Shown piece by piece: positions 1-64,000 of a DNA stretch of 64,000 nucleotides (its first letter is position 1; each line of letters begins with the position of its first letter). The notes under the pieces were generated by a model, which worked only from the letters and a program-made list of their open reading frames with translations, was not told where the DNA came from and did no database searches. The stretch comes from Streptomonospora litoralis (GTDB taxonomy: Bacteria; Actinomycetota; Actinomycetes; Streptosporangiales; Streptosporangiaceae): NCBI RefSeq assembly GCF_004323735.1, contig NZ_CP036455.1, forward strand, positions 2,723,101 through 2,787,100. The letters run 5' to 3'. Made by a program: the position numbers and the translations under genes.

Positions 1-40
1 GGCCACCCTGGCCCGCCGCCACGCCCGGTACCTGGCCTGA
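1..40 (+). CDS. 3' end of an unidentified gene (partial)
   Basis: The first 40 bases read in one frame as the last twelve codons of a protein ending ARRHARYLA followed by TGA. A strong hairpin lies 14 bases downstream, as expected at the end of a transcription unit. The fragment is too short to assign a family, so the coding call rests only on frame and position. Confidence 0.45.
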   Translation, partial: ATLARRHARYLA

Positions 41-53
41 GGTACCCCTGATC

Positions 54-97
54 CCTGCGCGGGCGGGTCACGCCGGCCCTGTGCCCGCCCGCGCAGG
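54..97. terminator. Perfect 14-bp hairpin
   Basis: Positions 54-67 and 84-97 are exact inverted repeats (CCTGCGCGGGCGGG and its complement) around a 16-nt loop. It follows the truncated first gene and faces the end of the LacI gene at 249, so it may terminate from both sides. There is no U-tract, which is usual for terminators in this GC-rich window. Confidence 0.7.
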
Positions 98-248
98 CAC
101 TCCGCTCGAAGGCGCGAGGCACATGGCGCGGCCGGGCCGTCGGCCCCGCCGAAACGTGTCCCCGAAACCGCCCGGGCGATCGACGCGTGTGCGGGCCCCC
201 GCGGTGGCCGGCCGGGCGGCTCGGGTCCGGTGTGCGAACCGGGACCGC

Positions 249-1283
249 CTATGCGCGCGCGGGCGCCGCGGTGCTCGCGCGGACGACGACCTCGCCCGAG
301 ACCGGAACGGTACGCGGTTCGGCGCCTTCGTCCTCGTCCAGGGCCAGCCGCGCGGCCTCCTCGCCCATCCACTCCAGGGGCAGGCGCACCGTGGTCAGTC
401 CGGGTGTCAGGTCGCGCAGCGTGGGGATGTCGTCGAACCCGGCCACCGACAGGTCGTCGGGCACCTCCAAACCCGCGTCGCGCAGGGCGGCGACGGCGCC
501 GGTGGCCATGACGTCGTTGACGGCGAACAGGCAGGTGGCGTCGGTCTCGGCGGCGAGCAGGCGGCGGGTGGACTCGTAACCCCCGTCGCGGGTGAAGGCG
601 CCGTGCACGACGCTGCGCGGGTCCAGTTCGATGCCGGCTTGCGAAAGGGCGGCGTGGAATCCGTCCAGCCGGTCGCGTGCGGTGCGCAGGTTGGTCGGCC
701 CGGCCAGGATCGCGAAGCGGCGGTGGCCCAGGCCGATCAGGTGGCGGGCCAGCTCGGCGGCGCCGTCGCGGTTGCTGGGCACGACGGTGTCGGCGGGCAG
801 TCCCTCCTGGGACACGCAGGCGATGCGCCCTCCGCGCCCGGTGAAGGCGGCGATCTCGTCGGCCAGCCGACGGGTCGTCTCCTCCTCGATGGTGCGGCTT
901 CCGGCGAGGACCACCGCGCGGGCGCGGTGCGAGCGCAGTGTCGCCAGCAGCTCCATCTCGCGGTGCGGCGTCCGCCCGGTGGTGCCCAGCACCACCACCA
1001 GACCCTCGTCCTCGGCGGCGCGCGTGACGCCGGAGGCGATGCTGGAGAAGTAGGGGTCGGCGATGTCGTGCACGATCAGCCCGACGAGCGAGCTGGTGTT
1101 GCGTGCGAGGGTCTGCGCGGAGGCGTTGGCGAGGTAGCCGAGCTCGTGGGCGCTTGCGGTGACCCGGTCGTGCAGCTTCCGCCCGACCTGGCGGGTGCTG
1201 CCGTTGAGGACGCGCGAGGCGGTGGCCAGGGAGACGCCGGCGTGCCGTGCGACCTGTTCCAATGTCACGTATCCGTTGCCCAC
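249..1283 (-). CDS. LacI family transcriptional regulator
   Basis: This is a 344-residue LacI/GalR repressor. The N-terminus carries the helix-turn-helix (VTLEQVARHAGVSLATASRV, residues 6-25) and the hinge helix region. The rest is a periplasmic-binding-protein-like effector domain with the family pattern LVGLIVHDIADPYFSS and the C-terminal SVAGFDDIPT. The start chosen is GTG at 1283, preceded by AAAGGTGAGG; the open frame continues upstream but reads as non-protein-like sequence. LacI-type palindromes lie just upstream and near the two enzyme genes beyond (DUF6807 protein and oxidoreductase), so it probably represses itself and them. The effector is unknown but is likely a sugar or sugar acid. 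Confidence 0.9.
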   Translation of the reverse strand: MGNGYVTLEQVARHAGVSLATASRVLNGSTRQVGRKLHDRVTASAHELGYLANASAQTLARNTSSLVGLIVHDIADPYFSSIASGVTRAAEDEGLVVVLGTTGRTPHREMELLATLRSHRARAVVLAGSRTIEEETTRRLADEIAAFTGRGGRIACVSQEGLPADTVVPSNRDGAAELARHLIGLGHRRFAILAGPTNLRTARDRLDGFHAALSQAGIELDPRSVVHGAFTRDGGYESTRRLLAAETDATCLFAVNDVMATGAVAALRDAGLEVPDDLSVAGFDDIPTLRDLTPGLTTVRLPLEWMGEEAARLALDEDEGAEPRTVPVSGEVVVRASTAAPARA

Positions 1284-1306
1284 GGCCTCACCTTTCGCGC
1301 CATCCT

Positions 1307-1320
1307 GGAAAACACTTTCC
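1307..1320. promoter_or_regulatory. LacI-type operator candidate (upstream of lacI-like gene)
   Basis: GGAAAACACTTTCC has 5-bp inverted arms (GGAAA/TTTCC). It lies 24 bp upstream of the GTG start of the regulator, a position suited to autoregulation. Confidence 0.5.
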
Positions 1321-1479
1321 GTAATTCGATCATAGGCAGATGCCCGAGTGCTCACCAGCCGGAATCGTGTCACGGGCCGGTGATGCCCGCCACCCGGAAC
1401 CGGCGGGGCCGCCCGCGACGGCCGGCAAGTTCGGGATGCCGCACGAGCGGGCGGGGGGCGCCCACGGCCCACCGCCTTC

Positions 1480-1492
1480 GGAAACCGTTTCC
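1480..1492. promoter_or_regulatory. LacI-type operator candidate
   Basis: GGAAACCGTTTCC is a perfect odd-length palindrome (6-bp arms around a central C), about 200 bp upstream of the LacI-family gene. It shares GGAAA-N-TTTCC arms with the site at 1307. Confidence 0.5.
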
Positions 1493-1822
1493 GCCGGTTG
1501 CGTGCGCCGCGGCCGGTGCGGGCGCCAGCCTAACGGTTCGGGCGCAGCGGGAGAGCTGAACGCGTGGTGCCGACGGGTCGGACGCGGACGCCGCCGCCGG
1601 AAACCGGATTCCGCGCCGGGATGGGGGATCGAGAGAGCGCCGGGCCGCGGGTGGCCGGACGTGACGTGCATGGGACCCCACTTCCAGGCGCGGGTTGCCG
1701 AGGAGCCCTCCTGCGGTCACCCGCACACCGTCACCGCGGAGATGCCGGGTGCACCCGGCGCCGAATCCGGCACATGAAGGGTGCAGCCCGACCGGGCGTC
1801 CGGCTCGGCGCCTACCGCGAAC

Positions 1823-1836
1823 GGAAAGCGCTTACC
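1823..1836. promoter_or_regulatory. LacI-type operator candidate (AAGCGCTT core)
   Basis: GGAAAGCGCTTACC carries the AAGCGCTT core seen again at 4267-4284 upstream of the oxidoreductase. It lies between the DUF6807 gene and the regulator gene. Confidence 0.55.
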
Positions 1837-1945
1837 AACCAGCTTTGGCACGCTCGCGCGGCATCATCAACGCCGCCCGCCTCCGGCCCGCCGCCGGCGG
1901 GGGGCGGGGGCGGAGCATGCGAGCCGCCGCGAACGGCGACCGGCG

Positions 1946-2911
1946 TCAGCCCGCCGGCGGCGTAGCGGGCTCCGGCGCGTCGAGTCGGGTGCGGGCGGCC
2001 GCAACCAGGCGGGCCAGTTCGGCGGGGGAGGGGTGGCCGTCGGCGACCAGAGTCACGATGCGGCGCTCGACCCGGTCGCCGGCGGCGATGCGCAGCGGGC
2101 TGTCCCAGGCCAGCGCACCGCCCACGCCCGGATACTCCTCGGCGCGCACGAACCACGGGTCCGCGGCGGCGCCCGCGGCGGCGAACACCAGGCTCCACCG
2201 CGCCCCCGAGGCAGCCGTGCCCAGCAGCGCCAGCCACGGCGACCGCGAGCCGTGCACAGCCTCCTCGCCCTCGGTGCCGGGCCCGAGCACCCGCGGCGCC
2301 TCGGCCTGTCCGGGTGCCCGCCAGAAGAAGCCGCCGTAGCCGGCTCCGGGGCGGCCCTTGGTGGCCGGGCTGTTCACCTCCAGGTCGCGCTCGCCGGCGC
2401 GCAGCCGCGTGCTCAAATCCAGCGCCCAGGTGCGCTCGTCGATCTGCCGGGCGGCGGTTTCGCGGACCTCGGTGAGCGGTTCGGCGCCGTCGCGTGCCAC
2501 CCACACCAGCTGTTCCACCGCCCGCGCGTCCTCGGCGGCCGCCCAGCCGCGGTGCTCCTGGCGGCCGTGGTTGTCCAGCAGCACGGGGCCCCGGTCGCGC
2601 ACGAACGTCGTGCCGCCCCAGAAGCTGCTGCCGTCGATGTCGGGCACGGCCACCCCCGCGCCCAGGTGGTGCGGGTGGTCCGCGGGATAGACCTCGGTGA
2701 CCACAGTGCCCGCCAGGGTGCGGACCGGGTGCAGGTAGGGGCGGGGCGAGAGGTGCGGCTCGACATCGGCGCCGCTGTTCCACTCGGCGACGACGGTGCC
2801 TTCGCAGCGCAGCAGCGGCATCGGCGAGTCCCGCCCGGTGGTGGCCGTGCCCGCCCGCGGGCTTCGGTCGGCGCCGCGCGTGTCGCCGTGATCTGCCATG
2901 GGGTCCTGCAC
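1946..2911 (-). CDS. DUF6807 (PmoA-like) family protein
   Basis: This 321-residue protein resembles the DUF6807 family, annotated in actinomycetes as 'PmoA family'; the link to methane oxidation is only nominal. Recognisable family segments are RPYLHPVRTLAGTVVTEVYP, DHPHHLGAGVAV and the NSPATKGRPGAGYGGFFWRAP block. Members are typically found beside Gfo/Idh/MocA oxidoreductases and LacI regulators in sugar-related loci, as here. The GTG at 2911 has GGAAGGGA upstream; an ATG at 2899, or one nearer the conserved MPLLRCEG segment, is also possible. No signal peptide or membrane helix is visible. The biochemical role is unknown. Confidence 0.8.
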   Translation of the reverse strand: MQDPMADHGDTRGADRSPRAGTATTGRDSPMPLLRCEGTVVAEWNSGADVEPHLSPRPYLHPVRTLAGTVVTEVYPADHPHHLGAGVAVPDIDGSSFWGGTTFVRDRGPVLLDNHGRQEHRGWAAAEDARAVEQLVWVARDGAEPLTEVRETAARQIDERTWALDLSTRLRAGERDLEVNSPATKGRPGAGYGGFFWRAPGQAEAPRVLGPGTEGEEAVHGSRSPWLALLGTAASGARWSLVFAAAGAAADPWFVRAEEYPGVGGALAWDSPLRIAAGDRVERRIVTLVADGHPSPAELARLVAAARTRLDAPEPATPPAG

Positions 2912-3020
2912 CGTCCCTTCCGCGGGGCCGCCCGGTCACCCGCCGGGCAAGCGGGCGGCGGTCCCGGTCCGTCGTCTGGCATGTTCGAAAGCCGCCGCGG
3001 CCAGGCGCGGCGGCTCGGCC

Positions 3021-4208
3021 TCATCCGCCGCCGCCCTCCGCCGCGAACGCGCGCCGCTCACCGGTTCCTGCCGCGGAGCGCGCCCACGGCGCCGCCACTT
3101 CGGAGAACAGGGCCGTCCGCTCTGCGCTGAGCGCGACGAGGTCGTCCACACCCTCCACCACGCGGTGCACCCCTTCGTCGTCCTCGGTGACGCGCTGCAT
3201 CGCGGCGGGGATGGGCAGCGGGTCGGGCGCTCGGCGCACGGCGTCCAGGACCGCCGTGAAACCGGCGGTGTCCTCGGGCGGCACCAGCAGCGGGGCCTCA
3301 CCGCGCAGGTGGCCGACGAGGTTGCGGAGCAGGTCGGTGCGCGGGTGGACGGTGCTCTCCGGCGTCCGTCCCGGGCGCTCCAGGCGGACCTCGTCCAGGG
3401 TGTAGAACAGGGTGATCCGTCCGGCGTCGCCGTGGATCACCAGGCGGGGCGGGCGCGAAGTGGCGGCCACGAGCGTCACCGCGATGCTGATCGGGACGCC
3501 GGCGGGGGTGTGCAGCCGCACGCAGGAGGTGTCGTCGCTCTCGATCGGGTGGGCGTGGAAGAGTTCGAGTTCGATCTCGCCGGCGGTGCCGCGCTGGACG
3601 CCCGCGACGGCGAGCGCGGTCGCCACGGCGTGGGCGAAGGGGTTGGTCAGCGCGCCGTCCACCACGTCGGTGCCGCCCAGGCTGCGCCGCCCGGCCCACT
3701 CGGCGCGCTCGTAGTAGCGCGACGTGCGCACCCAGGTGCCCGCGCCGCCGATGCCGCGGAGCTCGCCGATGGCGCCGTCGGCGATCAGCGACCGCACCGC
3801 GCCGACGGCCTCCGACCCCAGGCTCTGAAACCCGATCTGGCAGGCCAGTCCCGAGGCGTCCACGGCCGCGCGCAGGGCGTGGAACTCCTCGGCCGTGGCG
3901 GTGGGCGGTTTCTCCAGCAGCAGGTGCGATCCCTGATCCAGGGCGGTGCGGGCGAGCGGCAGGTGGGTGTGGATCGGGGTGCACAGGATGGTCACCGCGC
4001 CGCCGGTGTGCCGCAGCAGCCTCGCCAGATCGGTGTCCTGCCGCACCTGCGGGTGCCCGGCGAGCTCGTCGGCGGACAGCGGCACCCGGTCGCACACGCC
4101 GACCAGGCGCACCAGCCCCTCCTCCGCGAGCGCCCCGACATTGCGCAGGTGGGAACGGCCGTGGCCGTGCGCGCCGGCGAGGACGACCGGAACGGGGGTT
4201 TCCCTCAT
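3021..4208 (-). CDS. Gfo/Idh/MocA family oxidoreductase
   Basis: This is a 395-residue NAD(P)-dependent oxidoreductase. The N-terminal Rossmann segment contains GAHGHGRSHL (residues 12-21) in place of a classic GxGxxG, and the EKP motif of the family is at residues 99-101. The C-terminal half fits the GFO_IDH_MocA substrate domain. The ATG at 4208 follows AGCAGG. The gene lies 110 bp upstream of the DUF6807 gene on the same strand and is preceded by the best LacI-type palindrome in the window (4267-4284), so both are probably co-regulated in oxidation or epimerisation of a sugar or polyol. The substrate cannot be read from sequence. Confidence 0.88.
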   Translation of the reverse strand: MRETPVPVVLAGAHGHGRSHLRNVGALAEEGLVRLVGVCDRVPLSADELAGHPQVRQDTDLARLLRHTGGAVTILCTPIHTHLPLARTALDQGSHLLLEKPPTATAEEFHALRAAVDASGLACQIGFQSLGSEAVGAVRSLIADGAIGELRGIGGAGTWVRTSRYYERAEWAGRRSLGGTDVVDGALTNPFAHAVATALAVAGVQRGTAGEIELELFHAHPIESDDTSCVRLHTPAGVPISIAVTLVAATSRPPRLVIHGDAGRITLFYTLDEVRLERPGRTPESTVHPRTDLLRNLVGHLRGEAPLLVPPEDTAGFTAVLDAVRRAPDPLPIPAAMQRVTEDDEGVHRVVEGVDDLVALSAERTALFSEVAAPWARSAAGTGERRAFAAEGGGG

Positions 4209-4266
4209 GGCAACCTGCTTTCGCGAGTCGGTGCGGTCGTTCCGGTCGTGGTGGCGCGAGCGAGTG

Positions 4267-4284
4267 TTGGAAAGCGCTTGCCAA
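4267..4284. promoter_or_regulatory. LacI-type operator upstream of oxidoreductase
   Basis: TTGGAAAGCGCTTGCCAA is palindromic at 16 of 18 positions with the AAGCGCTT core typical of LacI/GalR (CcpA-like) operators. It is 59 bp upstream of the oxidoreductase start. The rest of 4209-4729 contains no gene that I can support. Confidence 0.65.
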
Positions 4285-4729
4285 GTCAATTTAGGCAGCT
4301 CTGCCCGCGATGTCAACGGCGAGCGGGAGCCGGAGACCGACCGGCGGCGGTGCAGCCGGAGGGGCATCGGCTCCCGGGGGGTGCCGCGCGGCCCCGGGGG
4401 ATCACGCGCCGGCACGGGCGCTGTGCGTGGGTGCAGGCGATTCGGGCGCTGCGGTCACCTCGGTGCCGGTGATCCGGACTTGCTTCCGTGCGGAGGGCGG
4501 GGCGTGCGACGGCGGGCGGCACCCGCGGGCACCAGACGGCGGGTCGTGATACCGGCTCCGCCCGCCACCCCGAGCGTGGGCTGCACCCCGGCGCCGCCCT
4601 TCGGTACCTCCCGATCGCCCGCATGTGGGGGAATTCCGGAGACTGTCGGGGCGCTCGAAACCCCGTGAACCCGATACGATCATCGTTCGGGGGGAGGGTT
4701 TCGGACAGGCGAGTGAGAGGCGGAACGGC

Positions 4730-5098
4730 GTGCCCGGAGAGACCGGAGCGAACGGCCCGCAGCCGGACGACGGCGAGGCCGTGGTCGTCGCGGTCCGGGG
4801 CGAGATCGACATCGCCACGGCCGACGACATGCGGGACCGGCTGCTGGCGGCGGCCGGCGAGCCCGGCTGTGCGGTGCTGATCGCCGACTTCACGGGCGTG
4901 GACTTCTTCGACGCCAGTGGTGTCCGCGCGCTCATGGCGGCGCGCCGGCGGCTCGGCGCCCGCGGTGTCCGGCTGGTCCTGGGCGGACCCTCTGCCGCGG
5001 TGCTGCGCACCCTGGAGGCCCTCGACCTCGCCGCCGAGTTCCCCGTCCTGCCCGTGGCGCAGGTTCCCTTCATCCCCCGGCCGGCCCTCCGGCGCTGA
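4730..5098 (+). CDS. STAS-domain anti-sigma factor antagonist
   Basis: The 122-residue protein is a single STAS domain of the SpoIIAA/RsbV type. It shows VAVRGEIDIATA near residues 20-31 and the phosphorylation-site segment DFFDASGVRAL, with the candidate phosphoserine at residue 63. Such proteins release a sigma factor by binding a kinase-type anti-sigma factor, and the partner is not encoded in this window. The GTG start at 4730 follows GAGAGGCGG; the open frame extends to 4625 but is not protein-like there. Its 3' end overlaps the convergent PH-domain gene by 29 bp. Confidence 0.85.
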   Translation: MPGETGANGPQPDDGEAVVVAVRGEIDIATADDMRDRLLAAAGEPGCAVLIADFTGVDFFDASGVRALMAARRRLGARGVRLVLGGPSAAVLRTLEALDLAAEFPVLPVAQVPFIPRPALRR

Positions 5099-6824
5099 CG
5101 GCGGGATCGCCGCGGGAGCCCTTGCGGTCGCCGCGGTCGGCGCCTTCTCCGCCCTCCGCGGTACCGGGGCTGTCGGCGGCCTCGGCACCGGTCGGCCTCT
5201 GCGCGCCGGGCGCTGCCAGGAACTGACCGAGCAGGTCCGCAACGGCCTCGTCGGCCAGCCGCAGTCCGGCGCCCAGTTCCACGTCGTCGGCAGAGTAGCG
5301 GCCGCGGCCCGCTGCGGTCGTGGCGGCCACGGTCGCCAGTCCCGCTCGCCGCTGGAACGGAGAGCGCGAGATGCGCCAGCCGATGATGCCGTCGCGGCGC
5401 AGCGCGACCGTGGAACGGGAGAACGCCCCCTTGCGCATGACCAGGTAGCCGGGCGCGAGCGCGTGCCCGAGTCCCCGGTAGGCCGCGACGGCCCAGGGCA
5501 GCAGTAGTAGCGCAGCGGCCGCCACCCCGGCCACGGCGGCGGCGGTCCCGGCTGCGGGCCACACCTGTTCGGGCGCCCACGGCAGCCGTTGCGCCTGCGG
5601 CAGCGCCGCCGGTGCCGCGGCCAGACCCGCGGCGAGCGCCGCCACGGCGCCCGCGGCGGCCAGGGCCCGAGTGACGCGGCGCCGCAGGGCCGCGCGCGGG
5701 TGCGCCCGCAGCGGTACCGCGACCGGCGGCTCCGCTTCGCCCGCCACGGCCGCGCTGAGCCGCAGCGCCCGTGCCCGCGGCATGTCGGGTGACAGCGCGC
5801 TGCGCGGCACCGCCCCGCCCTTGCCGGCCTCGGACCCCAGCCCGGTCGCCACGGCGCGCACGCGTGCTCCGCGCGCCCAGCGCAAGAGCAACGGTTCGCG
5901 CAGTTCGACCCCGCGCAACCGACGCTCCTCCAGCGACAGGGCGGTGTTGGTGATCAGCCCGCGGCGCAGTCGCAGCGTGCCGTCCGGCTCGCGCTCCAGG
6001 CGGTAGCCCCACCACGTCTCGACCTGCACCGCCGTCGCCGCGACAGCGCCGGTGAGCAGCACCGCGGCCGTTGCGGGCACGGCGAGGAGGGGCAGGGCGG
6101 CGAGGCGCTCGGAGACCGCGGCCGCGGCGTCGTTCGCCCGCTCCTGGCCGAACCAGCTGATCACGTTGTACACGGCGCCCACGGCCGCGGCGCCGAGCAG
6201 CGGTGTCGCGGCCGAGACCGGCGCGAAGCCGAACCACACCGGCCGCAGCCGCGCCAGCTCACGCGCGGCCCCGGCGGTGCCGGCGTGGGCGCGCCCGGCC
6301 TCCGCGGTCGCCGGCGCGCCGTCCGCGGCGGCGACCTGGGAGCCGCGCAGCAGCAGTTCGCGGCGCAGCCGCTCGCCTTCGGTGCGTGTGACGTAGGCCA
6401 GGACGAGCTCGTCGGAGCCCGAACCGGTGCTCTGGCCGGTGCCCACGGTGACCTTGCACAGCCCGAGTGGCCGCAGCCAGATCTCGACGGAGACGTCCAC
6501 GCTGCGGATACGGTCGCGCGGCACGGAGCGGTGCTCGGCCACCAGCACTCCGCTGCGCGTCTCCATGCGCTCGCCGGTGGCGCGGTAGCGGGTTCTGCGC
6601 CAGCGCACGTATTCGGCCAGGGCGGCCGCGCCCGCGAGCAGGGGGGCGCCGGCGAGCATCAGCACTCCCCACGGCCAGAAGTCCCCGTGCGCACCCGCCG
6701 CGACGGCGGCGACAACCGCCGACGGCACCAGGATCACGGTGAGCAGCAGCGGGAGCGCCCATGCGGTGAGCGGGTTCAGGTGCTGCCATCCGGCACCGCC
6801 GGAGGCCGTCGCCTGCGGGTTCAC
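5070..6824 (-). CDS. PH-domain membrane protein (YdbT-like)
   Basis: This 584-residue membrane protein has repeated bacterial PH domains (bPH2/DUF304). The N-terminus has two hydrophobic helices (about residues 20-45 and 50-72). The first PH module follows (GVLVAEHRSVPRDRIRSVDV), and similar modules recur later (RLRGVELREP; STVALRRDGIIGWRI), separated by further helix pairs. The arrangement matches YdbT-type proteins. The GTG start overlaps the TGA of the upstream smaller PH-domain gene (GTGA), so the two are translationally coupled, as ydbS-ydbT pairs usually are. The molecular role of the pair is not established. Confidence 0.85.
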   Translation of the reverse strand: MNPQATASGGAGWQHLNPLTAWALPLLLTVILVPSAVVAAVAAGAHGDFWPWGVLMLAGAPLLAGAAALAEYVRWRRTRYRATGERMETRSGVLVAEHRSVPRDRIRSVDVSVEIWLRPLGLCKVTVGTGQSTGSGSDELVLAYVTRTEGERLRRELLLRGSQVAAADGAPATAEAGRAHAGTAGAARELARLRPVWFGFAPVSAATPLLGAAAVGAVYNVISWFGQERANDAAAAVSERLAALPLLAVPATAAVLLTGAVAATAVQVETWWGYRLEREPDGTLRLRRGLITNTALSLEERRLRGVELREPLLLRWARGARVRAVATGLGSEAGKGGAVPRSALSPDMPRARALRLSAAVAGEAEPPVAVPLRAHPRAALRRRVTRALAAAGAVAALAAGLAAAPAALPQAQRLPWAPEQVWPAAGTAAAVAGVAAAALLLLPWAVAAYRGLGHALAPGYLVMRKGAFSRSTVALRRDGIIGWRISRSPFQRRAGLATVAATTAAGRGRYSADDVELGAGLRLADEAVADLLGQFLAAPGAQRPTGAEAADSPGTAEGGEGADRGDRKGSRGDPAVSAGGPAGG

Positions 6825-7354
6825 GTCGCGTCCCCTTCGGTGCGCTCGGTGGCCTCGGTCAGCTCGGCGGCGACCTGCTCGGCCTGCCCGCTGTCCAGGC
6901 CCTCGACGGTGATCGGGCCCGCCGCCGAGGCGGTGGTGACCGTGACGTCGGCCAGCCCGAAGACGCGCTGCAGCGGCCCGCGGTGGGTGTCGACCGTCTG
7001 GATGCGCGACATCGGGGCCACGCGCCACTCCTGCCAGAGCCAGCCCGCGGCGGTGTAGACGGCGGTGTCGGTGACCTCCCAGCGGTGCACGCGGAACCGC
7101 CACAGCGGCATGGCGCCTGCGACGGCCAGCCCGGCGGTACTCAGCGCGGCCGCGGCCAGCCAGAGTGCTGTGACCAGGGTCGCGGGCGGCTGCGCGAACT
7201 CGGGAACGACGGCTGCGGCGGCAGCCGGGGCGGCCGCGGCCGGTACGGCGACCAGCAGCGTCCGCGTGGTCCACCACGCGATCGCGCGGCGCTCCACGCG
7301 GTGGCGGGGCGGCCGCAGCACGGTCGCGGCTACGGCGGCTGGGGTGGTTGTCAT
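6821..7354 (-). CDS. PH-domain membrane protein (YdbS-like)
   Basis: This 177-residue protein has two N-terminal transmembrane segments (about residues 28-50 and 58-80) and one bacterial PH domain containing WEVTDTAVYTAAGWLWQEWRV and RIQTVDTHRGPLQRVFGLADV. It is the short partner of the larger PH-domain protein, whose start overlaps its stop codon. It is transcribed divergently from the SPFH gene, with the GTGATATCAC palindrome between them. Confidence 0.85.
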   Translation of the reverse strand: MTTTPAAVAATVLRPPRHRVERRAIAWWTTRTLLVAVPAAAAPAAAAAVVPEFAQPPATLVTALWLAAAALSTAGLAVAGAMPLWRFRVHRWEVTDTAVYTAAGWLWQEWRVAPMSRIQTVDTHRGPLQRVFGLADVTVTTASAAGPITVEGLDSGQAEQVAAELTEATERTEGDAT

Positions 7355-7393
7355 GGCCCGGATGCCTCCTCGTTCGATGTGATGCCTAGAAAA

Positions 7394-7403
7394 GTGATAT
7401 CAC
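7394..7403. promoter_or_regulatory. GTGATATCAC palindrome between PH and SPFH operons
   Basis: This perfect 10-bp palindrome lies 40 bp upstream of the PH-domain gene start and 48 bp upstream of the SPFH gene start. It is unusually AT-rich for the window. The position suits an operator for both divergent units, and the ribbon-helix-helix protein at 8416 is a plausible binder (inference). Confidence 0.5.
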
Positions 7404-7450
7404 AATGCTATGGTGAAGCCATCCCCGATCGAAAGAAAGAGGCCCTCTCG

Positions 7451-8398
7451 ATGAACTCCGAACACCCCGAGTCCGCACCCGCCGGTGCGGGCTCCGGCGT
7501 CGTCCAGATGCCCGTCCCCAAGTACCGGGAGCGGGAGGCGCTGCAGGCGCCGGGCATCCCCGTGGCCGTCGGCTGCCTGCTGCTGCTCGCCGCCGGCGCC
7601 GCCGCCGTGGTCGCCGGGGTGTCGGCGTCCGCGCAGCCCTCGGCGCCGCTCATCGCGGCGGGTGCCGTGCTCGCGGTCGCCGCGGTGCTGGGTGCCGCCG
7701 GACTGACCGTCGTCGCGCCCAACCAGGCACGCGTGCTGCAGTTCCTCGGCCGCTACGTCGGCACGGTCCGTGCCGACGGGTTGCGCTGGGTAAACCCGCT
7801 GACCACCCGAAACGCGGTCTCCACGCGCATCCGCAACCACGAGACCTCGGTGCTGAAGGTCAACGACGCCGGCGGCAGCCCCATCGAGATCGCGGCGGTC
7901 GTGGTCTGGCAGGTCGAGGACACGGCGCGGGCCGTTTTCGAGGTGGACGACTTCGTCCAGTTCGTCTCCATCCAGACCGAGACGGCGGTGCGCCACATCG
8001 CCAACAACTACGTTTACGACGCCCCCTCCGAGCGGGTGAAGTCGCTGCGGGACAACGCCGAGGAGATCACCGAGCGCCTCTCGGCCGAGATCTCCGAGCG
8101 AGTGGAGTCGGCGGGCGTACGCATCGTCGAGTCGCGCTTCACCCATTTGGCCTACGCTCAGGAGATCGCTCAGGCGATGCTCCAGCGCCAGCAGGCCGGC
8201 GCCATCGTCGCCGCGCGGCAGCAGATCGTCGAGGGCGCGGTCGGCATGGTCGACGCGGCGTTGCAGCGCCTGGCCGAACGGGACGTCGTCGATCTCGACG
8301 AGGAGCGCAAGGCGACCATGGTCAGCAACCTGCTCGTGGTGCTCTGCTCCGACCGCCCCGCGAATCCGGTGGTCAACGCCGGATCCCTCTACCAGTAG
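7451..8398 (+). CDS. SPFH/band-7 domain membrane protein
   Basis: The 315-residue protein has two hydrophobic helices (about residues 37-58 and 66-88) followed by an SPFH domain beginning at [21 protein letters not shown]. It includes DGLRWVNPL and a C-terminal helical region ([22 protein letters not shown]) typical of stomatin/flotillin-like scaffolds. These proteins form oligomeric membrane microdomains. The ATG at 7451 follows AAAGAGG. It is 17 bp upstream of the small ribbon-helix-helix gene and opposite the PH-domain operon, a conserved-looking actinobacterial arrangement. Confidence 0.9.
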
Positions 8399-8415
8399 GA
8401 ACGCCTGATAGCACC

Positions 8416-8712
8416 GTGGCTGAGCGGAAGAAGATCCTGCTTAGGCTCGATCCGGCCGTGCACGACGCACTCGCCCGATGGGCGGGCGACGAGCTGCGCA
8501 GCACCAACGCCCAGATCGAGTTCCTGCTACGCCGGGCCCTCTCCGACGCCGGCCGTCTGCCCCGCGACACCAAGGGCATGCCCCGCCGCGGCCGCCCGCC
8601 CCGGCGCGCGCCGGGGGAGTCCGACCAGGACGCGGAGAGCGCCGAGGACGCCGGCGACTCGGACGGCGGCGCGGGCGGTCCGGACGGCGACGGAGAGCCG
8701 CCCCAAGCGTGA
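8416..8712 (+). CDS. Small ribbon-helix-helix (Arc-like) protein
   Basis: This is a 98-residue protein starting at GTG. Residues 1-45 (KKILLRLDPAVHDALARWAG, then TNAQIEFLLRRALSDAG) have the beta-strand plus two-helix pattern of Arc/MetJ-type DNA-binding proteins. The rest is a basic linker and a disordered acidic Gly/Asp/Glu tail. It directly follows the SPFH gene and is probably co-transcribed. A role as regulator of the SPFH and PH operons through the palindrome at 7394 is inference; some SPFH-linked Arc-like proteins are annotated only as hypothetical. Confidence 0.75.
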   Translation: MAERKKILLRLDPAVHDALARWAGDELRSTNAQIEFLLRRALSDAGRLPRDTKGMPRRGRPPRRAPGESDQDAESAEDAGDSDGGAGGPDGDGEPPQA

Positions 8713-8825
8713 CCGGCGGTCGCCGGACGGGGCCGGCTGCGATGTCCTGCGGCGCCAGGCGGGGCGGGTCGGGTCTGCTGTGCGGTCTTGCTGGTTTGCC
8801 GGGGTGCGGGTGGTCTTCGCTGGAA

Positions 8826-8967
8826 AGGCGGCGACGGCGGCGGTGGGCTGGGCCCGTGCCCAACGGGCGGGTGCCCGCCGGTGGCCCACCCGGCGAGGCG
8901 GCGACGGCAGCAGCGGGGCCGGGCCCGTCGTCATCGGTTCGGGTGCCCGCCGGTGGCGCGCCCGGCG
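8826..8967. repeat. Two-copy tandem repeat of about 70 bp
   Basis: AGGCGGCGACGGC occurs at 8826 and 8896. GGGTGCCCGCCGGTGGC occurs at 8869 and 8941. The intervening sequence is partly conserved, giving two imperfect head-to-tail units of about 70-72 bp. Confidence 0.75.
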
Positions 8968-9034
8968 TGGGCGGCGAGGAGCCCGGGGAGCCGGGACGGG
9001 GGCCGTGTGTCCGTGATGTCGCAGGGTGACGGGA

Positions 9035-9091
9035 CGATCGTGGCCGTATGACGAAATCCAGCGGCGTTTTATGGGATTTTGGCCACGATCG
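9035..9091. repeat. Nested inverted repeat
   Basis: CGATCGTGGCC (9035-9045) and GGCCACGATCG (9081-9091) are exact complements. Inside them, AAATCC (9054-9059) pairs with GGATTT (9074-9079). The result is an extended stem with an asymmetric internal loop and an AT-rich apex, unlike the surrounding GC-rich DNA. Confidence 0.7.
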
Positions 9092-9497
9092 CCGCGGCCG
9101 ACTTCGCCACGTCAGACATAGCGGGCGCGGGGACGGGGAGGCGCCTTCGCCGTGTTCCGGCCGGGCCCGCGCAGGCCGGAGGCCGCGCGGCGGGGCGCGG
9201 TCGCGGGTGCTTGCACGGCCCGAGGGTGCGCCGGATCGGGAGGCGGAGGCGACGCCGCGTCGCTCGTGGCGCCGGGGTGTCGCCGCCGGAAGCTCCACCG
9301 CCCGATGGGGCCAGCTTTTGGGGGCCTATGACCGTTTTGCGGGCGGTGTGGGTGCGCGCGGTGGTCACGAGGTGCACGAAAAGTTGACGTCGGGGGCGTT
9401 TTCGCGCCATTCGGCGCGTCTCGTGGGCCGTCGCCGCCGCAGCGCGGGGACAGGCCCACCGGGAACTCGGCATTTGCGGACAAAACACCCCGCGTTG

Positions 9498-9512
9498 TTT
9501 CGTATAGCGGAA
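9498..9512. promoter_or_regulatory. IclR-like palindromic operator candidate without an adjacent gene
   Basis: TTTCGTATAGCGGAA has inverted arms (TTTCG/CGGAA, one mismatch) around TATAG, resembling operators of IclR-family regulators. No recognised gene starts nearby on either strand, so it may be a relic of a lost locus. Confidence 0.35.
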
Positions 9513-9529
9513 TGAATGTGCCAGGGTTT

Positions 9530-9552
9530 CGCCTCGGGGCGTAGCCGAGGCG
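9530..9552. terminator. Terminator-like hairpin
   Basis: CGCCTCGG (9530-9537) pairs exactly with CCGAGGCG (9545-9552) across a 7-nt loop. It could terminate transcription coming from the acyl-CoA ligase gene on the minus strand, although that gene ends about 350 bp away. Confidence 0.4.
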
Positions 9553-9904
9553 GATGCCGCCGCACCTACGTGCATCTCGTGGCCCCAGTCCGGCTCCATA
9601 GCGGTCGCCGACCACCCCGCGTCGGGCCCGCGCCGACAACCGGGCGGGCCCGGGGCTCGACCACCCGCGGCCGAGGCCGACGACCGCCGCCCCGACTACC
9701 CCAGGCCCGGCCCCCGCCGCCCCTCGTCGGCCGCCGCCACCGGCGGGCACCCGGCCCGGTGATCGCGGGCGTCACCCCGCGGTGCCCTCGCCGCCCCGCC
9801 GGGACTCAGGACACCGTGCACCCGCCCGGCGCCGAGGCGCACAGCGCGGCGCGGCCGCTCCACGGCAGGCGCCCCGCACAGCCCGAGGGGCGCCCACCAC
9901 CACG

Positions 9905-11662
9905 TCAACCCTGTTCGGCCGACCAGCCGTACTCCTGCTTCAGCTGCTTCTTCAGCAGCTTCCCGGCGGCGTTGCGGGGCAGTTCGTCGGCGACGATGCG
10001 GATCCGGGAGGGGATCTTGAACGGAGCCACCCGCGGCTTGAGGAACTCCACGAGGGCGTCCTCGGTGAGTTCGCCGCCGGAGAGCACCCGGACGACCGCG
10101 CCCACCTCCTCGCCGTAGACCTCGTCGGGGACGCCGAGCACCGCCACCTCGCCCACGGCCGGGTGCTCGTGGACGGCGGCCTCCACCTCCGCGCAGTAGA
10201 CGTTCTCGCCGCCGCGGATGATCATGTCGGTCGCCCGGTCCACGATGTAGAGGAAGCCCTCCTCGTCCAGCCGGCCCAGGTCGCCGGTGCGCAGCCATCC
10301 GCCGGTGAACGTCGCCGCTGTGGCGTCGGGCCGCCGCCAGTAGCCGTGCACCACGCCGGGGCCCTTGATCCACACCTCGCCGACCTCGCCGGGTGGCAGT
10401 TCCTGTTCGGCGGCGTCGACGATCTTGACGTCGACGGTGGCCACCGGCACTCCGGCGCTGTCGGGCCGCAGCAGGTAGTCGCTGCCGCCGTTCACCGTCG
10501 CCGTCGCCGAGCACTCGGTAAGGCCGTACCCCTGTCCCAGCAGCATGTCGTGCATGGTGCTGCGGGTCCGCGAGACCAGAGCGGGCGCGGCCGGCGCGCC
10601 GCCGGAGGCCAGCAGCATCAGGCTGCTCAGGTCGTACTCGCCCAGCCGCGGGGAGGATGTCATCTGCGAGATCATCGCCGGCACCGCGGTGATGGCGGTG
10701 ACCCGCTCGCGGTCGACCAGGCGCAGCGCCTCCTCGGGGTCCCACTTGTACATCAGCACCAGCGTTCCGCCGTTGAACAGCGTGGGCAGCATGACCGTCT
10801 GGGCGCCGGTTGCGTGGAACAGCGGCAGTACGCACAGCACCACGGCCGGCCCCAGCGCGTCGACGTAGGCTTGTACCTCCTCCATATCCAGCCCCAGCCG
10901 CATCAGCGACCGGAACCGCGAGTAGGAGCCGGAGACGATGTTGGTGAGCAGGTTGCGGTGCGACCCGACCGCGCCCTTGGGGCGCCCGGTGGTTCCAGAG
11001 GTGTAGAACAGCGTGCACGGTTCGTCCGGCGCGAGTCCGGCTTCGGGCAGCCGCGCGTCGGCGGCGACCTCGCCCAGCGCCTCCTCCCAGGTACGCGCCC
11101 CCTCGGGAAGGCTCCCGGTGCGCACCCCGATCAGCGCGACGCCCAGCCGCGCCGGGGCGTCGCCCAGCCGCTCGATGCGTTCGGCGTCGGCGACGAGCAC
11201 CCCGGCACCGCTGTCGGTGAGGCCGAACTCCAGTTCCGGGCCGCTCCACCACGAGTTCAGCGGAACGGCGATCGCGCCGACGGCCGTGGCGGCGAAGTAG
11301 GCGATCACCCACTCCGGGTAGTTGCGCATCGCGATCGCGACCCGGTCGCCCTTGGCCAGGCCGTAGTCCTCGACGAAGCGGCGCGCCAGTGTGGCGGTGG
11401 TGCGGTAGAAAGCGGCGTGTGTCAGCCGCTCGTCGCCGTAGACCAGGGCCGCGGTCTCGCCGTGTTCCAGGCTCGCCTCCACGACCGCGCGCATGTGCGC
11501 CGGCGCGTGCTTCCACACCCGGGTGGCGACGCCGCCGATCTCGGCGGTCTCCATCTCGAAGGGGCCGCCGCTCACCAGCAGCCGTGCGGTGACCGCGGTG
11601 AGCGAGCGTGTCGGACGGGTGATCTCGGGTTCGGTCAACTGCTCCTCCACGGTCACATGCAC
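9905..11662 (-). CDS. AMP-binding acyl-CoA synthetase (FadD-like)
   Basis: This 585-residue member of the adenylate-forming superfamily converts a carboxylic acid, ATP and CoA to acyl-CoA. It has the P-loop YTSGTTGRPKG (residues 220-230), the QGYGLTECS motif, the TGDLGRLDEEGFLYIVDR hinge region and the C-terminal catalytic lysine motif LPRNAAGKLLKK (about 566-577). It lies 87 bp downstream of the zinc alcohol dehydrogenase on the same strand and is probably in that operon under the divergent TetR. Together they suggest conversion of an alcohol-derived acid to its CoA thioester. Chain length is not deducible. Confidence 0.9.
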   Translation of the reverse strand: MHVTVEEQLTEPEITRPTRSLTAVTARLLVSGGPFEMETAEIGGVATRVWKHAPAHMRAVVEASLEHGETAALVYGDERLTHAAFYRTTATLARRFVEDYGLAKGDRVAIAMRNYPEWVIAYFAATAVGAIAVPLNSWWSGPELEFGLTDSGAGVLVADAERIERLGDAPARLGVALIGVRTGSLPEGARTWEEALGEVAADARLPEAGLAPDEPCTLFYTSGTTGRPKGAVGSHRNLLTNIVSGSYSRFRSLMRLGLDMEEVQAYVDALGPAVVLCVLPLFHATGAQTVMLPTLFNGGTLVLMYKWDPEEALRLVDRERVTAITAVPAMISQMTSSPRLGEYDLSSLMLLASGGAPAAPALVSRTRSTMHDMLLGQGYGLTECSATATVNGGSDYLLRPDSAGVPVATVDVKIVDAAEQELPPGEVGEVWIKGPGVVHGYWRRPDATAATFTGGWLRTGDLGRLDEEGFLYIVDRATDMIIRGGENVYCAEVEAAVHEHPAVGEVAVLGVPDEVYGEEVGAVVRVLSGGELTEDALVEFLKPRVAPFKIPSRIRIVADELPRNAAGKLLKKQLKQEYGWSAEQG

Positions 11663-11749
11663 TTCCCAGTCGATCCGCCCCTCAAGGGCTCTTTCGCAGC
11701 GGGCGGCGAGAACGAGGCGCGCCGCCGGTGCGGCCCCGCCGCGGCCGGA

Positions 11750-12841
11750 TCAGGTGAAGCGGATCAGCGTCCGCCCTCCCTTGCCGTCCCGCATCCGCTG
11801 GAACGCGTCGGGCAGCCCGTCGAGGCCGACCTCGTCGGTGACCATCGTCGCCACGTCCAGGCCCCCTCGGCGGACGTGGGCGGCGACGACCGGGACGTCG
11901 CGGTCGGGGTCGCAGGAGCCGTAGAAGCACCCGCGCAGCGTGCGGGCCTGGTGGAAGATCTCCAGCGCGCTGAGGGCCACGGTGTCGTCGAGCGCGCCCG
12001 CGCCTACCACGGTGACCGCCCCGCCGCGGCGGCTGATGTCCCATGCGGCGCGGATGGTCGTGCTCGACCCCACGACCTCGAAGGCGTGGTCGGCCCCGCG
12101 TCCGCCGGTCAGCTCGCGCACCCGCGCCGCCAGGTCGGCGCCGGCCTGGACGAAATGCGTGGCGCCCAGCGCCAGGGCGAGTTCGCGCTTGGCGGGCGAG
12201 GCGTCGACGGCGATCACGGGGTCGGCACCCGCCAGGGCCGCGGCCTGCAGCGCGGCCAGCCCGACGCCGCCCAGCCCGATCACCGCGGCCGACTGCCCGG
12301 CCGCGACGCCGGCGGTGTTGGTGACAGCGCCCCAGCCGGTGAGGACCGCGCACCCCAGCAGTGCGGCCGTGCCGGCCTCGATCCCCTCGGGCAGGGGCAC
12401 CACGCCGTTGGCCGGGACCACCGTCGCATCGGCGAAGGCGGCCGCGCCCAGGCCCGGGTAGACCTCGGTGCCGTCCTCCAGGTCGCCGTAGGGCTGCTGG
12501 GCGGCGTCGAGGCCGTGCTCGCACAGGTAGGGCTCGCCGTTCTCGCAGAACCAGCAGGACCGGCACGGCGGCGTCCAGTTGAGCACCACGGGGGTGCCCT
12601 CCTGCAGGCCGGAGACGCCGGGGCCGACGGCCTCCACGGTCCCGGCGCCTTCGTGGCCGAGCACCGACGGCAGCCGCTGCGGCAGCACCCCGTCGGCCAG
12701 GGACAGGTCGGAATGGCACACGCCCGCAGCCGCCAGTCGCACCCGCACCCGGCCCGGGCCGGGTTCGCGCAGGGCGACCCGCTCGATGCGCGGCGGCTCC
12801 CCGATCCCCGCGAAGACGGCGGCGCTGACGGTGGTGCTCAT
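11750..12841 (-). CDS. Zinc-dependent alcohol dehydrogenase (class III-like)
   Basis: This is a 363-residue medium-chain alcohol dehydrogenase. Catalytic zinc ligands are visible in GVCHSDL, LGHEGAGTVE and LLGCAVLTGWGAV. The structural zinc site is the four-cysteine segment CRSCWFCENGEPYLC, and the NAD-binding glycines are in GLGGVG. The ATG at 12841 follows GGAAGGG; an ATG 15 bp upstream is in frame but less well placed. The gene is divergent from a TetR regulator, with two palindromes between them, and precedes an acyl-CoA ligase gene. The substrate is unknown. Confidence 0.9.
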   Translation of the reverse strand: MSTTVSAAVFAGIGEPPRIERVALREPGPGRVRVRLAAAGVCHSDLSLADGVLPQRLPSVLGHEGAGTVEAVGPGVSGLQEGTPVVLNWTPPCRSCWFCENGEPYLCEHGLDAAQQPYGDLEDGTEVYPGLGAAAFADATVVPANGVVPLPEGIEAGTAALLGCAVLTGWGAVTNTAGVAAGQSAAVIGLGGVGLAALQAAALAGADPVIAVDASPAKRELALALGATHFVQAGADLAARVRELTGGRGADHAFEVVGSSTTIRAAWDISRRGGAVTVVGAGALDDTVALSALEIFHQARTLRGCFYGSCDPDRDVPVVAAHVRRGGLDVATMVTDEVGLDGLPDAFQRMRDGKGGRTLIRFT

Positions 12842-12866
12842 GGGCGGCCCTTCCATGTGATCCCGA

Positions 12867-12881
12867 TTACTTTCGAAGTAA
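12867..12881. promoter_or_regulatory. Inverted repeat in the ADH leader
   Basis: TTACTTTCGAAGTAA has exact 6-bp arms around TCG and lies 26 bp upstream of the alcohol dehydrogenase start. It may be a second operator. Confidence 0.4.
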
Positions 12882-12896
12882 GCGCGAGACTATAAG

Positions 12897-12910
12897 ACCG
12901 ACCGGTCGGT
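12897..12910. promoter_or_regulatory. TetR-type operator ACCGACCGGTCGGT
   Basis: This perfect 14-bp palindrome lies in the divergent promoter region between the alcohol dehydrogenase and the TetR gene. The sequence class (paired ACCG/CGGT half-sites) is typical of TetR-family operators. Confidence 0.65.
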
Positions 12911-13030
12911 TTACCAGAGGGGTAGCGGCCCCCGGTCACCCCGGCGACCCCCTCCGGTATCCGCCCCGCGGCGCCGAGCGCGCCCGCCGCGCCGCGGCGG
13001 CGGGCCGCCGGCCCCCGATAGCATCGGAGT

Positions 13031-13663
13031 GTGGTCAGCAAAAACCAGCGGCTGCCGCGCGAGGTGCGCGAGCGGCAGATGATCGACGCCGCCGTGCGGG
13101 TGTTCTCCCGCTCCGGCTACCACACGGCGAGTGTCGAGGACGTCGCCGAGGCCGCGGGCATCTCCAAGCCGATGGTCTACATCTACCTCGGCTCCAAGGA
13201 GCGGCTGTTCACCGCCTGCATCCACCGCGAAGCGGACCGGGTGGTCGAAGCGGTGCGCGCGGCGGTGCACCCCGGCGAGCCGCCGGAGCTGGGACTGTGG
13301 TCGGCGCTTCGCGTCTTCTTCCGCTTCGTCGCCGACAACCGGGACAGCTGGGCGGTGCTCTACCAGCAGGCTCGTGCCCAGAGCGCGGCCTTCTCGAAGG
13401 AGGTCGCCGCCGCCCGTTGCCGCGTCATCGACGAGATCACCGCCATGGTGGTGGCCGGTACCCGGCTGCCCGGCGGCGAGCGCATCGTCTCCGAGCGCGA
13501 CGCCGAGATCCTCGCCCGCATCGCCATCGGTGCCGCCGACTCGCTCATCGACTGGCTGCTGGAGCACCCCGAGGAGAGCGCCGACAGCCTGGTCGAGAGG
13601 GTCGTGAACCTCGCCCTGGTGGGCGTGGAACGGTATAACACCGGCGACATCCCCCCGCCCTGA
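13031..13663 (+). CDS. TetR family transcriptional regulator
   Basis: The 210-residue protein has the TetR helix-turn-helix at residues 16-62 (AAVRVFSRSGYHTASVEDVAEAAGISKPMVYIYLGSKERLF) split here only for mention. The all-helical ligand domain follows. It starts at GTG 13031 after CGGAG. It is divergent from the alcohol dehydrogenase/acyl-CoA ligase pair, and the intergenic region holds a perfect TetR-type palindrome, so it most likely represses that operon and itself. The ligand is unknown but may be an acyl-CoA or alcohol. Confidence 0.9.
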   Translation: MVSKNQRLPREVRERQMIDAAVRVFSRSGYHTASVEDVAEAAGISKPMVYIYLGSKERLFTACIHREADRVVEAVRAAVHPGEPPELGLWSALRVFFRFVADNRDSWAVLYQQARAQSAAFSKEVAAARCRVIDEITAMVVAGTRLPGGERIVSERDAEILARIAIGAADSLIDWLLEHPEESADSLVERVVNLALVGVERYNTGDIPPP

Positions 13664-13819
13664 CCGGATCCGCGGGCCACCGCGGCGGCGCCGCCGAACG
13701 GGCGCCCGGCCCGGCGGAGACACCCCCGGAGTCCTCCCTAGCGCGTTTCCTCCGGAGGCAGAAGGGCAGCGGCAGGTCGACAGGCAAGACACCGGCCGCG
13801 TACGAAGGGGAGATCCGAC

Positions 13820-15616
13820 GTGGGTCAGACCGTCGCCAACCATCTGCTGCAGCGCCTTCGGGGCTGGGGTGTCGAGAACATCTTCGGCTATCCGGGGGAC
13901 GGGATCAACGGCATCGTCGCCGAGCTGGGCGAGGCCGAGGGGCCGCACTTCGTGCAGAGCCGCCACGAGGAGATGTCCGCCTTCGAGGCCGTGGGCTACG
14001 CCAAGTTCAGCGGTAACCTGGGCGTTTGCATGGCCACGAGCGGGCCCGGCGGCGTGCACCTGCTCAACGGCCTCTACGACGCCAAGCTGGACCACGTGCC
14101 CGTGCTCGCGATCGTGGGCCAGACCCACCGCACCGGGATGGGCGGCAGCATCCAGCAGGAAATCGACATGCACACGCTGTACAAGGACGTCGCCGACGCC
14201 TACGTGCAGACGGCCATGGTGCCCGAGCAGTTCCCCAACCTCATCGACCGGGCGATCCGCACCGCGCTGTCGGAGCGCCGCCCCACCGCCGTCATCATCC
14301 CCGCCGACCTGCAGGAGACCGACTACAGTCCGCCTCAGCACGAGTTCAAGCACGTGCCCTCCAGCAAGCCGGGGCTGAGCCGGCCGCTGGTGGTTCCGCC
14401 GAAGGACGAGGTCCGGCGGGCGGCCGACGTCGTCAACGCCGGCGAGAAGGTCGCGATCCTGATCGGCCAGGGAGCCCGCGGCGCGGCCGACGAGGTCGTC
14501 GAGCTGGCCGAGGAGACCCGCGGCGGTGTCGCCAAGGCGCTGCTGGGCAAGGACGTCCTCGACGACGAGCTGCCGTTCGTCACGGGCGGGATCGGGCTGC
14601 TGGGCACCCGGCCCACCTGGGAGATGCTGCGCGACTGCGACACCTTCCTGATGATCGGCTCCAACGTGCCCTACGCCCAGCACCTTCCGCCGTTCGGCAA
14701 ACGGGCCGTGCAGATCGACATCGACCCGAACATGATCGGGATGCGCTACCCCACCGAGGTCAACCTGGTGGGCGACGCCGCCGAGACGCTGCGCCGGCTG
14801 CTGCGCGAGGTGCGCTCCCGCAAGGGCGAGAAGGGCCCCGAGCGCTGGCGCGAGGGAATCGAGAAGAGCGTCCGCGAGTGGTGGGACTCCATGGACCAGC
14901 AGGCCCATGTGCCCGCCGACCCGGTCAACCCGATGCGCATCTGCAACGAGCTTTCGCCGCGCCTGCCCGACAACGTGGTCGTCACCTCCGATTCGGGTTC
15001 GGCGGCGAACTGGTACGCGCGCCATCTGCGCTTCAAGACCGGCATGCGCGGCTCGCTGTCGGGGACTCTGGCGACCATGGGCTGCGGGGTGCCCTACGCC
15101 ATCGGCGCCAAGTTCGCCCACCCCGACCGTCCGGCGATCGCCCTGGTCGGCGACGGCGCCATGCAGATGAACGGGATGGCCGAACTGATCACCGTCCGGC
15201 GCTACGCCGGGGAGTGGAGCGATCCCCGGCTGATCGTGTGCGTGCTGCACAACGACGACCTCAACCAGGTCACCTGGGAGCTGCGGGCCATGGGCGGCTC
15301 GCCCAAGCCGCCCTTCAGCCAGGACCTGCCCCCGGTCTCCTACGCCGGCTTCGCCCAGTCCATCGGCCTGGGCGGCGAGACCGTGGACGACGCCGACGCC
15401 GTGGGACCGGCGTGGGACCGCGCCCTGGCGGCGGACGGCCCCGTGGTGCTCGACATCCACTGCGACCCCGACATCCCGCCGATTCCGCCCTATGTCGAGA
15501 CGGACCAGCTCACCGACACGTCCAAGGCGCTGGCCTCGGGCGATCCCGACCGGTTCGGCGTGATGGTAAAGGGCCTGCGCACCAAGCTGCAGGAGTTCAC
15601 CTCGCCGCGCCGGTGA
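13820..15616 (+). CDS. Thiamine pyrophosphate enzyme, PoxB-like
   Basis: This 598-residue ThDP enzyme is of the pyruvate dehydrogenase (quinone)/pyruvate oxidase type. It has the N-terminal pyrimidine-binding domain with the catalytic glutamate in QSRHEEMSAFEAVGYAKFSG (about residue 50). A central domain follows, with PYAQHLPPFGKRAVQIDID. The C-terminal ThDP motif runs from GDGAMQMNGMAEL to HNDDLNQVTWELR (about 443-485). It would oxidatively decarboxylate pyruvate, probably to acetate, using FAD and a quinone or oxygen. GTG at 13820 follows AGGGGAG. No membrane-anchoring tail is obvious. A small acidic gene follows 38 bp downstream. Confidence 0.85.
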   Translation: MGQTVANHLLQRLRGWGVENIFGYPGDGINGIVAELGEAEGPHFVQSRHEEMSAFEAVGYAKFSGNLGVCMATSGPGGVHLLNGLYDAKLDHVPVLAIVGQTHRTGMGGSIQQEIDMHTLYKDVADAYVQTAMVPEQFPNLIDRAIRTALSERRPTAVIIPADLQETDYSPPQHEFKHVPSSKPGLSRPLVVPPKDEVRRAADVVNAGEKVAILIGQGARGAADEVVELAEETRGGVAKALLGKDVLDDELPFVTGGIGLLGTRPTWEMLRDCDTFLMIGSNVPYAQHLPPFGKRAVQIDIDPNMIGMRYPTEVNLVGDAAETLRRLLREVRSRKGEKGPERWREGIEKSVREWWDSMDQQAHVPADPVNPMRICNELSPRLPDNVVVTSDSGSAANWYARHLRFKTGMRGSLSGTLATMGCGVPYAIGAKFAHPDRPAIALVGDGAMQMNGMAELITVRRYAGEWSDPRLIVCVLHNDDLNQVTWELRAMGGSPKPPFSQDLPPVSYAGFAQSIGLGGETVDDADAVGPAWDRALAADGPVVLDIHCDPDIPPIPPYVETDQLTDTSKALASGDPDRFGVMVKGLRTKLQEFTSPRR

Positions 15617-15654
15617 CCCGCCGCGGCGAGTGCCGAGGATGAGAGTAGGCGCCG

Positions 15655-15879
15655 ATGCCTGATGGCGACCGCCGCTCCGGCGGCGACCGGGACGCGTCCG
15701 GTGCGGGCGCCCGCGAGGAGGAGCGCCCGCTGGCCGATCGCCGGCCCGGCGACCAGGGCGACCTGCCCGCACCCGACGAGGACATCGCGGGCGAGCGCGA
15801 GCCCTCGCCCTCCGACCCGGCCTCCTACGACCCGTCCCAGGAGGGCGACGAACCGCCGGAGCGCCCCACGCGCGCCTGA
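15655..15879 (+). CDS. Small acidic disordered protein, unknown
   Basis: The 74-residue product is rich in Asp, Glu, Gly, Arg and Pro, with no predicted helix or membrane segment, and looks intrinsically disordered. ATG at 15655 follows GAGAGTAGG at a suitable distance, and the gene follows the PoxB-like gene by 38 bp, so co-transcription is likely. I recognise no family. Confidence 0.55.
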   Translation: MPDGDRRSGGDRDASGAGAREEERPLADRRPGDQGDLPAPDEDIAGEREPSPSDPASYDPSQEGDEPPERPTRA

Positions 15880-15984
15880 TCCGCGGTCGGCCGCAGCGGC
15901 GGGGGCGGAGGTGGCCGCGCTGCCGGGGCTGGGCCGTCGGCGTGCCCGCTCGCCCGCGAGTGAGCGCGTTAGCCGCGGGCGGCG

Positions 15985-16446
15985 TCAGGCGGTGGAGCCG
16001 GCCCCGGCCGAGGGGCCGGTCTCCTCTTCGGGCTCGCGCGGCTCGCAGTTGAAGCAGTTCATCCTGAAGACCTGCTCGCCTGCGGCCGTGCCGGTGTAGG
16101 CGCCGGGCAGGCCTTCGGCCGCGCCCGGCTGCCCGGCGACGGTGGCCGGGTCGACCCGGCCGCGGAACCGCAGTTCGCCGCCCTCGGCGCTGGTGCCGCT
16201 GCAGACCACGGTGAGCCGGTCGGTACCGTCCTCCGCGCTGCTGCAGGACAGGCTGCCCGCCACGGGGTGGCCCTCGCGCTCGAACGCCTGCTCGGCCTCG
16301 GGGCGCAGCAGTACGGCCGAGAGCTCACCGGTGGCCGAGCGCAGAGTACGCACCTCCTCGGAGCTCTCCGCCGTGGAGCCCTCCAACCCCACCACGCCCA
16401 CGAGTAGCAGCACGGCCACCGCGAGCCGGCCGCCCTCACGCGTCAT
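15985..16446 (-). CDS. Secreted protein of unknown function
   Basis: The 153-residue product begins MTREGGRLAVAVLLLVGVV, a signal peptide ending near residue 26 (EGSTA). The mature part has one cysteine pair in SLSCSSAEDGTDRLTVVCSG, as in small exported beta-rich domains, and a CFNC pair near the C-terminus. The start at 16446 is preceded by AAAGGGAGG. It is convergent with the small acidic gene and divergent from the GAF regulator, with a 329-bp spacer. No function can be assigned. Confidence 0.7.
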   Translation of the reverse strand: MTREGGRLAVAVLLLVGVVGLEGSTAESSEEVRTLRSATGELSAVLLRPEAEQAFEREGHPVAGSLSCSSAEDGTDRLTVVCSGTSAEGGELRFRGRVDPATVAGQPGAAEGLPGAYTGTAAGEQVFRMNCFNCEPREPEEETGPSAGAGSTA

Positions 16447-16775
16447 CGTCGGCCTCCCTTTCACGGGCGCAGCCCCGCCGTTTCGGGCGAGGAAGAGTGC
16501 TCTGCGCCTACTTTCGCCCACACACAGCGCCGACCTGCGCAGCGCCACGGTTCCGCGGGGCAAAGCATCCTTGGTTTCCGGTGACCGGCGTCGGTGCAAC
16601 AGCCCCGCAGCGGCGCCGAATCTGCTGAGACGAACGGCACGCCTCCGCGGTTTCGGCGGTCTCGTGCGACGACGGCGTCCCGCCCGCTTTCCTCGGCGGC
16701 GTTCCGGTTGCCGCCTCGGGCCGGGCCGACAAGGATGGGAGCGGTCGTGGATCAGCCGGGTCAACGGGGGGCGCG

Positions 16776-18086
16776 ATGGCGCAGCCGTACTTGGACACCG
16801 CGGTTCCCGCGGGCGTCGAGCCGGGGGAGCACGCGCGGCTGCTGCACCGTGTACACGAGGCCGTGCTCTCGGGGCGCCGGCCTCCCGCCCGGCTGCGCCC
16901 CGTCATCGCCGACTCCTGGGAGCGGATGCGCCGGCGCCGGGTCGACCCCGAACGCGGCAATCCCTCCGCCGTGCTGCGCCACGAGGAGCTCCAGCGCCAC
17001 CGCTCCGCCTCGCCGCTGGCCGAGCTGCTGCCGATGCTGCGCGAGGCCCTGATGGCCGTCGCCGACGACGCCTCGCACTTCATGGTGGTCGCCGACGAGG
17101 AGAGCCGCGTCCTCTGGCGCGACGGGCCGGTGCGGATGCGGCGGCTGGCCGACGGCATGGGCGCCGTCGAGGGCAGCCAGTGGAGCGAGGAGGCGGCCGG
17201 GACCAACGCGCTGGGCACCGCACTGGCCGTGGACCGCCCCATGCAGGTCTACTCGGCCGAGCACTACGTACGCGGACTGCACCAGGTCACCTGCGCTTGC
17301 GCGCCGGTGCACGACCCCCGCAGCGGACGCGTGCTGGGCGCGGTCGGCGTGAGCGGGCCCGCCCGCACCGTCCACCCGGCCACGCTGGCACTGGTCAGCG
17401 CGGTCGCCCGGCACGGCGAATCGCAGTTGCGCGGCCGGCACCACGCCCACCTGGAACGGTTGCGCGCGGTCGCGGCGCCGATGCTGGCGGGGATGCAGGA
17501 GAACGCGGTGGTCACCGACACCGACGGATGGACGGCCACGGCGGCGCGCATGGACCCGCCGCGGCGCGTGCTGCTGCCCCGCGGGCTGGAGGGCGGGGCG
17601 GCGTGGCTTCCGGGCCTGGGGGAGTGCGGCATCGAGCCGCTGCCCGGCGGGTGGCTCATCCGGCCCGGGGGCGGCGAGGCCGCGCCGCCGACCGAGGTGG
17701 TGCTGGACCTCTCCGACGGCGCGGCGCCGCAGGTGACGGTGGGCGGCCTCAGCGGTCGGTGGACGCACCGGCTGACGCTGCGCCACACCGAGCTGCTGGT
17801 GCTGCTGTCGCGATCGGCTGAGGGCTGCAGTGCCGCCCGCCTCGCCGCCGACCTGTTCGGCGACTCCGAGCGGCTGGTCACGGTGCGCGCCGAGATGTCG
17901 CGGCTGCGGCGCCACCTCGGCGGCGTCGTGGAGAGCCGTCCCTACCGGTTCAACGAGGGGCTGCGGATCAGCGTCCGCATGCCGGAGTGTGCGGCCGATC
18001 TGCTCCCGGCCTCCACCGCGCCCGGCATCCGGCGCCTCCGGGCCGCTGCCGAACGCGCCGCCGCGGGGGACCGGCCGCCCCGTTGA
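16776..18086 (+). CDS. GAF-domain transcriptional regulator (AcoR-like, without AAA domain)
   Basis: This 436-residue protein resembles the N-terminal half of AcoR-type activators. It has the SWERMRRRRVDPE segment (about residues 46-60), then a GAF domain (about 80-235) with WSEEAAGTNALGTAL and HQVTCACAPVHDP. It lacks the sigma-54 AAA+ domain. The C-terminus (SRSAEGCSAARLAADLFGD, TVRAEMSRLRRHLGG) looks like a winged-helix DNA-binding domain. Such proteins are common in actinomycetes near aldehyde or acetoin genes, but no obvious target is adjacent. The ATG at 16776 is the first in a well-formed frame. Confidence 0.75.
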   Translation: MAQPYLDTAVPAGVEPGEHARLLHRVHEAVLSGRRPPARLRPVIADSWERMRRRRVDPERGNPSAVLRHEELQRHRSASPLAELLPMLREALMAVADDASHFMVVADEESRVLWRDGPVRMRRLADGMGAVEGSQWSEEAAGTNALGTALAVDRPMQVYSAEHYVRGLHQVTCACAPVHDPRSGRVLGAVGVSGPARTVHPATLALVSAVARHGESQLRGRHHAHLERLRAVAAPMLAGMQENAVVTDTDGWTATAARMDPPRRVLLPRGLEGGAAWLPGLGECGIEPLPGGWLIRPGGGEAAPPTEVVLDLSDGAAPQVTVGGLSGRWTHRLTLRHTELLVLLSRSAEGCSAARLAADLFGDSERLVTVRAEMSRLRRHLGGVVESRPYRFNEGLRISVRMPECAADLLPASTAPGIRRLRAAAERAAAGDRPPR

Positions 18087-18696
18087 GCGCGTCCCGGCGG
18101 CGCGACCGGAACCGCCTGCATCAGCGGCCTTTAATTACTAAGAGTAGTCAGTCGGCGACTATTTGCAACCTGATGCAACCTTTGCCGATGTGGCGCCTGA
18201 TGCAGTTGAGTTGGAACCAGCGGGCGGACACGCCCGCACCAGGCCACGTCCGCCCGTGCCCGTGCCTTGAGGGGGGTAGCGGGTCCGATCACGCGGGGCG
18301 GACTTCCAAAGGCGGCGGCCCGTGCCGGGTGGGGGAGCCCGGCCGGGCCGCCGCCGCGCACTCATGCGCCCCGGCGCCTCGGCCGGTGGCAACGATCCCG
18401 TCAGGACTCGGTAAAACGCGGTCGGATGTGCTCGGCCGGGCGGGAATGGTGCCTTCAGCGGTCCCCGGTCGTTCCCGCGTCCGCGGTGGGAGCCCGAGGA
18501 CGGCACAGGAGGCCGCCGGGCCGTGCCGCGGCCGGCCAGCATAGACTGGGCCGGGACCGGTCGGCCCGGGGGCCGCGGATCTTCCAGCGAGATCGGGCGC
18601 GAAGCGGGCGAACCGCGGCCGCCGCGGCGGCGTCTGAGAGACGACAGGCAGCACCACAGGCAGCAGCAGGCACCACCCAGCCAGCGGAGGTGGATC
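18087..18696. other. 610-bp intergenic region with repeated CCTGATGCA boxes
   Basis: No supported gene is present. An unusually AT-rich core (about 18130-18205) contains CCTGATGCA at 18169-18177 and 18196-18204, an inverted TGCATCA at 18117, the direct repeat TGCAACC twice around 18164-18180, and TAGTC/GACTA arms at 18145-18161. This looks like a promoter/operator array, presumably serving the aminotransferase operon, although its start is about 490 bp further on. Confidence 0.5.
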
Positions 18697-20022
18697 GTGC
18701 AGGATCCCCGGGAATCCCAACGGCGGCCCTCGGCCCAGGGCTCGCGCATCGACCCCTATGTCGGCAGCTACGCGGCACGGGCCCAGGGCATGGTGGCTTC
18801 AGAGGTCCGTGCGCTGTTCGCCGTCGCATCGCGGCCCGAGGTCGTCTCGCTGGCCGGCGGCATGCCCAACGTCGGCGCGCTGCCCATGGACGACATCGGC
18901 CGCATCGTCTGGCAGGTGGTCGCCGAACAGGGCAGCACCGCCCTGCAGTACGGCTCCGCCCAGGGCGACCCGGTGCTGCGCGAGCACATCTGCGAGGTCA
19001 TGGGCGAGGAGGGGATCGACGCCGCCGCCGACGACGTGATCGTCACGGTCGGCTCCCAGCAGGCGCTCGACCTGGTCACCCGGGTCTTCGTCGACCCCGG
19101 CGACGTGGTGCTGTGCGAGGCCCCCACCTACGTCACCGCCATCAACACCTTCGCCGCTTTCCAGGCCGACGTCCGCCACGTCGAGATGGACGACGACGGC
19201 GTCGTGCCCGAGGCCCTGGACGAATCGCTGCGGCGCATGGCCGCCGAGGGCCGCCGGGTGAAGTTCTTCTACACCATCCCGAACTTCCACAACCCCGCCG
19301 GCGTGACGCTCTCGGCCGAGCGCCGCACCCGCGTGCTGGAGATCTGCCGCCGGCACGGCCTGCTGGTGCTGGAGGACAACCCCTACGGCCTCCTTCGCTA
19401 CGACGGCGAGGCCGTGCCGCCGCTGCGTTCGCAGGCCCCCGACAACGTCATCTACCTCGGCTCGTTCTCCAAGACGCTGTCGCCGGGCTTCCGCATCGGC
19501 TGGGCGCTCGCGCCCGCGGCGGTGCGCGCCAAGCTGGTGCTGGCCGCCGAGTCGGCCATGCTGAGCCATTCCACTTTCAACCAGATGGTGGTGCGGCGCT
19601 ACCTCACCGCCCACGCCTGGCGGGAGCAGATCAAGAACTTCAACGAGATGTACCGGGAGCGCCGCGACGCCATGCTCGGCGCCCTGGACGCACTGATGCC
19701 GGCCGGCACCACCTGGACCCGTCCCGACGGCGGCTTCTTCGTGTGGGTGACGCTGCCCGAGGGCTTGGACGCCAAGGCCATGCTGCCCCGCGCGGTCAAC
19801 GAGCGGGTGGCCTACGTGCCCGGCACCGGCTTCTACGCCTCCGACGAGGGCCGCCGGAACATGCGGCTGTCGTTCTGCTATCCCACGAGCGACCAGATCC
19901 GCGAGGGGGTGCGCCGGCTGGTCGGCGTGATCGAGGGCGAGACCGAGCTGCGTGATACCTTCGGCGGCGCGTCCACCCCCGCCGCGGCGGGCGACGACTC
20001 CCCCTTCCCCGACCTTCCCTGA
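18697..20022 (+). CDS. PLP-dependent aminotransferase (class I/II, LysN/MocR-type fold)
   Basis: This 441-residue fold-type I aminotransferase resembles 2-aminoadipate/aromatic transaminases. It shows SLAGGMPNVGALP, GSQQALDLVTRVFVDPGD, FYTIPNFHNPAGVTLS, EDNPYGLLRYDG and the PLP lysine in LGSFSKTLSPGFRIGWALAP (about residue 259). GTG at 18697 follows GGAGGTGG; the frame is open upstream but reads as filler. The D-Ala-D-Ala-ligase-like gene starts 49 bp after its stop, so the two form an operon that probably supplies and joins amino acids. The amino-group substrate is unknown. Confidence 0.88.
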   Translation: MQDPRESQRRPSAQGSRIDPYVGSYAARAQGMVASEVRALFAVASRPEVVSLAGGMPNVGALPMDDIGRIVWQVVAEQGSTALQYGSAQGDPVLREHICEVMGEEGIDAAADDVIVTVGSQQALDLVTRVFVDPGDVVLCEAPTYVTAINTFAAFQADVRHVEMDDDGVVPEALDESLRRMAAEGRRVKFFYTIPNFHNPAGVTLSAERRTRVLEICRRHGLLVLEDNPYGLLRYDGEAVPPLRSQAPDNVIYLGSFSKTLSPGFRIGWALAPAAVRAKLVLAAESAMLSHSTFNQMVVRRYLTAHAWREQIKNFNEMYRERRDAMLGALDALMPAGTTWTRPDGGFFVWVTLPEGLDAKAMLPRAVNERVAYVPGTGFYASDEGRRNMRLSFCYPTSDQIREGVRRLVGVIEGETELRDTFGGASTPAAAGDDSPFPDLP

Positions 20023-20071
20023 CGAAGCGGGAAGCCCAGTGACACCACCAGCGCAGCAGGAAGGCAGGACC

Positions 20072-21031
20072 GTGGCCGATCTCGACCGGGTGCTCGTACT
20101 GGCGGGCGGCATGTCTCCCGAGCACGAGGTCAGCGTGCGTTCGGGGCGGCGCGTCGCCGAGTCTCTGCGCCGCCTGGGCGTGGAGGCCCAGACGGCCGAC
20201 ATCGACGCCGACCTGCTGGACCGGCTCGCCGGCGACCCGCCGCAGGTGGTCTTCCCGGTGCTGCACGGCGCCTCCGGCGAGGACGGCGCCACCGCCGAGA
20301 TCCTGCAGCTGAGCGGGGTGCCCTACGTCGGCGCGCCGCCCGAGGCGTGCCGCAGCGCCTTCGCCAAGCCCGCGGCCAAGGCACTGGTCGCCCGGCAGGG
20401 CGTCGCGGTGCCGCGCGGTGTCACCCTGCCGAAGTCGGCTTTCCACGACCTGGGCGCGCCGGCGCTGCTGCAGCGCGTGGTGGACCGCCTCGGCCTGCCC
20501 CTGTTCGTCAAGCCCGACCAGGGCGGGTCGGCGTTCGGGGCCGCTCCGGTCGACTCCATGGAGGCGCTGTCGGCGGCCATGGTCAGCTGCTTCGCCTACG
20601 GCGACCGGGCGATGATCGAGGAGCGGATCGAAGGCACCGAGATCGCCGTGGGCGTTCTCGACCTGGGCGAGGGCCCCTTCGACTTGCCGCCGGTGGAGAT
20701 CGTGCCCGACGGAGGCGTCTACGACTACGCGGCGCGCTACACCCCCGGCCGCACGGAGTTCTTCAGCCCGGCCCGGCTGGGCGGGGAGACCGCCCGGGCC
20801 GCCGCCGAGGCCGCGCTGACCGCCCACCGCGCCCTGGGGCTGCGCGACTACTCCCGCACCGACCTCATCGTCGACGCCGACGGCGGCGTGCGCTTCCTGG
20901 AGGTCAACGTCGCGCCGGGGCTGACCGAGACCTCCACGTTCCCCCTCGCGGTCGAGGCGGCCGAACTGGACTTCGGCCGGGTCTGCCGCGACCTCGCCTT
21001 CAACGCCTGGAACCGCGGACGCACGGGCTGA
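20072..21031 (+). CDS. D-alanine--D-alanine ligase family protein (ATP-grasp)
   Basis: The 319-residue protein matches Ddl enzymes. It has the N-terminal LAGGMSPEHEVSVRSG motif, VFPVLHGASGEDG, the ATP-grasp segment PLFVKPDQGGSAFGAAPV, and the C-terminal metal site RTDLIVDADGGVRFLEVNVAPGLTETSTFPLA. It would ligate two D-alanines or related amino acids with ATP. The GTG start at 20072 follows GGAAGGCAGG; a GTG at 20039 is an alternative. Location after an aminotransferase rather than murein genes suggests a specialised ligase rather than the housekeeping one. That is inference. Confidence 0.85.
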   Translation: MADLDRVLVLAGGMSPEHEVSVRSGRRVAESLRRLGVEAQTADIDADLLDRLAGDPPQVVFPVLHGASGEDGATAEILQLSGVPYVGAPPEACRSAFAKPAAKALVARQGVAVPRGVTLPKSAFHDLGAPALLQRVVDRLGLPLFVKPDQGGSAFGAAPVDSMEALSAAMVSCFAYGDRAMIEERIEGTEIAVGVLDLGEGPFDLPPVEIVPDGGVYDYAARYTPGRTEFFSPARLGGETARAAAEAALTAHRALGLRDYSRTDLIVDADGGVRFLEVNVAPGLTETSTFPLAVEAAELDFGRVCRDLAFNAWNRGRTG

Positions 21032-21077
21032 GCCTCCGGCGCCCGAGCGCCGCGGTGCTCGAAGTGGGCGCATGAGC

Positions 21078-21121
21078 CGGCGGGGCCCTTCGCCTCCGTT
21101 CGGGTGCGAAGGGCCCCGCCG
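21078..21121. terminator. Bidirectional terminator, 16-bp perfect stem
   Basis: Positions 21078-21093 pair exactly with 21106-21121 across a 12-nt loop. It lies between the convergent ligase and TerC genes and probably stops both. Confidence 0.8.
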
Positions 21122-21167
21122 TCGGCAGGACCGGCCTCGGGACCGCGGGGTGGGAGCCGGCGCCGGC

Positions 21168-22199
21168 TCAGACCGATACCCGCTCGTCCCGATCGTCGTC
21201 GTCGCCGCGCGATTCGCCGGCGGCAGAGGGGCCGTCGCCGCTCGCCGCTTCGGCCGCCGCGCGCGCGTCGCGCCGGGACTTGAGCAGGCTCAGCACGGTG
21301 GTGGCGGCCAGCGTGACCACGATGACGACCAGCGAGAGCACCGTGGGGATCTCGGGCACGTGCAGGTCGGTGGTCTCGTGGACGGCGTGCAGGATCAGCT
21401 TCACCCCGATGAACCCGAGGATCACCGCCAGGCCGTGGCTGAGGTAGACCAGCTTGTCCAGCAGCCCTCCGATGAGGAAGTAGAGCTGGCGCAGGCCCAT
21501 CAGCGCGAAGGCGTTGGCGGTGAAGACGAGGTAGGGCTCCTGGGTGATGCCGAAGATGGCGGGAATGGAGTCCAGGGCGAAGAGGATGTCGGTCATGCCG
21601 ACGGCGATCATCACCATCAGCATGGGGGTGACGAAGCGTTTTCCGTCGACGCGGGTGACCAGACGGGCGCCGTCGTAGGTGTCGGAGGTGGGCAGCACCC
21701 GCCGCACCATCCTGACCATGGCGTTCTCCTGGTACTCCTCGTCCTCGTCGCCGCTGCTGATCAGCTTCCACGCGGTGTAGAGGAGAAAGGCGCCGAACAG
21801 GTAGAAGACGCCGGCGAAGGCGTTGACCGCCGCCGCTCCGGCGGCGATGAACAGACCCCGGAAGACCAGGGCCAGGGCGATGCCCACCAGCAGCACCCGC
21901 TGCCGGTGCTCCCGCGGGACGGCGAAGGAGCCGAGGATGAGGATGAACACGAACAGGTTGTCCATGCTCATCGAGTACTCGACGATCCACCCGGTGAAGA
22001 AGTCCACGGCCTGGCCGTCGGTGAAGAAGGTGAGACCGATCCCGAAGACGATCGCCAGCGAGACGTAAACGGAGATCCAGGCGGCCGCCTCGCGCATCGA
22101 CGGTTCGTGGGGCCTGCGGGCGATGATGACGAAGTCGAGAGCGATGACGCCGAGCAGGACGGCGATCGTCACGCCCCAGACCCAAGGTGCGATATCCAA
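21168..22199 (-). CDS. TerC family integral membrane protein
   Basis: The 343-residue protein has about nine transmembrane helices and the TerC/Alx signatures VEYSMSMDNLFVFILIL and DILFALDSIPAIFGIT, whose acidic residues probably bind a divalent cation. Family members are linked to tellurite resistance and manganese export. The best start is TTG at 22199 (LDIAPWVWG) with GGAG upstream; no ATG or GTG fits before the first helix. The C-terminal 35 residues are charged and cytoplasmic. It lies downstream of the Nramp-related pair but is separated from it by a strong hairpin. Confidence 0.88.
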   Translation of the reverse strand: MDIAPWVWGVTIAVLLGVIALDFVIIARRPHEPSMREAAAWISVYVSLAIVFGIGLTFFTDGQAVDFFTGWIVEYSMSMDNLFVFILILGSFAVPREHRQRVLLVGIALALVFRGLFIAAGAAAVNAFAGVFYLFGAFLLYTAWKLISSGDEDEEYQENAMVRMVRRVLPTSDTYDGARLVTRVDGKRFVTPMLMVMIAVGMTDILFALDSIPAIFGITQEPYLVFTANAFALMGLRQLYFLIGGLLDKLVYLSHGLAVILGFIGVKLILHAVHETTDLHVPEIPTVLSLVVIVVTLAATTVLSLLKSRRDARAAAEAASGDGPSAAGESRGDDDDRDERVSV

Positions 22200-22233
22200 G
22201 CCAGAACTCCAGAAGATCGGTGGCACAGGTGTG

Positions 22234-22267
22234 CCGGTCCCGGGCGCGCGAGGCGCCCGGGCACCGG
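22234..22267. terminator. Terminator-like hairpin between membrane-protein genes
   Basis: CCGGT plus CCCGGGCGC (22234-22247) pair with GCGCCCGGG and ACCGG (22253-22267), giving a 14-bp stem with a one-base bulge and a 5-nt loop. It follows the small membrane-protein gene on the minus strand. Confidence 0.65.
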
Positions 22268-22279
22268 TTCTACTACATG

Positions 22280-22846
22280 TCAGGAGCCGTCGCGTCGGCG
22301 GCCCCGCCCGGCCGAGGAGGCGGGGCGCTTCGCGCTCGCCGCGGCCTGCTCGACATAGCGCCGGACGAGGTCGGCGGCCACGGGGTTGTGACGCTGGATG
22401 CGGATCAGCAGGTGCGGGGCCAGCCGCTCGTGCAGCCACAGGAACCCGATGGCGAATCCGATGCTGAGCATCGCCTGGAAGGCCAGGAACGACAGCAGCG
22501 GTTCGCTGAGGATCTGGTCGTAGCCCAGCACCGTGGCGACCGTGTACTGGTCGAGCAGCCGGGCGAGCGGGAAGCCGACCAGCCAGTAGAGCGCCACCGG
22601 GCCGACCGCGCCGACCCCGAACCGGCCCGCCGCGAGCAGGGCGCAGTAGCCCGCTCCCAGCAGGGCGAGCGGGATGCCCAGTCCGGTGGCGATGGTCGCG
22701 ATCTGCACAGCGGGCAGTCCGGCCAGCGCCGCCACCCCGGCGGCGAAGGCGCCGGCCACCAGTCCGATGACCGCACCCGGAACGGCCACCTCGGCGTAGT
22801 GGAGTGCGGCGGGGACCGGCCGCGGGGCGGTGGCGTGGGTGCTCAT
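22280..22846 (-). CDS. Small polytopic membrane protein, unknown, partner of Nramp-like transporter
   Basis: The 188-residue protein has four or five transmembrane helices, beginning VAVPGAVIGLVAGAFAAGVAAL and ending in FLAFQAMLSIGFAIGFLWLHERL with an arginine-rich cytoplasmic tail. Its ATG overlaps the TGA of the Nramp-related gene by one base (TGATG), so the two are translationally coupled and may form a complex. I recognise no named family. Confidence 0.75.
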   Translation of the reverse strand: MSTHATAPRPVPAALHYAEVAVPGAVIGLVAGAFAAGVAALAGLPAVQIATIATGLGIPLALLGAGYCALLAAGRFGVGAVGPVALYWLVGFPLARLLDQYTVATVLGYDQILSEPLLSFLAFQAMLSIGFAIGFLWLHERLAPHLLIRIQRHNPVAADLVRRYVEQAAASAKRPASSAGRGRRRDGS

Positions 22847-24447
22847 CAGCTCACCACCACCCCGAAGGCGAACAGCGAGTAGAACAGCATGCCGAGGTAG
22901 AACACCGCGGCCCCGGCGATCAGCACGTTGGAGACGATGCCGGGTCGGATGGGCTTGGGCAGTCGGAGGTTGTTCACCAGCAGGAGGGTGACGCAGTAGG
23001 CGCCCATGGCGAACGTCGACAGGAACGCCAGCGTGTCCAGGATCGCCGCCGGGCCGTCGGCGGGCCCGAACAGCAGCACGCCGATGCCGAAGGCGATGAC
23101 GCCCCACAGGAAGAACGCGTAGAGCTTGGACATGCTGAACCGGCGGGCGCCGGGGATGAAGAAGTAGGTCATGTCGGCCTGGCCGCGGGAGAAGGAGTCG
23201 AACAGGCCAAGGGTGGCGTTGAGGCCGATCAGCGAGATGAACAGGAAGAACACGGTGCCGAAGACGGGGGAGCCGGCAGCCGAGAAGGAGGAGGCCATGG
23301 CGTCCAGGGCGGCGGACTGCTGACCGTCGCGCAGGACGGTGGCCACGTTCGGGTCCAGGCGCGCCGATGCCTGGGCCAGGACGGTGAAGGAGATGGTCAC
23401 CAGCATCGTGATGCCCCAGAAGAGCACGAAGGCGTCGAAGGTGACCCACCTGCGCCAGCCCTTCCACTTGCTCATCTCCGCGGGGTCGGAGGTGTCGAAC
23501 ATGAAGCCGCGGCTGGGCATGCTCTCCTGCTCGTCGGCGTGGCGCAGGCCGCGGATGCGGGGGATGTGGTGGCCCATTCCGGCGCCCTTGTCGCGCAGGT
23601 GCAGGGTGTACCACATCTGCTGCATGCCGGAGGGGCCGGCGAAGGCGATGGAGCCGACGATGACGGGGAACCACGCGGCGGTCAGCGCCTCGTCGGGCAT
23701 GTAGCCGAAGGCGAACATGCCGGTGATGGTGCTGGAGAGGTCGGAGAGGTTGCCGACCAGGGCGGCCACTACGGAGGTGCCCACGACCAGCAGGCCGATG
23801 CAGATGGAGAGGACGTTCTCCAGCAGGTTGTAGATGACCTTGGCCATCGTGAACACGACGCCCACCAGCAGCATGCCGGCGACCGCCGTTGCCTGCCAGG
23901 GTATTCCGGTCACCTGCTGGAACGCCGATGCGCCCGCCGACAGGTGGCCCGGCCATATGTAGACGAGCATGGCTGTGACGAAGAAGAACCACATCAGCGG
24001 TTTGAACACCCGGGCGGCGCCCATGAAGATGCTCTCGCCGGTGGCCATCGCGTAGCGCGACATCTCCAGCATGACCACGGCCTGCAGGGAGACGCCGACG
24101 AGGAACAGCCAGCGGATCTCCGGTCCGAAGATCAGGACCAGCCGCGGCCACATGTAGGACTCGCCCATACCCACGCCGAGGGCGACGAGGAAGACCGTCG
24201 GGCCCAGGATGTGGATGGAGGGCGGCGCCTTGGGCAGGGGGCGGATCGGCATGGCCTCCAGCCGCCCCGCTTTCCAGTAGCGCTCTTCTTGTGCGGACTC
24301 GGGGGCCTCGGCGGGGCGGGCCTCGGCCTCGCCGGATTCGGACGCGGCGGGGCCGCGCTGAGCGGGCACTCTGGCGTCGGGCGTGTCGGTGCCGGTGGCG
24401 TCATCACGTCCCAGCGGCCGGTCGGAGTTGATGTCTGAGGAGTCCAT
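22846..24447 (-). CDS. Nramp-related divalent metal transporter-like protein
   Basis: This 533-residue membrane protein has an acidic, disordered N-terminus of about 55 residues followed by about eleven helices in the LeuT/Nramp arrangement. In the first helix, where metal-transporting Nramps have DPGN, it reads ALGVGMGESYMWPR. In the sixth helix, in place of the MPH motif, it reads AGPSGMQQMWYTLHL. It therefore belongs to the divergent 'Nramp family' proteins common in actinomycetes whose substrate is uncertain. ATG at 24447 follows GAGGGAGAG. It is translationally coupled to the small membrane protein downstream. Confidence 0.8.
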   Translation of the reverse strand: MDSSDINSDRPLGRDDATGTDTPDARVPAQRGPAASESGEAEARPAEAPESAQEERYWKAGRLEAMPIRPLPKAPPSIHILGPTVFLVALGVGMGESYMWPRLVLIFGPEIRWLFLVGVSLQAVVMLEMSRYAMATGESIFMGAARVFKPLMWFFFVTAMLVYIWPGHLSAGASAFQQVTGIPWQATAVAGMLLVGVVFTMAKVIYNLLENVLSICIGLLVVGTSVVAALVGNLSDLSSTITGMFAFGYMPDEALTAAWFPVIVGSIAFAGPSGMQQMWYTLHLRDKGAGMGHHIPRIRGLRHADEQESMPSRGFMFDTSDPAEMSKWKGWRRWVTFDAFVLFWGITMLVTISFTVLAQASARLDPNVATVLRDGQQSAALDAMASSFSAAGSPVFGTVFFLFISLIGLNATLGLFDSFSRGQADMTYFFIPGARRFSMSKLYAFFLWGVIAFGIGVLLFGPADGPAAILDTLAFLSTFAMGAYCVTLLLVNNLRLPKPIRPGIVSNVLIAGAAVFYLGMLFYSLFAFGVVVS

Positions 24448-24596
24448 GCGCGGAGCTCTCCCTCGCTGGATCGCGGATGCGGGTTGACTGCCCCCTCATT
24501 CGCCCCCTGGTCTGGCCTGGGTCCTCCTTCTCGTGGCCGGCGGGTGGATGTGCGGTTCGCGCTGCGGCGGCGCTGGCGGACGCCGGCGCAGCGGGT

Positions 24597-24636
24597 ACCC
24601 GGTGGCCGCATCGTGGCGGCTCAGCGGCCACCGGGT
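24597..24636. terminator. 13-bp perfect hairpin after the oxalate operon
   Basis: ACCCGGTGGCCGC (24597-24609) pairs exactly with GCGGCCACCGGGT (24624-24636) over a 14-nt loop, 34 bp beyond the stop of the acyl-CoA ligase gene. It probably ends the oxc-frc-ligase transcript. Confidence 0.75.
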
Positions 24637-24669
24637 GTGACGCGTGTTACAGGGGAAAGATCATCCGAA

Positions 24670-26811
24670 TCAGAGTAGCCCCGCCGCGCGCGCCCAGCGA
24701 TACTTCGCGCCGAGTACTTGGACGGGCTTCTCCGTGGTGTAGGGGTAGGCGACCACGCCGTGCTTGAACAGGTGGGCGCTGGCGGCCTCGACCTCGGTGT
24801 CGCCCGAGAGCGAGGCGACCACGGGCTTGTCGATCCCCGCGGCGCGGGCCTGGCCGACCACGTCGGCCACCAGCTCGGCGAAGACCATCGGCGGGGTGAC
24901 GATGGTGTGCCAGTAGCCCAGGATCAGCGAGTGCACCCGCGGGTCCTCCAGGCCCAGCCGGATGGTCTTCTCGTAGGTGGAGGGCGGCTCGCCGCCGGTG
25001 ATGTCGACCGGGTTGCCCGCCGCGCCGAACGGCGGGATGAAGGCCCGGAAGGACTCGTCGAGGTCGGGCGGGATGTCCATCAGCGACAGCCCGTTGTCGA
25101 CCACCGCGTCGGAGAGCAGCACGCCCGAGCCGCCGGCGCCGGTGATGATCACGACGTTCTCCCCGGCGGGCGTCGGCAGCACCGGCAGCGCGCGGCCGTA
25201 CTCCAGCAGCTCGTTGAGGCCGGGTGCGCGGACGACGCCGGCCTGGCGCAGGATGTCGTCGTAGACCTTGTCGTCGCCGGCCAGCGCGCCGGTGTGCGAC
25301 CCCGCCGCGCGGGCGCCCGCGGAGGTGCGGCCCGCCTTGAGCACGACCACCGGCTTCTTGGGCACCACTTCGCGGGCGGCCTGCACGAACGCGCGGCCGT
25401 CCTTGAGGTCCTCCAGGTGCATCGCGATCGCGTTGGTGTTGTCGTCCTGGCCGAAGAACGTCAGCAGGTCGTCCTCGTCGATGTCGGCCTTGTTGCCCAC
25501 GCCCACGATCGCCGAGACACCGGTGCTGGTGCTGCGGCTGTAGCCCAGGATCGCCATGCCGATTCCGCCCGACTGCGAGGTCAGCGCGGTGCCGCCGGCG
25601 ACGTCGTAGGGGGTGCAGAAGGTCGCCGAGAGGTTCTCGGGCGTGTAGTAGTAGCCGTAGATGTTGGGGCCCAGCAGGCGCACGCCGTGGCGGCGGGCCA
25701 CCGCCACCACCTCGTCCTGCAGTTCCTGCTCGCCGGTCTCGGCGAAGCCGGAGGGGATGAGGATCGCGCCGGCGACCCCCTTGCGGCCGGCCTCCTCCAG
25801 CGCGGAGGAGACGAACTTCGCCGGGATGGCGAAGACCGCGACGTCGATGTCGTCGGGGGCCTCGGCGATGGTGGGGTAGGCGGCGCGGCCGTAGACCTCG
25901 TCGGCCTTGGGGTTGATCGGGTAGACCTTCCCGGCGTAGCCGCCGTCGACGACGTTGCGGATGACCGAGTTGCCGATCTTGCCGTGCTCGTTGGACGCGC
26001 CGATGATCGCGATGGAGCGCGGTTTGAAGATGCGGTTCATCGAGGCCAGGATCTCCTCGCGGGTGAACCGCGCCGGCGGCTGGGCCGGGTCGAAGTCGAG
26101 GACGAAGCGCAGGTCGGCGGCCACACTGCCCGAGGCGGAGGCGAAGACCGGGTTGAGGTCGGCCTCGGAGATCTCGGGGAAGTCGGTGACCAGGTCGGAC
26201 AGGCGGGTGATGACGTCGGCCAGGCGGTCGGTGTCCACCGCCTCGCCGCCGCGCACGCCCGAGAGCACCTCGGCGGCCTTGATGTCACCGATCTGTGCGC
26301 GGGCCTCCTCGGCCGAGACGGGGGCCAGGCGGAAGGAGACGTCCTTGAGCACCTCCACCAGGACCCCGCCCAGGCCGAAGACGACGACCTTGCCGAAGGT
26401 GGGGTCGGTGGTGGCGCCGATCAGGACCTCTTGGCCCCCGCCCACCATCTGCTGCACCTGCACGCCCTCGATCACGGCCTCGGGGTTGTAGGCCCGGGCG
26501 TTGTCGACGATGCGCTGGTAGGCGGTCTTGACCTCCTCGGCCGAGGAGAGCCCGACCTCGACGCCGCCGGCGTCGGTCTTGTGCAGGATGTCGGGCGAGA
26601 CGATCTTTGCGACCACGGGCAGGCCCAGCTCGACGGCCAGTGATACCGCGTCGTCGGCGCTGGTGGCGAGTGCTTCGCCGGGGATGGGGATGCCGTAGGC
26701 CTCGGCGAGCACGCGGCCCTCGGGCGCCGTCAGCGCGCTGCGGCTCTCGGAGCGGGCCCGGTCGAGCACGGCGCGGACGGCATCGCGGTCGTAGCCGGTT
26801 TCCGTTGCCAT
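24670..26811 (-). CDS. ADP-forming acyl-CoA ligase (acetyl-CoA synthetase, NDP-forming, fused)
   Basis: This 713-residue protein fuses the two parts of ADP-forming acyl-CoA synthetases in beta-alpha order. The N-terminal ATP-grasp part has the histidine motif ILHKTDAGGVEVGL (His77). It is followed by the CoA-binding domain (SIAIIGASNEHGKIGNSV) and the ligase domain with the phosphohistidine segment AAGSHTGALAGDDKVYDD (about residue 510). Such enzymes interconvert acyl-CoA plus ADP and Pi with acid plus CoA and ATP. It starts 4 bp after the frc stop and is certainly in that operon. A role as oxalate-CoA or formate-CoA ligase is inference; acetate and other acids are alternatives. Confidence 0.88.
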   Translation of the reverse strand: MATETGYDRDAVRAVLDRARSESRSALTAPEGRVLAEAYGIPIPGEALATSADDAVSLAVELGLPVVAKIVSPDILHKTDAGGVEVGLSSAEEVKTAYQRIVDNARAYNPEAVIEGVQVQQMVGGGQEVLIGATTDPTFGKVVVFGLGGVLVEVLKDVSFRLAPVSAEEARAQIGDIKAAEVLSGVRGGEAVDTDRLADVITRLSDLVTDFPEISEADLNPVFASASGSVAADLRFVLDFDPAQPPARFTREEILASMNRIFKPRSIAIIGASNEHGKIGNSVIRNVVDGGYAGKVYPINPKADEVYGRAAYPTIAEAPDDIDVAVFAIPAKFVSSALEEAGRKGVAGAILIPSGFAETGEQELQDEVVAVARRHGVRLLGPNIYGYYYTPENLSATFCTPYDVAGGTALTSQSGGIGMAILGYSRSTSTGVSAIVGVGNKADIDEDDLLTFFGQDDNTNAIAMHLEDLKDGRAFVQAAREVVPKKPVVVLKAGRTSAGARAAGSHTGALAGDDKVYDDILRQAGVVRAPGLNELLEYGRALPVLPTPAGENVVIITGAGGSGVLLSDAVVDNGLSLMDIPPDLDESFRAFIPPFGAAGNPVDITGGEPPSTYEKTIRLGLEDPRVHSLILGYWHTIVTPPMVFAELVADVVGQARAAGIDKPVVASLSGDTEVEAASAHLFKHGVVAYPYTTEKPVQVLGAKYRWARAAGLL

Positions 26812-26815
26812 CTTC

Positions 26816-28045
26816 TCAGATCACTCCGTTCGCTTTGAGGGCTGCGAGTTCGTCGGGGGCCAGGCCCAGTTCGTCCTGGTAGACGTGGGTGTTGTGCTCG
26901 CCGAGAAGAGGGGAGCGGCCGACGTCGGCGGGGGAGTCCGACAGCCTCATCGGCAGCCCCACCGTCTTGTAGGTGCCGCGCTCGGGGTGCTCGACGGTGG
27001 CCACGATCCCGTTGGCGTTGAGCGTGGGGTCGTCGATGATCTCCTTGGTCGACAGGATCGGCCCGCAGGGGATGTTGTGCTCGTTGAGCGCGGCCAGCAC
27101 GTCCCACTTGGGCAGGTTGATCGACCACTCCTCGATCAGGCCGAAGGCCTTGTCGAGCTTGTCCAGCCGCGCCTCGGGGGTGGCCCAATCGGGGTCGGTG
27201 GCCAGTTCGGGCCGGCCGATGATCCGGGTGATGTGCTCCCAGCCGGTGGGCTGGATGATGACGTAGACGTAGTCGTTGGGGCCGCCGGGCGCCGTGCGCA
27301 CCGCCCAGCCGGGTTGCCCGCCGCCGGAGGCGTTGCCGGACCGGGGGACCTCGTCGCCGAAGTCCTCGTTGGGGTACTCGGACAGCGGACCGTGCGTCAG
27401 CCGCTGCTGGTCGCGCAGCTTGACCCGGCACAGGTTGAGCACCGAGTCCTGCATGGCGACCTCGACCCGCTGGCCCAGGCCGGTGCTGGTGCGCTGGTAC
27501 AGAGCGGCAAGGATACCGGCTACTGTATGCATTCCAGTGCCCGAATCGCCGATCTGTGCGCCGGTGGCCAGCGGGGGACCGGTCTCGAAGCCCGTGGTGC
27601 TCATCGAGCCGCCCATCGCCTGGGCGATGACCTCGTAGGCCTTGTACTCGGCGTAGGCGCCGGGGCCGAACCCCTTGATCGAGGCGTAGACCAGCCGGGG
27701 GTTGGCCTCGTGCAGCACCTCCCAGGTGAAGCCCATCCGGTCCAGTGCGCCGGGGGCGAAGTTCTCCACCAGCACGTCGCTGCGCTTGACCAGATCGAGG
27801 AAGAGGCGCTTGCCCTCGTCGCTCTTGGTGTTGAGTGTGATGCTGCGCTTGCTGCCGTTGAGCATCGTGAAGTAGAGGCTGTCGACATCGGGCAGGTCGC
27901 GCAGCTGGCGGCGGGTGATGTCCCCGGTGGGGGCCTCCACCTTGACCACGTCGGCGCCCAGCCAACCCAGGATCTGGGTGGCCGAGGGGCCGGACTGCAC
28001 GTGGGTCATGTCCAGGACGCGGACCCCGTCAAGTGCCTTGCTCAT
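26816..28045 (-). CDS. frc: Formyl-CoA:oxalate CoA-transferase
   Basis: This 409-residue CaiB/BaiF (class III) CoA-transferase closely matches E. coli Frc (YfdW) as I remember it. Shared segments include VQSGPSATQILGWLGADVVK, LYFTMLNGSKRSI, the catalytic aspartate in GDSGTGMH (Asp167, equivalent to Asp169 of YfdW), LNLCRVKLRDQQRL and the glycine loop GGGQPGW (241-247). It moves CoA from formyl-CoA to oxalate, giving oxalyl-CoA and formate. It sits 15 bp after the ThDP-enzyme gene and 4 bp before the ADP-forming ligase gene. A sequence resembling the GntR operator lies inside it near 27518. Confidence 0.93.
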   Translation of the reverse strand: MSKALDGVRVLDMTHVQSGPSATQILGWLGADVVKVEAPTGDITRRQLRDLPDVDSLYFTMLNGSKRSITLNTKSDEGKRLFLDLVKRSDVLVENFAPGALDRMGFTWEVLHEANPRLVYASIKGFGPGAYAEYKAYEVIAQAMGGSMSTTGFETGPPLATGAQIGDSGTGMHTVAGILAALYQRTSTGLGQRVEVAMQDSVLNLCRVKLRDQQRLTHGPLSEYPNEDFGDEVPRSGNASGGGQPGWAVRTAPGGPNDYVYVIIQPTGWEHITRIIGRPELATDPDWATPEARLDKLDKAFGLIEEWSINLPKWDVLAALNEHNIPCGPILSTKEIIDDPTLNANGIVATVEHPERGTYKTVGLPMRLSDSPADVGRSPLLGEHNTHVYQDELGLAPDELAALKANGVI

Positions 28046-28060
28046 GTGGCTCCTCCACGC

Positions 28061-29749
28061 CTACTTGTACATGGTCTGGTTCATCGTCCCCGGCGCGTAG
28101 ACCTCGGGGTCGATCCAGACGTTGATCAGCGAGGGCTTGCCGGACTCGCGTGCGCGCCGCAGCGCCGGCCCGATCTCGCCGGGCTCGCGCACCTCCTCGC
28201 CGTAGCCGCCGAGCATCTCGGCGAACTCCGAGTAGCGCACGTCGCCCAGCGTGTTGCCGATCTCGCCGCGGTCGGCGCCGTACTTTTCGATCTGGCCGTA
28301 GCGGATCTGGTTCATCGAGGAGTTGTTGCCGATGATCCCGATGAAGGGCATGTCGAAGCGCACCAGCGTCTCGAAGTCCCAGCCGGTGAGGCTGAACGCG
28401 CCGTCGCCGAACAGCGCGACGACCTCCTTCTCGGGGTAGGCGTACTTGGTCGCCATCACGAAGGGGACGCCGACGCCCAGCGTGCCCAGCGGGCCGGGGT
28501 CGAGCCAGTGGCCGGGGGCCTTGGGTTGGACGACCTGGCCGGAGAACGTGACGATGTCGCCGCCGTCGCCGATGTAGATCGAGTCCTCGGTGAGGAAGTC
28601 GTTGATCTCCGAAACCAGGCGGTAGGGGTGGATCGGCGTTGCGTCGGAGGTCAGCAGCGGGGTCCGCTTCTCCAGTGCCTTGTTCTCCACCTGGCGCAGC
28701 TCCTCCAGCCAGGTCTTGCGGCCCTGGGCCCCATTGTCGCCGTAGGCCGAGGTCGCCTGCAGCACCGAGGAGAGGATGACGTCGGCGTCGCCGACGATGC
28801 CCAGGTCGATGTCGCGGTTCTTGCCGACCGTGGCGTAGGAGAGGTCGATCTGGACCACCGTGGCGTCGGTCGACAGCCGCTTGCCGTAGCCCATGCGGAA
28901 GTCGAACGGGGTGCCGACGATGATGATCAGGTCGGAGTTGCCGAAGGCGTGCCGGCGGGAGAGCTGGAAGTGGTGGGGGTCGGCGGGGGGCAGCGTGCCG
29001 CGGCCGCCGCCGTTCATGTAGACGGGGACGTTGAGCGAGCGCACCAGGTCGGTGGCCGACTGGGTGGCCCGGGTGGTCCACACCTGGTGGCCCAGCAGGA
29101 TGCTGGGGCGCTCGGAGCGCACCAGCAGCTCGGCCAGGCGCTCGATCGCGTCGGGGTCGCCGCCCTGGCGGGTGGAGGCGCGGTAGTGGCCGGCCTTGGG
29201 TACGCGGGCCGACTCCACCGGGACCGAGGCGTCGAGGATGTCGCGCGGGATCTCCAGGAAGGACGGTCCGGGGGCGCCGCTGAGGGACTCCCGGAAGGCC
29301 ATCGACACCAGGTCGGCCACCCGCTCGGTGTGCGGGACGGTCGCGGCGAACTTGGAGATGGGGCCGATCATGTCGACGTGCGGCAAGTCCTGCAGCGAGC
29401 CCATCTTGTGCTGGCTGAGGGCGCCCTGGCCGCCGATCACCAGCAGCGGGCTCTCGGCGCGGTAGGCGTTGGCGATTCCGGTGATGGCGTCGGTGGTGCC
29501 GGGGCCGGCGGTGACCACGGCGCACCCGGGTTTGCCGGTCATCCGCGCGTAGCCGTCGGCGGCGTGGGCGGCCACCTGCTCGTGGCGGACGTCGATGACG
29601 TCGATGCCCTCGTCGGCACAGCCGTCGTAGATGTCGATGATGTGGCCGCCGCAGAGCGTGAAGATCACGTCGACCCCCTCGGCCTTGAGGGCCTTGGCGA
29701 CGAGGTGGCCGCCGGAGATCGTGGTGTCCCCACCCTTGTCGTCAGTCAT
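28061..29749 (-). CDS. ThDP-dependent enzyme in the oxalyl-CoA decarboxylase position (non-canonical)
   Basis: The 562-residue protein is a ThDP enzyme of the acetolactate-synthase superfamily, with catalytic glutamate in DVRHEQVAAHAADGYAR (Glu57) and the ThDP motif GDGAFSLTGWDFETL...IGNNSS. From its place upstream of frc it should decarboxylate oxalyl-CoA to formyl-CoA. However, it lacks the GVVGIPV and NEGANTLDN segments of Oxalobacter/E. coli OXC and ends in an unusual tail APGTMNQTMYK. The ATG at 29749 is chosen because AAAGGAG lies 12 nt before it; an ATG at 29761 abuts the same box. A GntR-type operator lies 23 bp upstream. Confidence 0.8.
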   Translation of the reverse strand: MTDDKGGDTTISGGHLVAKALKAEGVDVIFTLCGGHIIDIYDGCADEGIDVIDVRHEQVAAHAADGYARMTGKPGCAVVTAGPGTTDAITGIANAYRAESPLLVIGGQGALSQHKMGSLQDLPHVDMIGPISKFAATVPHTERVADLVSMAFRESLSGAPGPSFLEIPRDILDASVPVESARVPKAGHYRASTRQGGDPDAIERLAELLVRSERPSILLGHQVWTTRATQSATDLVRSLNVPVYMNGGGRGTLPPADPHHFQLSRRHAFGNSDLIIIVGTPFDFRMGYGKRLSTDATVVQIDLSYATVGKNRDIDLGIVGDADVILSSVLQATSAYGDNGAQGRKTWLEELRQVENKALEKRTPLLTSDATPIHPYRLVSEINDFLTEDSIYIGDGGDIVTFSGQVVQPKAPGHWLDPGPLGTLGVGVPFVMATKYAYPEKEVVALFGDGAFSLTGWDFETLVRFDMPFIGIIGNNSSMNQIRYGQIEKYGADRGEIGNTLGDVRYSEFAEMLGGYGEEVREPGEIGPALRRARESGKPSLINVWIDPEVYAPGTMNQTMYK

Positions 29750-29771
29750 CTGAGCACACATCTCCTTTATT

Positions 29772-29784
29772 GGATACTGCATAC
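29772..29784. promoter_or_regulatory. GntR operator candidate upstream of oxc-like gene
   Basis: GGATACTGCATAC matches the shared 13-bp motif GCATACTGTATAC at 11 of 13 positions. It lies 23 bp upstream of the start of the oxc-frc-ligase operon. Confidence 0.65.
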
Positions 29785-29823
29785 CGTATGGTTTCCATTG
29801 CTACACGAGCGTCGGTGCGGTGT

Positions 29824-31197
29824 CTAGACCGGAAGCGTGCGAATGGGCACCGGGCGCCGCAGTCGGGCCGCGACCGCGGCGGCCCCCAGGCCCGCCAGGC
29901 CGGCGGCGCCCAGGCACAGGGCCGGCCCCGTCTGCGGGACCAGCGAGATCAAGGCCGCCGCGCCGCCCACTCCCAGCAGGCCGCCCAGCGCCTTGGCGCT
30001 GTAGACGAGGCCGGGGATCTCGGCGCTGTCGCGGCTGCCGAAGAAGTCGTGGGCCAGGGTGCGGGTCAGCGGGTAGCAGCAGCCTCCGCCCACGCCCGCC
30101 GGCACGGCCATCAGTAACAGGAGCGCCCAGGAACCGGTCAGTGCCGCGGCGGCGAGGCCGAACTGGGCCGCCCCTCCGGCGGTCAGCGCCGCCACCAGGA
30201 TCCGGCGCCGGCCCATCCGCTCGCCCCAGCGCCCGGCCGCCGCGCGGCCCAGGCCGCTGGAGGCGACCAGGACGCCCATGGCCGCGGCGATCGCCCAGGC
30301 GGGCAGGCCGCCCCGAAACAGCAGCAGCGGCAGCACGGCCACGTCCACCAGTGCGGCGGCTCCGGCCAGCGCGACCACGGCGTGCAGTCCGGGCAGGGCG
30401 CCGCTGCGCCAGGCTTGTGCGGGGGAGTGGTCGAAAGCGGCCACCGGCTGGTTGCGGCGGCGCAGCGCCCAGGCGCGCGGATCGGTCTCCGGCGGCCACC
30501 AGTGCGCCGGGGGAGTGCGCAGCCCGATACCGGCTGCGGCGACCACGCAGGCCAGGGCCGCACCCAGCCACGGGGCGGCGGCCAAGTGGGCGGCCTCGGC
30601 CAGGACCAGGCCGGCGGTCAGCGGGACCGCGCCCAGCGCGAAGCCGGCGCCGGCCCACGCGGCGTGGCTCGCGGGCCGCTCGGGGTACCAGGCCGCGACG
30701 ACGTGCACGCTGGAGTGGTAGACGAGGCCGGCGCCCAGGCCGCCCGCCAGCCCGTAGGCCGCCAGCATCCAGCCCAGCTGCGCGGTGAGTCCCGGCGCTG
30801 CAAGGGCGGCGGCGCACAGCGGTGCACCGGCCACGATGGCGCGGGCGGGAGTGAGCAGGCCGCGTTCGCGCAGCCGGGCGATCGGCCAGGCGCTGCCGCC
30901 CTGGACCAGCGCCCACAGCGCGAAGGGCAGCAGCGCGGCCGCGGGGCTCCAGCCGTGGGCGGCCACCAGCAGAGGGACCGCCGCGCCGTAGCCGAACTGC
31001 AGCCCGCCGACGGCGGCGACCGCCGCGACAGCCCGGGCGAGGGGCACCGCGCGCGCCGTTCCTGCCAGTTCGCGGGCCGGGCGCCCCACGAGGTAGCGGC
31101 GCCCGCTCCAGTCGTGCAGTTCCCCGGTGCGGGGGGCGGGGACGTAGGGGGATGCCAGGTGGCCCGGAGGGGCTGTAGCGGGGGGTGGGTGGTTCAT
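29824..31197 (-). CDS. MFS transporter, OFA (oxalate:formate antiporter) family-like
   Basis: This 457-residue major-facilitator protein has about twelve helices. The central loop has HWWPPETDPRAWALRRR and a HSPAQAWRSG segment, the pattern (xWWPxxxDPxAWA ... YxPxEAxRTG) seen in actinobacterial OFA-family carriers. Its position in the oxalate locus supports oxalate uptake, perhaps in exchange for formate. The ATG at 31197 follows GAGGTG; a GTG/ATG further upstream would place the operator at 31224 inside the gene and is unlikely. A GntR operator lies 27 bp upstream. Confidence 0.82.
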   Translation of the reverse strand: MNHPPPATAPPGHLASPYVPAPRTGELHDWSGRRYLVGRPARELAGTARAVPLARAVAAVAAVGGLQFGYGAAVPLLVAAHGWSPAAALLPFALWALVQGGSAWPIARLRERGLLTPARAIVAGAPLCAAALAAPGLTAQLGWMLAAYGLAGGLGAGLVYHSSVHVVAAWYPERPASHAAWAGAGFALGAVPLTAGLVLAEAAHLAAAPWLGAALACVVAAAGIGLRTPPAHWWPPETDPRAWALRRRNQPVAAFDHSPAQAWRSGALPGLHAVVALAGAAALVDVAVLPLLLFRGGLPAWAIAAAMGVLVASSGLGRAAAGRWGERMGRRRILVAALTAGGAAQFGLAAAALTGSWALLLLMAVPAGVGGGCCYPLTRTLAHDFFGSRDSAEIPGLVYSAKALGGLLGVGGAAALISLVPQTGPALCLGAAGLAGLGAAAVAARLRRPVPIRTLPV

Positions 31198-31223
31198 GGC
31201 GCACCTCACAACGACCGTGGATC

Positions 31224-31236
31224 GTATACAGTATGC
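31224..31236. promoter_or_regulatory. GntR operator candidate (exact consensus) upstream of the carrier
   Basis: GTATACAGTATGC is the exact reverse complement of GCATACTGTATAC and is identical to the site at 43923. It is 27 bp upstream of the OFA-like carrier start. Confidence 0.75.
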
Positions 31237-31353
31237 GTCGCTGAACCGATTCTGAGAAGAGGGTGCGGCTTCCTTTCGTGAAATCACAGGGAGCGCACCG
31301 GATCACGCGGGTTGCATCGGCACGGCGGGGCGAGAGTCTCGCATGATGGTATT

Positions 31354-31366
31354 GCATACTGCATAC
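31354..31366. promoter_or_regulatory. GntR operator candidate upstream of sucC
   Basis: GCATACTGCATAC matches the motif at 12 of 13 positions and lies 60 bp before the sucC start. With the site at 31224 it brackets the divergent carrier/sucC promoter region. Confidence 0.7.
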
Positions 31367-31425
31367 GATCTCGCGTATCACAGTGGTGAGGGTCCCAGAC
31401 GACACAGCGATGCCGAGGAGGCTCG

Positions 31426-32598
31426 GTGGACCTCTACGAATACGAAGCCAAACAGCTGTTCGGCGACCACGACGTGCCGCTCGCCGAGCGGCAGCTGGCC
31501 ACGACCCCCGAGCAGGCCGCGCTCAGCGCCGCCCGCCTCGGCGGCCGGGTGGTCGTCAAAGCGCAGGTGAAGACCGGCGGCCGCGGCAAGGCCGGCGGTG
31601 TGCAGGTGGCCGACGACCCCGACGACGCCCGGGCCGAGGCCGATCGGATCCTCGGCATGGACATCAAGGGCCACACGGTCCACCGCGTCCTGATCGAGGA
31701 GGCCAGTGACATCGCCGAGGAGTACTACGTCTCCTTCCTGCTGGACCGGGCCAACCGCACCTTCCTGTCGATCTGCTCCGCCGAGGGCGGCGTGGAGATC
31801 GAGGAGGTCGCCGAGAAGCGGCCCGAGGCCGTCGTGCGCACGCCCGTCGACGCGCTGAACGGCCTGGACCGCGAGACGGCCCTGGCCATCTGCGAGAAGG
31901 CCGGTCTGCCCCAGCAGGTCCACCCGCCCACCGCGACCGTGCTGCAGCGGCTGTGGGAGGTGGCCCGCGAGGAGGACGCCACCCTGGTCGAGGTCAACCC
32001 GCTGGTGCGCACCGCCGACAACCGCATCCTGGCCCTGGACGGCAAGGTCACCCTGGACGACAACGCCCTGGACCGCCACCCCGAGCGCACGCCCTTCCAC
32101 GACGACGGCGACTCCGCCTCGCTTGAGGCCCGCGCCAAGGAGAAGGGGTTGAACTACGTCAAGCTGGACGGGCAGGTCGGCATCATCGGCAACGGTGCCG
32201 GACTGGTCATGTCCACCCTGGACGTGGTGTCCTACGCCGGCGAGGCCCACGGCGGGGTGCAGCCGGCCAACTTCCTCGACATCGGCGGCGGCGCCTCGGC
32301 GGATGTGATGGCCGACGGGTTGGAGATCATCCTGGGCGACGGCGACGTCAAGAGCGTGTTCGTCAACGTCTTCGGCGGGATCACCGCCTGCGACGCGGTG
32401 GCCGAGGGGATCGTGCAGGCGCTGGAGATGCTGGCCGCGCGCGGCGACGACGTGTCCAAGCCGCTGGTGGTGCGCCTGGACGGCAACAGCGCCGAGCGGG
32501 GGCGGCGGATCCTGACCGAGGCCGGCCACCCCGCGGTGCGCCAGGCCCCGACCATGGACGGCGCCGCGGCCCAGGCCGCGGAGCTGGCCGCGAAGTAG
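31426..32598 (+). CDS. sucC: Succinate--CoA ligase (ADP-forming) subunit beta homologue
   Basis: The 390-residue protein is a standard-length SucC with an ATP-grasp fold. Its segments include [61 protein letters not shown] and [22 protein letters not shown] at 31426 follows GAGGAGG. It is in an operon with sucD (20-bp gap) and the aldehyde dehydrogenase, opposite the oxalate carrier and under a GntR-type operator. It is therefore probably a pathway-dedicated copy rather than the TCA-cycle enzyme; the acid it activates may not be succinate. Confidence 0.92.
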
Positions 32599-32618
32599 CC
32601 GGGGAGAGTGGATAAGGG

Positions 32619-33497
32619 ATGGCTGTTTTCCTGACCAAGGACAGCAAGGTGCTGGTGCAGGGCATGACCGGCTCGGAGGGCACCAAGCACACGCGGCGGA
32701 TGCTGGCCTCGGGGACCCGCATCGTGGGCGGGGTGAATCCGCGCAAGGCCGGTACGAGTGTGGACATCGACGGTACGGGTGTGCCGGTGTTCTCCTCGGT
32801 GGCCGAGGGCATGGCGGCCACGGGCGCGGATGTGTCGGTGGTGTTCGTGCCGCCGAAGTTCGCCCGGGCGGCGGTGGTCGAGGCCGTGGATGCCGGGATC
32901 GGGCTGGCGGTGGTGATCACCGAGGGGATCCCGGTGCACGACACGGCGGCGTTCTGGGCGCATGCGTGTGCGTCGGGCAACCGGACGCGCATCATCGGGC
33001 CGAACTGTCCGGGGCTGATCAGTCCGGGGGCCTCCAATGCGGGCATCATTCCGGCCGACATCACGCGTCCGGGGCGGATCGGGCTGGTGTCGAAGTCGGG
33101 GACGCTGACGTATCAGATGATGTATGAGCTGCGTGATATCGGGTTCTCCACGGCGGTGGGGATCGGTGGGGATCCGGTGATCGGGACGACCCATATCGAT
33201 GCGCTGGCGGCGTTCGAGGCCGATGCCCAGACCGACGCGATCGTGATGATCGGTGAGATCGGCGGGGATGCCGAGGAGCGGGCGGCCGATTACATCCGTT
33301 CGCGGGTGTCCAAGCCGGTGGTGGGTTATGTGGCGGGGTTCACCGCGCCGGAGGGCAAGACGATGGGCCATGCCGGGGCGATCGTGTCGGGTTCGGCGGG
33401 TACCGCGCAGGCGAAGAAGGAGGCGTTGGAGGCGGCCGGCGTCAAGGTCGGCAAGACCCCCTCGGAGACGGCCGAGATCGCGCGGGGCCTGGCTTAA
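32619..33497 (+). CDS. sucD: Succinate--CoA ligase (ADP-forming) subunit alpha homologue
   Basis: The 292-residue protein is a full-length SucD. The CoA-binding Rossmann segment [18 protein letters not shown] is at the N-terminus, [10 protein letters not shown] is in the middle, and the phosphohistidine is in [15 protein letters not shown] (His251). ATG at 32619 follows GGGGAGAG. It pairs with the SucC homologue. Codon use is distinctive: third positions are dominated by G (gcg, gtg, ggg, tcg) with many T-ending codons, unlike the C-ending codons of sucC just upstream, which hints at a separate origin. Confidence 0.92.
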
Positions 33498-33544
33498 CAA
33501 TCGCGGGTTGCGCCGTTTCCGGCAAAAGTCGCCGAATCAGCCGC

Positions 33545-33572
33545 GGCACGGCGGTGGCCGCCGCGCCGTGCC
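33545..33572. terminator. 9-bp hairpin between sucD and the aldehyde dehydrogenase gene
   Basis: GGCACGGCG (33545-33553) pairs exactly with CGCCGTGCC (33564-33572) over a 10-nt loop. It could end or attenuate the sucCD transcript before the dehydrogenase gene. Confidence 0.5.
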
Positions 33573-33628
33573 CGGGGGACCGTTGCAGCAGCAGAGTGAG
33601 CAGCACCGTAGACCACCAGGGGAAACCT

Positions 33629-35176
33629 ATGACCCTCATGCTCAAGCCCGGGACCGAATGGACGACCCTGTATCAGCGCTGCCGCGGGATCGCCCCCGAG
33701 GCGTTCGCGGCCGACCGGGTGCTCAACCACTGGGGCGGCCGCTGGAGGGCGGACGGAGAACCGCGCCTGGCGGTCTCGCCCGTCGACGGAACCGAGATCG
33801 CCGGACCGCCCATGGTCGACGCCGACACCGCCGAGGCCGCCGTGCGCGCGGCCGCCGATCAGCACCGGCAGTGGCGTGTCACCCCGCTGGCGGAGCGCCG
33901 CGCCCGTGTGCGGGCCGCGATCGAGTCCTGGGGCGAGCACCGCGACACGCTGGCGCTCGCGCTGGTGTGGGAGATCGGAAAGCCCTGGCGGCTGGCGCGC
34001 CAGGACGTCGACCGCGCCATCTCCGGCGTGGAGTGGTACCTGGACCAGATCGAGGAGATGATGGAGGGCCGCGCCCCGCTGGAGGGCCCGGTCAGCAACA
34101 TCGCAAGCTGGAACTACCCGATGAGCGTGCTGACCCACGCCATGTGCGTCCAGGCGCTGGCCGGCAACGCCGCCATCGCCAAGACCCCCACCGACGGCGG
34201 ACTCGTGTGCCTGACACTGGCCGTGGCCCTGGCCGCGCGCGAGGGTCTGCCCTTCACGCTGGTCAGCGGCAGCGGGCGGAACCTCTCGCCGGTCCTGGTG
34301 CGCTCCCCCGAGATCGGCTGCGTCTCCTTCGTCGGCGGCCGCGACACCGGCGGCCAGGTCGCCACCGACCTCGCCGACCTCGGCAAGCCCCACATCCTGG
34401 AGCAGGAGGGGCTCAACTGCTGGGGCGTGTGGGAGTTCAGCGACTGGGAGACCTTCGCCGGCCAGGTCCGCAAGACCTTCGACTACGCCAAGCAGCGCTG
34501 CACCGCCTATCCGCGCTTCGTCGTGCAGCGCTCGGCGTTCGACCGCTTCCTGAGCGCCTACCTGCCCGCGGTCGCCTCGGTGCGCTTCGGACACCCCCTG
34601 GCGGTCTCGGCGCCCGAGGAGGACCTGCCCGAGCTGGACTTCGGCCCGCTGATCAACGCCGCCAAGGCCAAGGACCTGGGATCCCAGGTGGACGAGGCGG
34701 TCGCCGGCGGCGCGGTCCCGCTCTACCGCGGTTCGCTGGAGGACGCGCTGCTGCTACCGGGCCAGAACACCGACGCCTACGTGGCGCCCGTGTCGCTGCT
34801 GGAGCCCCCGCGGTCCTCGCCGCTGTTCCACGCCGAGCCCTTCGGCCCGGCCGATTCCATCGTGCTGGTCGACACCGAGGCCGAGCTGCTGGCGGCCATG
34901 AACGCCAGCAACGGCGCGCTGGTCTCGACCATCTCCACCGACGACCCCGACACGGCCGCGCGGCTGTCGGCGCAGGTGCGCGCGTTCAAGGTCGGCATCA
35001 ACAAGCCGCGCTCGCGCGGGGACCGCGACGAGATGTTCGGCGGCTGGGGCCACTCGTGGCGCGGCGCTTTCGTGGGGGGCAAGCTGCTGGTCCACGCGGT
35101 CAGCCACGGCCCGGCCGACGAGCGGCTGCCCGGCAACTTCCCCGACTACACGCTGGTGCCCCGCGAGCACGGGTAG
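33629..35176 (+). CDS. Aldehyde dehydrogenase family protein
   Basis: This is a 515-residue NAD(P)-dependent aldehyde dehydrogenase. The catalytic cysteine is in YAKQRCTAYPRF (Cys291), and the general-base region reads LEQEGLNCWG (Glu258/Glu260) where most relatives have LELGGKN. The NAD-binding part contains SNIASWNYPMSV. ATG at 33629 follows AGGGGAAA. It follows sucCD by 131 bp with an intervening hairpin. In an oxalate/glyoxylate setting it could oxidise glyoxylate or act on a CoA-linked aldehyde, but that is inference. Confidence 0.82.
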   Translation: MTLMLKPGTEWTTLYQRCRGIAPEAFAADRVLNHWGGRWRADGEPRLAVSPVDGTEIAGPPMVDADTAEAAVRAAADQHRQWRVTPLAERRARVRAAIESWGEHRDTLALALVWEIGKPWRLARQDVDRAISGVEWYLDQIEEMMEGRAPLEGPVSNIASWNYPMSVLTHAMCVQALAGNAAIAKTPTDGGLVCLTLAVALAAREGLPFTLVSGSGRNLSPVLVRSPEIGCVSFVGGRDTGGQVATDLADLGKPHILEQEGLNCWGVWEFSDWETFAGQVRKTFDYAKQRCTAYPRFVVQRSAFDRFLSAYLPAVASVRFGHPLAVSAPEEDLPELDFGPLINAAKAKDLGSQVDEAVAGGAVPLYRGSLEDALLLPGQNTDAYVAPVSLLEPPRSSPLFHAEPFGPADSIVLVDTEAELLAAMNASNGALVSTISTDDPDTAARLSAQVRAFKVGINKPRSRGDRDEMFGGWGHSWRGAFVGGKLLVHAVSHGPADERLPGNFPDYTLVPREHG

Positions 35177-35621
35177 CCCAGGGCCTACCGGTCCGGCCCG
35201 GTGTCGCCGCTGCGCAGCAGGGGCGGCACCGGGCCTAAGGGTAGAAACCCGCCGGGATCTCCCGGAGCGGGCAACCACCGGGTTGCGGCAATTGGGCACG
35301 ACGCGCGAAGCGCTGCGCGCCGGCTTGCCGCCGAGCGGATGCCGCCCCATTTCGCCGGAGGCCCGCTCGGGTGGTCGGGCTCCGACTGAAGGGTGCACGG
35401 TGCGCGCGGCGCCAAGCTGTCTCGCTCGCTGCGCTCACTGCGACCCATTGCCGCAGCCTCGGTGGTGGCGGCAATCAGGGCGGTTCAGCGGAGGGTGCCT
35501 GAATACGCCGCGCAGCATCGGCCCCGAGCGCGCCCCCGGCGCCGCCGACCTCACCCGGGCGCGACCACGCCCACCCGCGCCGCGGCGTGGCGTCGATCGG
35601 CTCTCCTGGGAGACTGGGCGC
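35177..35621. other. 445-bp intergenic region with short inverted repeats
   Basis: No gene could be supported. The region contains three copies of GCGGCAAT (two direct, one inverted) and a segment bounded by imperfect 14-bp inverted repeats, listed separately. It may be a decayed mobile element. Confidence 0.55.
35284..35455. repeat. 172-bp segment bounded by imperfect inverted repeats (MITE-like)
   Basis: TGCGGCAATTGGGC (35284-35297) and, reversed, TGCGGCAATGGGTC (35442-35455) form imperfect terminal inverted repeats sharing TGCGGCAAT. A further GCGGCAAT lies at 35468 and can pair with the right end as an 8-bp stem over 13 nt. No transposase is present. Confidence 0.35.
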
Positions 35622-36203
35622 ATGACCTCGTTGCACCTCGTCCAAGAACCCGAAGCCGACGCGCTGCTGGCGTCGGAGCCGCTGGCGCTGCTGATCGGCA
35701 TGCTGCTGGACCAGCAGGTGGCGATGGAGGTGGCCTTCGCCGGGCCGAAGAAGATCGCCGACCGGATGGGCGGCCTCGACGCCGGGACCGTCGCGCGGAC
35801 CGATCCCGAGGAGTTCGCCGCGCTGTGCTCGCAGCAGCCGGCCGTGCACCGCTTCCCCGGGTCGATGGCCGCGCGCATCCAGTCGCTGTGCGGCTACCTG
35901 GTCGAGCACTACGGCGGCGACGCCGCCGCGGTGTGGACCTCGGGCGAGCCCGACGGGCGGGAAGTGCTCAAGCGTCTCAAAGCGCTACCGGGCTACGGCG
36001 ATCAGAAGGCCCGCATCTTCCTGGCCCTGCTCGGCAAGCAGTTCGACCTGCGCGCCGAAGGCTGGCGCGAGGCGGCCGGCGACTACGGCGACGAGGGCGC
36101 GCGCCGTTCGATCGCCGATGTGGTCGACGAGCAGACCCTCGCCGAGGTGCGCGCGTTCAAGAAGAGCGCCAAGGCCGCGAAGAAGGCCGAGAAGGGCCAG
36201 TAG
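35622..36203 (+). CDS. HhH-GPD family base-excision repair protein
   Basis: The 193-residue protein matches the actinobacterial HhH-GPD family (TIGR03252). It has LLDQQVAMEVAFAGPKKIADRMGG near the N-terminus and the helix-hairpin-helix segment LKALPGYGDQKARIFLALLGKQF (about residues 119-141). It is half the length of classic AlkA/MutY-type glycosylases and lacks an iron-sulfur cluster. Its substrate lesion is not known. The ATG at 35622 fits the conserved MTSLHLVQEPEADALL start. The C-terminus is lysine-rich. It is convergent with fdhD. Confidence 0.85.
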   Translation: MTSLHLVQEPEADALLASEPLALLIGMLLDQQVAMEVAFAGPKKIADRMGGLDAGTVARTDPEEFAALCSQQPAVHRFPGSMAARIQSLCGYLVEHYGGDAAAVWTSGEPDGREVLKRLKALPGYGDQKARIFLALLGKQFDLRAEGWREAAGDYGDEGARRSIADVVDEQTLAEVRAFKKSAKAAKKAEKGQ

Positions 36204-36320
36204 ACGCGCCGCCGGCGCCGCCTTCTTCAGGCGCTGCCGCGGGAAAGTTGTCGGGACCGGCCGGCGCAGGGGGCTGGTGCACGCCGGCCGGTCTCGCGCC
36301 TACCGGCCCGGTCGGCGGAG

Positions 36321-37181
36321 TCACCCCGGGGCCGCCATCGGCGTCTGTGACGCCGTCTCCAGGGTGATCCGGTGCCGACCGGCGTAGACGTTCATCGAGG
36401 TGCCGCGCAGGAACCCGACCAGGCTCAGTCCCTGCTCGGCCGCGAGCTCCACGGCCAGGGACGAGGGCGCGGAGACCGCTGCCAGCATCGGGATTCCCGC
36501 CATCAGCGCCTTCTGCGCGAGTTCGAACGAGGCCCGCCCGGAGACCATCAGCGCGCTGCCGCGCAGCGGCAGCCGGCCGTCCCGCAGGGCCCAGCCCACG
36601 AGCTTGTCGACCGCGTTGTGGCGGCCGACGTCCTCGCGCAGCGCGAGCAGCTCCCCCTGTGCGGTGAACAGACCGGCGGCGTGCAGCCCGCCGGTGCGGT
36701 CGAAGACGCGCTGGGCCTCGCGCAGGCGGTCGGGCATGGCCGCGAGCACGGGCACGGTGAAGTGCGGTTCGTCCTCGGCGACCGACCAGTGGGCCGTGGT
36801 CGAAACCGCCTCCAGGCTCGCCTTGCCGCACACACCGCAGGAGGAGGTGGTGTAGAAGTTGCGTTCCAGCGACGCCTCGGGCACCGGAACCCCCGATGCC
36901 AGCACGACGTCGAGGACGTTGTAGGTGTTGGAGCCGTCCTCGGTGGCGCCCGCGCAGTAGCGGATGGTCGCGATCGCCTCGGCGGAGGTGACGACCCCCT
37001 CGCTGACGAGGAACCCCGCCGCCAGGTCGAAGTCGTTGCCGGGAGTGCGCATCGTGACGGTGAGCGGCCGGCCGTTCATCCGGATCTCCAGCGGCTCCTC
37101 GGCGACCAGGGTGTCCGGGCGCTCGCTGACGGCGCCGTCCCGGATCCGCAGGATCGGCTCGCGAACCGTGACCCGTCCCAT
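36321..37181 (-). CDS. fdhD: Formate dehydrogenase accessory sulfurtransferase FdhD
   Basis: The 286-residue protein is FdhD, which transfers sulfur from cysteine desulfurase to the molybdenum cofactor of formate dehydrogenase. The persulfide-carrying motif SSCGVCG is present (Cys115 and Cys118), together with [17 protein letters not shown] and [16 protein letters not shown]. The ATG at 37181 has GGGGAGGTCC upstream. It lies 168 bp beyond the iron-sulfur subunit gene, on the same strand, and clearly serves the formate dehydrogenase encoded next to it. Confidence 0.95.
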
Positions 37182-37349
37182 GGACCTCCCCTTTCCGCAG
37201 AGCCGGGGGGCTCCCCGTGCCCGGCGTGCTTTCGGTGTGCGTGGACCGGACTCGGAAGGAATTCCCGTTTCCGTCCCTTTTCAGTCGTATCGGAATCCGA
37301 CCGCGCCGACCAGGCCGCGTGCGGCGGCCCCCGCGGGGGCCGCGCCGCG

Positions 37350-38291
37350 TCAGTCGCGCCTTCTCTGCTGTACGTGCTGGAACCCGAACCGCCCCTTGAT
37401 GCACAGGTTGCCGTGCGTCACCGGGTTGTCGTGCGGCGAGGTGACCTTGACGATCTCGTTGTCCTGGACGTGCAGGGTGACGTTGCAGCCCACTCCGCAG
37501 TAGGTGCAGATGGTGGTGGTCTCGCTCTGGCGGTCCTCGTCCCAGGTGCCCTCGTTGCGCATGTCGTACTCGGTCTTGAACGACAGCGCGCCGGTGGGGC
37601 AGACCTCGATGCAGTTGCCGCAGTAGACGCAGGCGGAGTCGGGCAGGGCGAAGTCGTGCTCGGTGGACACGCGGGCGTCGAAGCCGCGGCCGGCGATCCC
37701 GATCGCGAACGTGTTCTGCCACTGCTCGCCGCACGCGTCCACGCACTTGTAGCACATGATGCACTTGCCGTAGTCGCGCACGTAGAGGTCGTTGTCGATC
37801 TTGGTGGGCTGCTCCACGGTCTCGGCGGCCGTGCCGTCGCCGACCTCGTGCTCACCGGCGCGGCGGGCGTCGCGCTCGCCCATCGGCGCGGGCTCGGCCC
37901 GGGGGCCGAACCGCTCTGGACGGGCTTCGTAGCGCTCGTTCCACTCGGGGATCTTCGGTGTGGTGGACAGGTCCACCGAGGACCCCAGCAGCTCCAGCAC
38001 CATCTTGCGGCTGTGGCGGACCCGCTCGGAGTCGGTGGCCACCGACATGGACTCCTCGACCTTGCGCGAGCAGGCCGGCACCAGTGTGCGCGCCCCCTCC
38101 ACCTCGACCACGCACACGCGGCACGCGTTGCGCGGGGTGAGGGTGTCGCCGTAGCACAGGGTCGGCACCTCGGTGCCGACGGCCTCGCAGGCGTCCAGGA
38201 TGGTGGCGTCCTCGGGGACGCGGACCTCTTCGCCGTCGACGGTCACCTCGACCAGGCGGCGAGGCGTCCCGATAGCTACCGGTGTGCTCAC
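37350..38291 (-). CDS. Formate dehydrogenase iron-sulfur subunit carrying the N-terminal part of FdhA/FdsA
   Basis: The 313-residue protein corresponds to the first third of FdsA-type formate dehydrogenase catalytic chains. It has a 2Fe-2S domain (CYGDTLTPRNACRVCVVEVEG, then PAC), two 4Fe-4S motifs (CIMCYKCVDAC; CVYCGNCIEVCPTGAL), and the proximal 4Fe-4S site of the bis-MGD domain (CTYCGVGCNVTL ... NLCIKGRFGF). It stops exactly where the separate catalytic gene at 40729-42699 takes up the homology. GTG at 38291 follows a perfect AAAGGAGG and overlaps the NuoF-like stop codon, so translation is coupled. Confidence 0.9.
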   Translation of the reverse strand: MSTPVAIGTPRRLVEVTVDGEEVRVPEDATILDACEAVGTEVPTLCYGDTLTPRNACRVCVVEVEGARTLVPACSRKVEESMSVATDSERVRHSRKMVLELLGSSVDLSTTPKIPEWNERYEARPERFGPRAEPAPMGERDARRAGEHEVGDGTAAETVEQPTKIDNDLYVRDYGKCIMCYKCVDACGEQWQNTFAIGIAGRGFDARVSTEHDFALPDSACVYCGNCIEVCPTGALSFKTEYDMRNEGTWDEDRQSETTTICTYCGVGCNVTLHVQDNEIVKVTSPHDNPVTHGNLCIKGRFGFQHVQQRRRD

Positions 38292-39526
38292 CGGACCTCC
38301 TTTAGGGGTTGTTCCTCCTGCGGGCCGAACACGCCCAGCCGGTCGATCGCCGACTCCACCGCGTTCCACGCGGTCTGGCCCAGGCCGCAGATCGAGGCGT
38401 CGCGCATCGCCTCGCCCACCTCGCGCAGCAGTGCGACGTCGGTGCGGCGCGGTCCGCCGTCGGAGAGCCGCACCAGCGCCTCCTCCTGGCGGACGGTGCC
38501 GACCCGGCAGGGCACGCACTGGCCGCAGGACTCGTCGCGGAAGAACGCCGCGATGCGTACGAGGATCGCGGCCAGGTCGACGGTGTCGTCGAGTACCAGG
38601 ATGACGCCCGAACCCAGCGTGGCGCCGGCTTCGCGGGCGCCCTCGAAGGTCAGCGGGATGTCCAGTTCGTCGCCGCGCACGAATCCGCCGGCGGCGCCGC
38701 CGAGCAGCACGGCGCGCGGCTCGCGGGCGGTGCCGTCGGCGTTCGTGCCCGTGCCGCCGCACATCGCGATCAGCTCGCGCAGGCTCGCCCCGAAGGGGAC
38801 CTCGTAGACGCCGGGGCGCCGCACCGAGCCCGACACGCAGAACAGCTTGGGGCCGGTGGAGCGGCCGGTGCCGATGGCGGCGTAGCCGGGGCCGCCCATC
38901 AGCATGATCGGTAGCACGTTGACCAGGGTCTCGACGTTGTTGATGGCGGTGGGCTTGCCGAACACGCCGCGCTCGACCGGGAAGGGCGGCTTGCTGCGGG
39001 GCTCGCCGCGCAGCCCTTCGATCGAGTTGAAGATCGCGGTCTCCTCGCCGCAGATGTAGGCTCCGGCGCCGCGCCGGATCTCGATTTCGAAGTCGAAGCC
39101 GGAGCCGAGGATGTCGGTGCCCAGCAGGTTGCGCCCGCGGGCCAGCTCGATGGCGTTCTCCAGCAGCGACAGCGCCCGCGGGTACTCGCCGCGGATGTAG
39201 ATGTAGCCCTTGGCGGCGTTGTTGGCGTAGCCGGCGATGGTCAGCGACTCGATCACGGAGAACGGGTCGCCCTCCATGATCACCCGGTCCTTGAAGGTGC
39301 CGGGTTCGCTCTCGTCGGCGTTGCAGATGACGTAGCGGGGGGTCTCGGGCCGCTTGGCGGTGCCGTCCCACTTGCGCCCGGTGGGGAAGGCCGCGCCGCC
39401 GCGTCCGACCAGGCCGGAGTCGTTCACCTCGCGGATGACGCCGCTGGGGCCCATCCGCAGCGCCTCGCGCAGCGCGGCGTAGCCGCCGTTGGCGCGGTAG
39501 TCGTCCAGGCTGGCGGGGTCGACCAC
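38288..39526 (-). CDS. NuoF/FdsB-like NADH-binding subunit of formate dehydrogenase (probably 3' part of a frameshifted NuoEF fusion)
   Basis: The 412-residue frame from the GTG at 39526 encodes a NuoF-type flavoprotein. It has GRGGAAFPTGRKW (FMN/NADH loop), GAGAYICGEETAIFNSIEGLRG and the 4Fe-4S motif ESCGQCVPCRVGT. It passes electrons from formate to NAD+. The GTG has no good ribosome binding site, and homology-like sequence (DDDLVLLRRIG) continues upstream in the same frame to about 39619 without a start codon. The NuoE-like frame ends its similarity there, so both probably form one protein interrupted by a frameshift at a six-C run (39620-39625). Confidence 0.8.
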   Translation of the reverse strand: MVDPASLDDYRANGGYAALREALRMGPSGVIREVNDSGLVGRGGAAFPTGRKWDGTAKRPETPRYVICNADESEPGTFKDRVIMEGDPFSVIESLTIAGYANNAAKGYIYIRGEYPRALSLLENAIELARGRNLLGTDILGSGFDFEIEIRRGAGAYICGEETAIFNSIEGLRGEPRSKPPFPVERGVFGKPTAINNVETLVNVLPIMLMGGPGYAAIGTGRSTGPKLFCVSGSVRRPGVYEVPFGASLRELIAMCGGTGTNADGTAREPRAVLLGGAAGGFVRGDELDIPLTFEGAREAGATLGSGVILVLDDTVDLAAILVRIAAFFRDESCGQCVPCRVGTVRQEEALVRLSDGGPRRTDVALLREVGEAMRDASICGLGQTAWNAVESAIDRLGVFGPQEEQPLKEVR

Positions 39527-39619
39527 GCCGATCCGGCGCAGCAGGACCAGGTCGTCGTCGCCCGCCTGGGGGACCGCGGTCGCCGCGGAGGGCTCGGGTG
39601 CGGGGCCGGGCAGGGTCTC

Positions 39620-40334
39620 GGGGGGAGAAGGTGGCGCGCGGGGCGGGGTGGCTCAGGTGGGGGCCGGGGCCGTCGCCGTTCTGGGAGGGGCCGTGGCCGT
39701 TGACGGATCCGGGCCGGGGGAGCGGGTGGTCGGGGTTGTCGGCGGCGGGCCCTGCCGCGACCTCACCGGGCCCGGGGACGATGTCGTCGGCGGAGGCCGG
39801 AGCGGCGACGCTGTAGCGGGGCGGGTCGCCGGCCTCCAGCGACAGTGCCGCCGGCGCGCGTTCGCACAGTCCCAGGCAGGGACTCTCGTGCCAGGTGAAC
39901 TCGCCGCCCTCGGTGCCCGCAGGGCCGGCGCGCTCGGTCAGCTGCGCGCACAGCCCCGCCGAGTCCTTGGCCGCGCAGGCGATGTCGGTACAGACGTGCA
40001 CGACCCGGCGGGGTCGCTCCTTGAGGGAGAACATCGCATAGAAGGTCGCGACGCCGTAGGCCTCGGCAGGCGGGATCGTCAGCCGGCGGCAGATGTAGTC
40101 GAGTGCGGCGGGGCTGATCCAGCCCACCCGGTCGTTGACGGCGTGCAGGGCCGGCAGGAGCAGGTCGCGACGGCCGCGGGCGACGTGGCCGCCCTCGGCG
40201 AATCGCAGATCGGAGGCCTGGCGCGTGCCGCCGTCCCACCCCGACTCCGGCGGGCCGAGGACGGCGTCCACGGCCTCCCGCTCGGCGGGCTCCGGCACAG
40301 CATCCAGGAAGTGCAGGTCCACGTCCCCGGTCAC
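39620..40334 (-). CDS. NuoE/FdsG-like subunit (5' part of a probable NuoEF fusion)
   Basis: From GTG 40334 about 238 codons encode a NuoE-type thioredoxin-like 2Fe-2S domain. Its four ligands lie in HVCTDIACAAKD and HESPCLGLCERAP, preceded by ALHAVNDRVGWISPAAL and YGVATFYAMFSL. The last 50 residues are a Pro/Gly-rich linker. Its own frame has no stop until 37350, but beyond about 39620 it runs antisense to sense in the wrong frame of the NuoF part. Removing one base of the C run at 39620-39625 joins the two in one frame. A GntR operator lies 39 bp upstream. Confidence 0.75.
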
Positions 40335-40372
40335 CTCGAATCATGTAAGCCAGGTCACAGACGTTGTATACG

Positions 40373-40385
40373 GGCTACAGTATGC
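40373..40385. promoter_or_regulatory. GntR operator candidate upstream of the NuoE-like gene
   Basis: GGCTACAGTATGC matches the reverse motif GTATACAGTATGC at 11 of 13 positions, with an extra GTATAC just before it (40366-40371). It is 39 bp from the gene start. Apart from this and the terminator at 40680, the spacer 40335-40728 holds nothing recognisable. Confidence 0.6.
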
Positions 40386-40679
40386 TTCATTCCTACCGTG
40401 GGCAACCCCTGGTCGCTTGCGTGTTCGGCGGTACCGAGCACCGGTGGCCGGGGGTGCGCACAGGGTGGCGCCGACCAGGCCGCGGCGGATCGCAGCGCCC
40501 TCGATCGTGCCGGCGCGGTGCCGGCAGCGGCCGCCCGGGCGCCGTACGGGCGGCCGCCCCGGATGCGCGCCGGGCGGCACGCGTGTGCCGCGGCGGGGCG
40601 CATCACCGGCCCCCCGCCCGCCCGCCGCGCAGCGCGGTCCGCGCCCGGGTGCCGGGTGGCGAACAGCGCACCCGGGCAT

Positions 40680-40708
40680 GCGGCCGGGACCGCGTGGATC
40701 CCGGCCGC
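40680..40708. terminator. 10-bp hairpin after the formate dehydrogenase catalytic gene
   Basis: Positions 40680-40689 pair exactly with 40699-40708 (GCGGCCGGGA and complement) over a 9-nt loop, 21 bp beyond the stop of the catalytic subunit gene. A separate promoter for the NuoE-like gene is therefore likely. Confidence 0.6.
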
Positions 40709-40728
40709 GGACCGCGCGGCTCACGGCG

Positions 40729-42699
40729 TCAGGGCGACGCCGGTACAGGAGCCGCTCCGGCGGCCCCCGCGGGCGCCGCGCCCTCGATCAGCTTCTCGAT
40801 GTTCACGGCCGCCGCCTTGTACTCGGCGGTGCCGGCCACCGGGTCGGTGGCGTCGATGGTCAGCAGCTGGGTGTCGACCTGGTCGGGGAAGTGGAAGGTC
40901 ATGAACACCAGCCCCGCACGCATCTCCGTCGCGATCGAGGCGGGTACCAGCACCGATCCCCGGCGCGAGGAGACGCGCACGGTCTCGCCGTCGGCGATGC
41001 CCAGCCGCTCGGCGTCCTCGGGCGAGATGTCCAGCAGTTCGCCGCGCCGCATGGGCGAGGAGAACCCGCTGGTCTGCACACCGGTGTTGTAGTCGTCCAG
41101 CCGGCGGCCCGTGGTCAGGCGGAAGGGGTAGTCGTCGTCGAGCAGGTCGACCGGAGGCGAGTGGCCGACGATGCCGAAGGGGGCCGCCTCGCCCCGCTTG
41201 CCGGGGTCGGTCGACCACAGTCGGGAGTGCAGGAACGGCGGCTCCAGGCTGTCCTCGGAGTAGCACGGCCACTGGATGCCGTGCAGTTCCTCCAGCCGCT
41301 GATAGGTCATGCCGCGGTGGATGGGGGACAGGCTGCGCAGCTCGTCCCACACCTCCTCGGCACTCGGCTGCTGCCAGGCGTGGCCCAGGCGCTGGGCGAG
41401 GTCGCACATGATGGCGATGTCGTCGCGCGCGCCCGGCGGGGGGTCCAGCGCCTTGCGCACCAGCTGCACCCGGCGCTCGCTGTTCGTGAAGGTGCCGTCG
41501 GACTCGCACCAGGACGCGCTGGCGGGAAGCACGACGTCGGCCAACTCGGCGGTCTTGGTCAGGAAGATGTCCTGGACCACCAGGTGGTCCAGCCGCTCAA
41601 GGCGGCGGGTGGTGGTCATCGTCTCGGGCTCCGACTGCACCGGGTTCTCGCCGATGATGTAGAGGGTCTTCAGCTCGCCCCCGTCCATCGACTCGAACAT
41701 CTGGGTGAGCGTCTTGCCCTTGCTGGGCTGGATCGAGGTGTTCCAGACCGACTCGAACCGGGTGCGGACCTCGGCGTCGAGAATGTCCTGGAACCCGGCG
41801 AGGCGGTCGGGGATGGCGCCCATGTCGCCGCCGCCCTGGACGTTGTTCTGCCCGCGCAGCGGCTGCAGTCCCGAGCCGTGGCGGCCGACGTGCCCGGTGA
41901 GCAGCGCCAGGTTGATCAGCGCCTTGACGTTGTCGGTGGCGTTGTGGTGCTCGGTGATGCCCAGGGTCCAGCACAGCTGGGCTCGCTCGGCGGTGGCGTA
42001 GGCGTGGGCGAGCTCGCGGATGGCCTCGGCGGGCACGCCCGTCTCGGCCTCGGCCGCGGCGAGCGTCCACGGCTCCACCAGCTCGCGGTACTCCTCGAAT
42101 CCGGAGGTGCCGCGCCGGATGAAGGTCTCGTTGGCCAGCCCGGCGTGGATGATCTCGCGCCCGATGGCGTGCGCAAGCGGGATGTCGGTGCCGACGTTGA
42201 GGCCGAGCCAGCGGTCCGCCCACTGGGCCGACGACGTGCGCCGGGGGTCGACCGCGAACATCCGCGCGCCGTTGTGCAGGCCCTTGAGCACGTGCTGGAA
42301 GAAGATCGGGTGGGCGGCGCGCGGGTTGCCTCCCCACACGATGACCAGGTCGGTGTCCTCGACCTCGGCATAGGAGGAGGTGCCCCCTCCCGAGCCGAAG
42401 GCGGCGGAGAGGCCGGCCACGCTGGGGGCGTGGCAGGTGCGGTTGCAGGAGTCGACGTTGTTGGTGCCCATGACGACTCGGGTGAACTTCTGGGCGACGA
42501 AGTTCATCTCGTTGGTGGCCCGGGCGCAGGAGAGCATGCCGAACGCGTCGGGGCCGTGCCGTTCCACGCCGGTGCGGAAGCCGGCGGCGGCGCGGTCGAG
42601 TGCCTCCTCCCAGGAGGCGGGGCGCAGTCGGCCGTCCTCGCGCACGAGCGGGCGAGTGAGGCGTTCGTAGCTGCTGGGCTGGTGATCGTCCGATCGCAT
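40729..42699 (-). CDS. Formate dehydrogenase molybdopterin catalytic subunit (lacks its N-terminal Fe-S domain)
   Basis: The 656-residue protein is the bis-MGD catalytic part of a formate dehydrogenase. The metal-ligand cysteine and proton-relay histidine are in NRTCHAPSVAGL (Cys89, His90). GQNNVQGGGDMG, PLAHAIGREIIHAGL and the C-terminal molybdopterin-binding FRLTTGRRLDDYNTGVQT are also present. It begins at YERLTRPLVREDGRLRPASWEEAL, the point just after the proximal 4Fe-4S site in normal FdhA/FdsA; that site is in the gene at 37350-38291. Together the two make about 969 residues, the usual full length. ATG at 42699 has GAGG 10 nt upstream. Confidence 0.9.
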   Translation of the reverse strand: MRSDDHQPSSYERLTRPLVREDGRLRPASWEEALDRAAAGFRTGVERHGPDAFGMLSCARATNEMNFVAQKFTRVVMGTNNVDSCNRTCHAPSVAGLSAAFGSGGGTSSYAEVEDTDLVIVWGGNPRAAHPIFFQHVLKGLHNGARMFAVDPRRTSSAQWADRWLGLNVGTDIPLAHAIGREIIHAGLANETFIRRGTSGFEEYRELVEPWTLAAAEAETGVPAEAIRELAHAYATAERAQLCWTLGITEHHNATDNVKALINLALLTGHVGRHGSGLQPLRGQNNVQGGGDMGAIPDRLAGFQDILDAEVRTRFESVWNTSIQPSKGKTLTQMFESMDGGELKTLYIIGENPVQSEPETMTTTRRLERLDHLVVQDIFLTKTAELADVVLPASASWCESDGTFTNSERRVQLVRKALDPPPGARDDIAIMCDLAQRLGHAWQQPSAEEVWDELRSLSPIHRGMTYQRLEELHGIQWPCYSEDSLEPPFLHSRLWSTDPGKRGEAAPFGIVGHSPPVDLLDDDYPFRLTTGRRLDDYNTGVQTSGFSSPMRRGELLDISPEDAERLGIADGETVRVSSRRGSVLVPASIATEMRAGLVFMTFHFPDQVDTQLLTIDATDPVAGTAEYKAAAVNIEKLIEGAAPAGAAGAAPVPASP

Positions 42700-42754
42700 C
42701 TTCTGGGGCCTCGCTTGGGTCTCGTGGCCACTGCGGTGGACCGCAGGAAATATT

Positions 42755-42767
42755 GTCTACAGTATGC
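42755..42767. promoter_or_regulatory. GntR operator candidate upstream of the catalytic formate dehydrogenase gene
   Basis: GTCTACAGTATGC matches the motif at 12 of 13 positions and is 56 bp upstream of the gene start. Confidence 0.7.
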
Positions 42768-42858
42768 GACGCCTATACCGCAGGCAAGGGGAAGCGGACA
42801 AGGGCGGTGCGGCCGCGGGGAAGGGGCGACGGGCAGGGGGCCGCCCCTTCGGCCCCTC

Positions 42859-43890
42859 TCAGGCTGCGGGTGCGGGGGCGGCGGCAGCGGCGCCGGCGGC
42901 CATCCGGCTCGCCACCGAGCCGTCGACGAGCCGGGCGTTGAGCAGCCGGGCCACGGCGTCCACGGTGCGCAGGGTGGGCACCTGGGCCCCGACAAGATCC
43001 GCCAGCTCCACCACGGCGGTGAGGATGACGTCGAGCTCCATCGGGCGGCCGCGCTCCACGTCGTGCAGGGTGGAGGTGCGGTGGTCCCCGGCGCGCTCGG
43101 CGCCGGCCAGGCGGCGCTCGACGGAGATCTCCGGGCGGATCCCCAGGCGCGCCGCGACTTCCAGCGTCTCGTTCATCATCGCCCGCGCCAGTTCACGCGA
43201 GGAGCGGTCGCCGCAGATCTGCGCCATGGTGGAGCGGGTCAGCGCGCTGAGGGGGTTGAAGGTGATGTTGCCCATCAGCTTGACCCAGATGTCCTCGCGC
43301 AGCTCGGGCTCGACCGGGCACTTCAGCCCGCCGGCGACCATGGCGTCGGCGAAGTCGGTGCAGCGCCGCGAGATCGAGCCGTCGGGCTCGCCGATGGAGA
43401 ACCGGGTGCCCTCCAGATGGCGGATGACGCCGGGGCCCTCGATCTCGGTGGCGGCGTAGACGACGCAGCCGATGGCGCGTTCCACCGGGATCGCCCGGCT
43501 GACCGAGCCTTGCGGGTCGACCGTGTGCACCCGGTGCTCGGCCAGCGGGCCCGCAACGCCGTGGAAGTACCACCAGGGGATGCCGTTCTGCGCGGCGACC
43601 ACGGCCGTGCCGGGCCCCATCAGCGGGCGCAGCATCGGGCCGCACCCGGCGTAGTGCTGGGCCTTGAGCCCCAGGAAGACGATGTCGACCGGCCCGATCT
43701 CGCGGGGGTCGTCGGTGGCGTGGGGGCGCGCGGCGAAGTCCCCCCGGTCGCTGAGGACGCGCACGCCGCGGGCTCGCAGGGCCTCCAGGTGGGGGCCGCG
43801 GGCGATCATGTGGACGTCGGCCCCTCCGCGGTGCAGGGCCGCGCCGGCGTAGGCGCCGATCGCGCCGGCGCCGAGGATGGCGATTCTCAT
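42859..43890 (-). CDS. Ketopantoate reductase family protein, probable oxalyl-CoA reductase (PanE2-like)
   Basis: The 343-residue protein has the fold of 2-dehydropantoate 2-reductase. It shows the NADP-binding GAGAIGAYAG (residues 7-16), QNGIPWWYF, the catalytic lysine in EDIWVKLMGNITFNPLSAL (Lys204) and GRPMELDVIL. In Methylobacterium extorquens, panE2 next to oxalate genes is reported to encode oxalyl-CoA reductase producing glyoxylate. The setting here suggests the same, though a pantoate role is possible. ATG at 43890 follows GGAG, and an exact GntR motif lies 33 bp upstream. Confidence 0.85.
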   Translation of the reverse strand: MRIAILGAGAIGAYAGAALHRGGADVHMIARGPHLEALRARGVRVLSDRGDFAARPHATDDPREIGPVDIVFLGLKAQHYAGCGPMLRPLMGPGTAVVAAQNGIPWWYFHGVAGPLAEHRVHTVDPQGSVSRAIPVERAIGCVVYAATEIEGPGVIRHLEGTRFSIGEPDGSISRRCTDFADAMVAGGLKCPVEPELREDIWVKLMGNITFNPLSALTRSTMAQICGDRSSRELARAMMNETLEVAARLGIRPEISVERRLAGAERAGDHRTSTLHDVERGRPMELDVILTAVVELADLVGAQVPTLRTVDAVARLLNARLVDGSVASRMAAGAAAAAPAPAA

Positions 43891-43922
43891 ACTGCACTCC
43901 GTTCTCTCGCCCGAACGATTTT

Positions 43923-43935
43923 GTATACAGTATGC
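43923..43935. promoter_or_regulatory. GntR operator candidate (exact consensus) upstream of the PanE2-like gene
   Basis: GTATACAGTATGC is identical to the site at 31224 and lies 33 bp upstream of the reductase start. Confidence 0.75.
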
Positions 43936-44162
43936 TGATGTCGGTGCATGTGGCGAGGGGGTGGCTGCGGAAAAGGAACGGGTGAATGCAGGCGAACAGC
44001 AAGTTCCCGAGTTCTTCTCCGCCACCGGGTCCTCGCCCGCAGGGGGCGTGCGCGGCCTCGCCGGCCGCCGCACCCGCCGGGTGCCCATCCGTGCGATCGC
44101 GGGCCGCGAGCCGTCCGCGGGCCCGCGATCGCCGCTCGGACTGCGCCGCCGCAGTGGATTTC

Positions 44163-44175
44163 GTAGACTGTCTAC
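44163..44175. promoter_or_regulatory. GntR operator candidate upstream of the regulator gene
   Basis: GTAGACTGTCTAC is a perfect palindrome around a central T and matches GCATACTGTATAC at 10 of 13 positions. It lies 52 bp upstream of the GntR gene, consistent with autoregulation. Confidence 0.65.
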
Positions 44176-44227
44176 ACCATGCCGATCATCCGATAGGCAT
44201 CACCGTGCGACGGGCAGGAGCGGCGCA

Positions 44228-44911
44228 ATGACCACACAGCCGTTGAAAGCCGCGCTGAGTGGGCGGGTGCAACGGCCTGTCCCACTGCGTGAGGCGGTAT
44301 ACGAGACTATCCTCAACCTGATCATCACCCGGGAGTTCCCACCCGGCCGGCACCTGGTCGAGAGCGAACTCGCCGAGCAGCTCGGCGTCTCCCGGCAGCC
44401 GGTGCGCGAGGCCCTGCAGCGGCTGAGCAACGAAGCCTGGGTCGACCTGCGCCCCGGCTACGGGGCTTTCGTGCACACACCCACCGAGAGCGAGGCCGAC
44501 CAGCTCCTGGCCGTGCGCGCCGTGCTGGAGACCGAGGCCGCCCGCCTGGCCGCGGGCACCGCAGGGCCGGCGCAGGTCGAGTACCTGCGCGAACTGTGGC
44601 GCGCCGGGGTCGGTGCCGTGGACGACGCCGACGTCGACTCGGTGGTCACCGCCAACGCCGACTTCCACCGCGGTGTCATCGAGGCGTCGGGCAACCGCGT
44701 GCTGGCCGAGCTGGCATCCCAGGTCGACCGCAGAGTGCGCTGGTACTACGCCCCCATCGCGCGTTCCCGCGGCATGGCCTCCTGGGACGAGCACGCCGGC
44801 ATCATCGAGGCCGTCGCCGCCGGGGACGCCGACGAGGCCGCCCGGCTGATGAACGAGCACACCGAGCGCACCCGGCTCACCTACCACGAGAACTTCGACG
44901 CCGGCTTCTGA
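44228..44911 (+). CDS. GntR family regulator, FCD subfamily
   Basis: This 227-residue regulator has an N-terminal winged helix (REAVYETILNLIITREFPPG; QLGVSRQPVREALQRL) and a C-terminal FCD domain. The metal-binding positions are visible in ANADFHRGV, DEHAGII and MNEHTERT. The ATG at 44228 follows CAGGAGCGG. It is divergent from the PanE2-like gene. The related 13-bp motif upstream of this gene and of six other units between 29.7 and 44 kb makes it the likely regulator of the oxalate/formate genes. The ligand is probably oxalate, glyoxylate or a CoA derivative (inference). Confidence 0.9.
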   Translation: MTTQPLKAALSGRVQRPVPLREAVYETILNLIITREFPPGRHLVESELAEQLGVSRQPVREALQRLSNEAWVDLRPGYGAFVHTPTESEADQLLAVRAVLETEAARLAAGTAGPAQVEYLRELWRAGVGAVDDADVDSVVTANADFHRGVIEASGNRVLAELASQVDRRVRWYYAPIARSRGMASWDEHAGIIEAVAAGDADEAARLMNEHTERTRLTYHENFDAGF

Positions 44912-44923
44912 GCGGGCGTACCC

Positions 44924-44967
44924 GTTCGCGGCCGCCGCCCGGCGCGGTACGGGCGGCGGCCGCGAAC
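44924..44967. terminator. 17-bp perfect hairpin between convergent genes
   Basis: Positions 44924-44940 pair exactly with 44951-44967 over a 10-nt loop. It lies between the GntR gene and the end of the CocE hydrolase gene, so it probably works in both directions. Confidence 0.8.
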
Positions 44968-44981
44968 GCCGCGCGGCCCCG

Positions 44982-47006
44982 CTAGACGTGGTCGCGCGGG
45001 ATCACCGTGTTCCACGTGCGCGCCGTCACCCGGTCGCCGCCCTCGTAGGCGTCCAGCGTCGCGTTGAGGTGGAACGCCTCGGGCGTCGCGGTCAGCTCAG
45101 TCTTGGTGACGGTCTCGACGTCCCAGTCGCCGCGCTTGAAGCGCATGTGCCACTCGGCGGTGCCCATTGGCGAGGAGAAGTCGTCGCCGCGCACCGAGTA
45201 GACCTCGTCGGCGCGCCGGGTGACCTCCAGCGCGGTGTCCTCGAAGTACACCGTCCCCAGGTCCTTGACCACCTTCAGCGACGACTCGTAGTCGACGAGG
45301 TCGCGCTCGACCTTCCACTCCTGCTCGCCCGGTGTCAGGTGGCTGGTCTCCAGCGGAGGGGTCCCCTCCGGCTCGCCGAAGGGCTGCGGTGCGACCTCGT
45401 CGGAGCTGTCGGTGGGGCGCACCGGCAGCACCAGCGAGCTGTCGCCCTCCAGCAGAACGGTCAGCAGTACCGGCTCCGGCGGCGGCCAGGCCAGAGGCCA
45501 GTAGGACGTCGAGACCGACACCCGCAGCCGGTGCCCCGGCGGGAACGCCTGGGCGACGCCGTTCATCGGCACGGCCACGCGGTAGAGCTTGCCCGGTTCC
45601 AGGTCCTCGGCGTCGGCATGGTCGCCGGAGTGGGTGAGGTTGAGCAGGCCGTAGGTCACCCGGGTGGCGCGCCCGTCGGGAGCGACGTCCGACAGCCGCA
45701 CGCACACCATCGCCACCGGCCGGTCGACGGTGAACTCCAGGTTGACGACGGGGGCGCCGAGGATCTCCAGCCGCTCGGTGAGCTCGTCGCTGTCGAACAC
45801 CAGCGACCCGCCGTCGTCCTCGCGCTGATCGTAGGGCAGGTCCGGAGGCGCGTTGTAGGAGCACCACTTGCCGGCGTACTGGCCCACCGTCAGCGGCGAC
45901 TCCACCGACGCGGCGGCGGTGGCCACGTCGGCGCCGGCGTCGGCGATGCCGTCCTGGGCCAGCGGCTGGGTGCGGCGGCTCACGCGCGGCGAGGGCCAGC
46001 GGGGCTCGCCCACCCAGCGGCCGGGCCGCTCCTCGTAGGAGGTGGAGGGCGGTACGCTCTCCTGCATCCAGGTCCGCACCATCGGCTCGTCCATCACATC
46101 GTTGTCCACACCCTTGAGCCAGCGGTCCCACCAGCGCACGCACTGCTGCAGGAACCCGATGGCGGGTCCGGGCACCCCCAGGTGGGGGTACTTGTGCGAC
46201 CACGGGCCGATCAGCCCCAGCCGCGGCACGCTCAACCCCTCCATCAGCCGGAACACCGCGTTGGAGTAGCCGTCGGCCCAGCCGCTGACGGCCATCACCG
46301 GCACCTCGATGTCGGAGAGGTCCTCACCCACCGAGCCGTGCCGCCAGTAGTCGTCGCGCAGCTGGTGCCGCAGCCAGGTGTCCAGCCACAGCCCGCTGTG
46401 GTCGAGGCGCTGCTGCCACATCTCGCGCCACCGTTCGCCGACGACGGCCGGGTCGGGCGGGCACGAGGTGTAGGCGAACATCGTGGAGGCCCACGAGAGG
46501 TTGTCACCCAGCAGGCACCCGCCCATGTAGTGCACGTCGTCGGCGTAGCGGTCGTCGGTCGAGCACAGCGTCACGATCGCGCCCAGGCTCTCCGGGCGGC
46601 GCGCGGCGACCTGCAGCGCGTTGAACCCGCCCCACGAGATACCCATCATGCCGGTGGTGCCCGAGCACCACGGCTGCGCGGCCAGCCAGGCCAGCACCTC
46701 CTCGGCGTCGCGCAGCTCCTGCTCCAGGTACTCGTCCTGGAGCACCCCCTCGGAGTCGCCGCTGCCGCGCAGGTCCACGCGGGCGCAGGCGTAGCCGTGG
46801 CCGGCCAGGTAGGGGTGGATGGTGGAGTCGCGCTGTGCGGTCAAATCCCGCTGCCGGTAGGGAATGAACTCCAGGACCGCCGGGACCGGCTCCTCGGCCG
46901 AGTCGGGCCGCCAGATCCGCGCGGCCAGCCGGGTGCCGTCGGACATGGGGATCATGATCCCCTGCTCCTCGACGACCTTGTGGGGCAGTGCCGTGACGTG
47001 GCGCAT
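44982..47006 (-). CDS. CocE/NonD family alpha/beta hydrolase
   Basis: This 674-residue hydrolase is of the CocE/X-Pro dipeptidyl-peptidase class. It has the alpha/beta core with nucleophile GISWGG (Ser124), the acid in VSGWADGYSN (about 250) and the histidine in GPWSHKYPHLG (about 280). A C-terminal jelly-roll domain includes PPGHRLRVSVSTSYWP. Such enzymes cleave esters or acyl-amide bonds. No signal peptide is visible, so it acts in the cytoplasm. It follows the ATP-grasp gene by 21 bp, and the two probably act on one metabolite. Confidence 0.88.
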   Translation of the reverse strand: MRHVTALPHKVVEEQGIMIPMSDGTRLAARIWRPDSAEEPVPAVLEFIPYRQRDLTAQRDSTIHPYLAGHGYACARVDLRGSGDSEGVLQDEYLEQELRDAEEVLAWLAAQPWCSGTTGMMGISWGGFNALQVAARRPESLGAIVTLCSTDDRYADDVHYMGGCLLGDNLSWASTMFAYTSCPPDPAVVGERWREMWQQRLDHSGLWLDTWLRHQLRDDYWRHGSVGEDLSDIEVPVMAVSGWADGYSNAVFRLMEGLSVPRLGLIGPWSHKYPHLGVPGPAIGFLQQCVRWWDRWLKGVDNDVMDEPMVRTWMQESVPPSTSYEERPGRWVGEPRWPSPRVSRRTQPLAQDGIADAGADVATAAASVESPLTVGQYAGKWCSYNAPPDLPYDQREDDGGSLVFDSDELTERLEILGAPVVNLEFTVDRPVAMVCVRLSDVAPDGRATRVTYGLLNLTHSGDHADAEDLEPGKLYRVAVPMNGVAQAFPPGHRLRVSVSTSYWPLAWPPPEPVLLTVLLEGDSSLVLPVRPTDSSDEVAPQPFGEPEGTPPLETSHLTPGEQEWKVERDLVDYESSLKVVKDLGTVYFEDTALEVTRRADEVYSVRGDDFSSPMGTAEWHMRFKRGDWDVETVTKTELTATPEAFHLNATLDAYEGGDRVTARTWNTVIPRDHV

Positions 47007-47027
47007 GCGGCTCTCCCTTCTCTCGTA

Positions 47028-48305
47028 TCATTCGCCGCCTGCGGCCGGCCCCTCTTCGACCTCGAACGGCAGGCGGGCCAGGCACAGCTCGTAGGCGCGC
47101 TGGAGTTCCTCGGTGTCGGCGGCGCCGGTGTAGACGACGGCTACCGCGTAGCTGTAGCTGTCCTGGCCGAACATCTCGGAGAGCCGCGTACCCGGTTCGA
47201 CCAGGATCTCCGCCGAAGTGCCCGGGATATCCCGCTCCATGCCCGCCACATCGTCCTCGTCGGGGGCGATGCGCACCACACCGTCGGAGAAGCGGCGCAG
47301 GAACCACTTGGCCGCCACCGCGAACTCCCCGCCGCCCTGCTCCAGTTCGGGCTCGCGGCCCAGCGCCAGATCGACGCGGTAGGTGTGGTTGGGGCGGCCG
47401 TCGACGTAGGACGTCAGCTTGGTGTGGGACTGGGAGTGGCGGGGGTTGACCTCCAGCAGGCAGGTCTCGTCGCTGTCGGGGTTCCAGAAGAACTCGATGT
47501 TGAAGGTGGTGTCGTCCAGGCCCATGCGGCCGACGACGCGAACGGAGACGTCGCGGACCCGCTCCAGCACGTGGCCGGGGAGATCGCTGGGATACTGGTA
47601 GCGGAGGAAGCTGGGGGTTCCGGGGTAGTTGAGGGAGTCGATGACGCCGTAGGCGTGCACCTCCCCCTTGTAGACGTAGCCCTCGACCGTGAGCTGGCGT
47701 CCGGAGACCTCCTCCTCGGCCAGGCACGCCGTGCCCCCTGCGCGGGCGACCGCCTCGGGCAGCTCGATCCGGTCCATCACCCACTCGAAGGGGTCGCCGA
47801 GCTCGCCCGCGCCCTCGCGGATGCGGCCCAGCGCGTCCCGAAAGCCCTGTTCGTCCTCCACGCGGAAGGCCAGATCCGAGGAGAAGCCCTTCACCGGCTT
47901 CAGCCACATCGGGTAGTTCAGGTACTCGGGTGGGCGCTCGGCGTCGAAGGGAACCTCGGCGAAGCCGGGCAGCTCGTCGATCACCTCCGCCTGCTCCAGG
48001 CGGCTCCAGTACTTGTGCTCGCACTTGACGACCGATTCCAGCGACGGCGCGGGCAGTCCCCGCTCGGCGCACAGGATCGGTACCAGGGTGCTGACGGGGA
48101 AGTCCCAGTAGCCCATGATCGCGTCGATGCGCCCGTCGAAGGCGTCGAGTTCCGCTCGGGCCTCCTCCAGCACGTCGGCCAAGTCCAGCTCGGGATCGTG
48201 CAGCCGCTCAAGGCTCAGCAGTCGATGGAACCGGACATGGGGGATGGTGCGGAGGGTCTCGCGGTTGTGCTCGTCCATACCGAGCACGAAGACGTTCTCG
48301 CTCAT
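47028..48305 (-). CDS. ATP-grasp domain protein
   Basis: The 425-residue protein has an N-terminal preATP-grasp part (MSENVFVLGMDEHNRETL) and an ATP-grasp domain with PMWLKPVKGFSSDLAFRV, the acidic segment VSGRQLTVEGYVYKGE, and the metal site TTFNIEFFWN with LLEVNPRHSQSHT. Such enzymes form amide or thioester bonds through an acyl phosphate. The substrate is unknown. It is co-transcribed with the CocE-type hydrolase, which could remove or transfer the product's acyl group. ATG at 48305 is preceded by AAAGGGGTG. Confidence 0.82.
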   Translation of the reverse strand: MSENVFVLGMDEHNRETLRTIPHVRFHRLLSLERLHDPELDLADVLEEARAELDAFDGRIDAIMGYWDFPVSTLVPILCAERGLPAPSLESVVKCEHKYWSRLEQAEVIDELPGFAEVPFDAERPPEYLNYPMWLKPVKGFSSDLAFRVEDEQGFRDALGRIREGAGELGDPFEWVMDRIELPEAVARAGGTACLAEEEVSGRQLTVEGYVYKGEVHAYGVIDSLNYPGTPSFLRYQYPSDLPGHVLERVRDVSVRVVGRMGLDDTTFNIEFFWNPDSDETCLLEVNPRHSQSHTKLTSYVDGRPNHTYRVDLALGREPELEQGGGEFAVAAKWFLRRFSDGVVRIAPDEDDVAGMERDIPGTSAEILVEPGTRLSEMFGQDSYSYAVAVVYTGAADTEELQRAYELCLARLPFEVEEGPAAGGE

Positions 48306-48414
48306 CTCGCACCCCTTTCTTTCCCTCGGGCGATGCGCCTACCCGCGAGGAAAGCCGATGCGACGTGCCGTCGCGGTGATCCGCGACTCCCGCGCACTCC
48401 CGCGCACGCCGGCG

Positions 48415-48451
48415 GGTGCCGGTCGCGGGCCGCGGCGCCCGCGACCGGCAC
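48415..48451. repeat. 15-bp perfect inverted repeat in a divergent promoter region
   Basis: GTGCCGGTCGCGGGC (48416-48430) pairs exactly with GCCCGCGACCGGCAC (48437-48451) over a 6-nt loop. It lies between divergent genes, 41 bp before the hypothetical gene at 48493. This is an odd place for a terminator, so it may be a regulatory hairpin. Confidence 0.6.
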
Positions 48452-48492
48452 ATGCGCGGCCGTAGGCGCCGTCCGCGCCCTAAGGTGGGCCC

Positions 48493-48915
48493 ATGGCGCA
48501 CCGACACCCCAGCAAGCTCAACGCCGAGCACGTCACCCACCCCGCTGCCCGGCGCCTGCTCAAAGCCGAACTGGCCAACTGCGCCGAGTGCCGCGCCCAC
48601 GGCGACGCCGAGGCGCTGGCCGACCCCGCGATCCTGGAATCGCTGCTGCACGGCTTCGTGCTGAAGCGCGCCGAGCAGTGGCGCAACCGCCACTCCCGCT
48701 ACCCGGTCAACCTCTACGACCTCGCCCCGCCCGACGAGCTGCGCTTCCTGCACATCCCCACCCGCGAAGTCGCGCGCCTGTGCGTGGTCGAGGGGCGTGC
48801 CGGAGACCGGGTGGAGACCGCCGGTGCGCTGGCCGAGACCGGAAACCTCACCGGCGACGACCGCGCCCTGGTGCTGGGCGACATCGTCGACGGGATCCTG
48901 GAGGACGAGGGCTGA
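48493..48915 (+). CDS. Hypothetical protein
   Basis: The 140-residue soluble protein has a CAEC pair near the N-terminus (LANCAECRAHG, about residues 29-39), a helical middle (ILESLLHGFVLKRAEQWRNR) and an acidic C-terminus. Codon use and the ATG with a GTGGGCCC leader support coding. I recognise no family, and the neighbours give no clue. Confidence 0.65.
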   Translation: MAHRHPSKLNAEHVTHPAARRLLKAELANCAECRAHGDAEALADPAILESLLHGFVLKRAEQWRNRHSRYPVNLYDLAPPDELRFLHIPTREVARLCVVEGRAGDRVETAGALAETGNLTGDDRALVLGDIVDGILEDEG

Positions 48916-49369
48916 GACCGGGGGCTTCCGTGTCCGGCCGCCGACCCGCTGCCGCGTCCGACCCGGCACCCGCCCGCGGCCGTTGCGGTTGGATCACGAT
49001 CGGCGGCCGGGTCCGGCCGCCGGTGCGGCCCCGCGTAGCCCCGGCGGCGGCCGGATGCTCAGCTGCGCGGCGGCGGAAACGCCGCCGTGCGGGCGCACCG
49101 GAGCCGTCGGCCGTGTTCGGACCGCGGCGGGCGGGCGGACGGGGACGGCGGCGGAACATCGTATGCTGCCCTAGCGGACATCGAGGTCCGGCGCGCCCCG
49201 ACCGGTATCGGGCATGTCCCGAACCCGGCCGATCGCCCTCCTCATCGGGAGCAGGAACGAGTCGGCCGACGGAACCGCGGCGGTCTTGTGCGCATCAGAA
49301 CGGCAGCACCATCGACATCCCAGCGGCGCCGGCGAGCGCGCCCGTGGACATTTCCGGGGAGGAAACAGC
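48916..49369. other. 454-bp intergenic region, no gene seen
   Basis: All frames give arginine/proline-rich filler. An AT-containing stretch at 49159-49166 (catcgtatgct) could be part of a promoter for the DUF4190-like gene, but I cannot support more. Confidence 0.5.
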
Positions 49370-49810
49370 ATGAGTTACGGTCCGTCCGGGGGTCAGCCGC
49401 CCTACGGCAGCGGAGGATACGGTTCGCCGCCTCCGCAGCAGCCGCCCCAGGGCCCGCCCCCGCCGCCGCCCGGAGGCGGCGGATACGGCGGCCCCAGCGG
49501 CGGCTACGGCCCACCGCCCCCGCCCGGGGACCCCTACGGCGGCGGGAACTACGGCCAGCCGCCCGCCAGCAAGGGCAGCGCCATCGGCGCACTGGTCGCC
49601 AACATCTTCGGCATCTGCCTGAACTGCCTGTTCGGGATCGTCGGCCTGATCCTGGCGATCATCGCGCTGAATCAGATCGAGAGCAACCCCAAGTCGGCGC
49701 GCATGCTCACGCTGATCTCCTGGATCTGCTTCGGTGTCGGCGCCGTCATCGGGATCTTCGCGTGGATCTTCGTCTACCCCGACATGTTCGCGACGAATAC
49801 CATGCCGTAG
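49370..49810 (+). CDS. DUF4190-like membrane protein with Pro/Gly/Tyr-rich N-terminus
   Basis: The 146-residue protein has a low-complexity N-terminal half of about 70 residues rich in Gly, Pro, Tyr and Gln. It is followed by two hydrophobic helices (ALVANIFGICLNCLFGIVGLI and LISWICFGVGAVIGIFAWIF) joined by a short polar loop with IALNQIESNPKSARM. This layout is typical of actinobacterial DUF4190/CD225-like proteins near the cell surface, whose function is not known. ATG at 49370 follows GGGGAGGAAA. Confidence 0.82.
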   Translation: MSYGPSGGQPPYGSGGYGSPPPQQPPQGPPPPPPGGGGYGGPSGGYGPPPPPGDPYGGGNYGQPPASKGSAIGALVANIFGICLNCLFGIVGLILAIIALNQIESNPKSARMLTLISWICFGVGAVIGIFAWIFVYPDMFATNTMP

Positions 49811-49861
49811 GAGCCGCACCGGCGCCACACGCAGCAGCGCCGCGGCCGCCCTCAGCGTCCC

Positions 49862-49884
49862 CGGCTCGGCAGCGCACCGAGCCG
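49862..49884. terminator. Terminator-like hairpin
   Basis: CGGCTCGG (49862-49869) pairs with CCGAGCCG (49877-49884) over 7 nt. Flanking CGCCCT and AGGGCG can extend the stem with an internal loop. It lies between the convergent DUF4190-like and peptidase-like genes. Confidence 0.6.
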
Positions 49885-49936
49885 AGGGCGCTTCGCTTTC
49901 CGGCCGTTCTCCGCAGCGGCCGCCCAGGCCGGAGCC

Positions 49937-51073
49937 CTAGCCCTCCGGGACCTCCAGCGCCGCCCGCACGATCGCGCGCAGCTGGTCCACGATGGCGGCG
50001 CGGTCCCGCTCGAAGCCCGGGCCGCTCAGCGCCTCGGGGTCCGCGGAGTCGATCTCCAGCACCGGGGTGAGGACGTGGCCGGCCGGGATGGCGCGGCCGG
50101 TGGCGTCGCGCAGCAGCGTGTTGCGGTAGGCCACCTCGTTGGCCACGTGGTCGCCGCTCCCGCCGGCCCGCCCCCGCGAACCGGGCGTGGGACCGCCGGA
50201 GCGGTGCTGCGGTGCGTCTTGGGCCGCGGGTACCTCCACCACGCCGGTTCCGCCGTCCACCGCAAACGGCCCGCCCGCCCCCTCCAGGATCGCTTGCCGC
50301 GGCAGCGTCGACGACGTCCACTCCGGCATCGGGTCGAGTGTGGGCGCCTCGCGCGGTGCGGGCACCGGCCCCGGCGCCCGCACCCCCTCGTTGTCGGGGT
50401 CCTCGCCGCGGCGCCCGGCGTTGTAGACCGGCAGGCCGAAGTGCTCGGAGCGGCCCTGGCCGACGGTGATCACCGCGTCGGCGGCCACCGCCCCCGCCCC
50501 CGGCACATAGTGCGGCGCCAGCGCCCGCTCGACCATGCCCGCGCCCAGATCACGCCAGCGCACCGGGAACACGGCCGAGCGCACGGCGGCGCGGCGGCCC
50601 CCCACGTCCAAATCCGAGCCGTGCAGCGCGAGCGCGGCGCTGCCCGAGGGGTTGGACCGGCGCACGTCCTCGTCGAGCCCGTAAGGGTCGAAGCCGGTCA
50701 CGACCACCCGCAGCAGCTTGTCGTCGGGCGGGAACACCAGGTCGTCGTGGCCCCGCGAGGCACCCTCCAACCGGTCGGCCAGGGCGGCGCGTCCCGCTTC
50801 GCCCAGCTCGAAAGAGGGGACCCACTCGCGCAGCCGTGCGCTCAGCGTCAGCCGCGCCCAGTACAGGTAGCGGTCGTCGGGGACGCCGTCGCTCTGGCGC
50901 ACCGCCTCGGTCCACAGCCGCCGGCCGTGCGAGGCGACGACGCCCTCGGCCTCCCGCGCGTCGCGGGCCGACGCCAGGTCGGCGGCGAACAGGGGAGCCG
51001 CGGCCGCGAAGCCGGAGCGGCGCAGAATCGCCTGCGGTACGGCGAAGGCGGTACGGGACTCCTCGACGGTCAT
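49937..51073 (-). CDS. Pyroglutamyl-peptidase-like (C15) protein lacking the catalytic cysteine
   Basis: The 378-residue protein contains a C15-like core: LRVVVTGFDPYG (about residues 121-132), RRSNPSGSAALALHG, ITVGQGRSEHFGLPVYNAG and GDHVANEVAYRNTLL (from residue 307). In active enzymes the last motif carries the nucleophile as (G)xxxCNxxxY; here that position is alanine (VAN). The protein also has an extra N-terminal helical region of about 115 residues. It is probably a non-catalytic relative or has a different activity. The ATG at 51073 has GAGGG upstream; an ATG at 51088 is an alternative. Confidence 0.7.
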   Translation of the reverse strand: MTVEESRTAFAVPQAILRRSGFAAAAPLFAADLASARDAREAEGVVASHGRRLWTEAVRQSDGVPDDRYLYWARLTLSARLREWVPSFELGEAGRAALADRLEGASRGHDDLVFPPDDKLLRVVVTGFDPYGLDEDVRRSNPSGSAALALHGSDLDVGGRRAAVRSAVFPVRWRDLGAGMVERALAPHYVPGAGAVAADAVITVGQGRSEHFGLPVYNAGRRGEDPDNEGVRAPGPVPAPREAPTLDPMPEWTSSTLPRQAILEGAGGPFAVDGGTGVVEVPAAQDAPQHRSGGPTPGSRGRAGGSGDHVANEVAYRNTLLRDATGRAIPAGHVLTPVLEIDSADPEALSGPGFERDRAAIVDQLRAIVRAALEVPEG

Positions 51074-51364
51074 GGCGGTGGCCCTCATGTGCGTCGTTGC
51101 GGCGTGCGGCCCCCGGCTGTGCCGGGGCAAACGCCGCGCCTCCTTCCAGGTATAGCGCGGTCGCCGGGTTCGTGCCGAAGCGGTCACCCCGGTCCCCGCC
51201 CGCGGCGTCGGCGGCGCCGCGGCCGGGCAGCGGGCTCCGGCCGCCAGCCTCCCACAGCCGGCGGCCCCCGCAGCCCCCAACCCGGGCGGGCGCGCGGTTA
51301 GCGGTCGGCGGCCGCGGGAAAAAGTCCCCTGCCCGCAACCGCCTCTCAACGAAGAGAGAAGGAC

Positions 51365-52903
51365 ATGCCAGCCCTTCCCACCACCGAGCGCCTGCTGGAG
51401 CGCGCCACCGACGCCCTGCGGCGCTGCGGCGCCGACCCCGACGCCGCCGGGGGCGCCGGACACACGGCCCGCACCCCCATCACCGGCGAACCGCTGCTGG
51501 AGTTGGCCCCCCACGGCGCCGACGGCGCCGAGCGCGCCGTCGCCACCGCCGAGTCGGTATTCCGCGGCACCTGGCGCGACACCCCCGCCCCCGAACGCGG
51601 CAACCTCGTGCGGCGGCTGGGCGAACTGCTGCGCGAGCACAAGCGGGATCTGGCCGACATCGTCACCGTCGAGGCCGGCAAGATCGGCTCCGAGGCGGCC
51701 GGCGAGGTCCAGGAGATGATCGACGTCTGCGACTTCGCCGTCGGACTGTCCCGGCAGCTGTACGGACGCACGATGGCGTCCGAGCGGCCGGGGCACCGGC
51801 TGATGGAGACCTGGCACCCGCTGGGCGTCGTCGGCGTCATCACCGCCTTCAACTTCCCCGTGGCGGTGTGGTCCTGGAACACCGCGGTCGCGCTGGTCTG
51901 CGGCGACACCGTGGTGTGGAAGCCCTCCGAGCAGGCGCCGCTGACCGCTCTGGCCTGCCACGGGCTGCTCATGCGCGCCGCCGCCGACGTCGGCGCACCG
52001 CCCGAGGTGCACCAGGTGCTGCTGGGCGGACGCGAGATCGGCGAGCAGTTGGCCGACGACCCGCGGGTGGCCCTGCTCAGCGCCACCGGATCGGTGCGCA
52101 TGGGCCGCGAGGTGGCACCGCGCGTGGCCGCGCGCCTGGGCCGCTACCTGCTGGAGCTGGGCGGCAACAACGCCGCGGTCGTGGCGCCCTCTGCCGACAC
52201 CGACCTGGCGCTGCAGGGCGTCGTCTTCGGCGCCGCCGGCACGGCGGGGCAGCGCTGCACCACCCAGCGGCGCCTCATCGTGCACGAGGACATCGCCGAG
52301 GACTTCACCGGGCGCGTCGCCGAGGCCTACGGCAAGCTCGGCGACCGCATCGGCGACCCCTTCGCCGAGGACACCCTGGTGGGGCCGCTGATCGGCGAGT
52401 CCGCGCACCGGTCGATGGGCCAGGCGCTGCAGACGGCCGCCGACGAGGGAGGCAGGCTGCTGACCGGTGGCGGGCGCCGCCTGGAGCCCGAGGCCCCGGC
52501 CGCCTACTACGCGGAACCGGCGGTGGTGAGAATGCCCCGCCAGAGCGGCATCGTGCGCGAGGAGACCTTCGCGCCCATCCTCTACGTGCTCACCTACCGG
52601 ACCTTCGAGGAGGCGCTGGAGTTGCACAACGGCGTCCCCCAGGGACTCTCCGGCTCGGTGTTCACCCGCGACCAGCGCGAGGCCGAGCTGTTCCTGTCGG
52701 CGTCCGGGTGCGACTGCGGCATCGCCAATGTCAACATCGGCACCTCCGGAGCCGAGATCGGCGGCGCCTTCGGCGGCGAGAAGGCCACCGGCGGCGGGCG
52801 CGAGTCCGGCTCGGACGCCTGGCGCGCCTACATGCGCCGCGCCACCAACACGGTCAATTACTCCACCCGGCTGCCCTTGGCCCAGGGAGTCAGCTTCCTC
52901 TGA
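51365..52903 (+). CDS. ALDH7-type aldehyde dehydrogenase (aminoadipate semialdehyde/piperideine-6-carboxylate type)
   Basis: This 512-residue enzyme resembles the ALDH7/AmaB group: AFNFPVAVWSWNTAVALVCGD, ELGGNNAAVV (catalytic Glu region), the nucleophile in GQRCTTQRRLIVHE, and the diagnostic C-terminal NIGTSGAEIGGAFGGEK with GGGRESGSDAWRAYMRR. It would oxidise 2-aminoadipate semialdehyde to aminoadipate in lysine catabolism, using NAD+. ATG at 51365 follows AGAGAGAAGG. No other lysine genes are adjacent, but the aminotransferase at 18.7 kb is of a type that can act on aminoadipate. Confidence 0.88.
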   Translation: MPALPTTERLLERATDALRRCGADPDAAGGAGHTARTPITGEPLLELAPHGADGAERAVATAESVFRGTWRDTPAPERGNLVRRLGELLREHKRDLADIVTVEAGKIGSEAAGEVQEMIDVCDFAVGLSRQLYGRTMASERPGHRLMETWHPLGVVGVITAFNFPVAVWSWNTAVALVCGDTVVWKPSEQAPLTALACHGLLMRAAADVGAPPEVHQVLLGGREIGEQLADDPRVALLSATGSVRMGREVAPRVAARLGRYLLELGGNNAAVVAPSADTDLALQGVVFGAAGTAGQRCTTQRRLIVHEDIAEDFTGRVAEAYGKLGDRIGDPFAEDTLVGPLIGESAHRSMGQALQTAADEGGRLLTGGGRRLEPEAPAAYYAEPAVVRMPRQSGIVREETFAPILYVLTYRTFEEALELHNGVPQGLSGSVFTRDQREAELFLSASGCDCGIANVNIGTSGAEIGGAFGGEKATGGGRESGSDAWRAYMRRATNTVNYSTRLPLAQGVSFL

Positions 52904-52972
52904 CGGCGGGCGCGGATGCGAGGCGGCCGACGCGGCAGGAGGTCCGGGTGCCGCGCCGACCGGGTCTCACGG

Positions 52973-53009
52973 ACGCGGGGCGCCGCAGCCGCACCGCGGC
53001 GCCCCGCGT
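52973..53009. terminator. 14-bp perfect hairpin after the ALDH7-type gene
   Basis: ACGCGGGGCGCCGC (52973-52986) pairs exactly with 52996-53009 over a 9-nt loop, 70 bp beyond the stop codon. Confidence 0.7.
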
Positions 53010-53171
53010 GCACGGTGTTCTCACCGCATCTGCTGCGCCGGTGCGGCCCGGGTGTCCGGATACGGACCTCGGGCCCTATCGGACCGGCTGTCGATTCTGC
53101 TACCCGGATGCGGCCCGGCCCAACACACCGATTCCGTCCGCGGTCGGCGCCCGCCGCACCAGATGGCGCGC

Positions 53172-54074
53172 TCACCCCTCGGGCAGCACATCGCCGCGCA
53201 GCCGGGCGCCCAGGCAGGCGGCGGTGTGCACCAGCGCCCGGCACCGGGCGAACTCCACCGGTGTGAAGGGCACTCCGCGCCGGTGCACGAGCAGGACGCC
53301 GCCCTCGGGCGCGGGCAGCGACATCACCGCGCCGCGCAGGTCCTCTCGCTCCATGCCCGGCGGCGGCGCGGCGCGGTGCTGTGCACCGCGGGCCCCCGAA
53401 ACCGCGGTCAGCGCCTCCGCCAGACTCGCCTCGCCCCGCGCCAGAGCCGCCACCAGAGACAGTGCGCGGGCCGTGGTATCGCTCAGGTCGTGGACATCGG
53501 CCGGTTCGACGACCGGATGGCGGCCGCCCGCGCGCGCCGCCGCCTCACGCAACCGGTCGGCGCCCAGCTCGGCGGGCGCCGTCACATACAGCTCGTCGAT
53601 CGCCTCGCCGCCGCCGGGGTGCACCTGCATCAGGCGTATGTCCGCGCCGCAGCCGGCCATCTGCGCGGTGAGCGCGGCCAGTCCGCCGGGTACGTCGTCG
53701 ACGGCGACCCGCATCCGCCACAACCGCTCCCGTCGGGCCTCGGCCGCCGCCCGGACCTCCGTCGGGGCCGCAGCGGCGCCCGCCGCCGGCTGCGGCGGCG
53801 CCGCACCGGGCGGGCGGCGGCGGTGCGGCCGCCGGTGCGACCTCCACCGGTGCAGGGTGGAGGCGGCCAGCAGCGCCGCCCCGGTGGCCGCCAACAGGTA
53901 GCCCCCGTGGTCGCTGTGCCCCAGCGACAGCACCAGCAGATGCGCGGCACCTGCCGCGAGCAGCAGGCTGCCCACGTCCACCGCTTCCTGACCGAAGAAT
54001 CCCCGCGGGGCGGGTGAGCGGTGTGCCCGCTCCGCCCGTCGTCCCGCCTCGACGCCTGACCGCACGTGACCCAT
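53172..54074 (-). CDS. Membrane protein with ACT-like regulatory domain
   Basis: This 300-residue protein has two transmembrane helices near the N-terminus ([17 protein letters not shown] and GGYLLAATGAALLAAS). A Pro/Arg/Ala-rich linker follows, then an ACT-like domain (LWRMRVAVDDVPGGLAALTAQMAGCGADI, with DELYVTAPAEL). The C-terminal part (LLVHRRGVPFTPVEFARCRALVHTA) may be a GAF-like sensor remnant. Amino-acid-binding regulation is possible. ATG at 54074 is chosen from the MGHVRSGVEAG start; longer frames read as filler. It is divergent from the YbhN-like gene. Confidence 0.7.
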   Translation of the reverse strand: MGHVRSGVEAGRRAERAHRSPAPRGFFGQEAVDVGSLLLAAGAAHLLVLSLGHSDHGGYLLAATGAALLAASTLHRWRSHRRPHRRRPPGAAPPQPAAGAAAAPTEVRAAAEARRERLWRMRVAVDDVPGGLAALTAQMAGCGADIRLMQVHPGGGEAIDELYVTAPAELGADRLREAAARAGGRHPVVEPADVHDLSDTTARALSLVAALARGEASLAEALTAVSGARGAQHRAAPPPGMEREDLRGAVMSLPAPEGGVLLVHRRGVPFTPVEFARCRALVHTAACLGARLRGDVLPEG

Positions 54075-54257
54075 GGCTTCGACCGTGCCCGCTCCGCGTT
54101 GCGCGGGATCGACCGGCGGTGACAACGCGGTAACAACCCGCGGTGACGCTCGCCACGTCCGGTAACCGCGGCCGCGGCCGCAACCGGCCCCGGGCCGGAG
54201 CGGACACGCGCCGGGGCTGAACGTGGGCACTGCTGCGATTCGGGCAGTCTTGGAAGT

Positions 54258-56645
54258 GTGAAATCACCAGGAGCCGACCCGGAACGGGGCAGAATCGAGC
54301 GACAGGCGGCGCTCGGGTCCACTGCGCGAAGACCGGTGGACCTGGTGGTCGCCGCAGTGGGCGCGCTCGTCATCGCCGCCGTCCTGGTCGTCGTGCGCAT
54401 CACCACCGACGGCCAGGAGACCGCCTACCCGGCCGAGCTGCGCACTCTGCTGCCGCCGTCGGTGCTCGCCCTGGTCGCCGGCGTCGCCAACCTGACCGTC
54501 ATCGTGCTGATCGGCATCACCGCGGTGGAGCGGCTGCTGCGCCGCGAGTTCCGCCAGATCGTGCGCGCCCTGGCGGCGTCCGCCTTCGGCTACGGCCTGG
54601 CCGGCGCGCTCAACGCCACAGTGCAGGCGCTCACGCCCTCCGAGGGGCTCCCGGAGGTGCTGATGGCACCGGAGTCCCAGAGCGTGTTCACCTCCCCGCT
54701 GCACGCCTACATAGCCGCCGCCGTCGCCTACGTGCGCGCGCTGCCGCTGGGGCACGTGCCGCGGGTGCGGGCCGCAATGTGGGTCGGGGTCGCCGCGACG
54801 TCGGCCTCGGTGCTGCTCGCCGGCGTCACCACGACACTGTCGCTGGTGCTGACCGTGCTGGCCGGCTGGACCAGCGCGGCGGTGGCCTCCTATGCCGTGG
54901 GGATGTCGCGACCGGTTCCGGCCACCGGACGACTGGTACGGGAGCTGCGCCGATTCGGCTGGGAGCCGTTGGGCCACCGCCCCCTGGGCGTCGACGCCGA
55001 GGGCAACCAGCGCTACGCGGTGGACACCGTCGACCGGCGCCTGGACGTGGTGCTGTTCCGCTCCGAGGACACCAGCGGGGTGTGGAAGCGGCTGCTGGCG
55101 GCGGTGATGCTGCGGGGGCCGGCGGCGCCCTCGGTGCTGCTGGGGGTGCAGCGCCGCGTCGAACACGCCGCACTGATGGACTTCACCGCGCGCGCCGCCG
55201 GTGCCGCGGTGCCGCGGGTGCTCGCCATCGGCGAGCTGGGGCTGGGCACCCTGGCGCTGGTGACCGAACATGTTCCGCTGCGCACCCTCGACGAGGCCGA
55301 CACCGGCGAGCTGACCGACGCCGCCCTCGACGAGGTCTTCGCCGAGCTGGCCCTGCTGCACCGCAGCCGCGTCACCCACGGCGGCATCGACGGCTCGACC
55401 GTGGGCCGGCGGCTCGACGGGCGGGTCGTCTTCACCGGGCTGGCCAACGGGACCCTCGCCGCCTCCCCGCTGAAGGCGTCGCTGGACGTGGCGGCACTGA
55501 TGACGGTCCTGGCGCTGCGCGTGGGCGAGCGCCGGGCCGTGGACTCGGCCATCCGCGTGCTGGGCGGCGAGAGCGTCGCGGCCGCGCTGCCGTTCCTGCA
55601 GACGGCCGGGATGCCCTTCGCGCTGCGCGGGCGGCTGCGCGCCCACCGCGGAACGCTGGGCGCCATTCGCTCCCGGATCACCGAGGCCGTGCCCGACGCC
55701 CCGGCCCGGCCGGCGCGCCTGGAGCGGATGCGGCCGCGCACCGTGGTCAGCGTGGTGGCCGCCACCGCGGTCGGACTGATCCTGGCCTACCAGCTCGCCG
55801 GAGTCGACTTCGGCACCATCTCGGAGGCGAACCTGGGATGGGCGGCGGCCGCGTTCGGCGCCTCGACGCTGTGCATGGTGGCGGCCGCGATGGCGCTGAT
55901 GGGCTTCGTCCCCATCCGGCTGCCCCTGTGGCCGACGGTCCTGGTGCAGTACGCCGGATCGTTCGTGCGCATCGCCGCCCCTGCGGGCCTGGGTTCGCTG
56001 GCGATCAACACGCGCTACGTCTCCCGGATGGGCGCCTCGGCCGGACTGGCCATCTCGGCGGTCGGGCTGTCCCAGGCGGTGGGGCTGGTCCTGCACGTCC
56101 CGCTGCTGCTGGTGTGCGCCTACCTGACCGGAACCTCCTACCTCGCCGACTTCTCTCCGTCGGTGACCCTCATCGCGGTTACCGCGGGCCTGTCCGTGGC
56201 GGTGGCGCTGGTGCTGCTCGTGCCCGCCCTGCGCCGGGCGGTGCTGGACCGCGCGCGCCCCTACTTCCGAGGCACTCTGCCGCAGCTGCTGGACCTGCTG
56301 CAGCACCCGCGCCGACTCGTGATGGGCGTGGGCGGCACGCTGCTGCTGACCGCCGCGTTCGTGGCCTGCCTGGCGTTCTCCGTGGCGGCGTTCGGCGGGC
56401 AGGCCGAGATCGCCGCACTGGCGGTGGTGTTCCTGGCCGGCAACGCCATCGGATCGGCGGCGCCCACCCCCGGCGGACTCGGTGCGGTGGAGGCGGCCCT
56501 GCTGGGCGGGCTGACCACGGTCGCGGGGGTTCCGGCGGCCGTCGGCCTGCCCGCGGTGCTGCTCTACCGGCTGCTGACGTTCTGGTTCCCGGTGCTGCCG
56601 GGGTGGGGGGCGTTCCACCTGCTGCAGCGCTGGAAGGCGATCTGA
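54258..56645 (+). CDS. YbhN/MprF-type flippase-domain protein with central kinase-like region
   Basis: This 795-residue membrane protein has an N-terminal helical bundle of about six helices. A soluble middle (about residues 225-480) resembles an aminoglycoside-phosphotransferase/kinase fold: LALVTEHVPLRTLDEADTGEL, and LALLHRSRVTHGGIDGSTV in the catalytic-loop position. The C-terminal lysylphosphatidylglycerol-synthase TM (UPF0104) domain has VQYAGSFVRIAAPAGLGSLAINTRYV and the signature AGNAIGSAAPTPGGLGAVEAAL. The catalytic-loop aspartate of kinases is not evident (HGGIDG), so the middle may be a pseudokinase. It probably moves or senses a lipid-linked substrate. GTG at 54258. Confidence 0.8.
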   Translation: MKSPGADPERGRIERQAALGSTARRPVDLVVAAVGALVIAAVLVVVRITTDGQETAYPAELRTLLPPSVLALVAGVANLTVIVLIGITAVERLLRREFRQIVRALAASAFGYGLAGALNATVQALTPSEGLPEVLMAPESQSVFTSPLHAYIAAAVAYVRALPLGHVPRVRAAMWVGVAATSASVLLAGVTTTLSLVLTVLAGWTSAAVASYAVGMSRPVPATGRLVRELRRFGWEPLGHRPLGVDAEGNQRYAVDTVDRRLDVVLFRSEDTSGVWKRLLAAVMLRGPAAPSVLLGVQRRVEHAALMDFTARAAGAAVPRVLAIGELGLGTLALVTEHVPLRTLDEADTGELTDAALDEVFAELALLHRSRVTHGGIDGSTVGRRLDGRVVFTGLANGTLAASPLKASLDVAALMTVLALRVGERRAVDSAIRVLGGESVAAALPFLQTAGMPFALRGRLRAHRGTLGAIRSRITEAVPDAPARPARLERMRPRTVVSVVAATAVGLILAYQLAGVDFGTISEANLGWAAAAFGASTLCMVAAAMALMGFVPIRLPLWPTVLVQYAGSFVRIAAPAGLGSLAINTRYVSRMGASAGLAISAVGLSQAVGLVLHVPLLLVCAYLTGTSYLADFSPSVTLIAVTAGLSVAVALVLLVPALRRAVLDRARPYFRGTLPQLLDLLQHPRRLVMGVGGTLLLTAAFVACLAFSVAAFGGQAEIAALAVVFLAGNAIGSAAPTPGGLGAVEAALLGGLTTVAGVPAAVGLPAVLLYRLLTFWFPVLPGWGAFHLLQRWKAI

Positions 56646-56830
56646 GGCGGCGGGGCGCGCCCCGCCGCAAGCGCCGCCGCCCGGCCTCACCGGCGGTGCG
56701 AGCGCCCCTTGCGCAACCCCGCTTCGCCCGGTCGGTGAAATCATGGGGACGGGCGACTCCGCCGGTTCCGGCGCGGGGCGCCTGCGGCACCGAGCGCACG
56801 CGCACGGCAGGGGAAGGCGAAGACGAAGAC

Positions 56831-57271
56831 ATGGCTAGGAACGAGCTCGCCGAAGAGGCGTGGGAGGAACTCGCCCGCGCGCAGATCGCGCTGATGCGGC
56901 GGTTCCAGGACGACTTCCGCTCCTGGGAGGTCACCATGCACGAGTACGACGTGCTGTTCACGCTCTCCCGGTGCCCCGCCGGCTCACGCATGCGCGACCT
57001 CGGCGAGCACGTGCTGCTCACCCAGCCCAGCATCAGCCGCCTCGTCGAGCGCATGGCCGAAAGCGGTCTGGTCACCCGCGAGTGCGACCCCGGCGACCGC
57101 CGGGGCACGGTCGTAGGGCTCACCCGCTACGGCCGCGAGGTGCTGCAGCGCGTCGGCCGGGCCCACGCCGGGGCCATCGAACGGTACGTGGGCCGCGCTC
57201 TGACCACCGAGGAGCTGCACCTGTTGCGCGACATCGCCGGCAAGCTGCGCCGCGCACAGGCCGACGGGTAG
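56831..57271 (+). CDS. MarR family transcriptional regulator
   Basis: The 146-residue protein has the MarR winged helix: MHEYDVLFTLSRCPAGSRMRDLGEHVLLTQPSISRLVERMAESGLV, with the wing DPGDRRGTVVGLT. ATG at 56831 follows GGAAGGCGAAG. No conserved redox cysteine is at the N-terminus. It is upstream of, but separately promoted from, ohrR (91-bp spacer with OhrR-like boxes). Its target and ligand are unknown. Confidence 0.9.
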   Translation: MARNELAEEAWEELARAQIALMRRFQDDFRSWEVTMHEYDVLFTLSRCPAGSRMRDLGEHVLLTQPSISRLVERMAESGLVTRECDPGDRRGTVVGLTRYGREVLQRVGRAHAGAIERYVGRALTTEELHLLRDIAGKLRRAQADG

Positions 57272-57305
57272 TGAATCCACCGGCGGCTCGCCGTGTCGGT
57301 ATTTG

Positions 57306-57332
57306 ATTGTGCACAATTCGATTGTGCTAAAT
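57306..57332. promoter_or_regulatory. OhrR operator boxes
   Basis: ATTGTGCACAAT (57306-57317) is a perfect 12-bp palindrome and ATTGTGCTAAAT (57321-57332) a second partial copy, spaced 15 bp apart. They lie 31-57 bp upstream of the ohrR start and resemble the AT-rich operators of OhrR-type MarR regulators, so ohrR-ohr is probably autoregulated by organic peroxide. Confidence 0.75.
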
Positions 57333-57362
57333 TGAACGGTGCCGAGGAGGGATTCCCGCGCC

Positions 57363-57833
57363 ATGACCGACACGTCCGAGTCCGATCCGCTTGCCCTGGA
57401 GCGCCAACTCTGCTTCGCCGTGTACGCGGCCTCGCGCGCGCTGACCGGGCTCTACCGCGAGCTCCTCGGCCCGCTCGGCCTCACCTACCCCCAGTACCTG
57501 GTCATGCTTGTGCTGTGGGAGCACGGCGGCCTCACCGTCAAGGAGCTGGGCGCGCGCCTGCAGCTCGACTCGGGCACGCTCTCGCCCCTGCTGCGCCGGC
57601 TGGAGGCCGGCGGGCTGGTGCAGCGCAGCCGCACCGGCGGCGACGAGCGCGTCCTACGCGTCACCCTCACCGGCACCGGCGCCGAGCTGCGCGAGCAGGC
57701 CGCCGCCATCCCCGCTCGGGTACTGGACGCCACCGGCGTCTCCGCGGCCCAGGCCGCGCAGCTGCGCACGGTACTGGAGCACATCACCGACTCCGCCGCC
57801 CTCGCCGCCGACGAACTCCGCGAGCAGCGGTGA
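57363..57833 (+). CDS. ohrR: Organic hydroperoxide-sensing MarR regulator OhrR
   Basis: This 156-residue MarR-family regulator carries the redox-sensing cysteine of OhrR in LERQLCFAVYAASRAL (Cys17). The characteristic LGPLGLTYPQYLVMLVLWEHGGLTVKELG segment and the wing TGGDERVLRVTLT follow. Oxidation of the cysteine by organic hydroperoxides releases DNA. It is 82 bp upstream of ohr, with its palindromic operator in front. The ATG at 57363 has GAGGAGGG upstream. Confidence 0.93.
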   Translation: MTDTSESDPLALERQLCFAVYAASRALTGLYRELLGPLGLTYPQYLVMLVLWEHGGLTVKELGARLQLDSGTLSPLLRRLEAGGLVQRSRTGGDERVLRVTLTGTGAELREQAAAIPARVLDATGVSAAQAAQLRTVLEHITDSAALAADELREQR

Positions 57834-57915
57834 CCGTACGGCGGCGCACGGCGGGGACAGCGACCCGCGGCACCACGGCCGCGGGCGCCACGCCATACGA
57901 GAAGGAGACAGCGCG

Positions 57916-58338
57916 ATGAAGGTCATGTACACCGCTCAAGCCGAGGTCGAGGGCGAAGGGCGCAAAGGCCGCGGCCGCACCGACGACGGACGCCTGGAGG
58001 TCGACCTCTCCGTTCCGTCGGGCATGGGCGGCGACGACGGCCAGGGCACCAACCCCGAGCAGCTGTTCGCCGTCGGCTACGCCGCCTGCTTCCACGGCGC
58101 CCTGAAGAAGGTCGCCCGCGAGGCCGGCGACTCCGCCGACGGCTCCAAGATCGACTCCGCCGTCAGCCTGGGCAGCGCCGAAGACGGCCTGACCCTGGCG
58201 GTGGAGCTGCAGGTCACCATCCCGGGCAAGTCCCAGGAGGAGGCGCAGAAGCTCGTCGAGGCCGCCCACCAGGTGTGCCCCTACTCGCGCGCCACCCGCG
58301 GCAACATCGAGGTCACCCTCACCACGAAGAACGGCTGA
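57916..58338 (+). CDS. ohr: Organic hydroperoxide resistance protein (peroxiredoxin-like)
   Basis: The 140-residue protein is Ohr of the OsmC superfamily, which reduces organic hydroperoxides with two reactive cysteines. Both are present: Cys58 in GYAACFHGAL and Cys121 in HQVCPYSRATRGN. The NPEQLFAVGYAACF signature places it in Ohr rather than OsmC. ATG at 57916 follows GAAGGAG. It is the target of the adjacent ohrR, and a strong hairpin follows. Confidence 0.95.
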   Translation: MKVMYTAQAEVEGEGRKGRGRTDDGRLEVDLSVPSGMGGDDGQGTNPEQLFAVGYAACFHGALKKVAREAGDSADGSKIDSAVSLGSAEDGLTLAVELQVTIPGKSQEEAQKLVEAAHQVCPYSRATRGNIEVTLTTKNG

Positions 58339-58349
58339 GCATCCGGCTG

Positions 58350-58393
58350 CGGCGCCGGCCCCGACCCGCGTTGCGGGCACGGGGCCGGCGCCG
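58350..58393. terminator. 14-bp hairpin after ohr
   Basis: Positions 58350-58363 pair exactly with 58380-58393. CCCGC/GCGGG inside the 16-nt loop can extend the fold. It begins 12 bp after the ohr stop. Confidence 0.8.
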
Positions 58394-58462
58394 GTGGGAC
58401 CGTTCGTGCCGGCCGCGTCGCCGCCTACCGCGGCGGTGCGGAGCTTCGTTACGCTGGCCGCC

Positions 58463-59005
58463 ATGTTGGACCCACTCATCGATCGGGCCGCCCTGCCCGC
58501 CGACGCTTCGCTCGCCCAGGTGGTCGACGCCGTCCACCGCATCCCCTTCGGTCCGCCCAGCGCCCCGAGCGCTCAGGCCACCCTGGACGAATGGCGGGGG
58601 ACCGGCACCACCAAGCACGAGCTGCTGGCCGCCGCCCTGCAGCGCGGCTGGCCGCAGACCCGGCCGACGCTGGTGCACCGCGTCCACCGCTGCACGCCCG
58701 AGCACGCGCGCGAGCGCTTCGGCGACGAAGCCGCCGCGGCGGTACCCGAGGACGGCCTCTGGGACGTGCACCGCTACCTGCTGGTCGAGCTGGGCGGCGA
58801 GCGCGTCGTCCTGGACGTCACCTACCCGTCGATGCCCGGCTGGGACGGCTCCTCCTCGATGGAGGTCGCGGCGGGCGAAGGCACCGACCACGAGGCGGGC
58901 CCCGACCCCGACCGCGAGCTGCGCGTCCTGGAGGCCGCCCACTGCGACCCCCGCTCCCGCCAGTCCTTCGTCACCGCCCTTACGGCCTCGCTGGCCTCGG
59001 TCTGA
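58463..59005 (+). CDS. Hypothetical protein, possibly transglutaminase-like
   Basis: The 180-residue soluble protein has RGTGTTKHELLAAALQRGW, LWDVHRYLLVELGGERVVLDVTYP and a C-terminal helical tail. The order of a GT-x-x-KH segment, a histidine strand and LDVTYP recalls transglutaminase-like proteases. The cysteine expected in GTxTC is threonine here, so any such fold may be inactive. This resemblance is weak. ATG at 58463 follows GCTGGCC with no strong ribosome binding site. Confidence 0.6.
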   Translation: MLDPLIDRAALPADASLAQVVDAVHRIPFGPPSAPSAQATLDEWRGTGTTKHELLAAALQRGWPQTRPTLVHRVHRCTPEHARERFGDEAAAAVPEDGLWDVHRYLLVELGGERVVLDVTYPSMPGWDGSSSMEVAAGEGTDHEAGPDPDRELRVLEAAHCDPRSRQSFVTALTASLASV

Positions 59006-59196
59006 GACACGCGCCCCCGCCGTGCGCCCAATCCCCGCCCGGCCGACGCCCGCGCCGTCCGGGCTCACCGCCCTCGGCCGAGCCCCGCCCGCGCCCCGAT
59101 CCGCAGCGCCGCCGCGTCCGAGGCGTGCGGGCGACCCGCGCCGCCGAAGCGAACGGCCGTGCCCCGCGACCGTGCAGGGGCGGCGCGAACCGGTGA

Positions 59197-60108
59197 TCAG
59201 CGCGCCGCCGGCGCAGCCGGGCTGTCCTCGGGCACGCGGACACCGGAGGGCCGCGTTCGCGACCGGCTCAGCGCCATCGCCGTGACGGCGGTCAGCACCA
59301 CGGCTCCGCCCGCCCACTGGCTCCAGGCGAGTTCGGCGCCCAGCAGCCCGGCGCCCACGATCGCCGACACCAGCGGAAAGGCCAACTCGGCCAGCGTGGC
59401 CCGGCTCGCCGCGGTGCGGCGCAGCCCCCAGTAGTACAGCGTCAGCGCCAGCAGGCCCGGGATGAGCGCCAACAGCACCAGCAGCGGCACCTGGCCCGCG
59501 CCCACGGCCAGCGAGGCCCCCGAAGACAGCGCGATCACCAGCGCCACCGGCAGACCCGCCGCAAAGCGCAGCGCCGTGACGTGCATGAACGCCAGCCGGG
59601 CGCCGGCCAGTCGACCCAGAACCGTTCCGGCGGCCCACAGCAGTGCCGCGCCCACCGCCAGTGCCGCACCCTGGGCGTCGCGCACGCCGACCGCCAGCGG
59701 GTCGGCGAAGGCCAGCAGCCACGCACCCGCCGCAGCGGGCAGTGCGTAGAGCGCGAAGCGCGGAGTCAGCCGCTCACCCAGCAGCACCACCGCCAGCACG
59801 ATGGCGAAGACCGGCTGCAGTTTCTGCAGCACCTGGGGTGTGATCGGGTCGCCGACCGTGAAGGCCAGCGTGAACAGGGTCGTGGCCAGCGCCGACGATC
59901 CGCCGCCGATGACCACCACGGCCGCGATCACCGCCGGCCCCGCGGCCGCGAGGGCCCGCACGGCCGGTACCAGCCACGGGAGCAGCAGTACCACGATGAC
60001 CGCGTGCTCGTAGAAGACGATGGTGGGGGCCGGGAGCACCTGCGCGAGCGGATCGCGCATCAGCGCCGAGGTCCCCCACATGCCGGCGGCCAGCGCCACC
60101 GCCCACAT
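59197..60108 (-). CDS. EamA/DMT superfamily transporter
   Basis: This 303-residue membrane protein has ten helices in two five-helix EamA repeats. The first starts at MWAVALAAGMWGTSALMRD and the second at AALAVGAALLWAAGTVLGRLAG. GDPITPQVLQKLQPVFAIVLAVVLLGERL marks the end of the first half. Such proteins export metabolites or amino acids. ATG at 60108 follows GGCGGAG; longer frames are filler. Substrate unknown. Confidence 0.88.
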   Translation of the reverse strand: MWAVALAAGMWGTSALMRDPLAQVLPAPTIVFYEHAVIVVLLLPWLVPAVRALAAAGPAVIAAVVVIGGGSSALATTLFTLAFTVGDPITPQVLQKLQPVFAIVLAVVLLGERLTPRFALYALPAAAGAWLLAFADPLAVGVRDAQGAALAVGAALLWAAGTVLGRLAGARLAFMHVTALRFAAGLPVALVIALSSGASLAVGAGQVPLLVLLALIPGLLALTLYYWGLRRTAASRATLAELAFPLVSAIVGAGLLGAELAWSQWAGGAVVLTAVTAMALSRSRTRPSGVRVPEDSPAAPAAR

Positions 60109-60362
60109 CCGATCCGCTCCGCCTGTCTGCTGCGCCACGTGGCCGTCTCCGATTCCCGTCGTCGCCGTGACCGTCGGTTCGAGCCCCACCGTAGTGACAC
60201 CGCCTCGACGGCCGCGCCCCGCCTCCGGCCGCAACCCGGCCGATGAGACAAAGCGCACGACAACGGACGACATCGGCCCCGCAGCACCGATTCCCGCCCG
60301 CCCGGTGCGGTGCCGGGACCGCGGCGCCTCCGCGGCCCATCCGACCCCCGGCGCGAACGACG

Positions 60363-60396
60363 GCGGCCGCCGCCCCACGCGTGGGGCGGCGGCCGC
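60363..60396. terminator. 34-bp perfect palindrome
   Basis: Positions 60363-60379 and 60380-60396 are exact complements with no loop. It lies 28 bp beyond the stop of the downstream CNNM gene and probably terminates that operon. Confidence 0.75.
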
Positions 60397-60423
60397 TCAT
60401 AGGCGCCTGCGAAGCGGCCGCGA

Positions 60424-61437
60424 TCAGGCGGCGGAGTCCAGCAGGAGCAGCCGGTCCAGCATGTCCTGCAGGGTCACCAGGCCGGCCAGGCGGCCCTGCT
60501 CCTCCACCAGCGCCAGGTGGGTGCGGCTTTCGCGCATGACGCCCAGGGCCGCGTAGATGGGTGTGTCGCCGTCCAGGGTCAGCACCGGGCGCATCAGGTC
60601 GGCGGCCGTGGTCCCGGCCGGGCTGGTCAGCGCGTCGCGGACGTGCAGCACGCCCACCGGCTCGGTGCGCTCGCGCACCACCAGCCGCAGGTGCCCCGAC
60701 TCGCGGGAGACCCGCTTTATCTCCTCCAGCGCGGCCTCCGGCGCGACGGCCGCCAGCTCGTCGCGCGGGGTGGTGATCTCGCGCAGCGGGCGCGAGTTCA
60801 CCTCCAGCGCGGTGGCCAGCTGGTCCCGCCGGTCCTCGTCCAGCGCCCCGGACTTGGCGGAGTGGTCGACCAGCTCGCGCAGGTCGTCGGGACCGTGGCC
60901 GCCGGCGACCTCGTCCACCGCCTGCACGCCCACACGGTGCAGCGACCAGTTCGCCAGCCCGTTGAGCAGGACCAGCGCCGGACGCGTCAGCCACATGAAC
61001 GCCCGCATCGGCAGCGCCAGCAGCGTCGCCGAGCGCTCCGGGTGGGAGATGGCCCACGACTTCGGCGCCATCTCGCCCACGACCAGGTGGATGAAGGTCA
61101 CCACGACGAGCGCGAGCACGAACGCGACCACCGTCGCGACGGCGCCCGGCAGCCAGGCGTCGAACAGCGGGTGCAGCATGTGCTCCACCGCGGGCTTGGT
61201 GATGGCGCCCAGTGCCAGCGTGCACAGCGTGATGCCCAACTGGGATCCGGCCAGCAGCAGCGACAGGTCGCGCGAGCTCTTCAGCGCGGCCCGGGCCGAG
61301 ACGCTGGTCTCGGCGGCCTCCTCCAACCGGTACCGGCGGGCGGCCACCAGCGCGAACTCGATGGCCACGAAGAAGGCGCTCAGCGCGATGATCGCGACCG
61401 TGGCGGCCATCGCCAGCACCGGGTTCATGTCGCTCAT
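60424..61437 (-). CDS. Hemolysin C/CNNM family membrane protein with CBS domains
   Basis: The 337-residue protein has a DUF21/CNNM transmembrane domain (AFFVAIEFALVAARRYRLEE; GSQLGITLCTLALGAITKPAVE; VTFIHLVVGEMAPKSWAISHPE) followed by a CBS pair (about residues 220-330). Typical members transport or regulate Mg2+ or Co2+. It lacks the C-terminal CorC domain seen in the upstream partner. Its ATG overlaps the partner's TGA (ATGA), so the two are coupled and probably form a heteromer. Confidence 0.9.
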   Translation of the reverse strand: MSDMNPVLAMAATVAIIALSAFFVAIEFALVAARRYRLEEAAETSVSARAALKSSRDLSLLLAGSQLGITLCTLALGAITKPAVEHMLHPLFDAWLPGAVATVVAFVLALVVVTFIHLVVGEMAPKSWAISHPERSATLLALPMRAFMWLTRPALVLLNGLANWSLHRVGVQAVDEVAGGHGPDDLRELVDHSAKSGALDEDRRDQLATALEVNSRPLREITTPRDELAAVAPEAALEEIKRVSRESGHLRLVVRERTEPVGVLHVRDALTSPAGTTAADLMRPVLTLDGDTPIYAALGVMRESRTHLALVEEQGRLAGLVTLQDMLDRLLLLDSAA

Positions 61438-62825
61438 GCGCTCACCTCGCTGTTCTCCTCGGCGGACGCATCCGCCGGGGTCTCACGCAGCTCCAGGCGC
61501 ACGGTCTCGGGCACGTGGCGGTCCACGGTGCGCACGCCCAGGTCGACGGTCCGCAGCGGTTCGTCCTCGGCTGCGCCCGCGTGGCGGGGGAGTGCCACGC
61601 TGACGCTGTCGCCGGGCTCGGGCAGCCGCCGCAGCTCGGTGATCACCAGACCGCCGATGGTCTCGAAGTCGCCCTCGGGCAGGTCGTGGCCGATGAGCCG
61701 CTCCACCTCGTCGACGTGCAGCGCGCCGGGGACCAGCCAGCTGCCGTCCTCGGTCACCCGCACTTCGCCGTCGTCCTCCGGATCGTGCTCGTCGGCGATC
61801 TCGCCGACCAGCTCCTCGGCGATGTCCTCGGTGGTGATGACCCCCGCCAGGCCGCCGTACTCGTCGACGACGCAGGCGAACTCGTCGTCGGACTCGCGCA
61901 GCCGCTCCAGGACCGCGGGAAGCGGCAGCGAGCCCGGAACCAGCACGGCCGTGCGCGCGACGTCGGAGACCGGGACCGCATCGAGTGCGCGGTCGCCCAG
62001 GGCCAGCACATCGCGCAGGCAGATGACGCCCACGATGTCGTCGACGCCGTCGCCCAGCACCGGGAAGCGGGAGTGGCCCGAGGCCATCAGCTCGACCACC
62101 CGGCTCACCGGTTCACCGACCTCCACGGTCGAGACCTGCGGCCGCGGGATCATGGCGTGCTCGGCGGTGCGGTCGTGGAAGTCCAGCGTGCGGTCCAGCA
62201 GGGTGGACAGCTCCGCCGGCAGGTCGCCGCTCTCGCGCGACTCCTCCACGATGTACTCCAGGTCGCGCGGTGTGGCGGCGTGCTGCACGTCCTCGACCGG
62301 CTGGATGCGCACCGCGCGCAGCAGGACGATCGCGGCCTGGTCGAACAGCCAGATCAGCCACCCGAACAGGCGCAGGTAGATACCCGTGGACAGGGCCAGC
62401 CAGCGGGCCACGGGCTCGGGGCGGGCGATGGCCAGGTTCTTGGGGAACAGCTCGCCGAAGACCATCTGCACCACGGTGGAGAACAGCAGGGTGAAGACGG
62501 TTCCGATCGCGACGCCGGTCGCCAGCGGCACTCCGCTCCAGCTCAGCAGCTCGCCGATCCCTCCGCCGACCATCGGCTCGGCGACGTAGCCCACCAGCAG
62601 GCCGGTGACGGTGATGCCGAGCTGGGCGCCGGAGAGCATGAACGAGGTCCGGCCGGTGACGTTCAGCGCGCGCCTGGCACCGGAGTCGCCCCGGGCGGCG
62701 CGGGCTTTCAGGCGGGAGCGGTCGACCGCCATGAAGCCGAACTCCTGGGCGACGAAGTAGCCGTTCGCCGCGATCAGGACCAGGATGACCAGCGCTCCGA
62801 GGAGGATGCTCACAACGACGCTCAT
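61434..62825 (-). CDS. Hemolysin C/CNNM family membrane protein with CBS and CorC_HlyC domains
   Basis: The 463-residue protein has a CNNM/DUF21 membrane domain (NGYFVAQEFGFMAVDRSRLK; GAQLGITVTGLLVGYVAEP; VVQMVFGELFPKNLAIARPE), two CBS motifs (about residues 215-335; AMIPRPQVSTVEVGEPV, GVICLRDVLALG) and a C-terminal CorC_HlyC domain (TEDGSWLVPGALHVDEVERLIG). It is the full-length member of a coupled pair with the downstream gene and is probably a divalent cation transporter or efflux component. Confidence 0.92.
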   Translation of the reverse strand: MSVVVSILLGALVILVLIAANGYFVAQEFGFMAVDRSRLKARAARGDSGARRALNVTGRTSFMLSGAQLGITVTGLLVGYVAEPMVGGGIGELLSWSGVPLATGVAIGTVFTLLFSTVVQMVFGELFPKNLAIARPEPVARWLALSTGIYLRLFGWLIWLFDQAAIVLLRAVRIQPVEDVQHAATPRDLEYIVEESRESGDLPAELSTLLDRTLDFHDRTAEHAMIPRPQVSTVEVGEPVSRVVELMASGHSRFPVLGDGVDDIVGVICLRDVLALGDRALDAVPVSDVARTAVLVPGSLPLPAVLERLRESDDEFACVVDEYGGLAGVITTEDIAEELVGEIADEHDPEDDGEVRVTEDGSWLVPGALHVDEVERLIGHDLPEGDFETIGGLVITELRRLPEPGDSVSVALPRHAGAAEDEPLRTVDLGVRTVDRHVPETVRLELRETPADASAEENSEVSA

Positions 62826-63119
62826 TTCGCACGCACCGCCTCGGAGCGGAGGTCTCCGGTGCGCGCGCTACCTGGTGAAGGCGGCTCGTCGGATTCGGGG
62901 GCACAGCGTCCGTTGCGGACGCTGCCGGTACTTCGGGACGGGTCCACGTGTCCTCTCTCGTCTCGTTTCGTGGATGGATACGAATGCGGAGCTGGAAAAA
63001 TTCCCCCGGCGCCCCGCCTCGGCCCGCGGTCGGCGGCATGCTCGGCAGCCTCCCGCGACGGCGGTCGGGCCAACCTACCGTCTGGGCGCGGCCGCGTCAC
63101 CGGTGCCCCGGCGCTGCCC

Positions 63120-63698
63120 TCACCGGATGCGGGCGGCCTCGGCGGCATCGGCGTCCTCGGCGGTCGCGGGCAGGTCGCGCCATTCGCGCTGCCGGGTCTC
63201 GGCGATCGCGACGGCGGCGGCGACGGCCACGTTCAGCGAGCCGACGCGCCCGATCTGCGGGATGTAGGCCAGCGTGTCGGCCTTCGACAGCAGTGCGGGT
63301 GAGCAGCCGTGGTCCTCGGCGCCCACGGCCAGGCACACGTCGCCCTCCAGCGGCGCTTCGTGCAGCGGTACGGCGCCGCGGGCCAGCTCGATCGCCGCGA
63401 CGCGGAACCCGCCGGCATGCGCGGCGGCGACGGCCTCCGCGGCTTGGGGCACCTTCTCCCAGTGGAGCTTGTGCTCGGTGCCCAGCGCGGTCTTGCCCAC
63501 CTGCGGATGGGTGGGGTCTGCGGAGTTCCCGGCCAGCCAGACGGTCTCCACACCGAACGTGGCGCAGGTGCGCAGGATGGAGCCCAGGTTGAAGGGCTGG
63601 GTCACGGATTCGACGATGAGGGCGATCCGGCCCTCGGTGCGCCGGCGCCAGTGGCGGTTCAGGCGCTTGACGTCGGTGGGGCGCAGCTGCGTGCTCAC
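63120..63698 (-). CDS. SpoU/TrmH family RNA 2'-O-methyltransferase
   Basis: This is a 192-residue SPOUT-class methyltransferase. The three motifs are visible: QPFNLGSILRTC (motif 1), VGAEDHGCSP (motif 2) and IPQIGRVGSLNVAVAAAVAI (motif 3). The N-terminus (TDVKRLNRHWRRRTEGRIALIVESV) is short, without the extra RNA-binding domain of TrmB types. It resembles the tRNA guanosine-18 methyltransferase group, but the target is uncertain. GTG at 63698 is chosen at VSTQLRPTDVKRL; longer frames are filler. Confidence 0.88.
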   Translation of the reverse strand: MSTQLRPTDVKRLNRHWRRRTEGRIALIVESVTQPFNLGSILRTCATFGVETVWLAGNSADPTHPQVGKTALGTEHKLHWEKVPQAAEAVAAAHAGGFRVAAIELARGAVPLHEAPLEGDVCLAVGAEDHGCSPALLSKADTLAYIPQIGRVGSLNVAVAAAVAIAETRQREWRDLPATAEDADAAEAARIR

Positions 63699-63872
63699 CT
63701 GCGGTGCGTTCCTCGTATACGAATCGGTGGGGCGTCTTCGAACGGTCCGCTCACCACGATAGCGGTATCCGTGCCCGCCGTGGAGGGGGTGGTGGCGCGC
63801 CGCGCAGCGGCCGAGCACCCCGGCGGGCGGGTGCCGCGGTAGAGCGGGGCGCAATACCGCCTGCAGCGAGGC

Positions 63873-64000
63873 TCAGGCAGGGGTCTGTACGCGCAGGATG
63901 CGGTACCCGGCCCGGGACGAGGCGCGCTCGGCCGCCAGGCCGGCCTCCTGCTCCAGCCAGCGGTGCAGCGAGTCCGCGCCGAGATTGCGCTGGACGACCA
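63873..64000 (-). CDS. C-terminal fragment of an RsmC-like methyltransferase (partial)
   Basis: The last 42 codons of a minus-strand gene run off the window end. They read VVQRNLGADSLHRWLEQEAG ... SSRAGYRILRVQTPA and stop. The QRNLGADSLHRWL segment followed by a short RILRV tail is typical of the C-terminus of actinobacterial RsmC/class I SAM methyltransferases. The catalytic domain lies outside the window. Confidence 0.6.
   Translation of the reverse strand, partial: VVQRNLGADSLHRWLEQEAGLAAERASSRAGYRILRVQTPA

Follow-up and report, generated by a model that had tools for sequence, protein, structure and literature searches.

Operators of the FadR/FCD subfamily of GntR regulators have the consensus GTM-N0-1-KAC, and the groups with 2-nt cores (UxuR, PrpR, MdcY and HypR) are described with a GTM-KAC core in A/T-rich surroundings, extra boxes by the main site, a site copy before the regulator gene, and targets in carboxylic-acid metabolism (PMC4494728). 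Escherichia coli NanR, also an FCD-type GntR protein, is described on closely spaced direct repeats, (GGTATA)3, where cooperative assembly requires a 32-residue N-terminal extension (PMC8012715). For oxalate, Methylobacterium extorquens has a described pathway (Oxc, PanE2) with a PanE-type putative oxalyl-CoA reductase and a formyl-CoA route (PMC8411744). For actinobacteria, a 2-hydroxyacyl-CoA lyase cluster is described in which a GntR gene and an aldehyde dehydrogenase lie nearby (PMC7176365).

The window, i.e. the whole stretch of DNA that was analysed, comprises 64,000 nt of the Streptomonospora litoralis contig NZ_CP036455.1 (positions 2,723,101-2,787,100, forward strand; genome of 5.8 Mb). 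We read its oxalate-use island as one regulon of the FCD-type GntR encoded at 44228, and assign a probability of about 0.86 to this reading. The predicted regulon would be another case of the FadR/FCD class. The genes are:

22846-24447, minus strand: Nramp-family transporter (NF037982, 459 bits)
24670-26811, minus strand: fused ADP-forming acyl-CoA ligase (PF19045, PF13549)
26816-28045, minus strand: frc, formyl-CoA transferase (TIGR03253, 640 bits; cut-off 504)
28061-29749, minus strand: ThDP enzyme from the 2-hydroxyacyl-CoA-lyase-like branch and candidate oxalyl-CoA decarboxylase (TIGR03254, 247 bits; cut-off 739)
29824-31197, minus strand: MFS carrier in the OxlT slot (PF07690; TIGR04259, 56.6 bits; cut-off 335)
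31426-35176, plus strand: sucC-like and sucD-like genes (ADP-forming acid-CoA ligase) and aldehyde dehydrogenase gene
36321-37181, minus strand: FdhD, formate dehydrogenase accessory sulfurtransferase (PRK00724, 393 bits; cut-off 269)
37350-38255, minus strand: formate dehydrogenase iron-sulfur subunit, combining a NuoG-like ferredoxin portion with the initial ~53 positions of the FdhA model
38288-40334, minus strand: formate dehydrogenase diaphorase part, NuoE domain from GTG 40334 and NuoF at 38288-39526
40729-42699, minus strand: formate dehydrogenase catalytic subunit (TIGR01591, 649 bits; cut-off 666; model positions 50-672)
42859-43890, minus strand: PanE/ApbA family reductase (PF02558, PF08546; NCBIfam PRK06522.1-4)
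44228-44911, plus strand: GntR regulator of the FCD (FadR) subfamily, the proposed island regulator (PF07729, 98.8 bits; PF00392, 69.1 bits)

The ~50 N-terminal positions of the formate dehydrogenase family model have no counterpart in the catalytic subunit. NuoE and NuoF lie in different frames in S. litoralis and in one frame in all 10 relatives examined; a nuoE gene at 39763-40344 was rejected as out of frame with the NuoE domain. The fused ligase at 24670 stayed under the cut-off of every NCBIfam ligase model (e.g., TIGR02717, 463 against 567 bits). The aldehyde dehydrogenase has a Cys and a Glu at the positions that we take to be catalytic, and the PanE/ApbA reductase is likely an oxalyl-CoA reductase yielding glyoxylate. 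A reading made from the sequence alone (hereafter the sequence-only reading) had placed a carrier in the regulon; an exact-consensus site is indeed present upstream of the gene at 29824, whereas the encoded MFS protein scores far under the cut-off for the OxlT oxalate/formate antiporter. The Nramp-family transporter gene lies behind the frc operon in S. litoralis and in many relatives.

Seven copies of a 13-bp palindrome, each 23-60 bp upstream of a gene start, had been claimed for this island. All seven were recovered, with 0, 0, 1, 1, 2, 2, and 3 mismatches, and the measured distances to the start codons agree once one start is corrected: because that gene starts at GTG 40334, the site at 40373 is ~39 bp away. 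Allowing up to 3 mismatches, the window contains 14 strand-wise matches, compared to a mean of 1.59 and a maximum of 5 in 100 dinucleotide shuffles. All 14 fall within 27518-44182, at eight places: the seven claimed and one in frc (27518). The putative sites, with PWM scores, are:

27511-27530, minus strand: operator-like array in frc, three cores, codons about 171-178 (from motif and core scans)
29772-29791, minus strand: putative operator of three core-like units in front of the TPP enzyme operon (28.1 bits)
31224-31236, minus strand: putative operator upstream of the MFS carrier (exact consensus; 22.6 bits)
31354-31366, plus strand: putative operator upstream of sucCD-aldh (1 mismatch; 23.7 bits)
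40366-40385, minus strand: putative operator, three cores, upstream of the formate dehydrogenase NuoE-NuoF gene (14.9 bits)
42755-42767, minus strand: putative operator upstream of fdhA (1 mismatch; 27.7 bits)
43923-43935, minus strand: putative operator upstream of the panE2-like gene (exact consensus; 29.6 bits, the window maximum)
44163-44175, plus strand: putative operator, two cores (GTAGAC-T-GTCTAC), upstream of gntR (14.3 bits, the weakest of the seven)

The palindrome does not hold up as the regulatory unit and is replaced by a tandem array of FadR-subfamily cores. A motif derived without a seed from promoter regions at other actinomycete loci (n = 200) covers the core together with flanking cores, which rules out the 13-mer as the whole operator; it retrieves the same seven promoters in the window. 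The predicted operator unit is the core GT(A/C)(G/T)AC, which fits the 2-nt-gap form of the subfamily consensus (PMC4494728), in two or three copies repeated every 7 bp. All eight arrays have two or three such cores at 7-bp spacing with 0 or 1 mismatch apiece; in the tpp promoter array, two of the three units qualify as GTM-N0-1-KAC cores. Core pairs at 7-bp spacing with a summed mismatch of at most 1 occur five times in the window, always at operators; the counts for other spacings are 0-4 for non-multiples of three and 7-16 for multiples of three. The sites at gntR and 40366 score 14-15 bits, and the best chance matches in 20 random windows score 8.2-15.9 bits. Despite these low scores, both are conserved in relatives: the gntR core pair is also found in six other genomes (G001-G005 and G015) and the NuoE-NuoF operator in seven (G001, G002, G004, G005, G013, G015, and G028).

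The array in frc is maintained through rare codons in seven of eight genomes; for overall codon identity, this stretch was absent from the top 9-codon windows. It is a clear candidate for an operator preserved within coding sequence via rare codons. The lac operator O2 sits in the lacZ coding sequence, and the frc array is likewise an operator-like element within a gene under its predicted control, where looping or a roadblock would be hypothetical.

Genome-wide, the exact consensus with up to 2 mismatches gave 10 matches, 6 of them in the island, compared to 7 for the control across the whole genome; outside the island the motif is therefore no commoner than the control. Further matches with 2 mismatches lie at 1658342 and 5669141. 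The loose pattern proposed in the sequence-only reading, GYAKACTGYMTRC, proved a poor detector that did not separate signal from control: with up to 2 mismatches, it matched 24 times in the window against 14.9 expected (24 was reached by 2 of 100 shuffles), and with up to 1 mismatch 43 times genome-wide against 39 for the control. Its five exact matches in the genome are four island sites and one upstream of a distant tauE. Whole genomes of relatives contained 178 matches with up to 2 mismatches versus 111 in the control, summed over 13 genomes, in two of which (G015 and G026) the control was higher. This modest excess places the enrichment locally rather than genome-wide.

The same 13-mer precedes tauE in at least seven other genomes among the matches listed (none is listed for G017 and G031). 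These loci were taken because of the 13-mer, so that seven of seven means that the 13-mer marks tauE, not that every tauE has it; the search for tauE left out G011, G012, G013, G017, and G031. The distant TauE-type permease is, by its promoter, a predicted member; the regulon would thus be larger than earlier claimed, and the pathway gains a permease located far from the island. We gave the hyi-glxR-gcl operon little weight as a conserved target. In S. litoralis it has a strong site (22.6 bits); a site with up to 3 mismatches within 400 bp of hyi was found in only 2 of 30 genomes, and none was found in the other five members of the genus.

Homologous loci were compared across actinomycetes, although the genome and locus sets are not independent because four loci (L136, L159, L195, and L201) apparently come from genomes already included as G015, G031, G033, and G008. 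Seventy loci with island genes contained 213 motif matches against 1 for the control, and 10 loci without island genes contained 1 against 0. The motif precedes first genes (panE2 in 44/44, sucC in 31/31, tpp in 43/45, and the island gntR in 63/70 loci) but only 4 of 267 inner operon genes, in a comparison where the PWM was trained on the promoter classes that score best and where inner genes were classed by name, so the inner class may include a few first genes among the hyi, gcl, or frc copies. Of 19 mfs promoters, a class scarcely present in the training set, only 9 have a site. The sites stay with the same promoters despite rearranged gene orders; in four loci (L113, L115, L120, and L121), some copies lie in stretches without any queried gene. 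The motif co-occurs with the clade of the island GntR and not with a paralog group. These comparisons of other genera, rearrangements, first genes, and regulator clade bear out the earlier claim that the island is a single regulon of an FCD-type GntR, and because the same motif lies on the same genes across many related genera, the regulon is a firm, testable prediction. One GntR family and one repeated DNA motif appear to control the oxalate gene set in this actinomycete group.

Both Pfam scores of the regulator exceed their cut-offs, giving an N-terminal winged helix and a C-terminal FCD domain. The AlphaFold2 model (pLDDT 88.9) has three helices and two strands followed by an all-helical domain, and the solved folds nearest to it are GntR-family regulators. 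The invariant residues N143, H147, H189, and H211 would fit a metal-binding FCD pocket resembling the site with three histidines that is described in HypR (PMC6608401). The GntR protein would bind the core arrays within frc and at seven promoters, one of them its own, most likely repressing its targets as long as no small pathway acid (oxalate, glyoxylate, or a thioester) occupies the C-terminal domain. Alternatively, the protein may be an activator, or only a few sites may work and the others be relics. Distances from site to start codon vary, and FadR-class regulators are described as activating or repressing depending on site position (PMC6608401); however, the sites are retained across many genera and rearrangements, and we consider this alternative unlikely.

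Decarboxylation had also been counted among the controlled steps. The TPP gene carries a promoter site as claimed, whereas its product is not a canonical Oxc, scoring under half the TIGR03254 cut-off, and the closest solved chain is a 2-hydroxyacyl-CoA lyase (7pt3). The described Oxc active site has a Tyr-Glu pair (Y134, E135), a second Tyr (Y497), and the C-terminal S568 (PMC8411744). The Oxc of G031 retains Y134, E135, and Y497 in comparison with solved Oxc structures, the mutant chain 7b2e serving to place these residues. Aligned to it, the enzyme at 28061 has Leu119-Gln120 in place of the Tyr-Glu pair and Ile where Oxc has its second Tyr, followed two residues later by a Tyr; the region of the C-terminal Ser aligns poorly and was left unjudged. 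The same Gln is described in two lyase/synthases (PMC11271303), and the closest solved relatives are 2-hydroxyacyl-CoA lyases. Instead of oxalate use, the cluster might serve 2-hydroxyacyl-CoA cleavage, as in 2-hydroxyisobutyrate breakdown, yielding formyl-CoA and an aldehyde for the aldehyde dehydrogenase. We regard this as quite unlikely: frc passes its model clearly, while the lyase cluster as described is without frc (PMC7176365); the operon also takes in gcl, hyi, and glxR; and five of 80 loci have canonical oxc instead, which in G031 bears the same motif. The frc gene is present in 19 of 60 genomes, 18 with the 28061-type enzyme, one with canonical oxc, and none with both; every frc-bearing genome that lacks canonical oxc thus has the 28061-type enzyme. 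We therefore propose, from this mutually exclusive occurrence, that it replaces Oxc as the oxalyl-CoA decarboxylase. Searches with the canonical Oxc model, whose cut-off is passed in 1 of the 19 frc-bearing genomes (of 60), are predicted to overlook most of the group.

The sites could also be real operators controlled by a paralogous GntR 0.8 Mb away, or by both proteins. The paralog (G000:C1:3545355) has a recognition helix, SRQPVREALQRL, identical to that of the island GntR, with 66% identity overall, and is present in other genus members too. We nevertheless consider this very unlikely, as no site with up to 3 mismatches was found within 220 bp in the promoters of 12 paralog-type genes (five placed in the paralog clade by tree, seven by sequence likeness only; three gntR genes without a nearby island, L161, L187, and L205, two of them with a site, were not counted as this type) or in the 19-kb paralog locus of S. 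litoralis, 63 of 70 island-type gntR promoters do have the site, and all six genomes with one protein more than 50% identical each among the matches listed (G014, G017, G027, G031, G032, and G033) have islands with sites. Motif discovery in paralog promoters yielded nothing beyond the conserved beginning of the coding sequence.

Under control by the island GntR, release of the protein would lead to import and to CoA activation by Frc and two ADP-forming ligases, to oxalyl-CoA decarboxylation by the lyase-like enzyme substituting for Oxc, and to formate oxidation and reduction towards glyoxylate. In several genera, glycerate-pathway genes come next in the same operon, and the remote TauE-type permease would be a further member. 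We lean towards a widespread actinomycete oxalate regulon, with an oxalate-responsive GntR on 7-bp-phased core arrays, an auxiliary operator in frc, and an unrecognised second oxalyl-CoA decarboxylase lineage; if that lineage is real, oxalate eaters in these genera are missed by present models. The proposed regulator, operator, and gene set make oxalate use in these actinomycetes experimentally approachable.

Compared to the FadR/FCD regulons above, the island shares the GTM-KAC core, the A/T-rich surroundings, the extra boxes, the site before the regulator gene, and the link to carboxylic-acid metabolism; its extra boxes, however, are complete cores that keep a strict 7-bp register, and the word oxalate is absent from the main text of PMC4494728. 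As in NanR, two or three closely spaced repeats would be the target of an FCD-type GntR, but each island unit is itself near-palindromic, whereas the GGTATA repeats are direct (PMC8012715). The M. extorquens pathway is matched in the PanE-type putative reductase of oxalyl-CoA and in the formyl-CoA route; the TPP enzyme belongs to another branch, and control by GntR is predicted here. With the actinobacterial lyase cluster, the island shares a related TPP enzyme, a GntR gene, and a nearby aldehyde dehydrogenase, and it differs in having frc and formate dehydrogenase here, the glycerate pathway in other genera, and canonical oxc in some.

The sequence-only reading of the window had reported seven copies of a 13-bp palindrome, which lie upstream of tpp (29772), mfs (31224), sucC (31354), the NuoE-NuoF gene (40373), fdhA (42755), panE2 (43923), and gntR (44163), and had proposed a single GntR regulon over the island. 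A rescan of the window reproduced the positions and mismatch counts. With at most three mismatches the window contained 14 strand-wise matches, compared to a mean of 1.59 and a maximum of 5 in shuffled sequences. In the genome (5,814,190 bases), ten places matched with at most two mismatches, and the 20-kb island accounted for six; seven places genome-wide matched the reversed control. The looser pattern proposed for a genome scan was unselective, although four of its five exact genome matches were island sites, the fifth being distant from the island.

Features of the island and the paralogous regulator (window positions unless a fetched locus stretch, L, is named)
26816-28045, minus strand: frc
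27511-27530: three-core operator-like array within the frc coding sequence, 18.5 bits
28061-29749, minus strand: ThDP enzyme gene (tpp)
35393-36367, plus strand: open frame flanked by aldh and fdhD, unmatched in Pfam and NCBIfam
37350-42699, minus strand: formate dehydrogenase alpha chain, split between two genes about 2.5 kb apart
38288-40334, minus strand: NuoE and NuoF parts of the formate dehydrogenase gene, in different frames
44228-44911, plus strand: GntR regulator
Other island genes: fused ADP-forming acyl-CoA ligase; SucC/SucD-like ligase; aldehyde dehydrogenase; formate dehydrogenase and FdhD; PanE/ApbA reductase
L033 8358-9005: paralogous GntR, 66% identical to the island GntR, also in other genus members

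We derived the motif without a seed, using expectation-maximisation with random starts (60 runs) on 200 upstream stretches of 150 bp (gntR 56, tpp 45, panE2 44, sucC 31, fdhA 18, oxc 5, mfs 1). The six best runs returned TACTGCATACAGTAT or its reverse complement, and an estimated 89% of the 200 sequences carry the motif. When the matrix was scanned over the window, all positions above 11.1 bits were in the seven promoters or inside frc. In twenty random windows matched in composition, the best scores were 8.2-15.9 bits; the two weakest island sites, gntR (14.3 bits) and 40366 (14.9 bits), are therefore unexceptional by score alone, and their support is conservation in relatives, not score.

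Homologous stretches from relatives were compared, together with 80 loci (the best 80 of more matches) from many actinomycete genera, including Nocardiopsis, Streptomonospora, Amycolatopsis, Saccharopolyspora, Nonomuraea, Pseudonocardia, and Actinoplanes. In the fetched homologous loci the same genes were preceded by the motif despite very different gene orders. In 70 of the 80 loci the fetched stretch included at least one island gene (frc, tpp, oxc, panE2, fdhA, or sucC); this set contained 213 motif places with at most two mismatches versus 1 for the reversed control, and the ten loci without an island gene contained 1 versus 0. A site of at least 14 bits within 200 bp of the start was present for panE2 in 44/44 promoters, sucC 31/31, tpp 43/45, gntR beside an island 63/70, fdhA 15/18, oxc 4/5, and mfs 9/19, rates that are favored because the matrix was trained on these first-gene classes (mfs excepted). 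The mostly operon-internal genes, which had no part in training, carried a site in 4 of 267 cases (frc, adpACS, nramp, sucD, aldh, fdhS, nuoF, fdhD, hyi, glxR, gcl). Where gntR had no island beside it, its promoter had a site in 2/10 cases. Judged from sequence, the single GntR regulon proposed for the island was correctly inferred: it is genuine and conserved, its regulator is of a known class, and it is bigger than first described.

Motif copies also occurred in relatives' 8.5-kb stretches without any queried gene (L113 3971, L115 4316, L120 4320, L121 4125): one exact (genome G004), one with one mismatch (G011), and two with two mismatches (G013, G002).

The GntR at 44228 matches PF00392 as well as PF07729, the FCD domain. 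Its fold was predicted with high confidence (pLDDT 88.9), and the nearest solved folds were GntR-family regulators (PmiR, a Brucella GntR, Atu1419/VanR, and McbR). N143, H147, H189, and H211 were invariant in alignments of 16 and of 30 sequences, as expected for a putative metal-binding FCD pocket; PMC6608401 describes three histidines of the FCD metal site in HypR. We infer that the effector is an acid ligand. The paralog, encoded about 0.8 Mb away, may cross-bind the island sites in the source genome, given its 66% identity and a recognition helix that is identical in the two clades. However, none of 12 paralog-type promoters (five assigned by tree, seven by likeness), that of the source genome included, had a motif site, and among the matches listed for six island-bearing genomes there was no second GntR above 50% identity. 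The island GntR therefore seems enough as regulator of the sites.

Of the enzymes, frc was clearly identified (640 bits, cut-off 504), and the MFS gene fell far below the OxlT cut-off in the profile search. The NuoE and NuoF parts are fused in a single frame in 10/10 relatives; the split reflects either a sequencing error or a frame break in the source genome. Of the alpha-chain model, the initial ~53 positions are found at the end of the gene for the iron-sulfur subunit, and the remainder is a separate gene with its own operator; the two parts are also separate genes in relatives. The arginine-rich translation of 35393-36367 suggests a wrong frame, not a gene.

The ThDP enzyme at 28061 scored 247 bits, well below the canonical Oxc cut-off of 739, and its closest solved relatives were 2-hydroxyacyl-CoA lyases. 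Matches to frc (E up to 1e-120) were found in 19 of 60 genomes, 18 of which had a 28061-type enzyme (at least 77% identity). The remaining one, G031, had a canonical Oxc (978 bits), the sole one of the 60 above the cut-off; its gene is close to frc and preceded by the motif. None of the 80 loci (best of more) had both types; five had canonical oxc, one of these seemingly G031. Residues Y134, E135, and Y497, named for M. extorquens Oxc in PMC8411744, are conserved in the G031 Oxc (places marked by mutant chain 7b2e); the 28061 enzyme has Leu, Gln, and Ile at the aligned places. It shares Gln at the second place with two lyase/synthases described in PMC11271303. Going by position alone, the likeliest reading is that a lyase-branch enzyme took over oxalyl-CoA decarboxylation.

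The array within frc uses the codons GGA ATG CAT ACA GTA, all but ATG locally rare among synonyms (GGA 36/639, CAT 6/135, ACA 9/355, GTA 13/544 in 14 genes of the island and flank). These codons are identical in seven of eight genomes (G000, the source, to G004, G015, and G028), and G005 has a single change. Just 7 of the 409 frc codons have A or T as their last base in at least five of the eight, and codons 171, 173, 174, 175, and 177 make up five of these seven. By overall codon identity in the eight genomes, however, the stretch was not among the best 9-codon windows of frc. The array was absent from G012, G013, G006, and G011, and no remaining frc copy examined exceeded 6.7 bits in the matrix scan. 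Among the genomes examined it is confined to Streptomonospora and two near genera, and is likeliest an auxiliary operator or roadblock. This codon-kept array and the exchanged decarboxylase lineage are the surprising aspects of the island.

The distant exact match (G000:C1:202795) precedes a TauE/SafE-family permease gene (PF01925, 143 bits) by about 110 bp. Its 13-mer, GCATACAGTCTAC, was found among the matches listed in at least 7 of 13 other genomes searched (the listing covering 11 of the 13), upstream of tauE in 7/7. G026, in which neither frc nor the TPP enzyme gave a match within the limits applied, had a GntR at 72% identity and a variant site at tauE; in G040 a tauE-type permease gene (52% identical) adjoins gntR. 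The glycerate-pathway genes hyi-glxR-gcl of the source genome had a strong site (22.6 bits), found in just 2 of 30 genomes. In 14 of the 80 loci (best of more), glxR-gcl, nearly always with hyi, is downstream of sucC-sucD on the same strand, an arrangement that fits a route from oxalyl-CoA through glyoxylate to glycerate.

Among the open-licence papers listed in our literature searches, no title or abstract opening named a GntR regulator of oxalate catabolism. The main text of PMC12927642 contains neither "GntR" nor any word starting with "regulat"; PMC10192776, which reports an all-actinobacterial Oxc group, contains no word starting with "regulat".

The lone 13-bp palindrome gave way to a different operator structure: every site repeats the core GT(A/C)(G/T)AC two or three times at 7-bp spacing, in approximate copies, with two of three core units within one mismatch at the tpp promoter. 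Core pairs so spaced, with a summed mismatch of one or none, occurred five times in the window, always at operators; other spacings (5-24) gave 0-4 pairs, and multiples of three 7-16. Cores of this type form a further array with 7-bp phasing in G001 and G004 (L110 4280-4299, L111 4462-4481), near genes without assigned identity, with a related single match in G002, G003, and G028; it is possibly another target or belongs to another regulator. PMC4494728 gives the FadR-subfamily consensus as GTM-N0-1-KAC, some groups having a gap of 2 nt, and reports additional, weaker boxes at 7-12 nt from the site center in 13 groups of the subfamily. Taken with the repeated 7-bp-spaced cores, these features and the NanR parallel point to an island operator of known class with a regular array. 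According to PMC8012715, three NanR dimers bind (GGTATA)3 arrays, a mechanical parallel to the core arrays of the island.
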